NCBI GenBank assembly: GCA_950295325.1
Contig: OX485806.1
Location: 5,394,001-5,458,000, forward strand
Direction: 5' to 3'
DNA from: Polytrichum commune
Lineage: Eukaryota; Streptophyta; Polytrichopsida; Polytrichales; Polytrichaceae
DNA: 64,000 bases
The position numbers and the translations under genes were made by a program. The first letter of the stretch is position 1. The number at the start of each line of letters is the position of its first letter. The notes below the pieces were generated by a model. It had not been told where the DNA came from, made no database searches, and was given only the letters and a program-made list of their open reading frames with translations. Positions 1 to 64,000 of this stretch are shown piece by piece.

Positions 1-2052
1 CTAAGAAGACCGGTGCTTCTTCGGAGCCGATCCCTCCTTTGAGTGACTCCCTAACCCGCTGACGGCGGATGAGCCCCCTGCCGGTGATGCCTTCTGCAGC
101 CGCGTGAGCATCCTCCTCATGTTCGGAGACGGAGCAACCTCGTCCTCCGAATCCGCTGCCCTCTCGGTCCGTGGGGTAGCGGTCCCTGGGGTTCCGGAAG
201 CTGTCCCCATTCGGATGCTTCGGACTGGAGAAGGATCGCTTCCAGTGCCCTGCTCCGGATTCCGCCCGCCCGAGAGTGAAGCCATCCGCGGATCCCTGTT
301 GGAGGCCGCCCTTGAGGGTGGCGGAGGAAAGGGACTCACCATTTGGCAGTCCCGTGGAGACGATGGCGAGGCGTGGGTCATAGGGGCCTTGCCCCTACTC
401 GGGGTTGCCTCCCGGTCGGAAGTCTGGTGCTGGATCAACGTCCTAGCACTATCCGGTGTCCGGGATCTGTCCGAGTTCCGCGGCACAGGGGACTGGCCCC
501 TTCCGGATCGGACCGACCCGGTGCTTTTCCGCCTCACCTGGGGAGAACGGACCCTTTCCGGAGCCCCTCCGGAACTACCAGGCCGAGAGCCTCCTCCTTG
601 CTGGCTGGGTCCTGCAGAGGCCGACGGATTCTGAACCAGGGCTACTTCACCAACCACCTCGTAGAGGGTTCCGGTTGGTGACCTTGGTGGACCCGGATAG
701 AGCACCCTCCGCGGTGTTCCGCTTGGCGGGACGACCCTCTGGATTTCCGCCAGGAGATCTTTCATCGTTCGTGAATACTTCACGAGGATGGGGAGGGTCT
801 GCCTGGCGGAAGCGGGATCTCCGGACTCCATCATCCGGTCGTAGAGATGTGCCTTGTTAACGATCTCCGCCGGATGACCCACCAGTTCCCGGATCCGGCT
901 GAAGAGCACTGCCTGCTCCGCATGGTACTTCCGGATCTCCTCGCTTTTCTGACTCAGCTCCTGAGTCATGGCCGCTACCTGTGCGGTGAGGTGGGCGTTC
1001 TCCGTCTTGGCCTGCTCCAGCTCCTTCCGGTCCGCCCTCTTTGCCAATTCCCGGAAAATGTTTCCGGGTCCGCAGTCGTCCAGAGCATGGTTCGCCCCCT
1101 TGACGATGTGCTCCAGTCGGTAATACTGGGTCTTGAGGTCCTCCATCCCCTCCTGGAACCGTTTGAATGGATTCTCCGGAAAGTCCCAAGCGGATAGGTC
1201 CACATTCCGCCATGGGGTCTCCCGGCTGGGTCCGGCTTCCGGATGTTGGTGAGGGGGAGGGGGAGAGAGTGGCCTCGAGACGGTTGGCGGCGGGCTTCCG
1301 GGTGACGAGGGAGGTGCTTCCGGAAGAATAGGGTCGCTGGAGGTCTCCGTCTCGACGTCTCCGGCTTCCGGAAGCAGCTTGTAGGTGACCTCATCCGCCG
1401 CTATTGTGAGCAGGTCCTCTTCCTCTGCCGTGATGCAGTCGAAATGCTGGTAGAGGTGCAAAATGAAGGGGGAGAGGAAGGAGGGTTTCCGGCCAATATG
1501 GGGGAGGGCCCGCCCCACTATCTCCTGGATAATCAGCCCCCAGTTCACCGGCCGGACTCCGGACATGGCACCGAACAGCGTGTTAGCCATGGTAAGGCTG
1601 ATCCGCTTCGGCTTGTCCGGGTTAAGGATAGGCAGGAGGAATTCCAACACCCTCCTTTCCCTTAGGTTCCGGCAGTTCCCGGGGTGGAAGCCGTCCTTCG
1701 GATCCGCGTCCCCTCTAAATTTTCCGGCGAACAAGCCGTCGCGGCGGCCAGCCCATCCTTCTGTAATCCCCCGAGGAAACCCGTAGACCCTGTTCCAAAT
1801 ATCCGGAGTCCAGTGTTCCGGATCTCTCCTCTTTGTCCCTAACCACTGATTTCCTCTCTCAAACTTAAACTCTCGGAGAGTATCTTCGGCTCGGAGGTTC
1901 CAGGGTTTGGCTAGCAACCCTGCGCAACCCATAACCCGGAGATCCTCCGCGAGCTCCTGTAGCTCCCTATCCTCCCTCGGAATTGCAGGTTTGAGGGCTT
2001 TGAGCGGAACCGGGATAGGTTCCCTCTGATCCTCTTCCCGTGCTTCCGGCAT
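1..2052 (-). CDS. Hypothetical 683-aa protein, probably transposable-element derived
   Basis: A complete single-exon frame from ATG (2050-2052) to TAG (1-3). I do not recognise the protein. The N-terminal ~230 residues look globular (Trp-rich, with segments such as GNQWLGTKRRDPEHW and MANTLFGAMSGVRPVNWG) and loosely resemble the gag-like 'plant mobile domain' proteins of plant transposons. Residues ~235-290 are Pro/Ser-rich, ~320-410 form a probable coiled coil with many K/E/Q, and the C-terminal 200 residues are a disordered Ser/Pro/Arg/Gly-rich tail ending in basic residues. GC content is far above that of the downstream DNA. The coding DNA is full of TCCGGA hexamers. A TATA-like box lies about 220 bp upstream. 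A nucleic-acid-binding capsid-like or accessory transposon protein is possible but unproven. Confidence 0.55.
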   Translation of the reverse strand: MPEAREEDQREPIPVPLKALKPAIPREDRELQELAEDLRVMGCAGLLAKPWNLRAEDTLREFKFERGNQWLGTKRRDPEHWTPDIWNRVYGFPRGITEGWAGRRDGLFAGKFRGDADPKDGFHPGNCRNLRERRVLEFLLPILNPDKPKRISLTMANTLFGAMSGVRPVNWGLIIQEIVGRALPHIGRKPSFLSPFILHLYQHFDCITAEEEDLLTIAADEVTYKLLPEAGDVETETSSDPILPEAPPSSPGSPPPTVSRPLSPPPPHQHPEAGPSRETPWRNVDLSAWDFPENPFKRFQEGMEDLKTQYYRLEHIVKGANHALDDCGPGNIFRELAKRADRKELEQAKTENAHLTAQVAAMTQELSQKSEEIRKYHAEQAVLFSRIRELVGHPAEIVNKAHLYDRMMESGDPASARQTLPILVKYSRTMKDLLAEIQRVVPPSGTPRRVLYPGPPRSPTGTLYEVVGEVALVQNPSASAGPSQQGGGSRPGSSGGAPERVRSPQVRRKSTGSVRSGRGQSPVPRNSDRSRTPDSARTLIQHQTSDREATPSRGKAPMTHASPSSPRDCQMVSPFPPPPSRAASNRDPRMASLSGGRNPEQGTGSDPSPVRSIRMGTASGTPGTATPRTERAADSEDEVAPSPNMRRMLTRLQKASPAGGSSAVSGLGSHSKEGSAPKKHRSS

Positions 2053-2120
2053 TTTCCTCTTCTCTCAATTCCCGGCTCAATCCTCTCTTCCGGATTCCTT
2101 CCCTTCCGTCTAATTGCCAC

Positions 2121-2186
2121 AGAGTCCCGGCAAGCCCACTGCCGGTGACTGAAAAGTGCAGAGTCCCAGCAATCCCACTGCTGGCG
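2121..2186. repeat. Pair of hairpin repeats with compensatory changes
   Basis: Two direct copies beginning AGAGTCCC. The first folds as CCGGCA / TGCCGG (2127-2132 with 2140-2145), the second as CCAGCA / TGCTGG (2166-2171 with 2179-2184). Both have a 7-nt loop ending CCCAC. The G-C to A-T change is matched on both arms. They lie in the presumed 5' leader of the minus-strand gene. Confidence 0.6.
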
Positions 2187-2271
2187 GCTCGAAGGAATTA
2201 ACACCTCACCACTCGTTCTCTCAACAGGTTGCCTTTTTCAGAAAAAAGTGGGAGGGAGAAGGAAGGGACCC

Positions 2272-2279
2272 TTAAATAT
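2272..2279 (-). promoter_or_regulatory. TATA-like box for the 683-aa ORF
   Basis: Minus-strand TATTTAAG about 220 bp upstream of the ATG, in a C/T-rich stretch. The position is reasonable for a plant core promoter with a 190-nt leader; no transcript evidence is available. Confidence 0.3.
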
Positions 2280-2320
2280 CCTTCCTCCCTCTTCCTTCCC
2301 CTGTTACCGTTTGGTTTAAC

Positions 2321-2345
2321 GGAAAACGGTTACCAACCGTTTTCC
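2321..2345. repeat. Perfect 11-bp inverted repeat with 3-nt spacer
   Basis: GGAAAACGGTT and AACCGTTTTCC around ACC. Several further copies of the half-site (AACGGTTTT, AACGGC) follow within 70 bp, and a 14-bp perfect palindrome TTGGTCCGGACCAA lies at 2468-2481. The cluster sits upstream of the 683-aa ORF and may be a regulatory array. Confidence 0.5.
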
Positions 2346-2569
2346 TGCGGTTCTCACCAACGGTTTTACTAACATTTTTACCAACGGCTTTCTTTTCCCC
2401 CAACCGTCATAAGGCCCGTTATAACCGCCACTTCCGGGCCGTTGGGTAATCTTGGCGCGTCCGTTACTTGGTCCGGACCAATGGTTTGGACCATGATTAC
2501 ATGGTCCGCCCATCCTATTTGACGGACCGGTCATAGTACTTATTTAGAGTCGTTTTACCGCACAAGGCG

Positions 2570-3240
2570 GGGTTAGAATACTCTATTTCCTAGTACCATT
2601 AATTTTGTCCTAATAGACCCTATTATCCTCAGATAAGCAAGGTAAAATACGGAAATTGAATTCGTATTTCCGTATTTCCGTCTTTCCGTCGAATTTGGAC
2701 TCCCACAGATGCATGTAAGGTCCCGGCAATTGGTGTAGAAAATAAACCTGTGTGTCAAAATAGCGAAGACGAGTGTGCGCATTCGAGTTTTTAGAAATCC
2801 GTAAAATGATTGACAGTATGAAGCATTGAATAGTGTATAATTGAACAAATTTTAACCGAAGTTACTTAAGAACTGTTACTTACGTGTTGTAGGGTTTATA
2901 TCTGCCAGCAACCATTTCATAACGCTGTCAACCTAGTAAAAACTCATGTGTAGGTATGTGACAGATCTTATAAATTTTGGAGGTGTACACATTTCTCTGG
3001 AATGCCCCACACCCCCGCCTGTGCATCAGCCAAGCAGCTCGAGCTTTACAACAGAGTCCTTTAGTTTCGGGCTGCTATGAAAAAGGAGCGCGCATCTCTC
3101 AAGGGAAAAACCCTGAGGGAAGCCCAGAAGATGCATAGAATGTGTATTTAATGTTGCAAGAAATAGCTTTTGTGTACAAACTATTGTAAATAAGTCACCA
3201 ACCATGAACTCTAATTTCTGGCCGGCCATTAATCTTGCAG
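2570..3240. other. Spacer without recognisable gene
   Basis: AT-rich DNA between the GC-rich upstream region of the first gene and the first CACTA exon. Short frames only. It presumably contains the left end of the CACTA element, but no convincing CACTA terminal repeat was found. Confidence 0.4.
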
Positions 3241-6200
3241 AATGCGGCAAAGATTATGTGCGGCGTATCACATCGAGCGGTCTATAGCTAACCGGTTGGG
3301 ATTACCAGAATACCCCTGTGCATGCAATCGTTGTAGAGGAGCATGCATAAAAAAGGTAGAGACCGTGGCACGGCATCATATTACACATGGCAGAGATCCA
3401 TACTTGGCATACCCAGTGATGGTAAGTACTAAAATTCATGAGTTCTCCTTTTTGTAGTGCATGTCATGCAAGTATTGTACCGAATGTATGGATAAATCTG
3501 AAGGTGTGGATATATTTGTGAGTTATGCATGTTCATGAAAACATTTGCTCTATACCTATTAGGTACTATAGCATGATCATTATAAGTTAACGATTTATGT
3601 GTTTATGTAACCGTAGTAATTTAGCTAGTATAAAAATGTACAGACGGTGGATGGCAGAATTGTGCGTGGACCAACAGGACTTCCACAGAGAGGAAGAGAA
3701 CGATATCGTTGTAGAAGACGTGACAATAGGGCAGATGATTTTACATGGCCAAGTAGAACCGTTGTCGACCTTGAGGACATGGCGAGAGACGCATTTACCC
3801 GAATAGACGACATACACAATGACGCCATGAACGAAGGGAACCAGGCTGCAATGGATGGCTTGAATGTTGAGGGGGACGAAGAATGGAATGCAGTGAATTT
3901 GGAGCATCTTGTACAAGAATCCACTCAAGGTGTCTTTGAAGGCAGTTCTCAAAACCGCCTTCAATGTTGCATTGTGTTGTTCTCCCTGTGTAGTCTATAC
4001 TCTGTGCCAAACACATTCTTGGATGCACTGTTGACATGGATTGCCGGAGATCTGTTGCCGACATCAAATTGTTTTCCACGAACTTCCTATGAGGTAAAAA
4101 CCATGTTGATGAAGTTGGGTCTAAAGCACAAACAGGTTCATTGTTGCCCAGATGGACACATTTTGTATGAAGGGGAATTAGAAGACCTAGAGAGATGCCC
4201 TGTATGTGATGTACCATGGTATATTGATGGATCCAATAGGGTTCCTCAGAGAGTGGTGCGCTACTTTGATGTCATTAAACATTTAGTGCGAATGTTTAAA
4301 TGCCCTGAGATAGCATCGCACATGACTTGGTATGATACTCATAGATCTAGAGATCGACTAATGAGGTCTGTAGCAGACAGTCATCAATGGAAGACTATAG
4401 ATAGCATCTATCCTGACTTTGCCCAAGTGATGACAAACCTGCGTCTCGGTCTAGTAGGCGATGGCATTATCCCGTTCAAGAATAATGCCATAAAACACTC
4501 AACGTGGGTATTATTGATTACAATATATAATCTCCCACCCTGGCTGTTAACCAAGAAGTTTTTTAAATCATTGGCGGTTCTCATTCCAGGTCCAAACTCG
4601 CCGACGGCAGATAATATAGACGTGTTCCTGAAGCCCCTTGTGCAGGACTTGCTGAAGCTTTGGACCGGCATCCCAACAATAAATATGAGTATGCCAGAGG
4701 GTGAGAAGGGATTCACACTTAGAGCTATGCTAATATGGACCGTTAAAGATTTCCCTGCATTGGGGCTTTTATCTGGACAGCAAGTTAGCGGATACAAGGG
4801 ATGTCCGATGTGTGGTCCAGAAACTTGTGCCGAGCATGCAGCGCTTTTGAGCAAGATGATATACTTGGGTTGTAGATGCTATTTGCACGCAGATCACAGA
4901 TTCCGCACGGCACGAGCGGCGTTCAATAACCACCAGGAGTGGCGTTTATCACCAGAAACACCGACAGGGGAGGAAGTATTGCTATGGGGGACTCAAAGAT
5001 TAGAGTTTTTGAACAATGGTGGTGTGGAGAACTCGAACATGGACCCTGTCAAGCTACACGGCATTAAAAGGAGGAGTATCCTTTTCGATCTTCCATACTG
5101 GAAGGTACGTATTGGAATGATCATAAGTGTTATTAGTATGGGTTATACAGTTCATAGGACCAAGCACACAATATTATTATATTTGCAGACTATGTCCATA
5201 ACTTCAAAATTAGAACTAGAAGTTGGCTATGTTGTATTAAGATTTGTTTTATAGGTACCATATTGTGCGATAATACCTATGAAGTGAACAGGTTGATTGC
5301 TTGGACCAATTATTGTTATTAATGACCCATACATGTGGTTATGGCTCATTTCTGAAGTGGTTTAAATTTCTGTAGGTGGTATTGAATGCAGTGTAGGTGG
5401 TATATGTTGGTCATTCCTGCACCCTGAACTTGAGTGTGAAACGGATGTTGACTTTAAAATTTCTCCACACCTGACATGCGGTACCATGGGGTCAGGATTT
5501 GTGAGGTAAACATGATTATTCGCGTTGCCGGAAGTGGATGCTTGTTGGTCAAATCCGTTTTTTTTTTCAGGAGACAATCATAGAGTTAAACTCATGGGAC
5601 CAAAAATGCGGGGGAGTAATAGCCCAAATGAAACAGAAGCAGTAGGTTGAAACAAAAAAACATTTATGAGGGTACTCCTATACCTTGTGTGAATCTTTAG
5701 GTCCCTGTATGGTTCCTCAATTCAAAACAAAGGCCCTCAAAGTATAATGTGCCGTTTCTTAAGTATACTACAACATGACAGATGAGGTATTTTTTTGTAC
5801 CAGTTGAAGGTGGACAGTAAGAGTAACTAAACTTCTGTTGTGTTATTTGTAAAAGGATCTTCCTGTTCGCCATGTGTTGGACGTCATGCACTGCGAGAAG
5901 AACATTGCAGAGAATATTTTGAAAACCACATTTGGAGAGAAAGACACCCCTGCAGTTCGTGTTGATTTGCAGGCACGTGGCATCAGACCGCACCTCCATC
6001 TGCAACCACTGGGGCCTAACGGAGATAGGTACTACATGCCTAACGCATCATATGTCCTTTCAACAGATGACAAAGCCAAGGTACTGAGGGTGCTAAAGTC
6101 TCTTAGAACACCCACTCATTACGTGTCTGCTTTGCACAAAAAAATCAGCAAAGGGAAACTAAGTGGACTGAAGTCACACGACTTTCATGTATTGTTACAA

Positions 6201-8373
6201 CAGGTATTACCATTGTGTTTTCGTAAGGTGTCAAACAAGTCCCTAGCTGGGGTTGTGATACGATTGAGCAGGGTGTTTAGAAAGTTGTGTGCCAAAACAG
6301 TTAACAGCGGGGAGAAGGATCAATTACTAGCCGATGCAGCGGAAACCATGTGCATGCTCGAAAAAGAGTTTCCTCCAGCGTTTTTTGATATTATGTCACA
6401 TTTGCCTTATCACTTGGTGGAACAATTGTTTCAGTGTGGGCCCGTTCATACGAGGTGGATGTACCCGTTTGAACACTATTTTAAAACACTTAAAGGGTAT
6501 GTTCGTAATTTAGCAAAGCCTGAAGGTAGTATTGCAAAAGGATACCAAGTAGAGGAGGCATTGGGTTTCATTACAGAATACATGACAAAGTACAACATCA
6601 CCTCTCGAAGAGTGTGGGACGACAAGGAGGAGCCAACAATGGTAGATGAGATATTGGAGGGGAAAGGAAAACCAAAGTTGTTGTCAGAGACTTTGAGGAA
6701 TGCGATGCATGATTTCGTTTTGAACATCGTTTCCCACATTGAACCATATCGCGAGTAAGTGCCCAAAAACCTGTACTATGAATTATATGTATAGCATGCT
6801 ACTGATTATGGATAAATAACGAGGAAGACGTTGGAGTAACCAAGAAGAACCCCACCTAACCTCTTTTTGTGTTTTCATGCTAACCTATCATTTCAGACAT
6901 GGTGGGGTTTGATAGTGTCGTGTCAGATATTGTTCCCATTTGGGTCATAAGCCCGGAGTTTTGGTAGGAGGAGTACTAGTAATGGAGTGCGAGGTGTGGA
7001 GAATAATGTCAGTCACTGGGGCTTGACTCAGATTGTCACATGACCTATCTTGAGCTAGTTCTTGCTACTAGTATATTTCAGTAGGAGTTCAAGAGGAGCT
7101 CAATAGGAGTTTGCATAAACTGTACTCTTTGAGTTGATTTTTTCGGATTCATCTGTTGAGCATGAAATTAAAAGTTGGAAGCCAGTTTTGAATTGGGGGC
7201 TGACAAAAAAGTATAGTGTGAAACACTCACACGATTATTTAATGTGGCATTAAAGCAGAGCATACGAATGATGTGAAGTAAAGGGAGTATGTGGGTACAG
7301 AGTATTTGGGAAATGTTGATTAACCTGGGGACTATATTGAGCAACTTGTTACGAAGTTAAATTATCGTCTCTGTTTTTATAGATATACAGGACACTGATG
7401 TTTACCTAAGAAAGGGAGTAATTATTTAGAAGCCATATTACCGAAATCATGTAATTTATTATGGCGTTGATCATCATGCAGGAGATATCAGGTGATTTGG
7501 GAAGAAAGGAGAAACGCACGCATTGAGTTTCGGAGGAGACATCCACGGAGAAATGGGAGAGCAGGGGCACCATATCCTCCTGGCATGGAAGAGATACAGC
7601 CCTTTGCTCAATGGCTTGAAGCTGATGTTCTGCAAGCAAAAGATCAAGGGATAGCGGTACCGGAGGATGTTGAGGACTCTTCCAAACCACATTCTTTACA
7701 AGCGCAAAGATTTCGTAGTATGTATTCTTATGGCTACCATTTTCGAGTGAAGAGTGCGGAGGAAAGTGTGAATAATACTTGTGACTCAGGAGTAGCTGGG
7801 ATTTTCCGTAGACCATGTCGATCAGGGGTGCGAGATCCAAACCCTGTTGATGCCAACCTTGAGTACATAGGCCAGATTTTGGAGATCGTGGAATTGAATT
7901 ACGGACGGCATTGCATTGTTTTGTTGGTTTGTGAGTGGGTGAAGGCCAACTATAGAGGGAGGAATGCTACGGTAAAGAAAGATGAATGGGGGTTTACTAT
8001 GGCTAATTTTAATGCACTTGTACCACATGGGTATGAGTCATTTGCATTCCCAATTCACTGTGAGCAGGTATTTTTCTCTGATGATGAAGATGAGCCTGGA
8101 TGGAAAGTAGTGTTAAGAACAGAGGTTAGGGGCCGCAGAATTGACAGTTCAATTGAAGAAGAAGAAGATGCACAAATATTTGCCATGGGCAGGGATATTG
8201 ATTATGAGGGACTTCGCGCACCAGCAGACATTCCCGAGACGAATCAAGCACCCCTCCCCACAGGAAGGAACATTCGAATGCCTCAAATTGTTGATCAGAT
8301 GGGGGAGGCGAATGCCGAAGCTTTTGACAGAGACGTTGGAGAATCTTCTGAAGAGGAGGATGATTTTTTGTAA
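3241..8373 (+). CDS. CACTA (En/Spm) transposase, Tnp2 / Transposase_21 family, four exons
   Basis: The gene reads cleanly through four exons: 3241-3421, 3644-5104, 5856-6754 and 7482-8373, with GT-AG borders and matching phases (0, 0, 2). Exon 1 (ATG 3242) carries a Cys-containing transposase-associated segment (YPCACNRCRGAC, then HHITHG). Exon 2 has a zinc-ribbon-like CCPDGH...CPVC and the Tnp2 core including LVGDGIIPF, which matches the 'DG..P' catalytic aspartate region. The exon 2/3 join restores the family hallmark DLPVRHVLDVMHCEKN. Exon 3 ends with a DUF4218-type region (LPYHLVEQLFQCGPVHTRWM). Exon 4 holds a DUF4216-type domain (LEYIGQILEIVELNYG, ALVPHGYESFAFP) and an acidic tail. No stop or frameshift was seen, so the copy may be recently active. 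It would cut and paste CACTA ends in the nucleus. Confidence 0.85.
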
Positions 8374-9950
8374 TCTAGGTAAGTACCGGAATTCCAAATA
8401 ACTTGATCATTTAGAATATGTCATAATCTGTTTGATAGTAAGTAGCTGCGGAATGCTTTTACGAAGTGGACTGTGAAGTCTAAGTTGTCATGATGCAAAC
8501 AAGGTACCATAACAAGGAATAGTGATAAAGATAAATGTAGAGGTTGAAAAGGAGGTTGAATACATATTATTTCCAACACTTTAATTCCCTTTATGTATAA
8601 TTATTTCTACTTATCAGCACATGGTTGTGCATATGCTCGCATAACTAGGCTATGTTTGCAGATGAGGGACTGCGGAGGAGCAGATTATGTGATGTGAAGT
8701 TGAAGTAGGGCTTCATATGGATTGCAGAATCCGAAATGGCATATCAGCAAGAACGCATATGCAACAAAAAATATCACTTGGAGAATTGTTGTTGCCCTTT
8801 GACAGGATAGGCTGCATAGGGGATGATGTAGTGACATTTAAGCCAGGGTAGGTTGGTATGGAGGTCAGGACATAGTTTGGCAAGCCACATATGAGAGTTC
8901 CAGAGATTTTAATAGCAGATAATAGTGTTAGGTGTTTAACAAAGTACAACGTGTTGTATGGATTATGTAGCAATTTAGAGGAAGTAAGGGAGCTGCTTGG
9001 ACAGTACAGATTACATGTTCAATATAGGTATTAGGAAGACGGATGCAGCACAGTGATCGGCCTTCGATTTTTGGGCATACTCGATTAATCCTAGTTTTTG
9101 CAAGTCCCACCGCTGACATGTTGACATCATTCGGGTTCCCTCTACTAAATTGGGGTATATTCTATAAATTTCTATAAAATGCTGGGTAATTTTCCTGCAC
9201 TCTTGTTCTTCACCCAGTTTTTTCTCAAACTCAACCAGTTCATCTGGAACCAACTGCCGGTTCTACCCAATCCTGGATGCATATCTGCTTGGTAGTAGTA
9301 GTAGTGTGGCAAGGGGTTAAAATTATTGTATTTTCAATCATTACATTACAAAAGCAATTTTCAAATTTCCAACACAGCAACGGGCCATTATATTTACATG
9401 TGGTTGTAAGTACACTTTGTTTTTCAGGGAGTAGTAATTGTAAAAGAGACCAGTAGATTAGATGAAAAAAAAAAACACCCTCAAGATTTACCACATAGAG
9501 CATGTAAAGTACCCTCAACAATCCCCCACGCAAAAAAAATGAAATGATGTGAAAATTACATCTTGAAATTATCTGGACATGCCACATAAGCACATGAGGA
9601 GTTACACGTCAATAATATTGAAAATGCAAAGTACAGTACCCTAACCAACAGAAAAGAGACTAGCGTTTTGACTAGGAGAACAGAAAGTTAGAAATTCTGT
9701 TGATATGGTCGATGCAGTGCACAAACCAACAGAAATATGTTGGTTTTCTGTTGAGTTGGACTGAATTTTCTACTAGTGATGGTATTATCAAAAAGATCAT
9801 GGTGTTTAGACCTCATAGTGTTTAGACTATAGTATTTAACTTGGTGGAAGTTCATTTTGTTGGTTAATGTTCGGCCGAAGGAGGATTGGGCTACAGAAGG
9901 TTGTTGGAATTGGGTCTGCAAGGTTGCTGGTCGGGTTATGTAAGCTGGTA
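8374..9950. other. CACTA 3' flank, no gene recognised
   Basis: AT-rich DNA with only short, unconvincing frames. It should contain the right end of the CACTA element, but I could not identify the terminal repeat. Confidence 0.35.
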
Positions 9951-9954
9951 TGCA

Positions 9955-10440
9955 GGTTGAGCTAGCTGCTGGAAGGCTCGTCGGCTGGGCTAAGTAGGCT
10001 CGTCAGCTGGGCTAAGTAAGCTCGTCAGCTGGGCTAAGTAAGTTCATCAGCTGGGCTAAGTAAGCTCATCAGCTGGGCTAAGTAGGCTAGTCAGCTGGGC
10101 CAAGTAAACTCATCAGCTGGGCTAAGTAGGCTAGTAAGCTGGGTCAAGTAGGCTAGTAAGTTGGGCTAAGTAAAGCTAGTAAGCTAGGCTAAGTGAAGCT
10201 CGTAAGCTGGCTAAGTAGGCTAGTCAGCTGGGCTAAGTAAGCTCATTAGCTGGGCTAAGTAGGCTCGTAAGCTGGGCTAAGTAGGCTAGTAAGCTGGGTC
10301 AAGTAGGCTAGTAAGCTGGGCTAAGTAAAGCTCGTAAGCCGGGCCAAGTAAAGCTCGGCAGCGGGGCTAAGTAAGCTCGTCAGCTGGGCCAAGTGAAGTG
10401 AGTTTATTAAGCTGGGCTAAGTAAGGTAGTTGCTGGGTTA
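9955..10440. repeat. Minisatellite, ~22-bp unit
   Basis: About 20 imperfect tandem copies of GTAGGCTCGTCAGCTGGGCTAA-like units (variants AAGCTCGT, GGCTAGTA, GCTGGGTCA). Unit length drifts between 22 and 24 bp, so it is non-coding. No homologous array elsewhere in the window. Confidence 0.85.
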
Positions 10441-10874
10441 GTTGGGTCAAACTAGTTAGGGTTAGTACCTAAATTAAGGATTGAACTTGGAAAGGAGTTG
10501 TGAGGAGCTTAAGGCAAAGGAGTTGATGATAAGTCATGTAAGTGTTTTTAAACACTTGCTTTAAAAGACTTATGTTTATCATGGAATCGACAAGTTATAA
10601 CCTTAGTGAAGTATCATGCACTAGTGAAGAATTGACCGCTAGGAAGAGAGTAGTACGAGGGAAATCCCTGAAGGCGTGCGTGGCCAAGGCGGCAGGATGG
10701 ACTTTGGAAAAAGCCAAGGATGTAACATTGCCCGAGGTCCTCATTAAATAAAATGTTATGATCTAAGTAGGAGCTCTTCAAGAGTTATGATGTGTCAATC
10801 CACAAATCCACACTCGGACTAGGACGAAATCAAGGGTGGTGGGCTTTGGCTGACAGAAGGTGGCGGCGCATTTA

Positions 10875-10976
10875 TGTCTACCACTAATTATCAAATAATT
10901 GAAAATTAGTGTTGTGCAGGATAGGGTGGTAACAACACTAAATATTATCAAACACTGAATATCATATTTAGTGTAG
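10875..10976. mobile_element. MITE fragment (right half) with CACTAAATATCATATTTAGTG end
   Basis: It ends in ACTGAATATCATATTTAGTG-TAG and includes the AATTGAAAATTAGTGTTG and GGTAACAACACTAAATAT stretches shared with the fuller copies at 31695-32009 and 55722-56069. Further pieces of the same end lie at about 12190-12225 and 12550-12585. Confidence 0.5.
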
Positions 10977-11539
10977 TTATTCATGTTGTGGCGGAGGCAA
11001 ACCCACGTAGTTTTCACCCCTGTTAGACAATTAGAGTGGTCCACACTAATTATTTCCACTATAATTCTCCACCCGCACTAATAGGACTATTTAATGCACA
11101 CTGATATGTGCAATTAGGTTGCCTTTGTGTACATGTTGCCTATTTTTACCCATGTAAAATACCCTGGATCAAAATTAGATTGTGCAAAAACTTCTAACTC
11201 CCCATTATTCAGGTGCGTGGTTGTGTTCCATTCTATATATATCATCTAACATGGGCCTCCACTATCTTACCTTAATGGGAAGAAACTTAAAAAATTAGGA
11301 AGAACTAACATTGGAATGAATAATGAACACTGTGAACATGAATAATGCCAATAGGAATATTATGAATATTATGAATAATGTCGGCATTTTCATTGATAGT
11401 TCTACTATCAATGACAATGTCAAGGAATAATCCTAAGATGAACGTGATTCTTGTGCATAGTGTTAGTAGTACAACTCCACTTAAATTTTGAAGTTCATCA
11501 TGAATGTATGAATAATAAATGAATAATCCCACTTTTTTC

Positions 11540-12115
11540 GAGCGCCCATGGAATTCAATTCACATAGTCCAGGGTCATGAAACGTACCGACCCACATGCG
11601 TGAATAATGTTGTGAACTACGTGATTGAGTAACTTATACATCTTTGATTAGGTTAATGCCGCAATTGTGATTGCTGTGCAAGGTGAGCTACCACAAGCTC
11701 TTAAATGTTTCGAAGTTCATCCTGAATGTATGAATAATAAATGACGATTCCCACTTTGTTTCGGGGCCCCATGGAGTTCAATTGACATAGTCCAGGGTCA
11801 CGGAACCGACCCACATGGCCGAATGATGTTGTGAAGTACGTGATTGAGTAACTTATACATATTTGATAAGATCAATGCCGTAGTTGTGGTTGCCGTGCAA
11901 GAAGGGCCGCCACAAGCTCTAATGAATGTTTATTCCCACTTTGTTCGGGGAGCCATGGAATTCAATTGACATAGTATATAGGGTCACGGAACCGACCCAC
12001 ATGGCCGAATAATGTTTTGTACTACGTGATTGAATAATTTATGTATATTTGATCATGTCAATGCCACAATTGTGGTTGCCGTGCAAGGAGGGCCGCCACA
12101 AGCTCTTAGAAATTG
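11540..12115. repeat. Three tandem copies of a ~160-220-bp repeat
   Basis: Copies start near 11543, 11764 and 11949, each opening with CCATGGAATTCAATT(C/G)ACATAG. Each runs through GACCCACATG, TACGTGATTGA and TTGTGGTTGCCGTGCAA to CCACAAGCTC. Sequence drift and different spacing indicate an old local duplication. No reading frame survives. Confidence 0.75.
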
Positions 12116-12119
12116 GAGT

Positions 12120-15100
12120 TTACTGATCGTGTCCCCAAGGCACCGAGTGGGGGAACAATTGTCTGCATGCCTAGTTTCATTCGCCTTCCTCCGACTACCA
12201 CACTAAATATGATATTTAGTATCATAAATTCTAATTGTCTTGCTCAATACAGATTGTAAACTGCAGTATAGTGTCACGACACTAAATGTTAACCCAATAT
12301 TATTTGTCATTCCTCATAAATTTTTTGGGTATTATAGATTTACAGTGATGCAGTTACTGTCACCTACTAGTGATTGTTCATCGATATCGAAATCATAATC
12401 ATCCGTGACAATATTTCATCACAAGTTGTTGACAAGAGACGGTAGGGTTATGGCCCATGGATGAACTCATCCATCGTCCATTACAGTATTTGTTCGCTTA
12501 TTCATAAGAAGCGTCATCTGAAAAGTTATCACAGTGACATTAAACACCATATGCCACTAAATATCATATTTGGTAGTGTAGTTGTGTCCGGAAGTTAGCT
12601 TTGCTACTGTACTTAAGTTAGAACTCCTCGCTCATGGCTTGCAAATCATTCTCCAGACACTGCATGTGATGGAGTGCGCTCTCGTTCCTGAGTGATGTCG
12701 AAAGTATTAATCATCTCAACTTCCAACTTCCTAGTGCCTGCTGTCCGCGTTGCTGGATCCATCTTTTGCATCTTAAGTGAGCACTTACAACTGAAGCTTC
12801 ATAGAGAACGCAGATTCTGTCTTCTTCCCTGGATCTATCTTTGTGCTCATGGGCGGAGGGTTTTGTTTGTGAGACTAGCTTGGTGATCTGTTGTGCGAAA
12901 TGGTAGACGAGATGTGTTGTGGTTCAACTACTTGTGCAATCCACACAGTCCATTGGAGAGGCATAGAGCATTCTCAGAAACTTGATGTTGCAGTTACAGT
13001 TGTGGATTACTTAATACGGGTTTGTTGAGGAATGAGTCGACCTCTGAGATCGGCCAACGGCAATAGAGTACCTTCAAAGGTGGCATAGCACCCTAGCCAT
13101 GCTCCTCTATTGTAGATCTGCTGGAGGGGACGTAGTGAATCACTGTCCATTTAGTTTCCCTATTTCGAATATGATGTTTATGAGTTCGACTTGAATGTTA
13201 ATGACAGTCGTGAAAATCAGGTGTGGGATCTCAACGAGCAGAGCCTTATAAGTTGAACGCTTTGGTCGTTGGTGGTCTAACTATCATTTGTTTAGAGTCA
13301 GACATGTGTGATATTTTATGTCATAATGTATGTGGATTTCATTAGAAGTCTGGTGGTGGGTTTGGAGATAAGGTCATTGAGTTTTGTGATTGAGTGTTCG
13401 TGTATGTTTGTTGTGCAAGTCAGTGAACCAAGCAGTTTTTGTACTCCAAATGGAGGAACATCAAACAAGTTAGGATATTTGTTGTAGTCTCAGAAGTAGT
13501 AGGAAATTTATCAAGCCTTTGAATTTTGTGGGTATCGAGTACGATCTAATTCATTGGAAATGTGTCTCGTGGGATCTTGAGCACGAGAACATGCATCCAT
13601 GTTGCTCATTGTTTAGTAGGCACACGATCCACTGTATGTAACAACTATTTTAATACTTGGACATTTGACAACGTTTGAGGAAACGTGATGTTTGTTGTAT
13701 TGATTCAAGGTTGTGACTATGCATCCAACATCGATGATTTCATATGTTCTGAGTGCAACTTGAGAATTGGTGGAGCCTATGGTGGTTAAGTTGGGACGTA
13801 CTTGAAGGTTTCAAAACACTTAGTTATCGTACATGGTGATGTTGTATCATTTCGAGTTAAACTTGCAATCTTTTGAAGTTTGATTCCTACCATTAAGAGC
13901 ATTAGAGTGGGCGGTTCGGTTAAGGTGGTTAGATAAGGTTCAGGATGGTGTAAGGGATGCGGGTTGGGTTGAATTTGATCCCGATTGTTGCCGATGTTTT
14001 GAAGTACCTAGAAGGTGAAATTGGTACATCTTGGTTGTGGGAAAAGACGTGATAAACTTTAGGGTCTGTGAGGAGGAGAAATGAGGGGCACATGTGGATA
14101 ATGAAGGTGCATCTATGTGGTGGCCCCACTTACCAAGTTTGAACTAAACTCAAGTGACACGCCAACATCATTAGTTTAGTCACAATTGTCTCTCTATCCA
14201 AGATTGCTGAGCCTCCAAAGGCGGCAGGTTGAACCTAATGTGTGAGGCTTGGCCCATACATGCGCCTTTGTATTTTGGTTGCTTCAAAGTGAGCTCCTCC
14301 CCGCCATCTTCGACTAATCATACATTGACCGAATGCATTGCACTTTGAGTTTCACCTTGGGCTTCAACTCTTGCCTTGGTAAAGGCGGACATTTATGATT
14401 CATTCTGAAAAGCATGAGGATCTAGACATGGTGGATTTGGAGAGGTAGGGAGTGTGAGAACCACAAGTCTACTGAGAGCTTTATGTGGCATCCAGTTACA
14501 AATCCGCTTATGGAGATCCAACGCCAGACGTGTCCAATTTCATTAGCCTCATGATTCATTTTAAGTTCCTCCTTCTTTTTGCATTATTTTGGCATTATGT
14601 ACAAGGTTGAATGTTGTATAACATCATAGGTGAAAGTCAAGAAGGACTATATGTATTGTGTCACTATCTTTTATTCCATTGAGATCCTTTGGACAATAGA
14701 TGTTTTTGGAGTGACGAGGGTTTCATTGACGCTCTCATCCTTTATCTTCACACATACTTTAGTCTTTTCTATCCCGCTATGTTTAAAGGATATGTTCTCA
14801 TTTTTCCAGCGGCATGTAGTTTTGCAAAATGCAAACTTTTTTTTTTTTTTTTTGGTGTGGTTTCCAACCAAAAGTTTGTAGTCAGTATCCGTGGTTTCAG
14901 ACCGTGCCCAAAAACTTAACTTCTGAGGTGTTCCTATATCGTGAGTTCATGAGATTTTTAGAGATTTGATGCTTAAAGGGGTTGCATTTACATGCTCTTA
15001 TGCTGAATGGAATCAATGACATATATCCGGGGGAGTACAAGTAGGTGTCGTAGTACCATGCTGCCAACTGGTTCAATCTCACATGCGTTATTAAGGATCT

Positions 15101-17870
15101 TTAAATGGTTAAAATCTTAGCGTTTGGATATTGATCTGAGTGGTGCATGTCATTGTTGAGCGACTAATCATACACATGGGAAGTTCATGTATATTCTTCA
15201 GTTTGAAACTTGAAGGAATTTATAAACATTTGCTTAAGAGAATGTAGAGCATCAAGAGGATGCAATTCTTTAGGAATGTTGCGTGAATGCAACTAATTGG
15301 TCGATCTGCAACAAGATAATTAAGCTATAGTTCTTCTTTGTAGGATTAGAAAGTAACTCCGTCTCATAGACACGTGGATCTCCTATAAAAAATACGACAC
15401 AACCTCTGGAAATCCTAAGGTAGTGTCTTGAACGAATATGCTTTGGTCATATTTGTGGAGCTTCTTGTCTTTTGCTTTCTTGCGTGACATTTCCTTTCAG
15501 ATGTTTCATCACTTAGCATTTGCAACTTTGGTGCTAGATCTATATTCTCATCCCCACATCAAGCGTCCATCCTCCATAGATGGTCATGAGTCACCTTGTA
15601 GACTTAGGTTTTTAACACCAAAGCGCCTACCTTACTCATCACCTATGTTATTAGAGTAACATTTAGCCTAGAATGCAAGGATTTTCAACGCTTTAGATTT
15701 GGGAGTCAATGTTACTTGCATGTATTTTCTGCAGATGAATAGATAGTGTAAAACTTGTACGCTTGATTTTGCACTGTTGCTTAGCAATACCTTAGAATAA
15801 CAATCCCGTCTTGCATTTTGCTAGACCAAAACACTTTCAATTGATGTTTTTGAGAAATCTACAACATGAAATTCCAACAACCTTTGAATGAGCAACACAT
15901 TGCGATAAGTGGGTAGCTTATGATATTTGTGACGTTTAGCAGTGAGTATATTCAAAAACAACAATTTGTATTGTTGAGGGTAAAGAACATCATACTCTGC
16001 TACGAGGATTTCAAAAATGACATCATTATGAAAATGTTGCAGTTTTTACGCTTGCATTGAACATAAGTCTATCAATTAAGTTGATGAGGTTCTAGACAAT
16101 CAATCTTTTTTTCAAGTTAGGAGGAACATGGGGTTGGAGTGACTACCTACAGTATGATAAGAAGCTAAACAACGGCTTTGCGAATTATGAATAGAGAAAC
16201 AAAATATGAGATTATGCAAATTTATGAAACTCTTTTACTTTTATTACAATATGTCAAATATACTAGTGGCCACGTGTGCTCATTGTGATCTTTTTGTTGG
16301 CTCTGTGTTTAGGCCCACATTGAGCATAGCTAACGTGGCGCCAACATTAATTTTTGTTGAGGAGAATATTCAAGAGTACTTCAAGGTGAGCCTATGACCA
16401 CTTTCATGTTGCATTTGTGTTTTGTCATATGGGAGTATGTGAGCTAAGTTATTTATTATATTACTTGAACAAAGTCATAGTGAGATTTCTATTTGCTTAG
16501 GGACAAAATGTCGCAAAGTATGGTCACGTTTTAAAACTTGTATTGTGGACAACGGGAGTCATCCATGCATCAAGTTTTGTGATCCACAAATCACATATGT
16601 CTTACTTTACTCTTCAATAATCATTTCTTACATCCTCAATATGAGGATGTTGGGGTCAAACTCACAAATATTCAATTTATGTTGACTTCAATAATTTTCT
16701 CATTTTTAATAGCTATGTCCGATAAAAATAATAGGGTGCCTTATATTATTTAATGGCATAATATAGTGATGTATACAACAAAAATAAGTAAGTTCATAGG
16801 TTTTATAGTAACATAGGGTTATGATTATAAGGCGCAAAGGACTTTAAATATGCTACATGGATATAGGATGCTTGATGATTGGGATGCATTAGTATTGATT
16901 GATGAATTGTATGAGGTTCAATCAATAATCCTTATGGATAATGTTTATACACCCCCTATTTTGGATGTTTTTAGGCTCCTAGCCTCCGTAGTCATCAATA
17001 TATGTCAATGAATTTCTGTCCATAACCTTGTCCTTAAATTGAATGTTTGGATTAATGTTCTTTGAAGTCCCTAAGACATGAACTTTTCTTTTCCATTTCT
17101 ATTTTACTTGAAATATTATTCTACAAAAAAATATATGCAAAAGCAACCAAACTCATTAGGCTAAGCGGCATGTAAAGCAACTTGTTAACTTATAGCTCCA
17201 ATGGACCTCTTTTCTGCATCCTCTATGATAAGAATCAATAATGCAATGAGTATTGAAATCAACATTCATTATTTGAATTATTATAGGAAATCTTTGCATT
17301 ATGTGTTTGCAAAATACTTGAGTCTTGTAACTTTGCCATGGTAGATGAGAGTACGATCTAAGTTTCTTGTTCTTAATACCATGTTTTGTCGCTTGTATGT
17401 GGAGGATGCCTATTCTACTCATTAGATTTCCTATGTCAGTCATTGTTAATGATTAGTGATGCATGCAATGAGTTTTTGAATTGCATGGGAACTCCCACAA
17501 AAGCATTTTCCCAAGCAATATAAATGAGCTCACACAAAAACATGTGGCCATGCTATGTATGTTGGGAGAATTAGAAGGAAGGGAGATTTGATTTATGAGC
17601 ACAATTAGACGAGGAGAACAAATGAAACGTGCTCTTTTGAAGGCTTATTTTCTATTGGTGTACCGTCCATCTTTTTGTGAAAATTTCATGGCTTTACCTA
17701 GATCAAGAAAATCTCAATTAGAATGAATTTTAAGATTGTGATTTGCAGAGGGGTTTAAAATAATTTGTTTGTACTAAGTGAAATTGGGAGTGCCGGATTT
17801 GTGTATGTTTACAAAAGTCATAGAATGAAATGTTGGAAAAATTGATGTAAAATGTAGGTTTTATTCCATC
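12120..17870. other. Gene-poor AT-rich region
   Basis: Nearly 6 kb with no frame above ~95 codons and none that looks protein-like. It holds poly-T tracts (about 14838-14853) and degraded MITE ends near its left border. Probably decayed transposon DNA plus the upstream region of the resistance gene. Confidence 0.5.
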
Positions 17871-20591
17871 ATGGCCGTCGAGCTTCGGCAAGTATTGGCG
17901 AAGCAACTGTCAATGCTTTGGCAATTCATCATCACTTGGTTCATATACTTCTTGACACTTGTTCACAAAGAAGCACCGCATGCATGCAAGTTTTTGGAAT
18001 TTTTGCAATGGAAAGACGAAGAAATGATCAAAATGCAAACTATTCTCCGACAAGATGATGTATTGAATAAGCAACAATGCAAAAAACTTGTCGACAAGCT
18101 TTCTACAACCATGGATAGTATTATTGAGATGATCACATCCATCAAGCAATCCTTCGAAGTCAAGATGATGGTGATGGAGTTACATCGTATCATACAAAAA
18201 GGGGGAGCATTGGTGAATGAATGTGGGCGTAAAGATTGGTGTTGTGCAGCTATTTTCCAATTAAACAACAAAGAGGCCTTTCGGGAACTCGTGTTTGATT
18301 TGGAGTGTTGTTGGGAGGCAGTGCACGAGATATACTACTCGACAAACCATCCAAACCCACAAAATTACACAATGTGTACAAATTTGAATGTGGCTACTTT
18401 GAAGGAAGTTGAAGGCGATGAACAAGACTTGTTGAACAAACTTAAAAATGTGCATGAGGACTCCAAAGAACACAAATTAGCAAAGCATTTGTGGAAGAGA
18501 TTGGAATGTGACTTGCAACAAGTGAAAGGCGGAGAATTGGATGCTTTGGAAATACCTAAAGATTTTCCAAAACCTAGACTTGGGAAACTAATGGGTACGG
18601 GTGCATTCGGATCAGTGTACGAATCAGAATGGTTGGGATTGCCAAGTGCAACAAAAAAGTTGATTGTTCCAAAGAAATTGTCTGGTTTTCGCAAAGAAGT
18701 TGGGATCTTGGCAGGCTTGAGCCACCCAAACCTCATCAAATACTTTTGTTGTGGAATAGACGAAGAACGTAAGGAGTTGTATTTGGTGATGGAGTTGATG
18801 GACATGAGTTTGAAAAAAATGTTGGAGAAGCTCAATAAGACACTCTTACCATATGTTGTTGCAATTGATGTTATGCTTCAAATTGGAAGTGGCATGTGGT
18901 ATCTTCACGACATGCATGTTGCCCATCTTGACTTAAAGCTAGACAATGTGCTTTTAAGCTCCATGACCATTGATGGAGCAAAGGGTACAAGGCCTTCTCA
19001 TTATAATGTCAAATTGATTGATTATGGCACATCTAAAATGGAAGTTAAAAGCAAACCGCAAAAACAAAAACCTGACTATATTGTTGGTACACCAAGGTAT
19101 ATGGCACCTGAGCAAAGGGAAATAGACCTCACTCGTATGGCATGTCCTTTCCAAGCGGATGTATGGTCTTTTGCTATGACATGTTCAGAGATCCTTTCCC
19201 AGAAGGTACCATTTCATCACACACATGAAATGAAAGAAATTCTTCCAAAAATAAAGAAGGGTGAAAGGCCGGAGCTACCTATCAATTGTGGAGAGCTTAC
19301 CGAATTGATCGAGGAATGTTGGAGAGAGGATCCCTTACAAAGGCCGACATTCTCGGATATTTGCAAGAGACTTATAGGCTTGAAGAAAATGTTCATGAAA
19401 GGAACATATTTGAGTGATATGGTTCCGCAATTTGATGGAGTTAGGAATTTTTTTCACAAGTTGTCAACAACGTTGAAAGGTTGCAAAGAAGAAACGAATC
19501 ACAGTAGTCAGAAGGTAAATGCCACTTCCATTACAACGAGCTCACTATTTAAGTTGTTCTCAATTTATTAATTGCTTTGATTTATTATTGTGGATGTTTG
19601 AAGTTGAACATATTTTTTGGGTGGTAAGATATAATAGAGTTTATTGATATATTTATGTGTTGTACATATAGGTGTTTGATGGAACATTACTAAATGATCC
19701 AACGGTGGTTAGTCTTGAGAACAACCTTCCAAGGGTGAAAGGTCACCTCAAAGAAGTGAATACCCTGGGTATTGTGGGTATGGGTGGAATAGGGAAGACC
19801 ACATTGGCAAAGGCCATATTTGATGATGTGAAGTCCACATACGATGCATCATGTTTTGTGGGGCAGTTGAAAAGTAGGAGTTTGCTTGATATTCTACGTG
19901 AAATTTTATCAAAATTTGGGATGGACAAAGAAGCCAAGGATTTAGTACATGCGCACAAATTGATGGAGAAATCGTTGGACAAAAAGAAAGTCCTTTTGAT
20001 CTTGGACGATATTAAGGATGAAGCTCAAGTGGATGACATTATACCAACGGTCATCTTAGATCGGAGCAAGGGTAGCACACTTATTATAACAACTCGTGAT
20101 TGGGGTGCAATTAGAAATCGTGTGAAGGCGGGTGGTACAATGTTTGATGTGAGCAAGTTAGATGATGTTGCGGCAAGAACTCTCTTCAACATTCATTCTT
20201 CTTGGGAAGCATCTCAATTATCACCACAATTTAATGATATACACGACATAATTGTGGAAGCTTGCAAGGGCTTGCCTTTGAGTTTGAAAGTCATGGGGGC
20301 ATACTTACGTGGAAAGGGAAAGTTGCGAAGTTGGGAACGCGCATTGCAAAGGATGAAAAGGGGAAGAAATTTGAACGGGGAGGATGATGAGATATGGAAT
20401 ACCTTGAGAGTAAGCTTCGATGATGGTTTAACTCAACAAGAAAAAAATATGTTTTTGGACATAGCTTGCTTCTTTGGTAGAGATGTGCATCCTAGTGGCA
20501 TGTCAAAAGAAAGAGCCCTACGCATATGGACAGATAACAACATCCCTCCAATTTCCGCATTGGAGAATTTGTTCCATCGAGCATTGGTAAC
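17871..20591 (+). pseudogene. Protein kinase-NB-ARC resistance gene, truncated by a transposon end
   Basis: Exon 1 is 17871-19514 (548 codons); a 157-bp phase-0 intron (GTAAAT...ATAG) leads to exon 2 from 19672. Residues 1-230 contain a hydrophobic stretch (~16-31) and helical DNA like the N-terminal part of MLKL/plant immune helper proteins. A kinase domain follows (~233-505): glycine loop GTGAFGSVYE, Lys in ATKKL, catalytic loop HLDLKLDN (non-RD type), DYG for DFG, and APE. Exon 2 opens the NB-ARC: P-loop GMGGIGKTT (~residues 584-592), kinase-2 LLILDDI, RNBS-B TLIITTRD, GLPL in CKGLPLSL, RNBS-D FLDIACFF. The frame is then cut at 20591 by the left end of element A, before the MHD motif and any LRR. 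Kinase-NB-LRR fusions are known from mosses. The rest of the gene is not in this window, so as it stands it is presumably non-functional in immunity. Confidence 0.85.
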
Positions 20592-20619
20592 AACACTATA
20601 TTCGTTAAATTGAGACTTT
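20592..20619 (+). repeat. Element A left terminal inverted repeat
   Basis: Starts AACACTATATTCG. The first 28 bp are repeated in inverted form at 38070-38097 and at the right end of A' (43372-43399). The same 13-bp core forms both ends of element B. Confidence 0.85.
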
Positions 20620-20850
20620 TTGGGCATTTTGAGACATTCATAGAAATAAGAACAAGGATAAATGGAACACATATTGGTGAAAGTTGTAAGATGCAAACAC
20701 TTTGAAGCGGGTGTTTAGACCAAGAACCCCATTAATAACTCATATTTGTGATGGTTTAGGGTGGGCAATCGAAACCTTAGACCAAATTGAAGGGGACATC
20801 TTAAAACATTCATATTAATGCACACAAAATATGAGAGCTTGTATGAATAT

Positions 20851-21145
20851 GGTTTAGGTAGGGCAATCCAAACCATAGATCTTATTGAAGGGAAAATCTT
20901 AAAACATTCATATTAATGCACACAAAATATGAGAGCTTGTATGGATATGGTTTAGGTAGGGCAATCCAAACCATAGATCTTATTGAAGCGAAAATCTTAA
21001 AACATTCATATTAATGCACACAAAATATGAGAGCTTGTATGAATATGGTTTAGGTAGGGCAATCCAAACCATAGATCTTATTGAAGGGAAAATCTTAAAA
21101 CATTCATATTAATGCACACAATAAGGCACTCCAAACCTTAGACCA
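20851..21145. repeat. Subterminal 98-bp tandem repeat, three copies
   Basis: Each unit contains GGTTTAGGTAGGGCAATCC (copies at 20851, 20949 and 21047), a near-palindrome with GGTTT/AAACC arms, and then CATATTAATGCACACAAAATA. Related sites in inverted orientation lie near the A' right end (43026, 43126, 43215). These subterminal sites are distinct from the internal 9-2-9 palindromes and are plausible transposase-binding sites. Confidence 0.65.
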
Positions 21146-21301
21146 TATTGAAGGCAAAATCATGTGACACTTATATTATTGCAAAAAAAACATACAAAGT
21201 ATGGCACGTAAAATGCATAGCATGCTAACACCACACATCCATTGGATAGTGCGACCCAAAATGTTCTTGCCTATGGCCCACAACCCTACGCCTACTATGG
21301 A

Positions 21302-22103
21302 CTATCTAGCCTCGGAGACTACCTCTTTTTCTTTTGCTTCATTTTCTTTTGCTTTTTTTTCTTTTGCCTCTTTTTCTTTTGCTGCGGCTTCTTTTGCTCG
21401 CATTGCTTCAACATTCCTGAAAATCTCCGCCCCGCGACTATAGCCATTCTTGGGGTGACGGCCAACAATAACACATTTTGGATTCCGTCGGCCGCCCGAA
21501 TTATACGACGAAGAATTCGAATACGATGAAGTGGACTGTCTTGCATTTCTGGTCATTGAGTAGAAACGCTCCAACTCGACGGACGGATCATCCCGCATAG
21601 GTTTACGGGCGGGAGCAACCTGCAACGCGTGAATGCAAGAACACACGTGTTAGTTTAGGGAGGAAGACCCAAACGTGTCACACGTTCATTTTTTAAGTGC
21701 GGGATGATTGTAATGCGCGGTTAACCATGTTGGGGGGGGGGGGTTTCACCTTGTCACCGGGGGCGTTCCCGTCGGAGTCGGCGAGGAGGGGCAATGCGTC
21801 CCGCAAAGGAATAGGAAGGGTTCCACTCTTCGTTGGCCGAGCGTCCATCCGCAGCCGCCGTTGAGGTGTACTACTGCCGCCGGGCCGAGAGGGGGATGTC
21901 CGGACGCATTTGCGATTTATGCCTTTGAGCGGCGACGGGGACGCAGATCGCCGGAAGATTTGCTTGGGTGGGGGGCTATCGACGACGCCGGCGTCAATAG
22001 GCTCCTTGGAGTAGTCAATGGTTGACGCGGCATCGTAAACGGTCTCGTAGAAGAAGCTCCCCAACTCTGACTCGCTGACGATGTCAATCGAGGGCTCCAA
22101 ACG
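21302..22103 (-). CDS. Element A exons 5-6: C-terminal Lys/Glu-rich protein segment
   Basis: Two phase-0 exons, 22103-21750 (118 codons, starting RLEPSIDIVSES) and 21619-21302 (106 codons with stop), joined across an intron with GTGAAA...GCAG borders. The first is Ser/Pro-rich. The second has FYSMTRNARQ, SSYNSGGRR and GYSRGAEIFRNVEA and ends in a charged K/E/A coiled-coil tail. Copies at 42059-42861 (A') and 46763-47736 (B) show the same exon pair under selection or recent descent. Because the HAD exon just upstream ends in its own conserved stop, these exons are either an alternative C-terminus reached by skipping or a separate small gene whose first exon I cannot place. Function unknown. 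Confidence 0.5.
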
Positions 22104-22206
22104 CTGGAGCAAAAAAGGAAACGAAACAAAACCCAAGGGAGGAGGGTTTGATAGAGCGCGTGAAAATCAAGATACATATGAAGCATATATTACACAAAAT
22201 GAACGG

Positions 22207-22260
22207 GCGCGCGCGCACACACACACACACACACATACATACATACACATACAAACACAC
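22207..22260. repeat. Microsatellite (GC)n(AC)n(ATAC)n
   Basis: Simple alternating purine-pyrimidine tract in the short gap between exon 4 and exon 5 of element A. The GC/AC part could adopt Z-DNA. It is absent from the A' copy at the same place. Confidence 0.8.
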
Positions 22261-22268
22261 GTAGTGTC

Positions 22269-23081
22269 TCAAATGAGCTTGTTAAATTTCGCGTGAGATA
22301 ACAACTCTCTGTACAAATGGTCTCGTGGATCCAAGTATCTCTCGCCTATCGGATTGTTCCTAACAAAATTGTTTACGGGCAGTCCGCTTTCGCAGAGCGC
22401 CTGGAGGTATTTACCAAGGTCTAACAAAAATCGGTCCCGGACCTTCTCGACCGTCCACGTAGGGCAAACTATGAGGTTGGCCGTCGGGTTCAACATGTTC
22501 TTTGCGGCGCTGTCGTCCACCATGAGCGTGTTCTCGCGGGTGGGCCGGACGTCGTAGGGGACGCCTATCAATGACGGACGCTGGTCCCAAAAAATGGGCT
22601 TCAAGACCTTGAGGTATTGGGGGGAAGCGGGGTTGTTTGGTTTTTTGACGACTTTGCCGTCCGGTGTGTACAATATTCTACAGGCTTCCTGTGCTAGGAC
22701 CATGCAGGGGGGCTCGATGCCCTTGAAGATGAACTCCACGACGGCATTGGTGTTCTCGGCCGTCATGGAGCTCCACACGACCACCCACCATCGCTGTTGG
22801 GCCATCTGGAGGAAGGTCCGAAGCCACGGGCGGAGGTGAACTAGCTTGCTCTTTATGAATGTGGGCGGCCCGTCGTAATTAGCATCCTCGGGCTTGCAAA
22901 AGGGCACCGTGGGGGTCCTAGGGCAATGAACGCATTGGACGAGGACCCCGTTCAGGTCTAACACCAGGAATCGTTTCTTCGGCCGCGGGGGCGGGACGGG
23001 TAAAATCGGGGGCGCCGCCGCGCTGCCCTCTCCACTCCTTGGAGAAGAGCGTCGGGGAGCCGCTACGCTATGCTCCGAGCC
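22269..23081 (-). CDS. Element A exon 4: FCP1/NIF-like HAD phosphatase domain
   Basis: A 270-codon terminal exon beginning after a GCAG acceptor with GSEHSV and ending HAKFNKLI-stop. The domain has the HAD order: motif I VLDLNGVL, a linker with CxHC, motif II VVWSSM, a long insert, and motif IV LMVDDS. FCP1/SCP phosphatases normally carry DLDGT; here the second Asp (general acid/base) is Asn, as in the DLNGLL subgroup of plant FCP1-like proteins, so catalysis is doubtful. The exon is in phase with exon 3 when the conserved GAG|GTAAT donor at 23597 is used, making this the C-terminal domain of the large element protein. The ORF's apparent start at 22964 is only an internal Met. Confidence 0.65.
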   Translation of the reverse strand, partial: GSEHSVAAPRRSSPRSGEGSAAAPPILPVPPPRPKKRFLVLDLNGVLVQCVHCPRTPTVPFCKPEDANYDGPPTFIKSKLVHLRPWLRTFLQMAQQRWWVVVWSSMTAENTNAVVEFIFKGIEPPCMVLAQEACRILYTPDGKVVKKPNNPASPQYLKVLKPIFWDQRPSLIGVPYDVRPTRENTLMVDDSAAKNMLNPTANLIVCPTWTVEKVRDRFLLDLGKYLQALCESGLPVNNFVRNNPIGERYLDPRDHLYRELLSHAKFNKLI

Positions 23082-23596
23082 CTGCGGATACGATCGAGAG
23101 AAAACGGTGGGCGACTTATGTCATGCTATGTCCAAACGAAGCATTTAAAGAAACGAGTGTTCTCGGTGCAAACACAAAACCATTTGATTCATTTTGGAGG
23201 GGGTGCAACAAGGGACACAAGAGAGGCAAGAGCATACAACATACATCCAAACACAGGATACAAGTATATAGGAGTAAAAAATGGTGATTATATTGTATAC
23301 AATGCTCTATGTACATCTTGATTGGGGGGGAGCCGCGTTGAACGATGCGTTCAAACTAGCCTACTTCTACATCTAGCAAAAATTAAAGAGACGGGCCGCC
23401 GTGATGAAGACTTCGTCGCAAGCCGGGGGTATGTGGACGAATGAATGGTCGGGGGGATGTGGCGAAGGGCGCGAGTGCCGGGGGGCGCGACGTGTGCGTG
23501 AGTTTAGGGTAGCTAGGGGACACGACCAAGGCAAGAAGACAAAGACCCAGGGAGTTTGGGTCGACCGACCCAAACTGAGTGGGGTCAGTGCATTAC

Positions 23597-24773
23597 CTCG
23601 CCTTGGTCGCGCCTTGACGACGTGGATGCCGTCACCGCGTGCGCTGCCCCACCTCTGTCACCGCCGCCTCCGACGACGACTTCAGCCTCAACCTGCTCAT
23701 GCAAAGGCTGACTGTCAGGCCTTTGTCCCAACCCAACCTCCGCATGCGCATCATGCATTGGTTCATCGACTGGGTTAGGAGTAGAGGTATCACCAGGCCC
23801 TTGCGGGCCTTCAACATCTAACATGGGCTCGTCCACCGGGGTCTGATCGGGGACGGGGTTTGGGTCGGCCGACCCAAACCCTGTTGCTTGGCGAGCGTCG
23901 CTCTGGGAAGCTGCAACGTCGGCACTGTTTGGGTCGGCCGACCCAAACATGTGGGGGTCGTCCCGCTGGTGGTGTGGGGGCAAGAGGATGGGAGGCCGGA
24001 GCGGCGGGGGTCCCAACGGGCTGGAAGCTCCGGGGACGCGCCAAAGGTTGGGGTCGTCCACCTGCTGGACAGGCGCGTAAGGGCGGGCGTGAGGCTGCAG
24101 CAAATGCGCGAAGCTGAAGGACTGCTGCGTAGCCGGCCGCGGGCGGATATCCTGTGGAGGGAAGCCTGCTGGCAAGTGAGGGAATGAACTCGGGGGAGCC
24201 ATCACCAATCCCTGCGCCAGCATGCCCTGGATCACTTGCGTGATCAGGTCCGCTTGGGACGGAGGTGGGGCCATCGCCCTTTGCCGCTCCTGCTCCAACA
24301 GGAGAGCCCTCAACTCCGCGACTTCGTTGCGGACCGAGGGCTCCTCGGCGGCGGCCTTCTGCAATCGGATGCGTTGCTCCTCGTCCCGGAGCATCTTCGC
24401 GTTGGCCTCCTCCACGGTGAGGACCTCGGGTTTCACCCTCACCATCCCGGCGAACGCTGTGGGGGAGGCAGGATCCGACCTCAGCCTCTTTGCGAGCTCC
24501 ATGTCGTCCTCGTCCTCGGAGCTTATGGCGATCGTCTCTTCCACCGCATAGTCGCTATATAATTTCTTCCCCTTCAGCATTCGCCGCTCCCTGAAGGTGG
24601 CCGTCGCGTCCCTCGAATACATGTCCTTCGCGTCGGCCACCGTGAGGACGGGCACTAGCTTGCTCTGCGGCGTGGCAGCCCGCATGGCCTTCTTCCGCTG
24701 AGGGGCCTCGGATTCTTGAGTGAATCCTGTGAAGACTTATAGGCTTATAGGAGTAGATGTTCAACCCAGACAT
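23597..24773 (-). pseudogene. Element A exon 3: disordered/coiled-coil linker, internally deleted
   Basis: Exon starts after GTGCAG with a residue run matching MLGLNIYSY of A' (here MSGLNIYSY) and ends at GAG|GTAATG. Compared with A' exon 3 (1485 nt) it is only 1177 nt. The segment between NIYSY and GFTQESKAPQRKKAM is missing and the frame shifts there, then reopens from the Met at 24685. The rest reads well: an acidic stretch SSEDEDDMELAKRL, a coiled coil rich in E/R/L (~EVAELRALLLEQERQRAM), Pro-rich DNA, and two peptides FGSADPN encoded by the element's own palindromes (23859-23878, 23928-23947). The first residues continue methyltransferase-like motif I from exon 2. Confidence 0.6.
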
Positions 24774-24856
24774 CTGCACAATCCAAATCAATAATATTAG
24801 GATCACAAATGAAGAATAAGCAAAAATAACACCCAAAACAAAACAAGAATACTTAG

Positions 24857-25062
24857 TTTGGGTCGAGCGACCCAAACTGTGCCTGCTCTAGTTTGGGTCG
24901 AACAACCCAAACTGTGCCTGCCCCTAGTTTGGGTCGAGCGACCCAAACTGTGCCTGCCCCTAGTTTGGGTCGAGCGACCCAAACCAAGCATGCCCTAGTT
25001 TGGGTCGAGCAACCCAAACCAAGCATGCCCATAGTTTGGGTCGCTCGACCCAAACCAGGCAT
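24857..25062. repeat. Palindrome array in element A intron 2
   Basis: Six copies of TTTGGGTCG-NN-CGACCCAAA at ~37-40-bp spacing, separated by TGTGCCTGCCCC or CAAGCATGCCC-like linkers. Centre dinucleotide AG (or CT on the other strand); two copies have a single mismatch (CAACCC). The array lies wholly inside the intron between the two parts of the methyltransferase-like motif. Confidence 0.9.
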
Positions 25063-25088
25063 ATAGATCGACGAGGTTAGTTTCTTAC

Positions 25089-26420
25089 CATTGCTGCAAA
25101 AATCGGTTTGGAGCCCCCGAAGACGTTGAAGATGAAGTCCCCCCTCTTCGTGAGGGTCCTCATCATCCGCAGGTAAAAATCCATCCGCAGCTCATCCGCG
25201 GGGTAGTTGGCGTACTTCGCCTCGTCGTACAAGCTCCTGCTGGTGCCCAACCCTTCTGGGACTTGGAAAAGCTTTTCCATCCGGGCTATAGGATGGTTTG
25301 GCACCTTCAGCAGCTCAGCTTTGTACACGAAGTACAAGCACAGCACACAGACTATCTTCGTCTTCTTGTCTTTCAATGAGCTGTACGCCCCCTCCGCCGG
25401 TGCAGCAACGTAATGAGATTTTGAGACGGCGTACTCTGGTTGCAATTTACGCACGATCTCGTACACCTGCTCCGCCCTCCTGTCCTCGACAATCCACAAC
25501 CAGACGTCGACCTCCCTGAATTTGGGGCTGGCGTAGTCCACAAACTTGGTGAAGAACGGCTCGTAAAACGGGGTGCTCATTGTCCCCTCGAATGAGGCTC
25601 CAGGAATGTTCCTGAAGTCTATCATTCCGAAGGGGAAGCGGTCCCCAGCTGCAGTCCTGATCGCCATCCTGGACTCAGAGCCCGGCCAACCTTGGATCTT
25701 TAGAGGTTCGAGGGAGACCAAGTTGAAGTGAGCTTCGCCCTCGAACCTGACGATCTTCTTCTCCTTTATAAAGTTGGAGAAGGCACGCGCGGAGTGTTCG
25801 GGAAGCGCCCGGTTCCTCCCCCCCTTCACAAACTTGGACCTGAGGAAGTCGTCTCCCGCCTCCCTCATGAGTGCCGCCATGGACGCACTAGTGAACTTGT
25901 ACTCGGCTTTGAATGCCCTCCAGTGCGCCTCGTCAACCTCTCCGTCCACGATGAGCTTCTTCTCGGGCACCAGCTTGTGCAGCTCTTGGACAATGGTCGT
26001 CTTCTTCTTCCTGTTCTCCGTCCATTCCTTCAAGGTGTAGCATGAAGGGACGAAGATCTTTGGCTTCGTGAAGACGATCTTTGGGTGAACCCAGCATCTC
26101 TTCGCCGTCGGCTCCACGTGGAGGATGTGGGACGCCGCCTTTCCCACCTCTGTCTCTGAGAGACCTTGAAGAGCTCTAAAGAACTCCCTCACTAGTGGCT
26201 TCATTTGCTTGAAGCGCGCAGTCTGGTTGTACAGAATACCGGTGTCGGGATCGATGAGGTCTCCCGTCTCGTGTTTTTCGAAGACAGTCTTCCATTTTGT
26301 CCACACGGAGTCGGACGCTGTGATCAAGTAGATTTCTCCTCTTAGCTCGTTATATTTTTTTTGCTTGTGGCTAGCGTTGTCAATAGAGGAGAATTTATTG
26401 ATCATCTGGTATTTGAAGTC
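25089..26420 (-). CDS. Element A exon 2: degenerate permuted N6/N4 DNA-methyltransferase-like domain
   Basis: 444 codons, phase 0 on both sides (acceptor TTCAG, donor ATG|GTAAGA). The C-terminal half resembles beta-class DNA methyltransferases in motif order: FGMIDFRNIPG stands where motif IV (DPPY) is expected, then VWLWIVEDRRAEQVYEIV, a Phe/Tyr-rich strand, then ELRMDFYLRMMRTLTKRGD and FNVFGGSKPIFAAM, which mirrors 'L...I......GD.VLDPF.GSGTT..AA..LG' of motif I, completed by MSGLN in exon 3. The catalytic Pro-Pro-Tyr and the motif-I Asp are not conserved, so the fold would be inactive as an enzyme but could still bind DNA. Same features in B (50866-52191). Assignment is by motif comparison only. 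Confidence 0.5.
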
Positions 26421-26492
26421 CTGAACATGAAGTCAAGAACATATGTTAGAGAACACATCATGAAAAAAATGGAACAGCAGTTTAAGACATGC

Positions 26493-26756
26493 CAATAGTT
26501 TGGGTCGATCGACCCAAACTTTAAATCTGATGAAGACTATAAGACATGCCAATAGTTTGGGTCGATCGACCCAAACTTTAAATCTGATGAAGACTATAAA
26601 ACATGCCAATAGTTTGGGTCGATCGACCCAAACTTTAAATCTGATGAAGACTATAAAACATGCCAATAGTTTGGGTCGATCGACCCAAACTACAAAACTT
26701 GGGAAGAAAATAAAACAATACAAGAGTTTGGGTCGATCGACCCAAACTTACTCACC
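26493..26756. repeat. Palindrome array in element A intron 1
   Basis: Five copies of AGTTTGGGTCG-AT-CGACCCAAACT, four of them 59 bp apart with the spacer TTAAATCTGATGAAGACTAT. All share centre AT. The rightmost copy begins a few nucleotides after the exon 1 splice donor. Confidence 0.9.
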
Positions 26757-28105
26757 TCCCATTTTGGGTTCTTGTCTTTTGCATTCTCCCTTTCCTTGGG
26801 CGGCCTGCCGTAGAACTCCCACACATCCCTCGAGGCCATTATATTCCTAATCCAGGATGCCTGATACGCCCTCTTTTTATTCCCCATGTTGAAAAACCTG
26901 GAGATGTCACTGAGGACGGTCTCGTTGTCCGACCAAACCACCAGTGCCTTCCATACCTTCAGCTTCTCCTTCTGGTTGTTGGGGTCGTCCCATTCAATCA
27001 TCAGCTGGATTTTTTTGGAGGCCTCTACACTGTGCTGGCCGTCAATCAGCCAGAAATCTCCTTTAGAAATCGCCGGCCACATATCAGCCGTAGGCATTCT
27101 TTTTAGCCCCTGGGGCATCACGACAATTGTCTACCTGTCGTCCTTGAACTGCCCTCCCAAGATTTGAGCGACCATCCAGTCGACATAGGCATCCTCCTTG
27201 GCTCGGACACACTTTTCAGGTGGCGCAAGGTGGCATTGTGCAATGTTCACCTCGAACTTGAAGTCCCTGCCCATGAAGAAGCAATGGAGGCATTTCGTCT
27301 CAAAATTGTCGTTGATTTTTTGAATTTCCCCAGCATCAACCTCTTGGCCAGGCTTGGGCATCCGCAACTCTGGCGAAACTGGCTCGGTGGTCATGACTGA
27401 TGACTCTCTTGCCCTTTTCGACGGGGTCGTCTGCCGACTTCCGGACGGGGTCGTCTGCCGGCTTCCTGAAGGAGTTGGCGTCTCGCTGTCAGCCGGAGTC
27501 GAGGTAGTGCTCGGTCTTCTAGAATCTGCCGGAACCGCCAGCGGAATCCTCACAGATTGGGGTCTGGAGGAACCTGCTCCTTCTTCTGTCTTGGCCTTCC
27601 GCCTGACAGGTTGTTGCGTTTTTGGTTTGCTTTGCAACGCTTTATTCAAAACCGTGATCGCTTGTTTCAGTTTTGTGAACCTGCTAGCGACCTTGGTATT
27701 CGATACAGTGCCATCTATGAAGATGGTCTCCGGTTTTATTATCTCCGGGTCAACGCACGTCTCCTTGGCGTATAGGGGGTCGAAAGCCTCGGAGAATTGG
27801 TGCATGAACATATGCACGTTCTGCACTGCGGAGTTCTCTAGAATAACGTCAACGTGCTCCCCGAGAGCTTGGACGGAAGCAACCTCCCATCCCGTCAGCG
27901 TTGCCCAGGTGTGTTGCTCGTGGGTCCCCACTTTCACCACGAACAAGAGCTTGTACTGGGAGGCTTTCACAACCTGAACGGACCACGCAAAAACAATCCC
28001 ATCCTTTGGGACGTATGAGTCGTCCTGTGGAGTTTCGTACTCCTCCCAAAGGTAGTCTGGGGCGAGCATGAACCACCTCTCTCCAGGTCTCTTTTTAGTG
28101 GCCAT
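26756..28105 (-). pseudogene. Element A exon 1: N-terminal domain plus ParB/DGQHR-like domain, with in-frame stop
   Basis: 450 codons from ATG at 28103-28105 to donor GAG|GTGAGT. A TTACAG acceptor directly abuts the ATG, so a leader intron precedes it. Residues ~1-110 form a domain with WEVASVQALGEHVDVIL (homologous in B); a Ser/Thr/Pro-rich linker follows, then CLHC...MGRDFKFEVN, and the ParB-like core FWLIDGQHSVEAS with KVWKALVVWSDNETV, GNKKRAYQASW and PPKERENAKD. ParB/DGQHR proteins use an Arg after Gln-His; here it is Ser. The frame carries one TAG (27131-27133) where the B copy has CAG (RQTV), a C-to-T change. This copy is therefore probably a pseudogene unless read through. Confidence 0.6.
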
Positions 28106-28496
28106 CTGTAAGTCCAGAAATAAAATTGTTAGTTTAGGTCGATCGACCCAAAGTTTTTCAACTTGGATTGAACATCAGTGCGAATTGAAGGGTGCTCTAC
28201 TGGCCATCATGAAGAGGTTTGGGTCGACCGACCCAAACCCAAGCCTCGAATAGCCTAATCTTATAAGAATTATTGGTAGAGTTCGGGTCTTAAGAATATG
28301 AATATATTGAATATTGTGTAGTGGTCAAATTATCCAACATGAGAGCAATTTTCGGTGACCTTCTAGAGCCGCGCTGGACGTATGTGGACATGCCAGCAAA
28401 TATCAGACGATTTCAAATTATAGCCATTTGAATATAATTTCTTGTTGATGGTGGGAAGGATGTTTATCTTGGGATATTGGATTTGTAGGTTGCAGA

Positions 28497-28802
28497 GTTT
28501 GGGTCGAGCGACCCAAACCAGCTGCAGAGTTTGGGTCGCTCGACCCAAACCAGCTGCATAGTTTCGGTCGAGCGACCCAAACCAGCTGCAGAGTTTGGGT
28601 CGAGTGACCCAAACCAGCTGCAGAGTTTGGGTCGAGCGACCCAAACCAGCTGCAGAGTTTGGGTCGAGCGACCCAAACCAGCTGCATAGTTTGGGTGGAG
28701 CGACCCAAACCAGCTGCAGAGTTTGGGTCGAGCGACCCAAACCGCCTGCAGGTTTTGGGTCGTTCGAACCCAACCAGCTGCAGAGTTTGGGTCGGTCGAC
28801 CC
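28497..28802. repeat. 32-bp tandem array of element A palindromes
   Basis: Ten or so units of AGTTTGGGTCGAGCGACCCAAAC + CAGCTGC at 32-bp spacing, centre AG or CT, with scattered mismatches. The spacer CAGCTG is itself a palindrome. The array lies in the presumed 5' leader of the ParB/MTase/HAD gene, just inside a TATA box. Confidence 0.9.
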
Positions 28803-28840
28803 AAACTAGCTGCCCAGTTAATTCTTTATGGGTTTGGGGT

Positions 28841-28850
28841 TTTATATAGA
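28841..28850 (-). promoter_or_regulatory. TATA box for the element A leftward gene
   Basis: Minus-strand TCTATATAAA immediately upstream of the 32-bp palindrome array and ~740 bp from the ATG at 28105. A leader intron ending TTACAG before the ATG would remove most of the gap. Confidence 0.45.
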
Positions 28851-28899
28851 GGTTTCGGGCGTCTACCGAAACCGTAGTGTTTCCATATTCACCCATAAT

Positions 28900-30010
28900 G
28901 TTTTACGCTGCATATACAATGCTTATACATTGTATATGCATGAAGACCCTAAAGGCTAAGAAGCAGGTTATGTTGAATGAGATAAGTTACCTTGATGCAA
29001 GCTCTACCAATCTGATGTTGTTTTGCGAATAGGTTTTGCGAATCTGATTCTTAGAATCTGATTACACCTGAACACTCAGATATCACTAACACTCACTAGA
29101 ATTCCACTCACTAGATTTCACAAACAACTCACAGACACTTCAAAACAACAAAAACACTCTGAAATCACTACAACGGCGCACTTTAAAACAAAAACACACT
29201 CCTAACCAACAAACACACTCTGAAATCACTCAATGCTCGTATTTTTAAACAAAACAACACTCCTAAACAACAAACACACTATGAAATCACTCAATGCGGA
29301 TACTTTTACACAAAAACACTACCCTACTACAATCACTCCTAAACCCTTACAAGAAGAAGAGAGAATGAGAGACGGCGAGAAGAATGAGAGAAGAGAGAAG
29401 GAGAGTATGAGAGAATGAGAGAATGAGTGTAAGTCGAAAGGCGCCGCTTGCAGTCCTAACCAACAAACACACTCTGAAATCACTCAATGCTTGTATTTTT
29501 AAACAAAACAACACTCCTAATCAACATACACACCCTGAAATCACTCAATGCGCATATTTCTACACAAAAACACTTCCCCAACCCCTAAACACACTCTACA
29601 ATCACTCCTAAACCCTTACAAGAAAAAGAGAGAATGAGAGAAGAGGGTTACAAGAATCAGAGAGGTGGAAAGGAATGAGAGAGAGAATGTGGGAAGCGGC
29701 GTTAGGCGGAGGCGCCGCTTCACGACAAGGTGAGAAATGAGGGAGAGAAAGGAGGGAGCTTGGCGCGGAGGGAGTTAAATAGACAAAGCGAAGGGTCGCC
29801 ATGGGACCCAATCTGGGCCATGGGAGCGCCCCGAGCCCATCTACGGCTCACAAGCCTCGCGGGCAGCCACCTTGCCATGTGTCAACACCTTATTGGTGAT
29901 GGTGGCTACCCGAGGCTTCTGGGGTGCACACTTGGCGCCTAGCGGCCACCCGGCCTCCTGCCCGCCAAAGCCCGGCCCCGGCCTTCTAAGCCGCTATCTA
30001 TAGCGGCTTA
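28900..30010. repeat. Low-complexity centre of element A
   Basis: 29090-29620 is built of imperfect repeats of ACAAACACACTCTGAAATCACT and GAGAGAATGAGAGA-like tracts. 29690-29990 turns GC-rich with GGCGCCGCTT and CGGCCACC motifs. Element B has an equivalent order (CTCTCAAGC repeats at 54640-54960, then a GC-rich block at 55010-55350). No gene seen. Confidence 0.6.
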
Positions 30011-30533
30011 GCCCAAAAATCGAAAAGCAACATAGCCTAAGGTATTGCACATAATTAACACCATCACCAACTCTGATTTTAATGGTGTTCAATTCAATGG
30101 TCCCGCGTTGGAATTGCTTACATCATAGAATGAATCCATTATTTGTTTTAGTATTTGAATAATGTAGTCATATGGAGTAAGATGAGAGCGATACAAAGTC
30201 TAAGAGGAGTATTTCATAAGTAAATTGCAATTCTCAATGCAATTGCACGGTGCAACAATTAAAATATGGTGACAATTTACATGGTCAAGGGTTTAGTGCT
30301 CTCTATTGTAATTTCTATAACCCAAGTTCGTAGAAGATAAGGCTCTAGCATACAATGGATATTACCCACCCAAGTAGCATTAAATTCAACATTTATATCA
30401 GTACATAGAAGTTGACATTTGAAGTACATGGGAGATACACAAAGATTACAAATTTATCTACTGCAACCCCATGGAGTTCAACATCATATGAAGCCATTTA
30501 AGCATTAAGCTTGATGTTCGATGATCCCTCCAA

Positions 30534-30573
30534 CCTAAACCCTAAACCCTAAACCCTAAACCCTAAACCCTAC
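30534..30573. repeat. Interstitial telomeric repeat (CCTAAAC)n
   Basis: Five to six tandem copies of the plant telomere unit CCCTAAA. An inverted, degenerate counterpart (CTAGGGTTTAGGGTTTATGGG) lies at about 32228-32248. Confidence 0.9.
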
Positions 30574-32600
30574 ACACCGCAAGCCTTAAATGAATGGCAC
30601 ATAAGGTTAAATGACAGGGCCTTAGTGCTTGTAGTTTCCAATACAAATGTATATTGTCTTGACAACATCCTAATCATATGTGCTCACGATCATGTCAACC
30701 AATATTAAGTTATAACAATGTCTGTCTAAAAAAAAGAGTATAATAACTTGATTATAGTATATATGATCTTCATACTAGATTTCAAATGGACTTCATGATA
30801 GTTTCAAACATCCTTGAAAGAGTGAACTAAAAAGTCCTATTCGTGATGGAATTCCCATTAATGCCTTTCACATAGGTTATCCATTGCCACACTTGTATGT
30901 TGGACAATGGATCAACGTTGTGTGCACACATTACAAACGTCACATGTTCTTTTAAAGCTTTTCTCATTTTATTGTTGCAAATTGAAAGTTGGCCAATTTA
31001 TTCAAATTTTTCATGAGATCAATTCCTTGTTTTCAATGTATAAGTCCTCATGTGAAAGTCTTCATAATGACATAAACTGTAATTATTGTATTTGGTGGCT
31101 TTGGCTATATGAAGTTTCATAATGTTCCCACATATATTGTCAAGATATTATTTGAAATAAACCATAATATTTGAGTCCAAGTAGAGTAATATCCTGGAAG
31201 TACATAATTTAATTTGTATGCAATGCATCAATGTGAAGTTGTGGAGGATGGGTTCTCAAAATCACTTATCAAATATCATTTTCTTCCCAATGGTGCATGT
31301 CATAGGCACATAAAATGAGACAGTCTACCCCCATCAACAATAATTTTAATTTTTTTGACAAATATTGTTATAGGATATTGGAAGATATATTGGAGATCTT
31401 TCTTTATCATTTTTTTTTCATATCCTTACTAACACTATATTCAAACATGTAACTTCAACATATTACCATAGATAATATTGAGTGTTTGAGTTTACATTTG
31501 ATGTTACTTACTTTCATAGTGGTATTAGTATTGAGTAGATGCGTTCGTATTTATTGTATCAAACTCTAAATATGTTATTTATTGTAGGGACACTACAACA
31601 CTACATTTTTTGTCAAACATTTTTTTAAACAAATAAAGTTAACTACATTTTTTTGACAGGTCAAATCACAAATAACTTAAGTTACAAAACCCAACTACAC
31701 AAAATATGATATCTAGTGTTTGATACCCTATATACAAGCGCATGCACTAAATATCAATAACCATATGAAAGTCAGTGACATAAAATGTAAACTCTCACAA
31801 TAAGTATCATCTATGGTAATATGTAGAATTTACATGTTTGCAATTAGTGTTAGGAAGGATGTGAAAAGAAAAAATTTACGTGAAAGTAGAAGGTAAGCGA
31901 CACATTTATGTGTAACAATAATTGTCAAAGATTTAAAAATTAATGTTGAGCATAGTAGAGTGGTAACAACACTAAATATAATGAAACACACACCCCATAT
32001 TTTGTGTAGTTATTTCATCACGGAATTAGCAATGTCATTTGATGGTTGGCGCCACGAAGAGCCACGAAGGCCACACATTAGTAAACTTGAAGTGAACTTC
32101 AAGATGGATTCAAATATCATTAATAGATTGAACTAAAACGCCACATTGGTAGTTAGTATCCCTTTAACAACGTCCACATACGTTCCTCATTGCCACACTT
32201 GCATGCGAGATAATAGAGCAATGTTCTAGGGTTTAGGGTTTATGGGAGACAAATAAATAATTTTATTCATCACGACAATGGCCTCAAGCCTTGGAAACCC
32301 TTTCATAATTGCAGCCTCCAAATGGCCCAAACCCCACCTAAATAGGTTTACACTTGAAAGCATTGAATGGAGTTAAAATATTGGTTAAAATATACCGTCA
32401 TGACACTTGAAAAAATTAATGTGGCCGCCACCCTTCCTCCCAACGGCGTATGTCATATCCACAAAAGACAAAAAAAAGAAGATTAAATATCATAGACTAA
32501 GTCATATGACGGCTGGGGTATCAGAGGGGCATTGATAGATGCGCATTTTCCACTATAAACAAAAAACGGGGAATTATGTTAGGAGGTTTTGAAATAATCA
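30574..32600. other. AT-rich central spacer of element A
   Basis: No gene. Contains a MITE (31695-32009) and duplicated modules ending ...CATTGCCACACTTG (about 30890 and 32195). Confidence 0.5.
31695..32009. mobile_element. MITE, ~315 bp
   Basis: Ends CTACACAAAATATGATAT and ATTTTGTGTAG with internal CACTAAATAT motifs. It aligns along its length with 55722-56069 in element B (shared CAAGCGCATG/CAAACGCATA, GGTAATATGT, GGTAACAACACTAAAT). Non-coding; a CACTA-like end motif suggests a non-autonomous CACTA derivative. Confidence 0.6.
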
Positions 32601-32614
32601 AAATATGAGAACAA

Positions 32615-32668
32615 GGCGGGAAAGGCATCCAATGAGGAAGTCCGAGAAACGGAGGTGGATAGTATAAA
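32615..32668 (+). promoter_or_regulatory. Promoter of element A DUF7869 gene (E2F-like site and TATA)
   Basis: GGCGGGAA at 32615-32622, the canonical E2F motif, lies 41 bp upstream of TATAAA (32663-32668). A C-rich start region and a GAG-rich leader follow. The element B gene has GGCGGGAA (57393-57400) just before TTTAAATA. Transcription in S phase is possible. Confidence 0.4.
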
Positions 32669-32920
32669 GGGACGCACCCCCCAAAATTCAGTCCTTTTTT
32701 GCTCTTCTCCCACTCTTGAATTCGTGGAGAGAACTCTTAGTCGGAGCTATACTTCAAGGTTCGTGCATGCTTCCGTTCATTAGCACTTATCCACAACATG
32801 CAAGTTCATGAGCACCTATCCACAGCATGGAAGCCCACCGTGAACTTTGCAATGAGCTCAAAATCAACACATTTCGGATTATCCGCCGGATTTTGAGGGT
32901 TTTAGGGTGACTCTTATCAG

Positions 32921-34290
32921 GTTTGGGTCGGTCGACCCAAACCCCTCCGCTAGTGTGGGCGGGTTTCAGCCTGACCCTGATCATCTGAGGAGTCCATCTT
33001 GCCCCTCAAGGTTTGGGTCGGTCGACCCAAACCTTTACTCTCATGAGGCAGTTACTAGGGTGGACACGGAGTCCATCCTGCCCCTCAATGTTTGGGTCGG
33101 TCGACCCAAACCCACCCTCACATGGGGCAAGTACTAGGGTGCGCATGGAGCCCATGCTGCCCCTCAATGTTTGGGTCGGTCGACCCAAACCTATCCCCTC
33201 GTGAGGCAGGATCTAGAGTGGACAAGGAGCCCATCCTGGCCCTCAAGGTTTGGGTCGGTCGACCCAAACCTATCCCCTCGTGAGGCAGGGTCTAGAGTGG
33301 ACAAGGAGCCCATCCTGGCCCTCAAGGTTTGGGTCGGTCGACCCAAACCTATACCCTCATGAGGCAGGTACTAGGGTGGACACGGAGTCCATCTTGCCCC
33401 TCAAGGTTTGGGTCGGTCGACCCAAACCCACCCTCACATGGGGCAGGTACTAGGGTGCACACTGAGCCCATCCTGCCCCTCAATGTTTGGGTCGGTCGAC
33501 CCAAACCTATACTCTCATGAGGCAGGTACTAGGATGGACACGGAGTCCATCCTGCCCCTCAAGGTTTGGGTCGGTCGACCCAAACCTATACCCTCATGAG
33601 GCAGGTACTAGGGTGGACACGGAGTCCATCCTACCCCTGAAGGTTTGGGTCGGTCGACCCAAACCCACCTTCACATGAGGCAGGTACTAGGGTGCACACG
33701 GAGCCCATCTTGTCCCTGAAGGTTTGGGTCGGTCGACCCAAACCCACCTTCACATGAGGCAGGTGCTAGGGTGCACACGGAGCCCATCCTGCCCCTGAAG
33801 GTTTGGGTCGGTCGACCCAAACCCACCTTCACATGAGGCAGGTACTAGGGTGCACACGGAGCCCATCCTGCCCCTGAAGGTTTGGGTCGGTCGACCCAAA
33901 CCCACCTTCACATGAGGCAGGTACTAGGGTGCACACGGAGCCCATCCTGCCCCTGAAGGTTTGGGTCGGTCGACCCAAACCCACCCCCACGTGAGGCAGG
34001 TACTAGGGTGGACTTTGAGCCCTTCCTGCCCTATAAGGTTTGGGTCGGTCGACCCAAACCTTATCCCACAGTGGGCATGTACTAGGTTTGACCCATCCCA
34101 GTGCCCTTACATAATTTGGGACGGTCTACCCAATCCATCCCCGCTGTGTGGGTGCTCTCTGTGATGAGCCTGAACCCATCTTGCGAAAACGTTTGGGTCG
34201 CTCGACCCAATTTATCCCCACTGTTTGGATGGAATCTGGATGACCATGATCCCATCGTGCCACAAGGTTTGGGTAGGTCGACCCAAACCT
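32921..34290. repeat. 79-bp tandem array of element A palindromes
   Basis: Fourteen units at an exact 79-bp period from 33010 to 34037, plus a first copy 89 bp earlier and three degenerate copies to 34290. Each unit is GTTTGGGTCG-GT-CGACCCAAAC followed by CTCATGAGGCAGGTACTAGGG and GGAG(T/C)CCATCCTGCCCCTCAAG. All centres are GT. The array fills the presumed leader intron of the downstream DUF7869 gene, between the promoter and the acceptor at 34497. Confidence 0.92.
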
Positions 34291-34501
34291 AGACCCACCG
34301 TGTGGATGGGCTCTAAATGATAGTGTGTCCACTGGCCAACCCAAACCTTTACAGAGCCAATGGCATAGCAGTCATACGAACATGTATGAACACTGAGTAT
34401 TTGCAATATTTTTTATATAAGATGGTTTTTGTATTATTCGATTGGAACCTACAATTTTTGTGGTTTCTTGATAAGGTTCAATGTTCATGTGTGTAGGCAG
34501 A

Positions 34502-37500
34502 ATGAATGGGTTTAGTGAAAGAGGGGATTGGTCATCTGAAGATATGGCCACTTCGCCATCTGCATCTGAGGATGAGATAGACATTGTCGGGGAGGATACT
34601 TTGGCTGACAGTGCAGATGAAGATCATTTGGATATACCTTCGCCTTCCGTACCGCAATGTCCCATTGCTGAATGTACGGGACTCTCAAGGGCTTCATGGG
34701 TGAATTTGGAGGTGGTACTTCTTAATGACAGTGGAGTTGCTGTGGCAGAGGGGATTTGTCGCAACACCCATCCACAAGATTACATTGATGAAAACCCGCT
34801 TGGCACCGAGGACGTTGGGGTTGTCATATTGGAGTCGTTCGTTCATTCCGAGGTGGATCCCACTCATAGGTTCTCCCTCCGGAGGTGGCCATTGAGGAAT
34901 GTCACGATTGATGGAGTTAGTTTGTATGAACATGAGCAACGACACTTGCAAATCGAAAAAGAGCAGCAATCAAACATGCGGCCACGCAAGGGTCAAAGAA
35001 AGTACGATACATTGGCACGTCCTGCTCCGTCTGCAACTGATTGTAAACGTCAAAGGTTGCTCGGGGAGGAGTCCATTAGAGAAGTTGCCACAAAGGATTG
35101 TTGTGTGCATCGTTGTTGCCAATTGTTTCCCCGGGATAAATTGAAGGCCATCCGCGAAGAAATGTGGCTTGGTGATTTCCGTCTAAGATCCACCAAAAAA
35201 CTTGATGTGCATAGGGCGATACATGTGAATGGGGCGGGTCGCAAGGTCATCACCATTGAGAGCATAGACGTGTGTTGCAAGGCATGGTACACCATTCATG
35301 GTGTGTCGAAAGCGGACTTTTATAGACAAGCTGCTTATGCCAAGGAAGGCCGCCGGTCCCGTCACCATGGGAACGTGGGTTTAAAGAAACCTAGGGAAAC
35401 AACAAGGCAAGCAACGGCCACTCTAGCAACCATCATTGTCCCGCTTGCCGATGCAATGCCGCACAAAACACGCACACTCACAACTGGTGAAAAGGTTGTG
35501 GAGAAAGTTCTTCCCACAGGCACAAAATGGAAAGACATATTGTTGGATGTAAATGCAGTTGGCGAGAAGATTGGGTTGGAGCCAATTTCATCGTCAAAAT
35601 TGAGTGCAATCAAGAAAGCAAACTTCAGCGAATACATTACAAAAAGACGAGGGGACAAATTTGCAAGGTGCTCTAATTGCGAGAAGTTGAAGCGCCTTCG
35701 GGATGCACACACGATGGGTACCGAGTCGTTTGCGGTGCATCAATTGAACTATTTCAAGCACGTAAACATGCAAGAGGCACACCGTAATGATTACTACACA
35801 AATAGAGCTTTGTCCATCTCCAGGCCCTTGGAAGTTCTTACGGTCATCCATGACAAAATGGACCATGCCAAGACAGCCTCCCCATGTTTTGCAAAACGAA
35901 TCAAGGCCACGGATGGATTTTTTAAGTTGCATGTATCAGTTACAGGTGATCTTCGAAACAATGTTATGACATACCCTAAATATTGTTGTATTTTATTCCG
36001 TGATGTACTTGAGAACATTGATTCATTCAAAACGATTTAGACATACATAGGTACTAATCACTTTGGGTTGGCATTGTAGGAATGATTGCACATGGACACG
36101 GTGATGTCAAGTTTGCCCATTATGCTCTTGATTTGTATCCAGCAGATTCAAACCACACGATAGGGTCATTTGCAAGGCTTTTGCGTGATTTAGAGAAACC
36201 GCCAGCCTATTCTTCAGGATTGTTATTTGAAAACACGGGTTCAACACCTTTATATGAAGCAGTGATGGATGGAAAAGATGTATGCTTGCATTCGTTGCCC
36301 GAACCACCCAGTGAACCGGTGATAGCCAAGAAGTTCCCCCCCACTTTGCGTGTCCAATTGGACAATTGTGCCAAGGACAATAAAAGTAGATATGTATTTG
36401 CATATTGGTCGTTGTTGGTTGCGAAAGGCATTTTCAAGGAGGTTTTTGTGTCCTTCCTATTGGTAGGCCACACGCACGACGATATTGATGCATCATTTGG
36501 ACGGTGGAGCATGAAGTTGCGGGAGGAGGATTTTCCTACAATCCCGTTATTGATGAAGTCGTACATGGATTTGGAGAACGTTCCCGTCATCCCCCATATG
36601 ATTGAGGAGGTGCCAGACTTCAAGGCATTTATAGAACCTTATATTCGAAGTGGAGCTCATCGATTGATTGGCCATACGAAGGCACAACAATTCCGGTTCT
36701 ACATGCGTGACGATGGTGTCCCGGCCATGCAATACAAGTTGTTGTGCACGACACAAGACTGGAGCCCGCCAGAGGGTCTCCTTGTGTGGTGCGTGGATGC
36801 GGATGGGAAGACCATGTTACCGGATGGAGAGCCTAGGCCTTGCAAGCCAATAGCCATGAAGAATTTGGAGGATATTTTGAAAGGTATATCAGGCTTCATT
36901 CAATATTGGGAGAGTTTGAAGATAGCGGATGTTGGCGGATCATGTTGGCATCGTTATGGGAGTTGGATACATTATTGGACACGTGTTCGTGCGGCCTTGG
37001 CAGATCTCCACCAAGATAGCCCTCATACTTTGAGGCACGGATTTTGGCCACAAACTCGTATCGATGTACAAGCTTCGGAGGCTAGTCTTTTGAGTAATGG
37101 AGAGGTTCGCGAGGAGTTTGATATGGACGACCATTACGTTGGGCCTGCTAGTAGTCGTCCGCCACCATCTTTCCGCATTGCAGTGGATTGTCATGAAGGT
37201 TATATGCTCATTTTGCGTCTTGGAGATGAGACATATGCAAAGCCAGTGTGGGTGGCAAGAGCTTTGTCCAATCCAAATTTTGTATCTTCCAGCCCTCATT
37301 TTCGACAAATACAAGTGGAGTACTACCGACCGACAGTACGGAATGAAGATGTTGTTCGGCATTATACAGGCTGGGATACAAACCAACACTTTCGGTGGAA
37401 GGTGGATTCTGAGCACGGTCCATCTTGGGTAGATACAGATTCCATATTCATAGCATGGAAACCACGGAAAAATCATAGTGGATCAGTGTCCATCCCTCAA

Positions 37501-37566
37501 AAGTACATAACTTTTGCAAAAGACAACCTTGCTCGGATCGGAGAAGAAGCAACCCACGTTGAATGA
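34502..37566 (+). CDS. DUF7869-type probable DDE transposase of element A
   Basis: Two exons, 34502-35945 and 36080-37566 (phase 1, GTGATC...TGTAG), giving 976 aa with no internal stop. ATG 34502 follows a TGTAG acceptor, and the B gene starts in the same way. Order: acidic Ser-rich N-terminus; a Cys-rich region KDCCVHRCCQLF; VCCKAWYTIHGVSKADFY; RHHGN...KKPRE; zinc-knuckle-like CSNCEKLK; then an RNase H-like core with IHDKMDHAKT, QLDNCAKDNKSRYV and GHTHDDIDASFG, the three Asp positions expected in DUF7869 proteins. The C-terminal 300 residues (HEGYMLIL, WKPRKN) are family-specific. As the only intact long protein of element A and the best conserved one against B (over half identical), it is the likely recombinase acting on the terminal repeats. 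Confidence 0.75.
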
Positions 37567-38069
37567 GAAGTTGGTAGGATTGTGTTAGCATGATTATAGT
37601 GTAAACTGTGATTCGACGAATATATATTACTCATATGTGTGCTCCTCAAACTTGGGGCAAAGTTTGGGTAGAACTTGCGAATGCTATATTGTTTGGGGTT
37701 GGATGAATATCCATTTACTATATTTCAATACAATTGTGAAGTTCATTTTTTTATTAAGTTTGGGACTAAATTTTCCATTGAAGAAAAATGCATTTATTGC
37801 ATGCACTTTGTATGTTGCAATGTCTATATTTTATTGACCATGCTATTAATAGAAATCATTTTATATGTTTTTTGGGTGAAACTAGTTTGGAGTGCTCTAC
37901 CCAAAGTGTTTTTGTTGATGAAGTTGGTGTTGAGTGCTCTACCATATGTGCTTATGTCCACACATAATAGATTTGGGATATTAGAACATATAATATATTT
38001 GAGATTGTTCGCAATATAGTTTCGGAACACGGAATGTTGTTTGATCCATATATTAATTTGAGACTAGAG
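37567..38069. other. Right subterminal region of element A
   Basis: Non-coding, with two TTTGGAGTGCTCTACC / TTGAGTGCTCTACC repeats (about 37887 and 37931) resembling the left subterminal TTTGGATTGCCCTACC sites in composition and spacing. Confidence 0.5.
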
Positions 38070-38097
38070 AAAGTCTCAATTTAACGAATATAGTGTT
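38070..38097 (-). repeat. Element A right terminal inverted repeat
   Basis: Inverted copy of the left end, finishing CGAATATAGTGTT. The next bases (AGAATAGGAAAAAG) are coding sequence of a sister element's exon 2. Confidence 0.85.
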
Positions 38098-39026
38098 AGA
38101 ATAGGAAAAAGAAGACAACTATAGTGCAGGAGCTGCATAAATTGGTGCCGGAGAGGAATATTGTCGTGGACGGCGAGGTTCATGAGGCTAACTGGAGAGC
38201 ATTCAAAGCTGAATATAAGTTCACCAGTGCCTCCATGGCGGTTCTAATAAGGGAAGCGGGGGATGACTTCTTGCGGGCCAAGATGGTGAAGGGTGGGAAG
38301 AACCGGGCGCTTCCGGATCACACAGCGCGTGCGTTCTCGAACTTCATCAAGGAGAAGAAGATTGTCCAGTTTGAAGGGGACGCTTACTTCAACCTTGTCA
38401 CTTTCGAGCCTTTGAAAATTCAGGGCTGGCCAGGTCAAGACGCCAGAATGGCGATAAGGACGAAAGCAGGGGGGCGTTTCCCATTCGGAATGATAGATTT
38501 CAGGAACATTCCTGGAAGCTCATTTGAGGGTACGATGAGCACACTGTTTTACGACCCCTTCCTATCTAAGTTCGTCGATTATGCGAGTCCTAAGTTCAGG
38601 GAGGTTGATGTCTGGCTATGGATAGTCGAGGATAGGAGGGCGGAGCAGGTGTACGACCTTGTCCGGAAATTGCAGCCGGAGTATGCAGTCTCCAAGTCTC
38701 ACTACATCGCCGCACCGGCGGAGGGGGCCTACACGTCGTTGAAGGACAAGAAGACCAAGGTCGTCAACGTCCTGTGTTTGTACTTCGTGTACAAAGCGGA
38801 GTTGTTGAAGGTGCCGAACCACCCTATATCCCGGATGGACAAGCTCTTCCAAGTTCCAGATGGGTTAGGTTCCAGCAAATGCCTATACGACGAGGCCAAA
38901 TACGCAAACTATCCTGCAGATGAGCTGCGGATGGAATTCTACATGCGGATGCTGAGGACGCTGACTAGGAGAGGGGACTGTATCTTCAACGTGTTCGGGG
39001 GCTCGAAACCCCTCTATGCTGCCATG
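38098..39026 (+). pseudogene. Element A' exon 2 (3' part): methyltransferase-like domain
   Basis: Frame opens directly at the insertion border and reads 309 codons to donor ATG|GTAAGT. It carries FGMIDFRNIPG, VWLWIVEDRRAEQVY and FNVFGGSKPLYAAM as in A, with many synonymous differences, so the protein was selected before the break. The 5' part of the exon and exon 1 are absent. Confidence 0.65.
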
Positions 39027-39052
39027 GTAAGTTACATTCTTTAGCTCTTGCG

Positions 39053-39113
39053 CAGTTTGGGTCGGTCGACCCAAACTAGTCTCTCTCTTGGTTTGGGTCG
39101 GTCGACCCAAACT
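39053..39113. repeat. Two palindromes in A' intron 2
   Basis: AGTTTGGGTCG-GT-CGACCCAAACT and GGTTTGGGTCG-GT-CGACCCAAACT, 35 bp apart, just after the exon 2 donor. Centre GT, unlike the AG array in the same intron of A. Confidence 0.9.
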
Positions 39114-39180
39114 AGATATTGTTTTTGGTCTTGTTTTTTGTCTTGCAAATTCTAATTTCTATATAACTTGGATTGTGTAG

Positions 39181-40665
39181 ATGTTGGGGTTGAACATCTA
39201 CTCGTACATAGAGGATAGCGATCTGCAATTTTACAGGACGCAGAAATCGCTGGCAAAGAAGATGGATATCCTCGATTGGATCCCGGGAAGCTACGTGGAC
39301 GAGGTTGTTGAGGGGGGTGAGAACCCTCTTGATAGGGCGAGGCGGATCAACCCGGAAGAAATTGCGATGAGGGCAACAACCCAATTACCCGAACCTCTAG
39401 TCGGGTTGCATCCGGGCAATCCGTCCCGTACAGGAGGTGGAGAGGTGGAAGAGGAGGAGGAAGAAGAAGAACACGGAGAGGAGGAAAAGGAGGGGGATGT
39501 GGAGGAAGGGGCAACGGGATTCACGCAAGAATCTAAAGCCCCTCAGAGGAAGAAGGCTATGCGTGTGGCAACCCCGCAGAGTAAGATGATGCCCGTCCTT
39601 ACGGTGGACGATGCGAGGGACATGTACTCCAGGGACGCGACTGCCACGTTCCGGGAGAGGAGGAAGTTAAAGGGAAAGAAGCTCTACGGCGATTACGCAT
39701 TGGAGGAGACCATTGCCATTAGCAGCGAGGACGACGACGACATTGAGCTCGCCAAACGGCTCAGATCGGATCCCCCCTCCCCAACAGCGTTCGCAGGCAT
39801 GGTTAGGGTGAAACCCGAAGTCCTCACTGTGGAGGAAGCCAACGAGAAGATGCGTAGAGACGAGGAGCAGCGCGTCCGCCTGCAGAGGGCTGCCACGGAA
39901 GAACCCTCCGTGCGGAACGAGGTCGCAGAGCTGAGGGCTCTCCTCTTGGAACAAGAAAGACTAAGGGCGATGGCCCAACCTCCATCCAGCGCCGACTTGA
40001 TATCGCAAGTCATACAAGGGATGTGGGCGCAAGGATTGGTGGTGGCTCCATCCAGCTCGTTTCCGCACTTGCCCCCCGGTTTCCCAGCGCAGAGCATCCC
40101 TCAGCACCCAGTGTCGCAAGGGTCATTCAGCTTCCAGCACATGATGCGGCCGCCCCATGTTCCGTACGCGCCAGTCCAACAAGTGGACGATCCCAACATC
40201 TGGCGCGTATCTGGAGCCTCCTACCCGTTGGGCCCTCCACCACTACGACCCCCCATAGTGATGGCGCCCCCTCACCAGCCGGACGATCCCAGGATGTTTG
40301 GGTCGACCGACCCAAACCCACCCTCGACTGTAGTGCCCCAAGGCGCCTCCCCCGATGCAAGACAGTTTGGGTCGCCCGACCCAAACCCCGGAGCAGCTCA
40401 GTCCTCCCTTGACGAACTTGTGTCTCAAAGAGACACAACCATGTTAGATGTTGAAGGCCTCCAAGGGCCTGGTGATACCTCTAATCCTAACCAAATCGAT
40501 GAACCCATGCATGATGCATATGCGGAGATTGGTTTAGGACAAGGGCCTGATGCTCAACCTTTGCATGACAAGGTCCCTGACGTAGGCGGAGAAGGCGGTG
40601 GCGAGAGAGGTGGGGCACCGGGGACGGTGGAGGCATCCACATCGTCGAGACATGACCAGGGCGAG
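39181..40665 (+). CDS. Element A' exon 3: full-length acidic/coiled-coil linker
   Basis: 495 codons, phase 0, from GTGTAG|ATG to GAG|GTAACA. Starts MLGLNIYSYIEDSD, completing the methyltransferase-like motif I. A Glu-rich run (EEEEEEEEHGEEE), SSEDDDDIELAKRL, a coiled coil and a Pro-rich C-terminal half follow. Two palindromes at 40297-40316 and 40366-40385 are translated as FGSTDPN and FGSPDPN. The in-frame stop seen 9 nt past the donor (GEVTH-stop) is intronic in this model. Confidence 0.65.
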
Positions 40666-41126
40666 GTAACACACTGAGCCCTCCCAGTTTGGGTCGACCG
40701 ACCCAAACCTCCTTGGTCATTGTCTTGTTGGCGTGGTCTTGTCCCCCCTAGCTATGAGGAACTACACCCCCCCGACGCACCCAACAACGTGCTCCCCCCA
40801 CGATCCCCTTCGTCTCACCTCACTCGACTACACTCAACCTTGGCGGCGCGCAACCAATTTTGTAGATGTACAATTAGGATAATGTGAATGCCCTCGTTCA
40901 CCGCGCCCCCCCCCCTCAAATTGTACATAGAGATTTGTAACAATAAAATTATTATTTTTGGCGCCCATATGTTAGCATCCGTGTCCCAATGTATGTTGTT
41001 CCCCTTGTATGTTTTTGTTGCCACCAATGGTCCAATTCTTCTTGTGTTTGCACAAAATTTCCGTTCTGCTTGAATTAAACATAGCATAACATAGTCCTCG
41101 CCACCTTCTCTCGCTCGTCGCCGCAG

Positions 41127-41939
41127 GGATCGGAGCATAGCGTCGTGGCTCCCCACCGGTCCTCCCCGAGGAGCGTGGAGGACAGCGCGGTGGTCCCCCC
41201 GATTTTGCCCTCCCCGTCTCCGCCGCCCAAGACACGGTTCCTGGTGCTAGACCTCAATGGGGTCCTCGTCCAGTGCGTGCACTGTCCCAAGGTCCCCACG
41301 GTGCCTTTCTGCAAGCCCGAGGACGGGAACTACGATGGTCCCCCTGCGTACATCAAAAGCAAGCTAGTGTACCTCCGCCCGTGGCTTCGGCGCTTCCTGC
41401 AGGTCGCCCTATCCAAATGGTGGGTGATCGTGTGGAGCTCCATGAAGTCCGAGAACACCCAGGCCGTCGTGGAGTTCATCTTCAAGGGACTCCAACCCCC
41501 GTGCTTGGTCCTAGGACAGGATTCTTGTAAAACATTGTACACCCCCGAGGGCAGGGTTGTGAAGAAGCCCAACAACCCCGCCGTAAACCAATTTCTTAAG
41601 GTCTTGAAGCCAGTCGTATGGGACCAGCGTCCGACCATGGTCGGCTGTCCCTACGACGTTCGCCCCACCCGTGACAACACGTTGATGGTGGACGACAGCG
41701 CTTCCAAGAACATTTTGAACCTGACCTCCAACTTCATAGTTTGCCCCACGTGGACGGTCGAGAAGGTCCGAGACCGCTTTTTGTTAGACCTACTTAAGTA
41801 CATTCAAACGCTCGTGGGGAGCGGACTACCCGTGCCCCGGTTCCTTAGTTGTAATCCGATAGGCGAAAGATACATGGATCCGAAGGACTATATGTACAGA
41901 GAGTTGTACGCTCACGCGAAATATAATAAACTCATTTGA
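41127..41939 (+). CDS. Element A' exon 4: FCP1-like HAD domain
   Basis: 270 codons plus stop, same length as in A; acceptor CGCCGCAG, first residues GSEHSVVAP. Motifs VLDLNGVL, VVWSSM, LMVDDS and terminal HAKYNKLI are all intact. The GTG at 41145 that opens the longest in-frame ORF is not a real start: the frame is open back to the acceptor and matches A there. Most differences from A are synonymous or conservative. Confidence 0.7.
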   Translation, partial: GSEHSVVAPHRSSPRSVEDSAVVPPILPSPSPPPKTRFLVLDLNGVLVQCVHCPKVPTVPFCKPEDGNYDGPPAYIKSKLVYLRPWLRRFLQVALSKWWVIVWSSMKSENTQAVVEFIFKGLQPPCLVLGQDSCKTLYTPEGRVVKKPNNPAVNQFLKVLKPVVWDQRPTMVGCPYDVRPTRDNTLMVDDSASKNILNLTSNFIVCPTWTVEKVRDRFLLDLLKYIQTLVGSGLPVPRFLSCNPIGERYMDPKDYMYRELYAHAKYNKLI

Positions 41940-42058
41940 GATACTACATGGTGTGCCATTGTGTGTGATATAGTATGCCTCAATTGTATATCGATTTTCT
42001 CATGCTCCCCCCCTGCCCCCCTCCCCTTGGGTTTTGTTTGTTTTAATTTTCCCATCAG

Positions 42059-42861
42059 CGTTTGGAGCCCTCGATTGACATCGTCAGCGAATCAAACTTG
42101 GGGAGCTTCTTCTACGAGACCGTCTACGATGCCGCGTCCACCATCGACTACTCCAAGGAGCCTATTGACGCCGGCGTCGTCGATAGCCCCCCACCCAAGC
42201 AAATCTTCCGGCCATCTCCGTCCCCGTCGCCGCTCAAGGGCATAAATCGCAAATGCGTCCGGACGTCCCCGTCTCGGCCCGGCGGCAGTAGTACACCTCA
42301 ACGGCGGCTGCGGATGGACGCTCGGCCAACGAAGAGTGGCACCCTTCCTATTCCTTTGCGGGACGCATTGCCCCTCCTCGCCGACTCCGACGGGAACGCC
42401 CCCGGTGACAAGGTGAACCCCCCCCCCCCAAAACATGGTTATCCGCGCATTACAATCATCCCGCACTTAAAAAATGAACGTGTGACACGTTTGGGTCTTC
42501 CTCCCTAAACTAACACGTGTGTTCTTGCATTCACGCGTTGCAGGTTGCTCCCACCTGTAGACCTATGCGGGCTAGTGCGTCCGTCGAGTTGGAGCGTTTC
42601 TACTCCATGACCAGAAATGCAAGACAGTCCACTTCATCGTATTCGAATTCTTCGTCGTATAATTCGGGCGGCCGACGGAATCCAAAATGTGTTATTGATG
42701 GCGGTCACCCCAAGAATGGCTATAGTCGCGGGGCGGAGATTTTCAGGAATGTTGAAGCAATGCGAGCAAAAGAAGCCGCAGCAAAAGAAAAAGAGGCAAA
42801 AGAAAAAGAGGCAAAAGAAAAAAAAGCAAAAAAAAAAGAGGTAGTCTCCGAGGCTAGATAG
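42059..42861 (+). CDS. Element A' exons 5-6
   Basis: Exons 42059-42412 and 42544-42861 (354 and 318 nt, the same as in A), borders CATCAG, AAG|GTGAAC and TTGCAG. The DNA is almost identical to A here, much more than in exons 2-4, which suggests gene conversion between the two copies or a recent exchange near this end. The tail is AAAKEKEAKEKEAKEK. Confidence 0.55.
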
Positions 42862-43371
42862 GCCATAGTAGGCGTAGGGTTGTGAGCCATAGGCAAGAAC
42901 ATTTTGGGTCGCACTATCCAATGGATGTGTGGTGTTAGCATGCTATGCATTTTACATGCCATAATTTGTATGTTTTTTTTGCAATAATATAAGTGTCACA
43001 TGATTTCCCCTTCAATATGGTCTAAGGTTTGGATTGCCCTACCTAAACCATCACAAATATGAGTTTGGAATATTTTGTATGTTATATTATATTGGTTCAC
43101 ATATTTCCCCTTCAATATGATCTATGGTTTGGATTGCGCTACCTAAACCATATTCATACAAGTTTTTGTGCGATAATATAAATGTTTTAAGATTTCCCCT
43201 TCAACTTGGCCTAAGGTTTGGATTGCCCACCCTAAACAATCCCAAATATGAGTTATTAATGGGGTTCTTGTTCTAAACACCCGCTTCAAAGTGTTCGCAT
43301 CTTACAACTTTCTCCAATATGTGTTCCATTTATCCTTGTTCTTATTTATGTGATTGTCTCAAAATGCCCAA

Positions 43372-43399
43372 AAAGTCTCAATTTAACGAATATAGTGTT
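43372..43399 (-). repeat. Element A' right terminal inverted repeat
   Basis: 28 bp matching the A ends, finishing CGAATATAGTGTT; flank CTTTATGTGG matches the interior of the C repeat (CACTTTATGTGG), giving CTTT as the likely duplicated target. Confidence 0.85.
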
Positions 43400-46361
43400 C
43401 TTTATGTGGAAGTCCAATATATGGGTTTCGGGACCGAAACCTTCCTTTGGAGGTCCCTGGGTGGCCTCATTTCAACTTAGAAACGAACACTTTGAAGCCT
43501 CGGCTCCACTTTGAGATTTCGGGTGCTCACTTTATGTATGTCTTGTTGGCCTCATTTCAGGTTAGAATCTTGATTTTGAAGGTGGCCTATAGGCTAAGAT
43601 TTCAGGTTCTCACTCTATGTTGATTTAGTTCGCCTCATTTAAGGTTAGAATCTAACTCTTTGAAAGTGGCCTATAGGCTTAGATCTCTGGTAGTCACTTT
43701 ATGTGGGTGTCCAATATATGGGTTTCGGGACCGAAACCTTCCTTTTGAGGTCCCTAAATGGCCTCATTTCAAGATAGAATCTTACACTTTGAAGCCTCGG
43801 CTCTACTTTGAGAATTCGGGTGCTAAGTTTATATAAGTCTAGTTGGCCTCATCTCAGGTTAGAATCTAACACTTTGAAGCCTCGGCTCTACTTTGAGAAT
43901 TCGTGTGCTCACTTTATATATGTCTAGTTGGCCTCATTTCATGTTGGAATCTTACAATTAGAGGCCTCCTCTCTAGGTTCAGATTTTAGGTGAATCATCA
44001 ATCTATGTTGTCTTAATTGGCCTCATTTCGGGTTAGAATCTAAGTTTTTGAAAGTGGCATATAGGCTTAGAGATCAGGTTATCACTTTATGTGGATGTCC
44101 AATATATGGGTTTCGGGACCGAAACCTTCCTTTGGATGTCCTGGGTGGCCTCATTTCAACTTAGAATCTAACAATTAGAGGCCTCGGCTCTACTTTGAGA
44201 TTTCGGGTGCTCACTTTATATATGTCTTGTTGGCCTCATTTCAGGTTAGAATCTTGAATTTGAAGGTGGGCTATAGGCTAAGATTTCAGGTTCTCACTCT
44301 ATGTTGTTTTAGTTGGCCTCATTTCTGGTTAGAATCTAACTCTTTGAAAGTGGCCTATAGGCTTAGATTTCATGTTATCACTTTATGTGGATGTCCAATA
44401 TAAGGGTTTCGGGACCGAAACCTTCCTTTTGAGGTCTAGAGGGTCAGACCCTGAGATCTCGGCGTCAAGGTTCAAATTACAGGTACTCACTTTATATAAG
44501 TCTAGTTGGCCTCATTTCAGGTTAGAGTCTTAAGCTTTGAAGCTTTGAGGATGGGCTCTAAGCTTAGATTTCATGTTCTCAGATTATGTGGCTGTCCAAT
44601 ATATGGGGTTCGGGACCGAAACCTTCATTTGGAGGTCCCTAGGCTGTCCAATATATGGGGTTCGGGACCGAAACCTTCCTTTGGCGGTCCCTAGGCTGTC
44701 CAATATATGGGGTTCGGGACCGAAACCTTCCTTTGACGGTCCCTAGGCTGTCCAATATATGGGGTTCGGGACCGAAACCTTCTTTTGGAGGTCCCTAGGT
44801 GGGTTCATTTGAATTTAGAGACTAACACTTTCAAGCCTCGGCTCTACTTTGAGATTTCAAGTGCTCACTTTATATGTGTGTAGTTGGCCATATTTCAAGT
44901 TAGAATGTAGAATTTGAGGATGGGCTCTAGGCTTAGATTTCAGGTTCCCATATTATGTCATTATCCAATATATGGGGTTCGGGACCGAAACCTTTTTTGG
45001 AGGTCCCTAAATGGCCTCATTTCAAGTTAGAAACTAACACTTTCAAGCCTCGGCTCTACTTTGAGAATTCGGGTGCTCACTTTATATATGTGTAGTTGGC
45101 CTCATTTCAGGTTAGAATCTCACACCTTGAAGGAGGGCTATAGGCTCAGATTTCAAGTTCTCACATTATGTGGCTGTCCAATATATGGGGTTCGGGACCG
45201 AACCCTTCATTTGGAGGTGCCTAAGTGGCTTCATTTCAGGTTAGAAGCTAACGAATGAAGCCTCGGTTCTAGGTTCAGATTTTGGGTGCTCACTTTATAT
45301 AAGTCTACATGGCCTCATTTCATGTTAGAATCTCACACCTTGAAGCCTCGGCTCTACTTTGAGAATTCGGGTGTTCACTTTATATATGTCTAGTTGGCCT
45401 CATTTCAGGTTAGAATCTCACACCTTGAAGGAGGGCTATAGGCTCAGATTTCAAGTTCTCACATTATGTGGCTGTCCAATATATGGGGTTCGGGACCGAA
45501 CCCTTCATTTGGAGGTGCCTAAGTGGCCTCATTTCAGGTTAGAAGCTAACGAATGAAGCCTCGGTTCTAGGTTCAGATTTCGGGTGCTCACTTTATATAA
45601 GTCTACATGGCCTCATTTCATGTTAGAATCTCACACCTTGAAGCCTCGGCTCTACTTTGAGAATTCGGGTGCTCACTTTATATATGTCTAGTTGGCCTCA
45701 TTTCAGATTAGAATCTCACACCTTGAAGGAGGGCTATAGGCTCAGATTTCAAGTTCTCACATTATGTGGTTGTCCAATATATGGGGTTCGGGACCGAACC
45801 CTTCATTTGGAGGTGCCTAAGTGGCCTCATTTCAGGTTAGAAGCTAACGAATGAAGCCTCGGTTCTAGGTTCAGATTTCGGGTGCTCACTTTATATAAGT
45901 CTACATGGCCTCATTTCATGTTAGAATCTCACACCTTGAAGCCTCGGCTCTACTTTGAGAATTCGGGTGCTCACTTTATATATGTCTAGTTGGCCTCATT
46001 TCAGATTAGAATCTCACACCTTGAAGGAGGGCTATAGGCTCAGATTTCAAGTTCTCATAATTATGTGGCTGTCCAATATATGGGGTTCGGGACCGAACCC
46101 TTTATTTGGAGGTGCCTAAGTGGCCTCATTTCAGGTTAGAAGCTAACGAATGAAGCCTCAGGTCTAGGTTCAGATTTCGGGTGCTCACTTTATATAAGTC
46201 TACATGGCCTCATTTCAGGTTAAAATCTCACACCTTGAAGCCTCGGCTCTACTTTGAGAATTTGGGTGCTCACTTTATATATGTCTAGTTGGCCTCATTT
46301 CAGGTTAGAATGTAGTATTTGAAGCTGGGCTCTAGGCTTAGATTTCACGTTCTCAGATTAT
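43400..46361. repeat. Element C repeat array (left part)
   Basis: Built from modules CCTCATTTCAGGTTAGAATC, GAAGCCTCGGCTCTACTTTG, GGTGCTCACTTTATATA and CCAATATATGGG + palindrome GGTTTCGG-GA-CCGAAACC. About a dozen palindromes, among them four in quick succession (44611-44780, ~52-57-bp units). From ~44960 a 298-bp higher-order unit repeats at least four times; there the palindrome is GGGTTCGG-GA-CCGAACCC, with both arms changed together. The array continues beyond element B at 62385. Confidence 0.85.
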
Positions 46362-46762
46362 AACACTATATTCGGTATTTGGAGACTTTTTGTTGATTAT
46401 GAGACTATATAAGGATGCACATTTCAAAAATGGACCAGTAATGACGACTAAAAATCCCATATGTATAATGGTATGCTACTATTATTATACATAAAGGCAT
46501 GGAAGTGAACAAAAATGTGAGGCATACATGAAAATAGTTGCGTATGAAATGACAACTCGTTATGAATGGAAGGGAAGATGCGAAGAATGAATGGAGTTGA
46601 ATGAATTAATTGGGATAGAAATACAATTATAATGGAAATACCATCAATGTCTTGAGTAACTTGGAATAGCATAGAAAGTAAACACTTAAATATGTTCTAC
46701 ACCTAAGCCCATTTAGGGAGTCCGTCCCACTAGTACGCTTCTAGTCACACTAGTCCGACCCA

Positions 46763-47736
46763 CTATTTTTTTTTTGCGGCTAAGTCCTTTTTTTTGGCGG
46801 CCTCCATGGCTCTAAAAATCTCAGGCCCACGACTGAATCCTTGTGTGTTGCCTGGATAGGAATATGTGTCGTTCTTGCATGTTTCAGGACGCGCTCCCGA
46901 ATTGTACGAGGTGGTATTATAAGTAGAGTACGAGGGCGTTTGCGAAAGGGAACGTCTTGCGCTTCTCCGGAGGGCCAGACAACGATCGGACTCGGAAGAT
47001 GCGGCCTTGAGGGCGTGCCTATCCAAGGAGGACGTGGAGGAGGGCCGGGCACCAAGCGAGCGGGTAGCCACCTGCGAAACAACGTCATAGGAAGATAAGA
47101 ATAGGAATGGAGTGGGGAAAATAATGAGGGCGGTTTGGGATGGGCGCTCGTAAAGAGAACGGCACGCAAACGGAAGACAAGGAAAGCAAAAGCGGGAAAG
47201 GGGTTTAGGGTTGAGGAGGGCACCTTGGATTTGGGGACGTCCATGCGGGGAACGGTGGGAACGAAGGGGGCGTCGACGGGAGCATCCGGAGCCGATGGAA
47301 CTATTGCAATGTTGGATGGCGGGGGGGAGTCGAGGCGTGGAGGGCCCACGATCGCGGAGGACGTTGCGGGGGGAGGAACGGAGTCGGCGGGGGAGGTGTG
47401 GCAACGGGGGCCTTCCATGCGGAGACGGCGGCTCGGCCCGCGACGAGCGACGGCGTCGTCCCTCGAGGGCGAGAGGTGTCCCAAACGAACGAGCGTCCGT
47501 TTCTCCTTGGAGAGGGGGGAGGGCGACAGGGCGTACGCGCGGGGGACAAGTGCTGGGGGCGGGCTATTGACGACGCCGACGTCGCAGGAGTAATCCACGG
47601 CCGAGGCCGCGTCGACCGCCGAGAAGTGGTAGAGGGATGGCATTTGGAAGTCCGTGACGTCGCGGGAAGGGGATGCGGGGAGCGAGAGGGGACGGGAAGA
47701 GCCGTCGACCACAGGGGCGTCGCATATGGGGGCAGA
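46763..47736 (-). CDS. Element B exons 5-6
   Basis: Exon 47736-47224 (171 codons, Ser/Pro/Ala-rich, starts after CCATAG) and exon 47071-46763 (103 codons with stop), joined by AAG|GTGCCC (a weak donor) to TTCGCAG. The last exon matches A in SYNSGARPE and GFSRGPEIFRAMEAAKKKD and ends in Lys/Ala. The match with A is confined to short segments, so the region evolves fast. Confidence 0.45.
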
Positions 47737-47847
47737 CTATGGGCAAGAACAAGAACAACAACAATCACAACAACAAAAGACATCCAAAAACGGGGCAAGC
47801 ATTAGATATGTGAACCACATGATAACAAGCAAAGACATGGAGGCATT

Positions 47848-48615
47848 TCAAATCAATTTATTGAGTTTGGCGAGCCTCATGATGCTCTTATATACATTAT
47901 CGCGGGGGCTTAGCGCCGCATTGCCGAAGGGGTTGGACCTAACAAAAAATGGGATGCTACCGGCGTGGAGCACGAGCCTTCTAAGGTAGGGGGCTAGCCT
48001 ATCGACCAAAAATGTGTCTTGCCTATCGCCGGTCCAAGTGTCCGGGAAGATGACGTTTCCCGGGGGGTTCAAGACGCTCTTGGTGGGGCTGTCGTCGATG
48101 AGGACGGTGTTCTCTGGAGTCGGCCACCACCCGTGCGGCGTCCCTTGCAGACAGGGGACGCCTCGCTAGAGTCTCGAGCGGAGGACCTTGAGGAACTGTT
48201 GTCCTCCGCCTCGACCGCCAAACTTGGGCACCGGTTGGCCCTTCTCGTCGAGCAGCTCGTCGCATTCCTCTTGGCCGAGGACGAGGCAAGGGCGCGGGAG
48301 ATCACGGAACAAGAAGTCGACGATGGGCTCCGTGTTGTCCATGACCATGGAGCTCCACACAACGACATGGGCGAACTCGACCACCTCGCGAAGGAAGTCG
48401 CGCAGGCCGGGACGGGCGCGGACAGCCTTGCGGTTTATGAGGGTGTCGAGCTCGCCGTCATAGTCCCTTTGGTCGGGGTGACGGAAGGGACGCGTGGGAA
48501 CCCTGGGGATGTGTTGGGTGTGACACAAGACCCCGTTGAGGTCAAAAACTATGAAAGGCTTGTTCCGGGTTCGAGGTCCACTGGTCGAGGGGTTGCGACC
48601 TATCTCCGGGGGGTC
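47848..48615 (-). pseudogene. Element B exon 4: HAD domain with in-frame stop
   Basis: Acceptor ATCACAG at 48616; reads DPPEIGR..., motif I VFDLNGVL, motif II VVVWSSM, motif IV VLIDDSPTK and ends LAKLNKLI-stop. One TAG at 48166-48168 lies between motifs II and IV, where A has an aligned Trp-containing segment; the frame is otherwise continuous. Shorter than in A. The DLNG signature is kept despite strong divergence. Confidence 0.6.
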
Positions 48616-48739
48616 CTGTGATGAACAACGCGACTAGTTTAATTCTATGATCCAATAATGAAATTTTTGCGTTCAAAATAAAGACGATGCATTATGGGAA
48701 AAGAGGAGGAAGTAAGGAGGGTTCAAGGAAATATGCACA

Positions 48740-49210
48740 AGGGCACAATTGCGAACGAGCGTTCGTGAATGAAGGCTGCGGGGGCGGTGCGCATCATTTA
48801 CGAACGCTCGTTCGTGAGCGCGGATGCATACATATACGAACGCTCGTTCGCGAAGGAAGTTGAGAGGGGGTCGCACAGTTTTACGAACGAGCGTTCGTGA
48901 GTGAGGTGTGTATGCAAAGAATGCAAAGACGCGCAAGAGCACAGACAACACAAGACGCGAGAATATGCAATAAGTTGTGGTGATGCGAGCAGAGATCGTC
49001 TGCTCATATATTAATTCGGTGAATATGTACAATTGTCTCGCGTGATAATCTATCAAAATTTCCTAAGGAAAAAATTCAGTGTCCTACAAAATTGATCGGC
49101 CCAAGGGATCACGTAGAAAAAGGCTCGCGCGGGCAACGTGATGTCGATGGAGTTGAAGCGCCAAGAACACAACGCGGGGGTTAGTGATGTTACGAACGCG
49201 CGTTCGTAAA
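48740..49210. repeat. Element B palindromes in intron 3
   Basis: Five copies of ACGAACG-NN-CGTTCGT (about 48748, 48797, 48836, 48880, 49192) with centres AG, CT and CG, at 40-50-bp spacing for the first four. They fill the intron between exon 3 and the HAD exon. Confidence 0.88.
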
Positions 49211-49238
49211 ACATTTGGCATTCTCAGAGATGAGTTAC

Positions 49239-50642
49239 CTCTTTGGTTAACGAACGCGCGTTCGTAATATCCATTGGGGCAGCAGCCTCTGGATCCATGA
49301 CCTCCGCCGGACGCTCCGCCTGAGACGACTGGGTCTGTTGGATGAGCTCCACGTCGTCGTCCCCGCCCAGGTCGAGTCTCTCCATGCGGACATCCTCCAT
49401 GTGCGCGGATGGATGTCGTTCCTGTTCAGGGCTCTCCACGACCATCCCACGCGGACCTGCCGAGTCATTGGGGCTCCCCTGCGTTTCCTCCACAATGACC
49501 ATGTCAGTGTGTTGCGCAGTGTCATCGCCCCTCCTATCTACAACCCTTGGGACGACGGTGAAAGAGGTCGTGTCCGTGTCTGTGGGCAGTCCTACCCTTG
49601 AAGGGGGAGGGGTGAGGACTGCCGGACCTGAAGATTCACGAACGCGCGTTCGTAAATCTTCATCCTCCCTTAGCGCCGCCGTGATTGCATCGTGGGAGGT
49701 TGAGGCGGTCGCCGTCACCTCCGGGGGCAATGGACTTCCCGCCGGCGTTGGGTGTGGCGCTGTTTGGTGGGAAGGCCCTCCTTGGTACATGACTGGAGGT
49801 GGGGGCTGTGAGGGGTATCCTCCAGGGGGGAAGGGGTAAGGTTGCTGGACCGGCGCAGAGAAGCTCTGCATGTTTCTGAGCATCTCGAAGATGGCGTCAG
49901 TTTTGGCCGCTGATTCCCTCAGCTGCTCTTGCAGCCTGGCCATATGCTTGGCGCTCTCCTCCTGGGCTGCAGCCATCTCCTCCTTCATCTTCGCCTCCAG
50001 CTTGGCATTGAGCTCAGAGACGGTAAGCGCCTCCTCCTTCACCCGCTTGTTCTTGTCGTAGTCCACCCCAAGCTCGGCCATGATGTCCATGTCCCCCTCG
50101 TCCTCGTCGGAGACCTCGATGATTGCTCCCGGCGGCAACTCCACGTAGGGAGTCTTCTTCATCCTCCTCCTCGTGTTGCGGAAGAGGTCCAAAGATGGAC
50201 GCGAGCGTTGGTCGAGGATGTCCAGGGTTTCCATCTTCGGAACCACGGCGGGCCTTGGAGACTGTGACGTCGAGCATCCGCCTGGCGTTCCGAAAGGCTC
50301 CGCAAGAGACGTTCGCGCGGGGAGGAGGTCCAGGGTTGTCCCCGCGGACGACCCTGTATAACCACCCGGAGTCCCTTGAGGGTCGGGAAGATCTGTCGTT
50401 GGCGGCAAGATCCGAAGAGGGGGTACGTCGAAGGACTGCAGAATGGCGTCCACGTTGGCGGAGGGGGCGGGCTCGTCGTCCTCTGAATCGTGGAGTGGTA
50501 TGCCCTCGTCGGCGGGCATACTGAAGTCCATCCTTGGGACAGAGATGTCCTTGAGGTCCATCGTCGACGCCTTCGCACGGTGGAACTTGAAGTCTTCTTC
50601 GTCGATAGCGTCAACGAAGGTGTTGACTACGAGACCCATCAT
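49239..50642 (-). CDS. Element B exon 3: acidic/coiled-coil linker
   Basis: 468 codons, phase 0, from CTCACAG|ATGATGGG to GAG|GTAACT. Begins MMGLVVNTFVD, equivalent to MLGLNIYSY of A'. Acidic and Pro-rich regions flank a coiled coil (KLEAKMKEEMAAAQEE). Palindromes at 49638-49653 and 49250-49265 are translated as RTRVR and TNARS. No stop in frame. Little identity with A beyond the first residues and the last Lys/Gly-Glu. Confidence 0.6.
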
Positions 50643-50865
50643 CTGTGAGAAGAGAGCAATAAGGTCAAAAAATACGAACGCACGTTCGTAAACATCAAAG
50701 CGTGGCGTGCAACGAGTTTCAAGCATTACATTACGAAGGGGGTTATGTTTACGAACGAGCGTTCGTAAACATCAATGCGTCACGTGCAGCGACTTTGAAA
50801 CAATGCGTTGAGAAGTTGGTTAACTTTACGAACGAGCGTTCGTAAATGGAGTCTGGACAACTTAC

Positions 50866-52191
50866 CATGGCCGCATACATGAATTTGGAGCCTCCACATA
50901 CGTTGTATACCGTCTCTCCACTTATAACCAGACTCTGCAATATAGAGACGTAGAACTCCATCCTGAGTTCCATGGCGGGGAAGATGGTGTAGAGGGTCTC
51001 TTGCAGCAGATCCTTGGGAGGGGGATGCGGGATGCTGTAGATTTTCTTGAACGTGTTGTTCGCCTTGATAGGCGGTCGCCCATCCCTAAGCTCATTGTAC
51101 GTCAAGAAAATCAGGCTGACCGCTCCCACTTGCTTGTTGCCCCTGGCCTCGTTGATGGCCACGATCCCCTCCGTCTTCGCTGGCACGTACGTGCTGTGGA
51201 AGATGCTGTACTCGAATTTGATCTTCTGCTCGTACAGCTCTGTGACGACCGACAGCTTCTCCTGTTCGACTATCCACAGCCAAACGTGTGGCTCCCTCAT
51301 GGCCGGCGATTTGAACTCCATGAACTTGGCCATGAAGGGGTTGTAGAAGGGAATGTCCTTCCCCCCCTGCCTTGACGCACCCGGGATCCCCCTGAAATCG
51401 ATCAGGGCAAAAGGGCAACCCCGTCGATCCTCCCTCACCTCGGCCCTGCTTATGGTGCCGTCCCACTTGGAAAATGTGACCCTCTCCACGCCGGAGGTCA
51501 TCACGCAAAACCTTACCACCCCTTCGAATGTGGCGTTCCTCTTCCTCTCCAAAAATTGTATGTACAACATTACCTCGTGGGGATCCGTGTCGGTTTTCTT
51601 AGTCCTTTTGTTCCCCTTCAACTTCAAAACCGAGGCGTGCTCCTTGACCAGACTGCGCATGGAGGCTCCGTTGATGTTGTAGTCGACCTTTAACAATTGC
51701 CATTGCGGCCAGTTGATGTCGCCGTCGACTTCAAAGATTTTGTACTCTGGTGCGAGTACGCTCAATTCTCTCATGGCAGCAGTCTTCAGCTTCCGGTGGT
51801 CACACCACTCCTTGATAGAGTACGTGCCGGGCTTGTACTTTGGCCTCTTCAAAAAGATCTTGGGATAAGGAAGGTTTCTTCCCACGGTGTTCCCAAGAAC
51901 ATGAATCGCACACTTCTTCAGCTCTGACTCCGTCAATCCCTGGGGGTGTCTAAAGAACTCCCTCAGTAGTGGGGGCGCCTCACCGGTTTTTTCCGTGCTG
52001 TACTTCTCCTCGGTGTCGGGATTGACCAAATCGCCCGAGCTGTGTGCATCAAAAAACTGTGTCCACAAGTCCCAGGTGTCCCTGTTGCAGCAGATCAGTC
52101 TGAGCTCACCCTTCAGCTCAAGCACTGACTTGGTGGTGGTGGACTTCATATCGATGGAAGAGAACTTGTCTACCATCGCGTCGCAAAATGC
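50866..52191 (-). CDS. Element B exon 2: degenerate methyltransferase-like domain
   Basis: 442 codons, phase 0 (acceptor TGTGCAG, donor ATG|GTAAGT), starting AFCDAMVDKFSSID. Motif IV position: PFALIDFRGIPGAS; then HVWLWIVEQEKLSVV; motif I position: ELRMEFYVSILQSLVISGE and YNVCGGSKFMYAAM, completed in exon 3 by MGLVVN. A and B keep the same skeleton although most positions differ, so the fold was selected while catalytic residues stayed absent. Palindromes occur in both flanking introns (50672, 50749, 50827; 52223, 52281). Confidence 0.55.
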
Positions 52192-52280
52192 CTGCACAAA
52201 ACAAGATGTCAGTGTTGCACATAATACGAACGCACGTTCGTAAATTGAGTATGTAATTGAAGTTTTCATGAATCTAACAC

Positions 52281-52302
52281 TTTACGAACGTTCGTTCGTA
52301 AA
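52281..52302. promoter_or_regulatory. Element B palindrome abutting splice donor
   Basis: TTTACGAACG-TT-CGTTCGTAAA ends within five nucleotides of the exon 1 donor GTGAGT (52302-52307). The A copy has its own palindrome at the equivalent place. Confidence 0.85.
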
Positions 52303-52307
52303 CTCAC

Positions 52308-53600
52308 CTTCCATTGGGGAGACTGGTTCTTGGCGTTCTCCCTTTCCTTTGGTGGGCATCCGTGTGCCACCCAGACGTCTCTGGCAGCCACTATGTTAGC
52401 CGCCCACGAAGCCTCGAACGCCTTGATTTTGTTCCCCGAGTTCAGGAAGGTTGAAATCTTGCGCAGCTTGTCCCAATCGTCCGACCAGACCAAGAACGCC
52501 TTCCAGTACCGCAGGTCAGCCTTCAGCTCGTGCTGGAAGTTGTCGTCCTTGAGGATCTGTTGCGACGCCTCCAAGCTGTGCTGACCATCTATAATCCAGA
52601 ATTCTCCATTCTGGATTCGCGGCCAATCCACCTCTGTCGGTCGGGATGTCAGCCCCTTGGGCATGACGCAGACTGTCTGTCTATCCCACTTGACGTTATT
52701 CATGAGGTTGTTTATCTGCCACTTCACCCCACCGCTCTCGCGAGACCTTACCACCCACTTGTTGGGTGACTTTTCGCACTTGAAGCAGTCCACGTTGAAC
52801 GTGAAGTGGCGCCCCATGGGCCAGCAATCCTTCGAGTAATTATTGAAATCTCGTAGGATCTTCGTTGCCTTCACCGCATCTGGATTCTCACCCTTCTTTA
52901 AAGGGGTTGGCATCACGGGAGGAGAGCTCACCTCAGCGCCCTCTGTTACCCCAGACCTCTCCATTTCGTCCCGGGACCTCTTCGATGGCGTGGAATGTCA
53001 GCTGGGACCCTCCGTCACCCTGCTCGCGGAAGGCACCGGCTTGGGTGCACTTCTCGATCCTCCTGCCCCGGATGCGGATGGTTTCCGTGGGCTCTTCTTC
53101 TTCTTGTTGGCTTCCGCGACCGCGCTATTGTACTTGGAGATATTCAAGGAGAGCGCGGCCAACTTCCTTGCTGTCCAGTACGAGCTCAGGGCGTACTTCG
53201 TGAAGAGGTCCTTGAGGAAGTGTTTGGCATCAGCCACTACGTTATTTTCCGCGTATGTGTAGGAGAAACTATGTCTCCTGTACTCTAACAATAGGTTAAT
53301 GTGATCCTTCTTGTTTTTCATGTCTAGAATCACATAATCTCCTTGTGCCTCAATTGATTCTACTTCCCAAGTCTTCATCTGCACCCATTGCTCTGGCTGG
53401 TCCGGCGTCGTTTCCAGCTCGTATGTGAAGCGAAGACAGAAAAGACCGTCTGATGTCTTCTCTGGCAGTGCCGTCCATTCCCCTATGAAGTCCTCTTTGG
53501 GGACATAATTATCGTTTCCGTTGGGGTCGGACACTGACTCTGGTAGTTGATCTATCTGCACTGCGAACATCTCAATGGCGCTTCTGCTCAGTCTAGCCAT
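52308..53600 (-). pseudogene. Element B exon 1: N-terminal plus ParB/DGQHR-like domain, with in-frame stop
   Basis: 431 codons from ATG 53598-53600 (abutting an acceptor CTGCAG) to donor AAG|GTGAGT. N-terminal domain contains WVQMKTWEVESIEAQGDYVIL; a basic Ser-rich linker follows; then CFKCEKS and the ParB-like core WIIDGQHSLEAS, WKAFLVWSDD, GNKIKAFEASWAANIVAARDVW and PPKERENAKN. As in A, the Arg of DGQHR is Ser. One TGA at 52998-53000 interrupts the linker; the frame continues with HSTPSKRSRDE, matching SKRARES of A. Confidence 0.6.
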
Positions 53601-53624
53601 CTGCAGAGCACATAAACATTTAGT

Positions 53625-54200
53625 ATTGTGTTTACGAACGAGCGTTCGTAATTGACAAAGCAAATCATATACACTAATCATTGAACTCTGGCTATGGATA
53701 CCCGTGAGAAGTTGTAATGATGTCTTCGCTGATTTTATTTACGAACGATCGTTCGTAAAGAATGTGGTTGCTAAGGTGTATTTGACACAAGTTTACGAAC
53801 GTGCGTTCGTATTGTTTCTAAACAAGTCCACGAGTTGTCCAGGGTTATCTAATTTCCACGAGGGTTGTTCGAATTTCCATGAGCATCTTCTAAATAGGTG
53901 AATTAATACTTTAGTTCTTATTTACGAACGTGCGTTCGTAAATAATGCTACTTGGAAATGCAAACAATTACCATGAAGGGTTTGGTATATTGTTATAGTT
54001 TGTGATTACGAACGTTCGTTCGTATTTTTGTATGTGTAATTGGATTTGAGGATTTTCTGATGTACAGGGTATAGACGAATATACGAACGTGCGTTCGTAA
54101 AAATGGAGGGTGAGGTGCGTATTTACGAACGCACGTTCGTATATGTTTGTGGGGTAAGGCATGTATTCACGCCACATTTACGAACGAACGTTCGTAAATG
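53625..54200. repeat. Element B palindromes upstream of the leftward gene
   Basis: Eight copies of TTACGAACG-NN-CGTTCGTA(A) between 53631 and 54197 with centres AG, AT, TG, TT, CA and AA, irregularly 40-130 bp apart. They occupy the presumed leader of the ParB/MTase/HAD gene, as the 32-bp array does in A. Confidence 0.9.
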
Positions 54201-54990
54201 TGGTCATCTGGGATTAGGAAATGGTATATTTATTTATGTACATATATATCCGTACATATACGTATAAATGTTGGTATGAATGTTGCAATCTGCCATTGTT
54301 CATGATCCTGCAACTCGTGATCAGATTGATGAAACACAAGTGAAAAATGGAATCAGAACAAAATTGCGAGTCAGTGATTGATAGTTCAGAATGAAGAGGA
54401 AAGTGTTATTTCATACAAAACATGACATACCTCATAATGCAGAAAACAAATCACAAGGAATTCATCAAACAACAATTTCAGATTGTGAAGGAGTGATTTG
54501 TAAAGGAAACATGTACTCACATTGAATTGTTGCACACAAATCCTCCTGCCTTCACTTTGTCACACTCTCAAGCCTTCACAACTTATATGCAAATCCTACA
54601 CAAACCTTGATGTACACAACTCACAAGCTTCACAAAACTCAAGCTTTCTGAAGCTCTCAAGCTCTCAAGCTCTCAACCTTTCTGAAACTCTCAACCTCTC
54701 AACCTCAAACTCAAGCTCTCAAGCTTTCTAAAACTCAAGCTCTCAAGCTTTCTAAAACTCAAGCTCTCAAGCTTTCTAAAACTCTAAACCTCTCAAGCTT
54801 TCTAAAACTCTCTACCTCTCAATCTTTCTAAAACTCAAGCTCTCAAGCTTTCTAAAACTCTAAACCTCTCAAGCTTTCTATAACTCTCAACCTCTCAAGT
54901 TTTCTATAACTCTCAACCTCTCAACCTTTCCTACTCTCAAGCTTTCCTATTCTCAAGGTTCTGACAACACAACAAAACAACATTCACAAT
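54200..54990. repeat. CTCTCAAGCTTTCTAAAA-type low-complexity repeat
   Basis: From ~54640 to 54960 a drifting 18-25-bp unit made of CTCTCAAGCT and TTCTAAAACT. No gene. Equivalent in position to the ACACACTCTGAAATCACT repeat of A. Confidence 0.7.
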
Positions 54991-55146
54991 GAGGCTCTAA
55001 AATTGGCAAGGGCTTCGCCGCACCTAAGAGCTCCTCTCCTCCTCTGCTCCAAATGACAAATGAGGAGGAGAGAGAGGGGCGCGGGGAGGTAGCCGGCGCC
55101 GCTAGGGTTTCCAAGCGGCGGCCACGTGGCTAGTGGCCACTGGCGA

Positions 55147-55345
55147 GGGCTGGGATGGGGGAGGGGGATGGGGATGTGGGATGGGGAGGGGGAGGGGGAG
55201 GGGGATGGGGATGGGGATGGGGATGGGGAATGGGAATGGGGATGGGAAGGGGAGGGGATGGGGAGGGGATGGGATGAGGATGGGATGGGAGAAGGGGAGG
55301 GGGAGGGGATGGGGATGAGGGGATACCATGGGGACATGGAGGGAT
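55147..55345 (+). repeat. (GGGGAT)n / (GGGGAGGG)n G-rich tract
   Basis: Nearly 200 bp with dozens of G-runs of 3-5 on the plus strand, including uninterrupted GGGGATGGGGATGGGGATGG. It can form G-quadruplexes. The reading frames over it are only Gly/Met/Glu or Pro/Ser/His low complexity. Confidence 0.8.
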
Positions 55346-55721
55346 GAGGGTTCAGGAAAAATGAAATAGGAGATGGGAGGAGCTTAGTTTAGGGACATAA
55401 ATTTGACTTTCCGTATCCCCTTAGTACCTCGACATATGGATTCCTTGTAAACATATTTTAGAAAAGTATGTTCAGATAATTTGTATTTAACAATTCATGT
55501 CATTTAGTAGGTTTTCGATGAAGAATCCACCCCCAAGATGCAAATGTCGTTTTCATGAACGAGACATCTTTAAAGTTCTTCAATGGTTCCTCAAATAAAT
55601 ATTACATATATAAATGACTCAATTTAAATTGTGGAGAGGGGCTATCTGATTCTCCACAAGAGGTGGATGAAAATTCAATTTTCAATACGATGTCATTAAT
55701 TTCATGAGGTTTTAGCTTGAA

Positions 55722-56069
55722 CCACCCTTAATATGATATTTAGTGTTAGATACTCTAAATACAAACGCATAGTACACTAAATATCACTAACCCTATGAAG
55801 GTAACTACTATTCATTGCGAACTCAAACACTTAATGTCAACTATAATGGTAATATGTGGATGTCGCATGCACAAATTTTGTGTAAGGAAATTAATATGAA
55901 AAAAACAATTAACAATGATAAAAGCATAAAGGACATGGTAGTAGGAAATGTGGTGGCCCATTTAATATGTCCAACACTAATTATCAAAGAATTGAAATTT
56001 AGTGTTGACCATGATAGCGTAACAACACTATATTATACAATCAAACACTAAATATCATATTTAGTGTAG
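55722..56069. mobile_element. MITE, ~348 bp
   Basis: Left end ACCACCCTTAATATGATATT, right end CACTAAATATCATATTTAG-TGTAG. Homologous with 31695-32009. Ends contain the internal palindrome AAATATCATATTT-like. Confidence 0.6.
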
Positions 56070-56264
56070 TGTATTTTAGCCATGTGGTCGCATGTTTTGC
56101 TAGTAGTATCAATTGATAGTATGAGCTTCCCATAAATTAAGTTAGTGCGATATGGATTATTTAGGAGTCGATATTGTTTGTGTATATAATGCATTGAAGT
56201 AACGATCTAAACCCTAAGCCCGCAAACCACATAGACAACTCTTTCACAAACTCTATACCCTAAC

Positions 56265-56297
56265 CCCAAACCCCAAACCCTAAACCCTAAACCCTAC
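56265..56297. repeat. Interstitial telomeric repeat
   Basis: CCCTAACCCCAAACCCC followed by three CCCTAAA units. Degenerate at the left. Confidence 0.8.
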
Positions 56298-57392
56298 ATC
56301 TTTTTATCTTACCAACCTTTCTTATATATGGCCATGTTGTGGTCTATGCGCATCATGTCAAAATGGTCTACCAATGTTGGTTCGATTGGAAATTGCTTTA
56401 TTTGGGTCATAGCAACTATAATAATCTAGACTCATGCCAATAATTGTCATTTTGATATAAAACATTGGTTTAGGGGGTGAAGAGTGAATTTTGAAATGCT
56501 AGCCCTTTCACCTTAATAGTTTTGAGTGCAATTTGATCACACAATACACACTTAGTCTTATTATAACATGAATGGTATAAGACTTCAACTTAAATCAACA
56601 GTTAAGCTATGGTCATGCACATACTTCTTGTTGCAAATAATACAAATATATAATTGTAAGTGCATACTATTGTATACACCATTCCAAATTCGTTATCCAT
56701 TTCCACACCATGGTGGACCTAAAGTGAATTTCCAATAGGACGTCAAGTCATTTAATTAGGTGTCAACTTGAACTAACGATCGAATACTAGTGCATTAAAC
56801 TTTAATTTTCACCAATGATGAATTGTAACAATGATTCATATTAATATGGGCCGATGTTTGGTGAGCCTCCAGTTCCAAATGTCCTCAATCTACCTAGCAC
56901 AAGCCATTATGGATTAAGCGACTTTTTATTGGTATTCATGCACTTGGTGACCATATTACAAGCATTTTTTTTATGTGAATCATATGATACCTACAATTTT
57001 AGGGGATTCCACAATATGTTCTTAGCCACTCTTACCTCATTGTGTGTGTGAATATATATATCACTTAGACCTTCATCAATTCACTTGGACTTCACACCTT
57101 AGTCGCAAATAATTTAATACTCAATGTTAACCCATCAACCTATATATATATAATATAATAACCCATATATAAAATAGTAAACTAATAAACTAGTAAAATA
57201 TACATATATAGACATATAAATATAGACATATAGACATATAGACATATTTTCGTGCGACCTTGGTAACAACTAAGGTGTGCGACGGATTTATAGATTTATA
57301 ATATGTTGCGTGCACGCAAGACATGTTCCATACATAATGCTATTTATATATTGCGCATGGATGGAATGGCATATTGTTAGGTCAAAGTAGGC

Positions 57393-57414
57393 GGCGGGAA
57401 TCCGCTTTTTAAAT
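57393..57414 (+). promoter_or_regulatory. Putative promoter of element B DUF7869 gene
   Basis: GGCGGGAA (E2F-like) at 57393-57400 directly before TTTAAATA. Upstream of the palindrome-rich leader, as in A. Confidence 0.35.
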
Positions 57415-57619
57415 AGCATCCAAGGGATTTTGAACCATCGGGGGGAAGGTACTTAAAGCTCTTCCCCCCCACATAAGAGCTCTTTTCTGCGGCACATCCA
57501 AGTGTGCGCTCCACAGACCTGACTGGAACGCGCTCAAACCATTTTCTTGTGCGCCAACCCTACACCACCCAGGTCCACTACAGACTGCACATACCCGTAT
57601 ATACCGCCGCAAATACCGG

Positions 57620-58700
57620 ACGTTTACGAACGCACGTTCGTAAACGTGAGTTGGTAGCACATGTACAATAGGTACATCGATATGATATGAGTTGTTTACG
57701 AACGTGCGTTCGTAAGTTGATCGCAACCGTACTCGACATTGAGTTCCTTATAGACAGAACTAGGCACGAAAATTGTGTCGATGATATACGAACGTACGTT
57801 CGTATATCTACCTTCAAGACCCAGACGCGCATGAGTTCCCGTGTAACCGTTTTCTCCAACGGAACATCTGGTGATGGGATATTTACGAACGTGCGTTCGT
57901 AAATATCACCTGGGATTATTTTTCAAGAATCCAAAAAACATTCCTTAATTTATACACTTCAGTGCATTGGCCACGTTAACAATATGCAAGTTAAATACGA
58001 ACGAGCGTTCGTATTTCTCACTACCGTTTGTGTCCGCGGAGAATTATGTTAGTTGAATTTTACGAACGCACGTTCGTAAATACCACATGTCCACCGTCCA
58101 CGCATCCACCAACAGGCCTGTTGACGCAAGCATGTGTAGAGGACTACACCGTGTTTATGATAGATACGAACGCTCGTTCGTATCTATGCAATCATGATTT
58201 AGTGATAGATTTCGACTGTCATTTTCCACTGGTTATTGGATAACATGTTTCCCTGTAACGTGGCTATAGATACCTCTATTCGGACGTGTCCAATCATTTT
58301 TTCCAAACACTGTCGCGGCTGTGACATACAGATGATCGGTCGTTTGCATCCGCCCCTAAGTTTCGGCTGGAACTTACGAACGATCGTTCGTAAACACTCG
58401 CCCATCAAATATGATGCTTACTGCATGTGGATAAAGTGGCAAGTATATTTTAGGTGCTCTTATAATATGTCCCATTTAGATTTTACTGTATATTGGGTTG
58501 ATATTTTCGTCCGCACGTTCGTGAATATATGTGCTTGTGTTGTCCCTTGGTGGTGGACAACCCTTCCAATGTTTTATTGGCGACTCGATCCAAAGCCCTT
58601 CACGGGTAATATATATCGGAATGGGGTTCCGTTGTGCAGGGACGTCTGAGTCCCGTGTAGGATTTGCATGTCATCGAGCTGTTGTCGAACGCACGTTCGT
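57620..58700. repeat. Element B palindromes in the transposase leader region
   Basis: About nine copies (near 57624, 57697, 57787, 57882, 57993, 58059, 58163, 58375, 58684) with centres CA, TG, TA, AG, CT and AT, plus one degenerate at 58507. Unlike the strict 79-bp array of A, spacing is irregular (65-210 bp). The region ends at the acceptor GTTTAG before the DUF7869 start. Confidence 0.9.
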
Positions 58701-58844
58701 CTTCATATGTGAGGTCCCGCAACGGTGTGGCGAGAGTTGTTTGTGATTTTTGAGCCATATATGTAGGCATATCTCGTATCCACTTTTGTATGCATTGCGG
58801 TGGTTGTTGTGTTGGTCATTTTATTGGTGGTTTGTTTAGGTTGG

Positions 58845-61800
58845 ATGGCGATGCACGTTGGATATAGTTCATTGGAGTTGTCCACAAAAGCTTCCTCTTC
58901 CGATGATGACTGTAAACTATCTTCGCCATCGGCGGGTAGTCATGGCATGGCAAATGCCATGGGTGGGTTTGTGGATGCATCCTCCCACGAATCATTTGAA
59001 GCGCACGAACAATCTATACGTTCCGGGGATGACAATGATGACATTCCGTTATGTGCCGGTTTCGGTAGGGAGCAATGGGTGGGCCTTGATGTTGTTCTTT
59101 TCAACGATGTTGGTGTCCCCGTGGCAGATGGCATATGTAGAAACTCTGATCCCCGTGATTGTGTTGATGCCAACCCCCTTGGTCCCGATGATGTGGGTGT
59201 GTGCATCTTGAATTCTTTGCTTCCGCTTGACGTCCCGGTGACATGGAGATTTTCCTTGCGTCGATGGCCTCTTTGTCGGGTTCTCCATGACGGAGTAAGC
59301 TTGTTGGACCATGAGCGCCGCCATAATCAAACGCAATTAGCTTTGTTGACCAAAATACGTCCTCGCAAAGGCCTACGCAGATATGATTCTAACCGTGTGC
59401 CTCGTGGAGATAAGGAACGTCGACGGGATCGCATATTGGGAGACGAAACTATCCGTCTTGTGTCCGCCAAAGACTGTTGCGAGAGGAAATGTTGCCAATT
59501 TTTCCCGTGGGAGAAAATTAAGTCCCTACGTCAAGAGATGTGGCTTGCGGATTTCCGTATGAGATCGGCAAAGAAACTCGAGGTCCACAGAAATGTCCAC
59601 ATTGACACCCATGGGCGTAAGGTGGTCACACTTGAGAATGTGGAAGTGTGTTGTACTGCGTGGTATACCATCCACGCCGTGTCAAAGTCTGACTTTTATA
59701 GGTTTCAAAAATATTCATTGTTCGGTCGCCGCTCTCGATTTCATGGCAATTCGGGCACAAAGAAACCTAGGGAGGCTACACTCCAAGCCTCCGCGACACT
59801 CTCCACCATCATAGTCCCATTGGCCGATGCAATGCCCCACAAGACGAGGACATTGTCGTCAGGGGAGAAAGTTGTACAAATGGTATTGCCCACGGGTACA
59901 AAATGGAAGAACATATTAACGGACATCAATGAAGTGGGTCGCATAGCGGGATGTGGGCCTATTTCTTTGTCCAAGTTGAGTGTGATTAAAAACCAACAGT
60001 TTGCCGAATACATTTTGAAGAGACCTGGGGACAAGTTCGCTAGATGTATGACGTGTGAAAAATACAAAGGTCTTCGAGACGCCCACCCCATAGGCACCGA
60101 ATCCCACACTAGACACCAAGCAAAATATATTGAACATGTCAACAACCAAGAGGCTCACCGTCAAAATTACTACAAGAACCGTGCTCTATCCATAATGAGG
60201 CCTACAGAGGTTCTAACAATCATCCATGATAAAATGGACCACGCCAAGACCGCATGCCCTTGTTATGCACGCAAAATTAAGGCCACGGATGGTCTCTTCA
60301 AGTTGCCCGTATCTGTCACAGGTTTGTATTGAATCACAAATATGTATTCAAATTCTCTCAAATTTTACTGGGTGTGTTTGCCAAATGTCCAATTTCATAC
60401 CTCCGTTTGGAGTTGTCGTTGTTATTGTTGTTGTTCAAGCATCGTTTGTTTTTTTTCGCAGGGATGATTGCCCACGGCCATGGAGACGTAAAGTATGCCC
60501 ATTATGGGTTGGATTTTTACCCTGGCGATGCTAACCACACAGTGGGTTCATTTGCAAAACTCTTGCGCGATCTGGAGAAGCCACCGTTACATTCATCACA
60601 TGCACTTTTTGATGGTTGTGGAACGACACCCCTTTACGAAGCAGTGCTTGCGGGAAAGGAGGTTTGTATGTCGTCATTGCCAGAACCACCGGGAGAACCT
60701 ATTTGTGCAAAACCATTGCCTCCAACTCTTCACGTTCAACTTGATCATTGCGCGAAAGACAACAAATGTCGATACGTATTTTATTTTTGGTCATTGCTCG
60801 TGGCGAAAGGAATCTTCAAGGAGGTGTTTGTGTCGTTTTTGATGGTGGGACATACACACGACGACATTGATGCATCATTCGGACGGTGGAGCATGAAGTT
60901 GCATGAAGAAGATTTTCCAACCATACCTCTTCTTATGAAATCGTATATGGATTTGGACCATATGCCAGTAATTCCGCACATGATTGAGGAAGTACCAGAT
61001 TTCAAGGCCTTCATCAAGTCATACATGTTGAAGGGAGGGGACCGTTTGGTGGGGCATACCAAAGCACAACAATTCCGATTCTATATAAGGGATGATGGTC
61101 TCCCAGCCATGCAATTCAAGCTTTTGTGCACATCTCCTAATTGGGGACCGGATGATGGTATACTCGTATGGCGTCAAGACAATGATGGGAAATGTTTGCT
61201 CCCGGATGGGGATCCAAAGCCTTGCAAACCCGACCCCATGAGGAATGGGCCGGAAATCATCAAAGGCATATCCGGATTCATTGAATATTGGAAAGAGTTG
61301 TGTGAGGAGGACATCACTAGACGTGTTAGAGATACTCATGAACCTTTGATTGCGTATTGGGATCGCATTCGCTCGGCCCTAATGACACTTGGTGGCGACA
61401 CCCGTACAACTTTAACACAAGGATTTTGGCCACAAAGTCATTTGACGGTTGTCGAGTCCGACACCATGGTTTTTAGCAATGGAGACGTTCGTGAAGAGTT
61501 CGCAATGGACGAGCATTACGTTGGCCCTGCCCGCAAACGACCGGCACCGTCGTTTCGTGTAGGTGTTGATTGCCATGAAGGTTATTTGGTCCTTGTACGA
61601 GCAGGGGATGAGGAACATCCCAAGCCAATTTGGTTGGTGAAAGCATTGTCTTCACCCAATTTTGTTCGAACTAGCCCCAACTTTCGTCAGATTGAGGTGG
61701 AATATTGTCGTCCAAGTACTAAAGACCAGAACGTGCTACGCACTTATTTAGGTTGGGACACCAAAAAGAATTTTAAGTGGACAGTGGACTCAGCGTACAC

Positions 61801-61981
61801 ACCGGTTTGGATAAACACGGATACTATACTTTGTGCTTGGAAGCCGCGCAAAGGTTCCAAAACAGAAACAATGACCATCCCCCAAAAACATATAGATTTT
61901 GCCAAAGACAACTTGGCACGTATTGCAGCTGCGGAAAATGACGCCGAGAATGGATATGAAGCGGAAGACGGAGATGTGTAA
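58845..61981 (+). CDS. DUF7869-type probable DDE transposase of element B
   Basis: Exons 58845-60321 and 60462-61981 (phase 1, GTTTGT...TCGCAG), 998 aa, uninterrupted. The ATG follows a GTTTAG acceptor; the apparent upstream extension is intron. Same domains as the A protein: acidic Ser-rich start, KDCCERKCCQFF, VCCTAWYTIHAVSKSDFY, CMTCEKYK, then IHDKMDHAKTA, QLDHCAKDNKCRYV and GHTHDDIDASFGRWSMKL. The catalytic-core segments are nearly identical to A whereas the N-terminus differs, so selection acts on the protein. The C-terminus is acidic. Likely nuclear, acting on the AACACTATATTCG ends. Confidence 0.78.
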
Positions 61982-62356
61982 ACATAACATAGGTGGGAGT
62001 TCATGGCGAAAAACATGGACGCTTAGTAGACTTGGTTTTTAATAGACTTCATGGACTTGTCACACTCCATTGTGGTATACGTTTGGGATGTGCCATCCAA
62101 ATTCATAAGAGCCTTACTTATGGGATGCGCACCCCAAACTCTATAATGACATAAACCATTTGTTTTTTTAGATTCGATTGTTATTTTCCACATGGAACTC
62201 ACGTTTGCATTTTAATTGACATTCTCTATTTTTAGAAATAAGAATATTCTTTACGTGCAACTTTTTAAATCGTTATATTCTTGATGTTCCCAATATTTCG
62301 TATGCCCACAATATTGGCATCCCAAACTATGGGCAGATTTTATTTTGAGACTTTCG
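61982..62356. other. Right subterminal region of element B
   Basis: Non-coding; contains GTTTGGGATGTGCCATCCAAA (62081-62101), TGGGATGCGCACCCCAAAC and GGCATCCCAAAC, related half-sites that may be transposase-binding sites. Confidence 0.45.
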
Positions 62357-62384
62357 AAAGTCTTCGATTAACGAATATAGTGTT

Positions 62385-64000
62385 TTATATGGCTGTCCAA
62401 TATATATGGGGTTCGGGACCGAAACCTTCCTTGGGAGGTCCCTAGGTGGGCTCATTTCAACTTAGAAACTAACACTTTCAAGCCTCGGCTATACTTTGAG
62501 ATTTCAAATGCTCACTTTATATGTGTGTAGTTGGCCTCATTTCAGGTTAGAATGTAGTACTTGAAGATGGGCTATAGGCTAAGATTTCAGGTTGTCACAT
62601 TATATGGCTCTAATGGTTAGAGGTTAATTACAAAGCAACATTATCAATTTGGGTCAAATGATACTTACTTTTATCTACAATGTGTTGACTCTTTGGTAGG
62701 TGCATGTTATATCTTCGCCACCTTCGACACAAGTATCGGAGGGAAAGCTTCCAGATATGGATATACTAGAGGACGAGCATGAGGTAGAAGAAGAGTCTCT
62801 TGGAGATGATGCTCATTTTCTAGGTAGTGAGGATGAGATTCGGACCAGGCAAAAAATTAACTTTGTGGCCACGATTACAAGTTTGAGATTTCAACCTAAT
62901 AGTTCTTCGCGATTTAATATTCCGTTGTGCAGATTGATGGCAATGCCAATGGTACGGCCAACTCTGGCATCCAATCTTGCTAAGCTCGAGCAAGAATTTG
63001 TCCACGGATACAGGGAAAGCGCTTCGGTCTTTTATGTTACAATCACCAATGAAGACGAAAATACCCATGAAGTGACGGAAGCTGATAAAGCTTCTTGGGG
63101 TCCTATTTGGGATGCCAAAAACGCCATTTTCAACTCATTTCTCCTCTCGGATCCAGCGTTGGCTCCATTCACAAATTTGATATTTTTTGTGTGCGACGGC
63201 AACCATAGGCGTCAAGCTTGGTTAAATCACATTGACAGACTTCACCGAACTGATGAGGATTGGCATTATTTGGTGGATTCAATTCTCCTTGATACAAAGG
63301 GGAAAAATGGACTTGTTATGCAAGTCATGCACAACATAAACAAGTATGTTCATTCTCTTTTGATATATAATCTTTCATTGAAAATTCAATATGATTTCAC
63401 TTTCTTTCTTACTACGATAATCTAATATCTTCCATTTGATTTTTGTATTTAGACATACAGAGGACTCTCATGTGAAGACCAACATTGTCTATACCCTCTT
63501 CAAGGTTCAGAAGTATGGTCTTATGTCAATTGAACAATTCAATGACATTTTGAGTCCAACTGACCTAAAAAATGGCAAGAAGTCTCAGAAGACTTGGTAT
63601 TCGTTACCATTACATGTATTTACAAATTTCATATTTCAGGTGCATCACGGAATAGTCCTAATGATTTTGTAAAATATGTGAACTTTGATGGTGGGCTATA
63701 GGTTAAGATTTCAGGTTCTCACATTTTGTGGATGTCCAATATATGGGGTTCGGGACCGAACCCCAATTAGAAGGTCCCTAAGTAGCCTCATTTCAGGTTA
63801 GAATCTAACACTTTGAAGCCTCGGCTCTAGTTTGATTTTTCACATGCTCACTTTATGTTGGTTTAGTTACCTTCATTTCAGGTTAGAATGTAAATCTTTG
63901 AAAATGGCCTATAGGCTTAGATTTCAGGGTCTCATTTTATGTGGGTGTCCAATATATGGGTTTCGGGACCGAAACCTTCCTTTGGAGGTCTAGAAGGTCA
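62385..64000. repeat. Element C continues: array modules around a gene
   Basis: Same modules as 43400-46361, with palindromes near 62410, 63750 and 63960. The gene start at 62700 lies between them. The array runs off the window. Confidence 0.75.
62700..63596 (+). CDS. Element C ParB/DGNHR-like protein, 5' part
   Basis: Exons 62700-63343 and 63453-63596 (GTATGT...TTTAG, phase 2), entering after GGTAG and leaving at TTG|GTATTC. The N-terminal ~60 residues are acidic; TSLRFQPNSSSRFNIPLCRLMAMPMV follows; the core is FFVCDGNHRRQAW, then YLVDSILLDTKGKNGLVMQVMHNINKHTEDSH. It aligns with the ParB-like exon of A and B (DGQHS, WKALVVWSDN, FNMGNKKR) and like them its exon is followed by DNA with the element's own palindrome. 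Unlike A and B it keeps Arg after Asn-His, the usual ParB/DGQHR ligand residue. Downstream exons are outside the window. Confidence 0.55.

Follow-up and report, generated by a model that had tools for sequence, protein, structure and literature searches.

VANC proteins are the anti-silencing proteins of the Arabidopsis VANDAL transposons (PMC5735166; PMC10398659). VANC motifs lie in introns and upstream regions as tandem repeats that differ between relatives, the transposase being much more conserved; the VANC21 motif, YAGTATTAY, comprises nine bases, and the VANC proteins carry DUF1985/DUF287 (PMC5735166). En/Spm (CACTA) elements combine a conserved transposase with a second, poorly conserved element protein and a repeated DNA word, and are of a size similar to that of the elements described below, Tgmt* measuring 20.5 kb (PMC2613891). 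The bacterial ParB-methylase fusion Bce_0392 displays an order of ParB-like and methyltransferase-like parts that recurs in the genes analyzed here (PMC5512222).

The 64,000-nucleotide stretch of Polytrichum commune DNA under study (hereafter, the window) carries elements termed A, B and C. As in the VANC/VANDAL system, short, family-specific words occupy introns and promoter or upstream regions, often as tandem repeats, and differ between related families, and a conserved transposase (here a transposase candidate) is accompanied by a divergent protein partner. Unlike the nine-base word of VANC21, however, the words of the window are palindromes of the form arm-NN-arm. VANDALs are also Mutator-like, whereas the present elements are distinguished by DUF7869 and, in B, a 4-base duplication. 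Pfam returned no DUF1985 or DUF287 match in the scanned leftward or ParB-like exons of A, B and C. The system is best read as one that resembles VANC but uses unrelated proteins and symmetric words. In searches of the open-licence PMC literature we found no description of such palindrome-bearing transposons or of a dimeric anti-silencing family of this kind, and nothing on DUF7869 or on the Polytrichum genome.

Elements of the window and their genes

Element A1 (20592..38097; ~17.5 kb) ends in AACACTATATTCG ... CGAATATAGTGTT. Its terminal 13-mer occurs 776 + 807 times genome-wide vs 3 + 10 for the control, and its flanks, compared for a target duplication, read TAAC and AGAA and do not match. 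A' (38098..43399, plus strand) is a truncated A copy that starts inside the methyltransferase-like exon and ends in an intact terminus. Element B (46362..62384; ~16 kb) sits inside a C element, of which a left piece (43400..46361, plus strand) and a right piece (62385..64000, plus strand) are present, the latter continuing past the window into locus L069. B has tips AACACTATATTCG and is flanked by TTAT at 46358-46361 and 62385-62388, a target duplication of four bases; the termini are common to A and B. Membership in the CACTA group was rejected because the transposase candidates of A and B carry DUF7869 and no Transposase_21 (tnp2), and because B, the one element judged on this point, has the above tips and duplication and not CACTA tips with a 3-base duplication. 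A true CACTA element, with a Transposase_21 match of 5.1e-61, occupies positions 3647-8373.

On the plus strand, A1 and B encode transposase candidates (34481..37566 and 58800..61981) that are 65/63% identical and consist of two ORFs each, the second matching DUF7869 above cut-off (3e-40 in A, 3.6e-38 in B). Pfam gives the function of DUF7869 as unknown, and from the structure of the elements we infer that this protein is the transposase; a Pfam scan of five C ORFs for DUF7869 gave no match. A multi-exon gene runs leftward. In A1 (minus strand) it is composed of an N-terminal exon (27131..28105), which reaches into the ParB-like domain and is a candidate reader of the words, a ParB-like exon (26690..27121; IDGQHSVEAS), a methyltransferase-like exon (25077..26405), and an acidic, proline-rich last coding exon (23585..24685). 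The counterpart in B (49224..53681, minus strand), with borders taken from ORFs, comprises N-terminal (52998-53681), ParB-like (52266-52964), methyltransferase-like (50749-52269) and last (49224-50726) exons. Between A and B, the ParB-like exon is 53% identical, the methyltransferase-like exon 37%, the last coding exon 28% over part of its length (with the A' copy used for comparison), and the N-terminal exon, the fastest part, 25%. A phosphatase-like gene is also found in A (22269..22964, minus strand; Pfam NIF, 2.5e-13) and, as a second copy, in A' (41145-41939; Pfam NIF, 5.8e-13). Small ORFs also occupy 21.3-22.1 and 46.8-47.7 kb.

The label "ParB-like" is based on a DG[QN]H motif, which in C lies in the exon at 62700..63425 (plus strand; VCDGNHRRQA), and on matches below library cut-offs. 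The B exon matches TIGR03187 (DGQHR domain) at E 0.22, far under cut-off, hhalign of the C exon with the ParB-like exons of A and B gave a non-significant E of 0.073, and Pfam yielded no ParB match in the exons scanned. "Methyltransferase-like" is our reading of the order of motifs that are themselves degenerate; the exons so named in A and B have no Pfam match and no related PDB chain, and the C exon matches PF01555 at E 0.024 (15 bits vs a cut-off of 26.7) and phrog_3008 at E 0.0054. In contrast to the bacterial ParB-methylase fusions, the library matches here thus fall below cut-off, and the roles of the parts are predicted. A recognized DNA-binding domain was not found in the leftward exons scanned with the libraries searched; for the N-terminal exon of A the libraries gave phrog_15511 as the top match (E 0.0024, function unknown), located in the linker, and PDB profile searches returned nothing related (best E 0.063 and 0.051).

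Palindromic words, their constancy and their placement

Each element carries many copies of its own palindrome, as a preliminary description of this DNA had proposed. The A word, TTTGGGTCG-NN-CGACCCAAA, occurs at 51 places in the window and the B word, TTACGAACG-NN-CGTTCGTAA, at 28, vs 0.02 expected for each (<=3 mismatches), while the C word, GG[GT]TTCGG-NN-CCGAA[AC]CC, occurs at 16 places vs 0.04 expected, all 16 being exact in a search that allowed up to two mismatches. Genome-wide, the A, B and C words number 9731, 4682 and 552, and controls 0-1. By window part, 45 A words fall in A1 and 6 in A', 28 B words in B, and 13 and 3 C words in the left and right pieces of C, those on the left in tandem arrays, with no crossing of words between elements; the earlier estimates of dozens in A and about 30 in B agree with these counts. 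The arm length of 8-9 bases given at that time needs correction, as A effectively has arms of 10 bases, GTTTGGGTCG-NN-CGACCCAAAC.

Spacing between the arms is rigid. Exact A sites number 9735 genome-wide when 0-8 bases are permitted between the arms and 9731 with exactly two, and among the B matches listed the spacing was exactly two in 100 of 100. The centre had been described as free in all elements, which holds for A, with 11 different centres in 67 distinct sites, and for B, with 9 in 64; in C, only GA/TC is found (12 distinct sites). Between copies, the arms vary by 3.8% in A (11 sites) and 3.7% in B (7 sites), vs 7.5% and 6.9%, respectively, in the rest of the fetched sequence, the methyltransferase-like exon excepted; random placements showed variation as low as the arms in 3/5000 (A) and 8/5000 (B) trials, and the ten bases flanking each side vary more than the arms. 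The B centre, at 6.3%, varies no more than its surroundings (6.9%). Two A words in coding sequence vary by 14.2% (flanks 13.1%) and 10.4% (flanks 17.1%), and two B sites near the leftward promoter by ~10%. Many word copies sit in tandem arrays; dispersed B copies have differing flanks and keep the word.

The statement that A and B words stand in the same functional places proved apt, for A1 and B alike bear words, unrelated between the two, in six compartments whose borders we set from ORFs and from the points where A-B similarity stops. Five belong to the leftward gene: the promoter side, with 12 A words (28133..28805, 10 of them in a period-32 array) and 8 B words (53632..54197); intron 2, with 5 A words (26499..26746, array period 57) and 2 B words (52224..52301); intron 3, with 6 A words (24857..25054, array period 36) and 3 B words (50672..50845); the last coding exon, with A words at 23859 and 23928 (in a group spanning 23555..23947) and 2 B words (49248..49655); and the 3' side, with the A word at 23555 and 5 B words (48749..49209). 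The sixth is the promoter side of the transposase candidate, with 18 A words (32922..34287, arrays of periods 79 and 77) and 8 B words (57624..58393). Neither element has words in its ParB-like, N-terminal or methyltransferase-like exon, within the central 3-4 kb, in the transposase candidate or at the right end. The left terminal part of A1 holds one A site with 3 mismatches (21241); apart from it the A sites begin at 23555, and not, as previously given, at 23859.

Distribution of words among families and lineages

None of the words occurs in the 20,591 bases before A1. Among 60 fetched copies, each family's own word was present in 30/30 A and 30/30 B copies and the other's word in 0/30 each way. 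The proposal that the palindromes of one element are absent from every other is accordingly upheld in the window and in these 60 copies, but it fails across the genome. D elements, which are distantly related to C, carry their own word in 8/8 cases and also the A word, 0.3-0.8 kb before the D ParB-like exon, although B, whose 30 fetched copies lack the A word, is nearer kin of A than D is. When D sequence (loci L001, L003, L006 and L008) was compared with A, B and C proteins with the palindromes masked, notable matches were of C type only; the D sequence read matched C ParB at E 0.002 and gave a best A match of E 0.46, and in the parts read the D ParB-like protein had no detectable kinship with that of A.

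Within class C, the subfamilies C and C2 differ symmetrically, in both arms of the word (GGTTTCGG vs TGTCTCGG). Words and lineages were compared by mapping where words and ParB-like hits lie together on chromosome C1, which covers few families: the C word lay beside 3/3 close ParB-like relatives and 0/20 distant ones, and of 8 ParB hits of class C in the stretch of this chromosome that was covered, 5 have none of the C, C2 and D words nearby. Six short C-class stretches of 400 bases gave the C2 word in L071 (73%), only the core TTCGG-GA-CCGAA in L070 (78%), and a single C2-like site, AGTCTCGG-TT-CCAAGACT (one mismatch), in L074 (41%); no C-type palindrome was seen in the stretches from L072 (65%), L073 (41%) and L075 (61%), and L073 has another, imperfect palindrome, GGGTGTCGT-TT-ACGGCACCC. 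The split of 3/3 vs 0/20 on chromosome C1 supports the view that in class C the word follows the ParB-like lineage and not the transposase. The A and B data are in keeping with it, in that the transposase candidate and termini are conserved and the words are unrelated. Simple co-divergence of palindromes and reader, as put forward earlier, is opposed by D, which has both its own word and the A word, the latter lacking in B although B is more closely related to A.

Candidate readers of the words

A predicted dimeric reader is well supported by the two-fold symmetry of the words, their fixed two-base spacing, and arms that are kept better than their surroundings. These features agree with the dimeric protein postulated at the outset; we further infer that the reader is encoded by the element and that the outcome is activating or anti-silencing. 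We assign a probability of roughly 55% to the reading that element-encoded dimeric proteins read the words and activate or un-silence their own family in a VANC-like manner. Each family would then be a large DNA transposon encoding a conserved transposase and a fast-evolving DNA-binding protein, the latter from the oppositely transcribed multi-exon gene with its ParB-like and methyltransferase-like parts. A dimer would bind the family palindrome, one half-site per arm with the two central bases as a fixed gap, in introns as well as at the two promoters, and copies of its own family would stay expressed or un-silenced, as with VANC and the VANDAL transposons. This reading is favoured by the copy numbers relative to controls, the shared placement of words in A1 and B, the fall in A-B identity from the transposase candidate to the N-terminal exon, and the tie between word and ParB-like subfamily in class C. 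Weighing against it are the lack of a recognized DNA-binding domain in the leftward exons scanned, the A word of D, the C-class ParB hits with none of the C, C2 and D words nearby, the coding A word that is kept no better than its flanks, the two variable B sites near the leftward promoter, and a B centre no more variable than its surroundings.

The palindromes might instead be sites for a TnpA-like accessory protein that aids synapsis and excision, as in En/Spm-type transposition. The repeated motifs bound by TNPA differ between families whose transposases are conserved (PMC2613891), and the transposase candidate is likewise conserved between A and B where the motif is not. Unlike the En/Spm repeats, however, the palindromes are located at promoters and in introns and are not subterminal: the terminal compartments are empty save for the 3-mismatch site in A1, and A possesses separate subterminal repeats (GTTTGGATTGCCC...) that are distinct from the palindrome, which makes such a role unlikely. 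Slightly less probable again is a reader from a host protein family, for instance a silencing or activating factor that changes rapidly, with element classes converging on or exchanging host words. In its favour, A and D have a word in common although no relationship between their ParB-like proteins was detected, but the existence of several unrelated words, each tied to an element lineage and in C and D to a ParB-like subfamily, speaks against it, as does their absence from 20.6 kb of other window sequence.

We consider it improbable that methylation of the word by the methyltransferase-like part marks the element as self or protects it. The motif order, the weak PF01555 and phrog_3008 matches of the C exon, and the existence of a bacterial ParB-adenine methylase fusion (PMC5512222) lend themselves to this idea. 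Against it, the motifs look degenerate, with DFRN/DFRG for DPPY and GGSK for GxG, and the libraries searched gave no methyltransferase match for A or B. Usual methyltransferase sites are, moreover, far shorter than the eighteen to twenty bases specified in the word. A structural or RNA effect, in which the words form hairpins, are sources of small RNAs, or spread as tandem arrays by slippage, is very improbable, even though many copies do lie in tandem arrays, which are self-amplifying. A hairpin loop of two bases is too small, and a hairpin or RNA reading was rejected on that ground; nor would a hairpin need exact two-base spacing. Also against this explanation are the dispersed B copies that retain the word amid different flanks, and the arms, which are less variable than the ten bases next to them in each direction. 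Rfam gave no match at gathering scores.

Returning to an element-made dimeric reader, the private words look like an address system through which an element protein could locate and activate members of its own family. As D carries both its own word and the A word, two classes that show no detectable relationship in the parts read would respond to a single word. Tentatively, the words may be tradable addresses, with D hitch-hiking on A's reader in trans or with the reader module swapped between classes, a possibility that we hold to be somewhat less than even. How transposons escape silencing without waking all others is an open question for which VANC is the one well studied answer, and the one genome studied here contains several families whose words can be read, each word in hundreds to thousands of copies. 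The symmetric change between the C and C2 words, together with the sharing between A and D, supplies natural variants for the study of how dimeric DNA-binding specificity changes, and the words may serve as orthogonal chromatin switches. If the words are indeed tradable addresses, these elements would constitute a transposon communication network of private words, within-lineage change and between-lineage borrowing, resting on a family of dimeric anti-silencing proteins.

Number, spacing and conservation of the palindromic words

The preliminary description had claimed dozens of arm-NN-arm palindromes, here termed words, in element A and about 30 in element B, and searches of both window strands bore this out, with 51 places for the A word and 28 for the B word (up to 3 mismatches; 0.02 expected for each); the word of element C was found at 16 places (up to 2 mismatches; 0.04 expected). 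Across the genome (407.8 Mb in 64 contigs, the window lying at C4:5394001-5458000), complete totals, with each pattern reversed as the control, reached 9731 places vs 0 for A, 4682 vs 1 for B (TACGAACG, 0-8 bases, CGTTCGTA), 552 vs 1 for C, 1310 vs 0 for the C2 word (TGTCTCGG-NN-CCGAGACA) and 502 vs 0 for the word of a further element class, D (CTGTGCGTTAACGCACAG). Exact A arms separated by 0-8 bases occur at 9735 places, compared with 9731 at the two-base spacing, and 100 of 100 B places listed are 18 bases long, which leaves two bases between the arms.

Variation was scored against the column majority, reference row excluded, in alignments of 30 A copies (11 sites) and 30 B copies (7 sites); the sites were picked for an intact reference, and some columns are uncertain owing to tandem arrays. 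The arms varied by 3.8% (A) and 3.7% (B), as against 9.9% and 7.9% in the ten-base flanks, 7.5% and 6.9% in other sequence (coding included, methyltransferase-like exon excluded) and 2.9% and 3.6% in the methyltransferase-like exon. Random placements matched the arm value in 3 of 5000 (A) and 8 of 5000 (B) cases, and CpG bases varied less in arms than elsewhere (4.9 vs 9.5% in A, 5.6 vs 8.5% in B). The two-base centre varied by 15.2% in A and 6.3% in B, the latter no higher than its surroundings across the 7 sites in 30 copies. Individual sites differ: within the last coding exon of A, the arms of its two sites varied by 14.2% and 10.4% (flanks 13.1% and 17.1%), and those of two B sites by the leftward promoter by 9.2% and 10.2% (flanks 16.9% and 10.5%).

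Element architecture and placement of the words

The termini AACACTATATTCG / CGAATATAGTGTT are common to A1 (20592-38097) and B (46362-62384) and occur genome-wide at 776 and 807 places vs 3 and 10 for the controls. B is inserted in a C repeat with the target duplication TTAT. No matching target duplication was found at A1, and its junction is therefore considered rearranged; its right terminus (38097/38098) meets A', an adjoining truncated A copy (38098-43399), within the methyltransferase-like exon of the latter, and its left terminus adjoins an NB-ARC gene. The window DNA has a plant-like character: left of A1 stands a protein kinase ORF with an NB-ARC ORF after it (17871-20613), the pair being cut by the A1 left end. 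Kinase-NB-ARC genes are typical of mosses; the DNA may be that of a moss. True CACTA transposon parts at 3647-8373 (Transposase_21, 5.1e-61; DUF4218, 3.4e-30; DUF4216, 9e-9) contain none of the five palindromes searched.

In both A1 and B the rightward gene comprises two ORFs with DUF7869, a domain that Pfam lists as unknown, and is taken to be the transposase. Leftward ORFs encode N-terminal, ParB-like, methyltransferase-like and acidic last parts, followed by a NIF phosphatase-like gene (22269-22964 in A1; 41145-41939 in A'; a piece at 48166-48528 in B, E 3.8e-6). Introns of the leftward gene were placed from the end points of A-B similarity; in A the N-terminal ORF continues into the ParB-like part, and the leftward ORFs together would form a single transcript. 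NIF phosphatase-like proteins are expected to carry a DxDxT-type motif; the A gene reads LDLNGV at this position and is possibly inactive. Subterminal repeats distinct from the palindromes (GTTTGGATTGCCCTACCTAAACC) lie at the A1 left end (20592-21300) and A' right end (42700-43399), and the B right end has two similar GTTTGGGATG pieces; no subterminal repeat of this GTTTGGATTGCCCTACCTAAACC/GTTTGGGATG pattern was found at the A1 right end. Telomere-like CCCTAAA runs occur in the central AT-rich part of A1 (30534-30572) and B (56248-56296).

With compartment borders set by us, words occupy six compartments in both elements: the leftward promoter side (12 in A1, 8 in B), intron 2 (5 and 2), intron 3 (6 and 3), the last exon (2 and 2), the 3' side (1 and 5) and the transposase promoter side (18 and 8). 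In neither element do words occur in the exons of the N-terminal, ParB-like and methyltransferase-like parts, or in the central region, transposase candidate or right end. The proposal that words occupy the same functional places in A and B thus holds and, since the A and B words are unrelated, placement was kept while the letters were replaced.

Words and protein kinship across classes

Words had been described as exclusive to their own elements. The A word was kept in every one of 30 fetched A copies (methyltransferase-like exon identity 100 to 93%) and the B word in every one of 30 B copies (100 to 83%). The A word, however, also occurs in D. Co-location tests used the matches listed and covered the start of chromosome C1 alone. 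Besides A words, the D locus (C1, 461-480 kb) contains eight palindromes of the D type and an ORF resembling the C ParB exon (E 7e-4). At least two ParB-like matches, C7:29634 kb and C5:18467 kb, turned up in the C search as well as in the D search; their identity is 39-40% to C and 81-84% to D. In the part of C1 below 18.4 Mb, 8/8 D-type ParB matches have the D word upstream at a distance of up to 6 kb, and 0/8 C-type matches have it nearby; 43 of 50 D words listed sit within 6 kb upstream of a D-type match. An A half-site with D flank, CGACCCAAACTGTCGGC, occurs at 24 places in 16 clusters; 22 places and 15 clusters precede a D-type ParB ORF, lying 272-784 bases upstream; the sole exception cluster lies within the D locus. 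Because the motif was derived from C1, the 14/14 clusters on other chromosomes, where half-site and flank rather than the full word were seen, form the independent part. Full exact A words stand beside two D ORFs (C1:478315, C1:2160274), accounting for 14 of the first 100 A words listed; the A word is therefore common to two classes, and D has two words. Also in the D locus, CTCPNFKEMATKAIGKRGQWANCKHLYYLF (stretch L003, 2090-2300, minus strand) looks like a SWIM zinc finger by its sequence; Pfam gave no match for a 60-aa piece of this region without the first cysteines.

The ParB-like exon of C gave 150 scored matches among 1236 first-look candidates. In the covered part of C1, the C word lies within 5 kb of 3/3 matches with at least 89% identity and 0/20 with at most 76%. 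The expectation that the word tracks the ParB-like lineage is accordingly supported in class C; the presence of the A word in two classes speaks against simple co-divergence. A 73% relative (L071) carries TGTCTCGG-GA-CCGAGACA, the C word changed symmetrically in both arms. This C2 word surrounds 3/8 C-class matches in the part of C1 that its list covers (63, 67 and 72%); near the other five (61 to 73%) the C, C2 and D words are all absent. A 41% relative (L074) has a single C2-like site, which carries a mismatch. Within the D locus (C1:468609-471945) lie thirteen C2 words whose centre is TA, perhaps as a further nested element; the centre is GA in L071 and TC at the sole other place listed with letters.

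A candidate reader and its likeness to known systems

Since the words are rigid, symmetric and better kept than their surroundings, we propose that a dimer would read them. Between A and B, identity is 65% and 63% in the two transposase candidate ORFs, 53% in the ParB-like exon, 37% in the methyltransferase-like exon, 28% over part of the last exon and 25% in the N-terminal exon. Being conserved, as are the termini, the transposase candidate is unlikely to read words that are unrelated; the best candidate, picked by rate only, would be the N-terminal or the methyltransferase-like part.

Sharing of the A word with D needs one of three explanations: module exchange between classes, hitch-hiking, or a host reader. 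Subterminal use of words such as that of TNPA, an En/Spm-type accessory protein (PMC2613891), fits worse; the left terminal part of A1 holds a single A site, with 3 mismatches. A closer likeness is offered by VANC, the anti-silencing proteins of Arabidopsis VANDAL transposons (PMC5735166, PMC10398659): words at promoters and introns, tandem growth, words that diverge while the transposase is conserved, and a second protein that evolves fast. The protein domains of the present elements, however, do not match VANC in the exons scanned against Pfam. By this analogy we therefore describe the system as VANC-like in working, not as a VANC.
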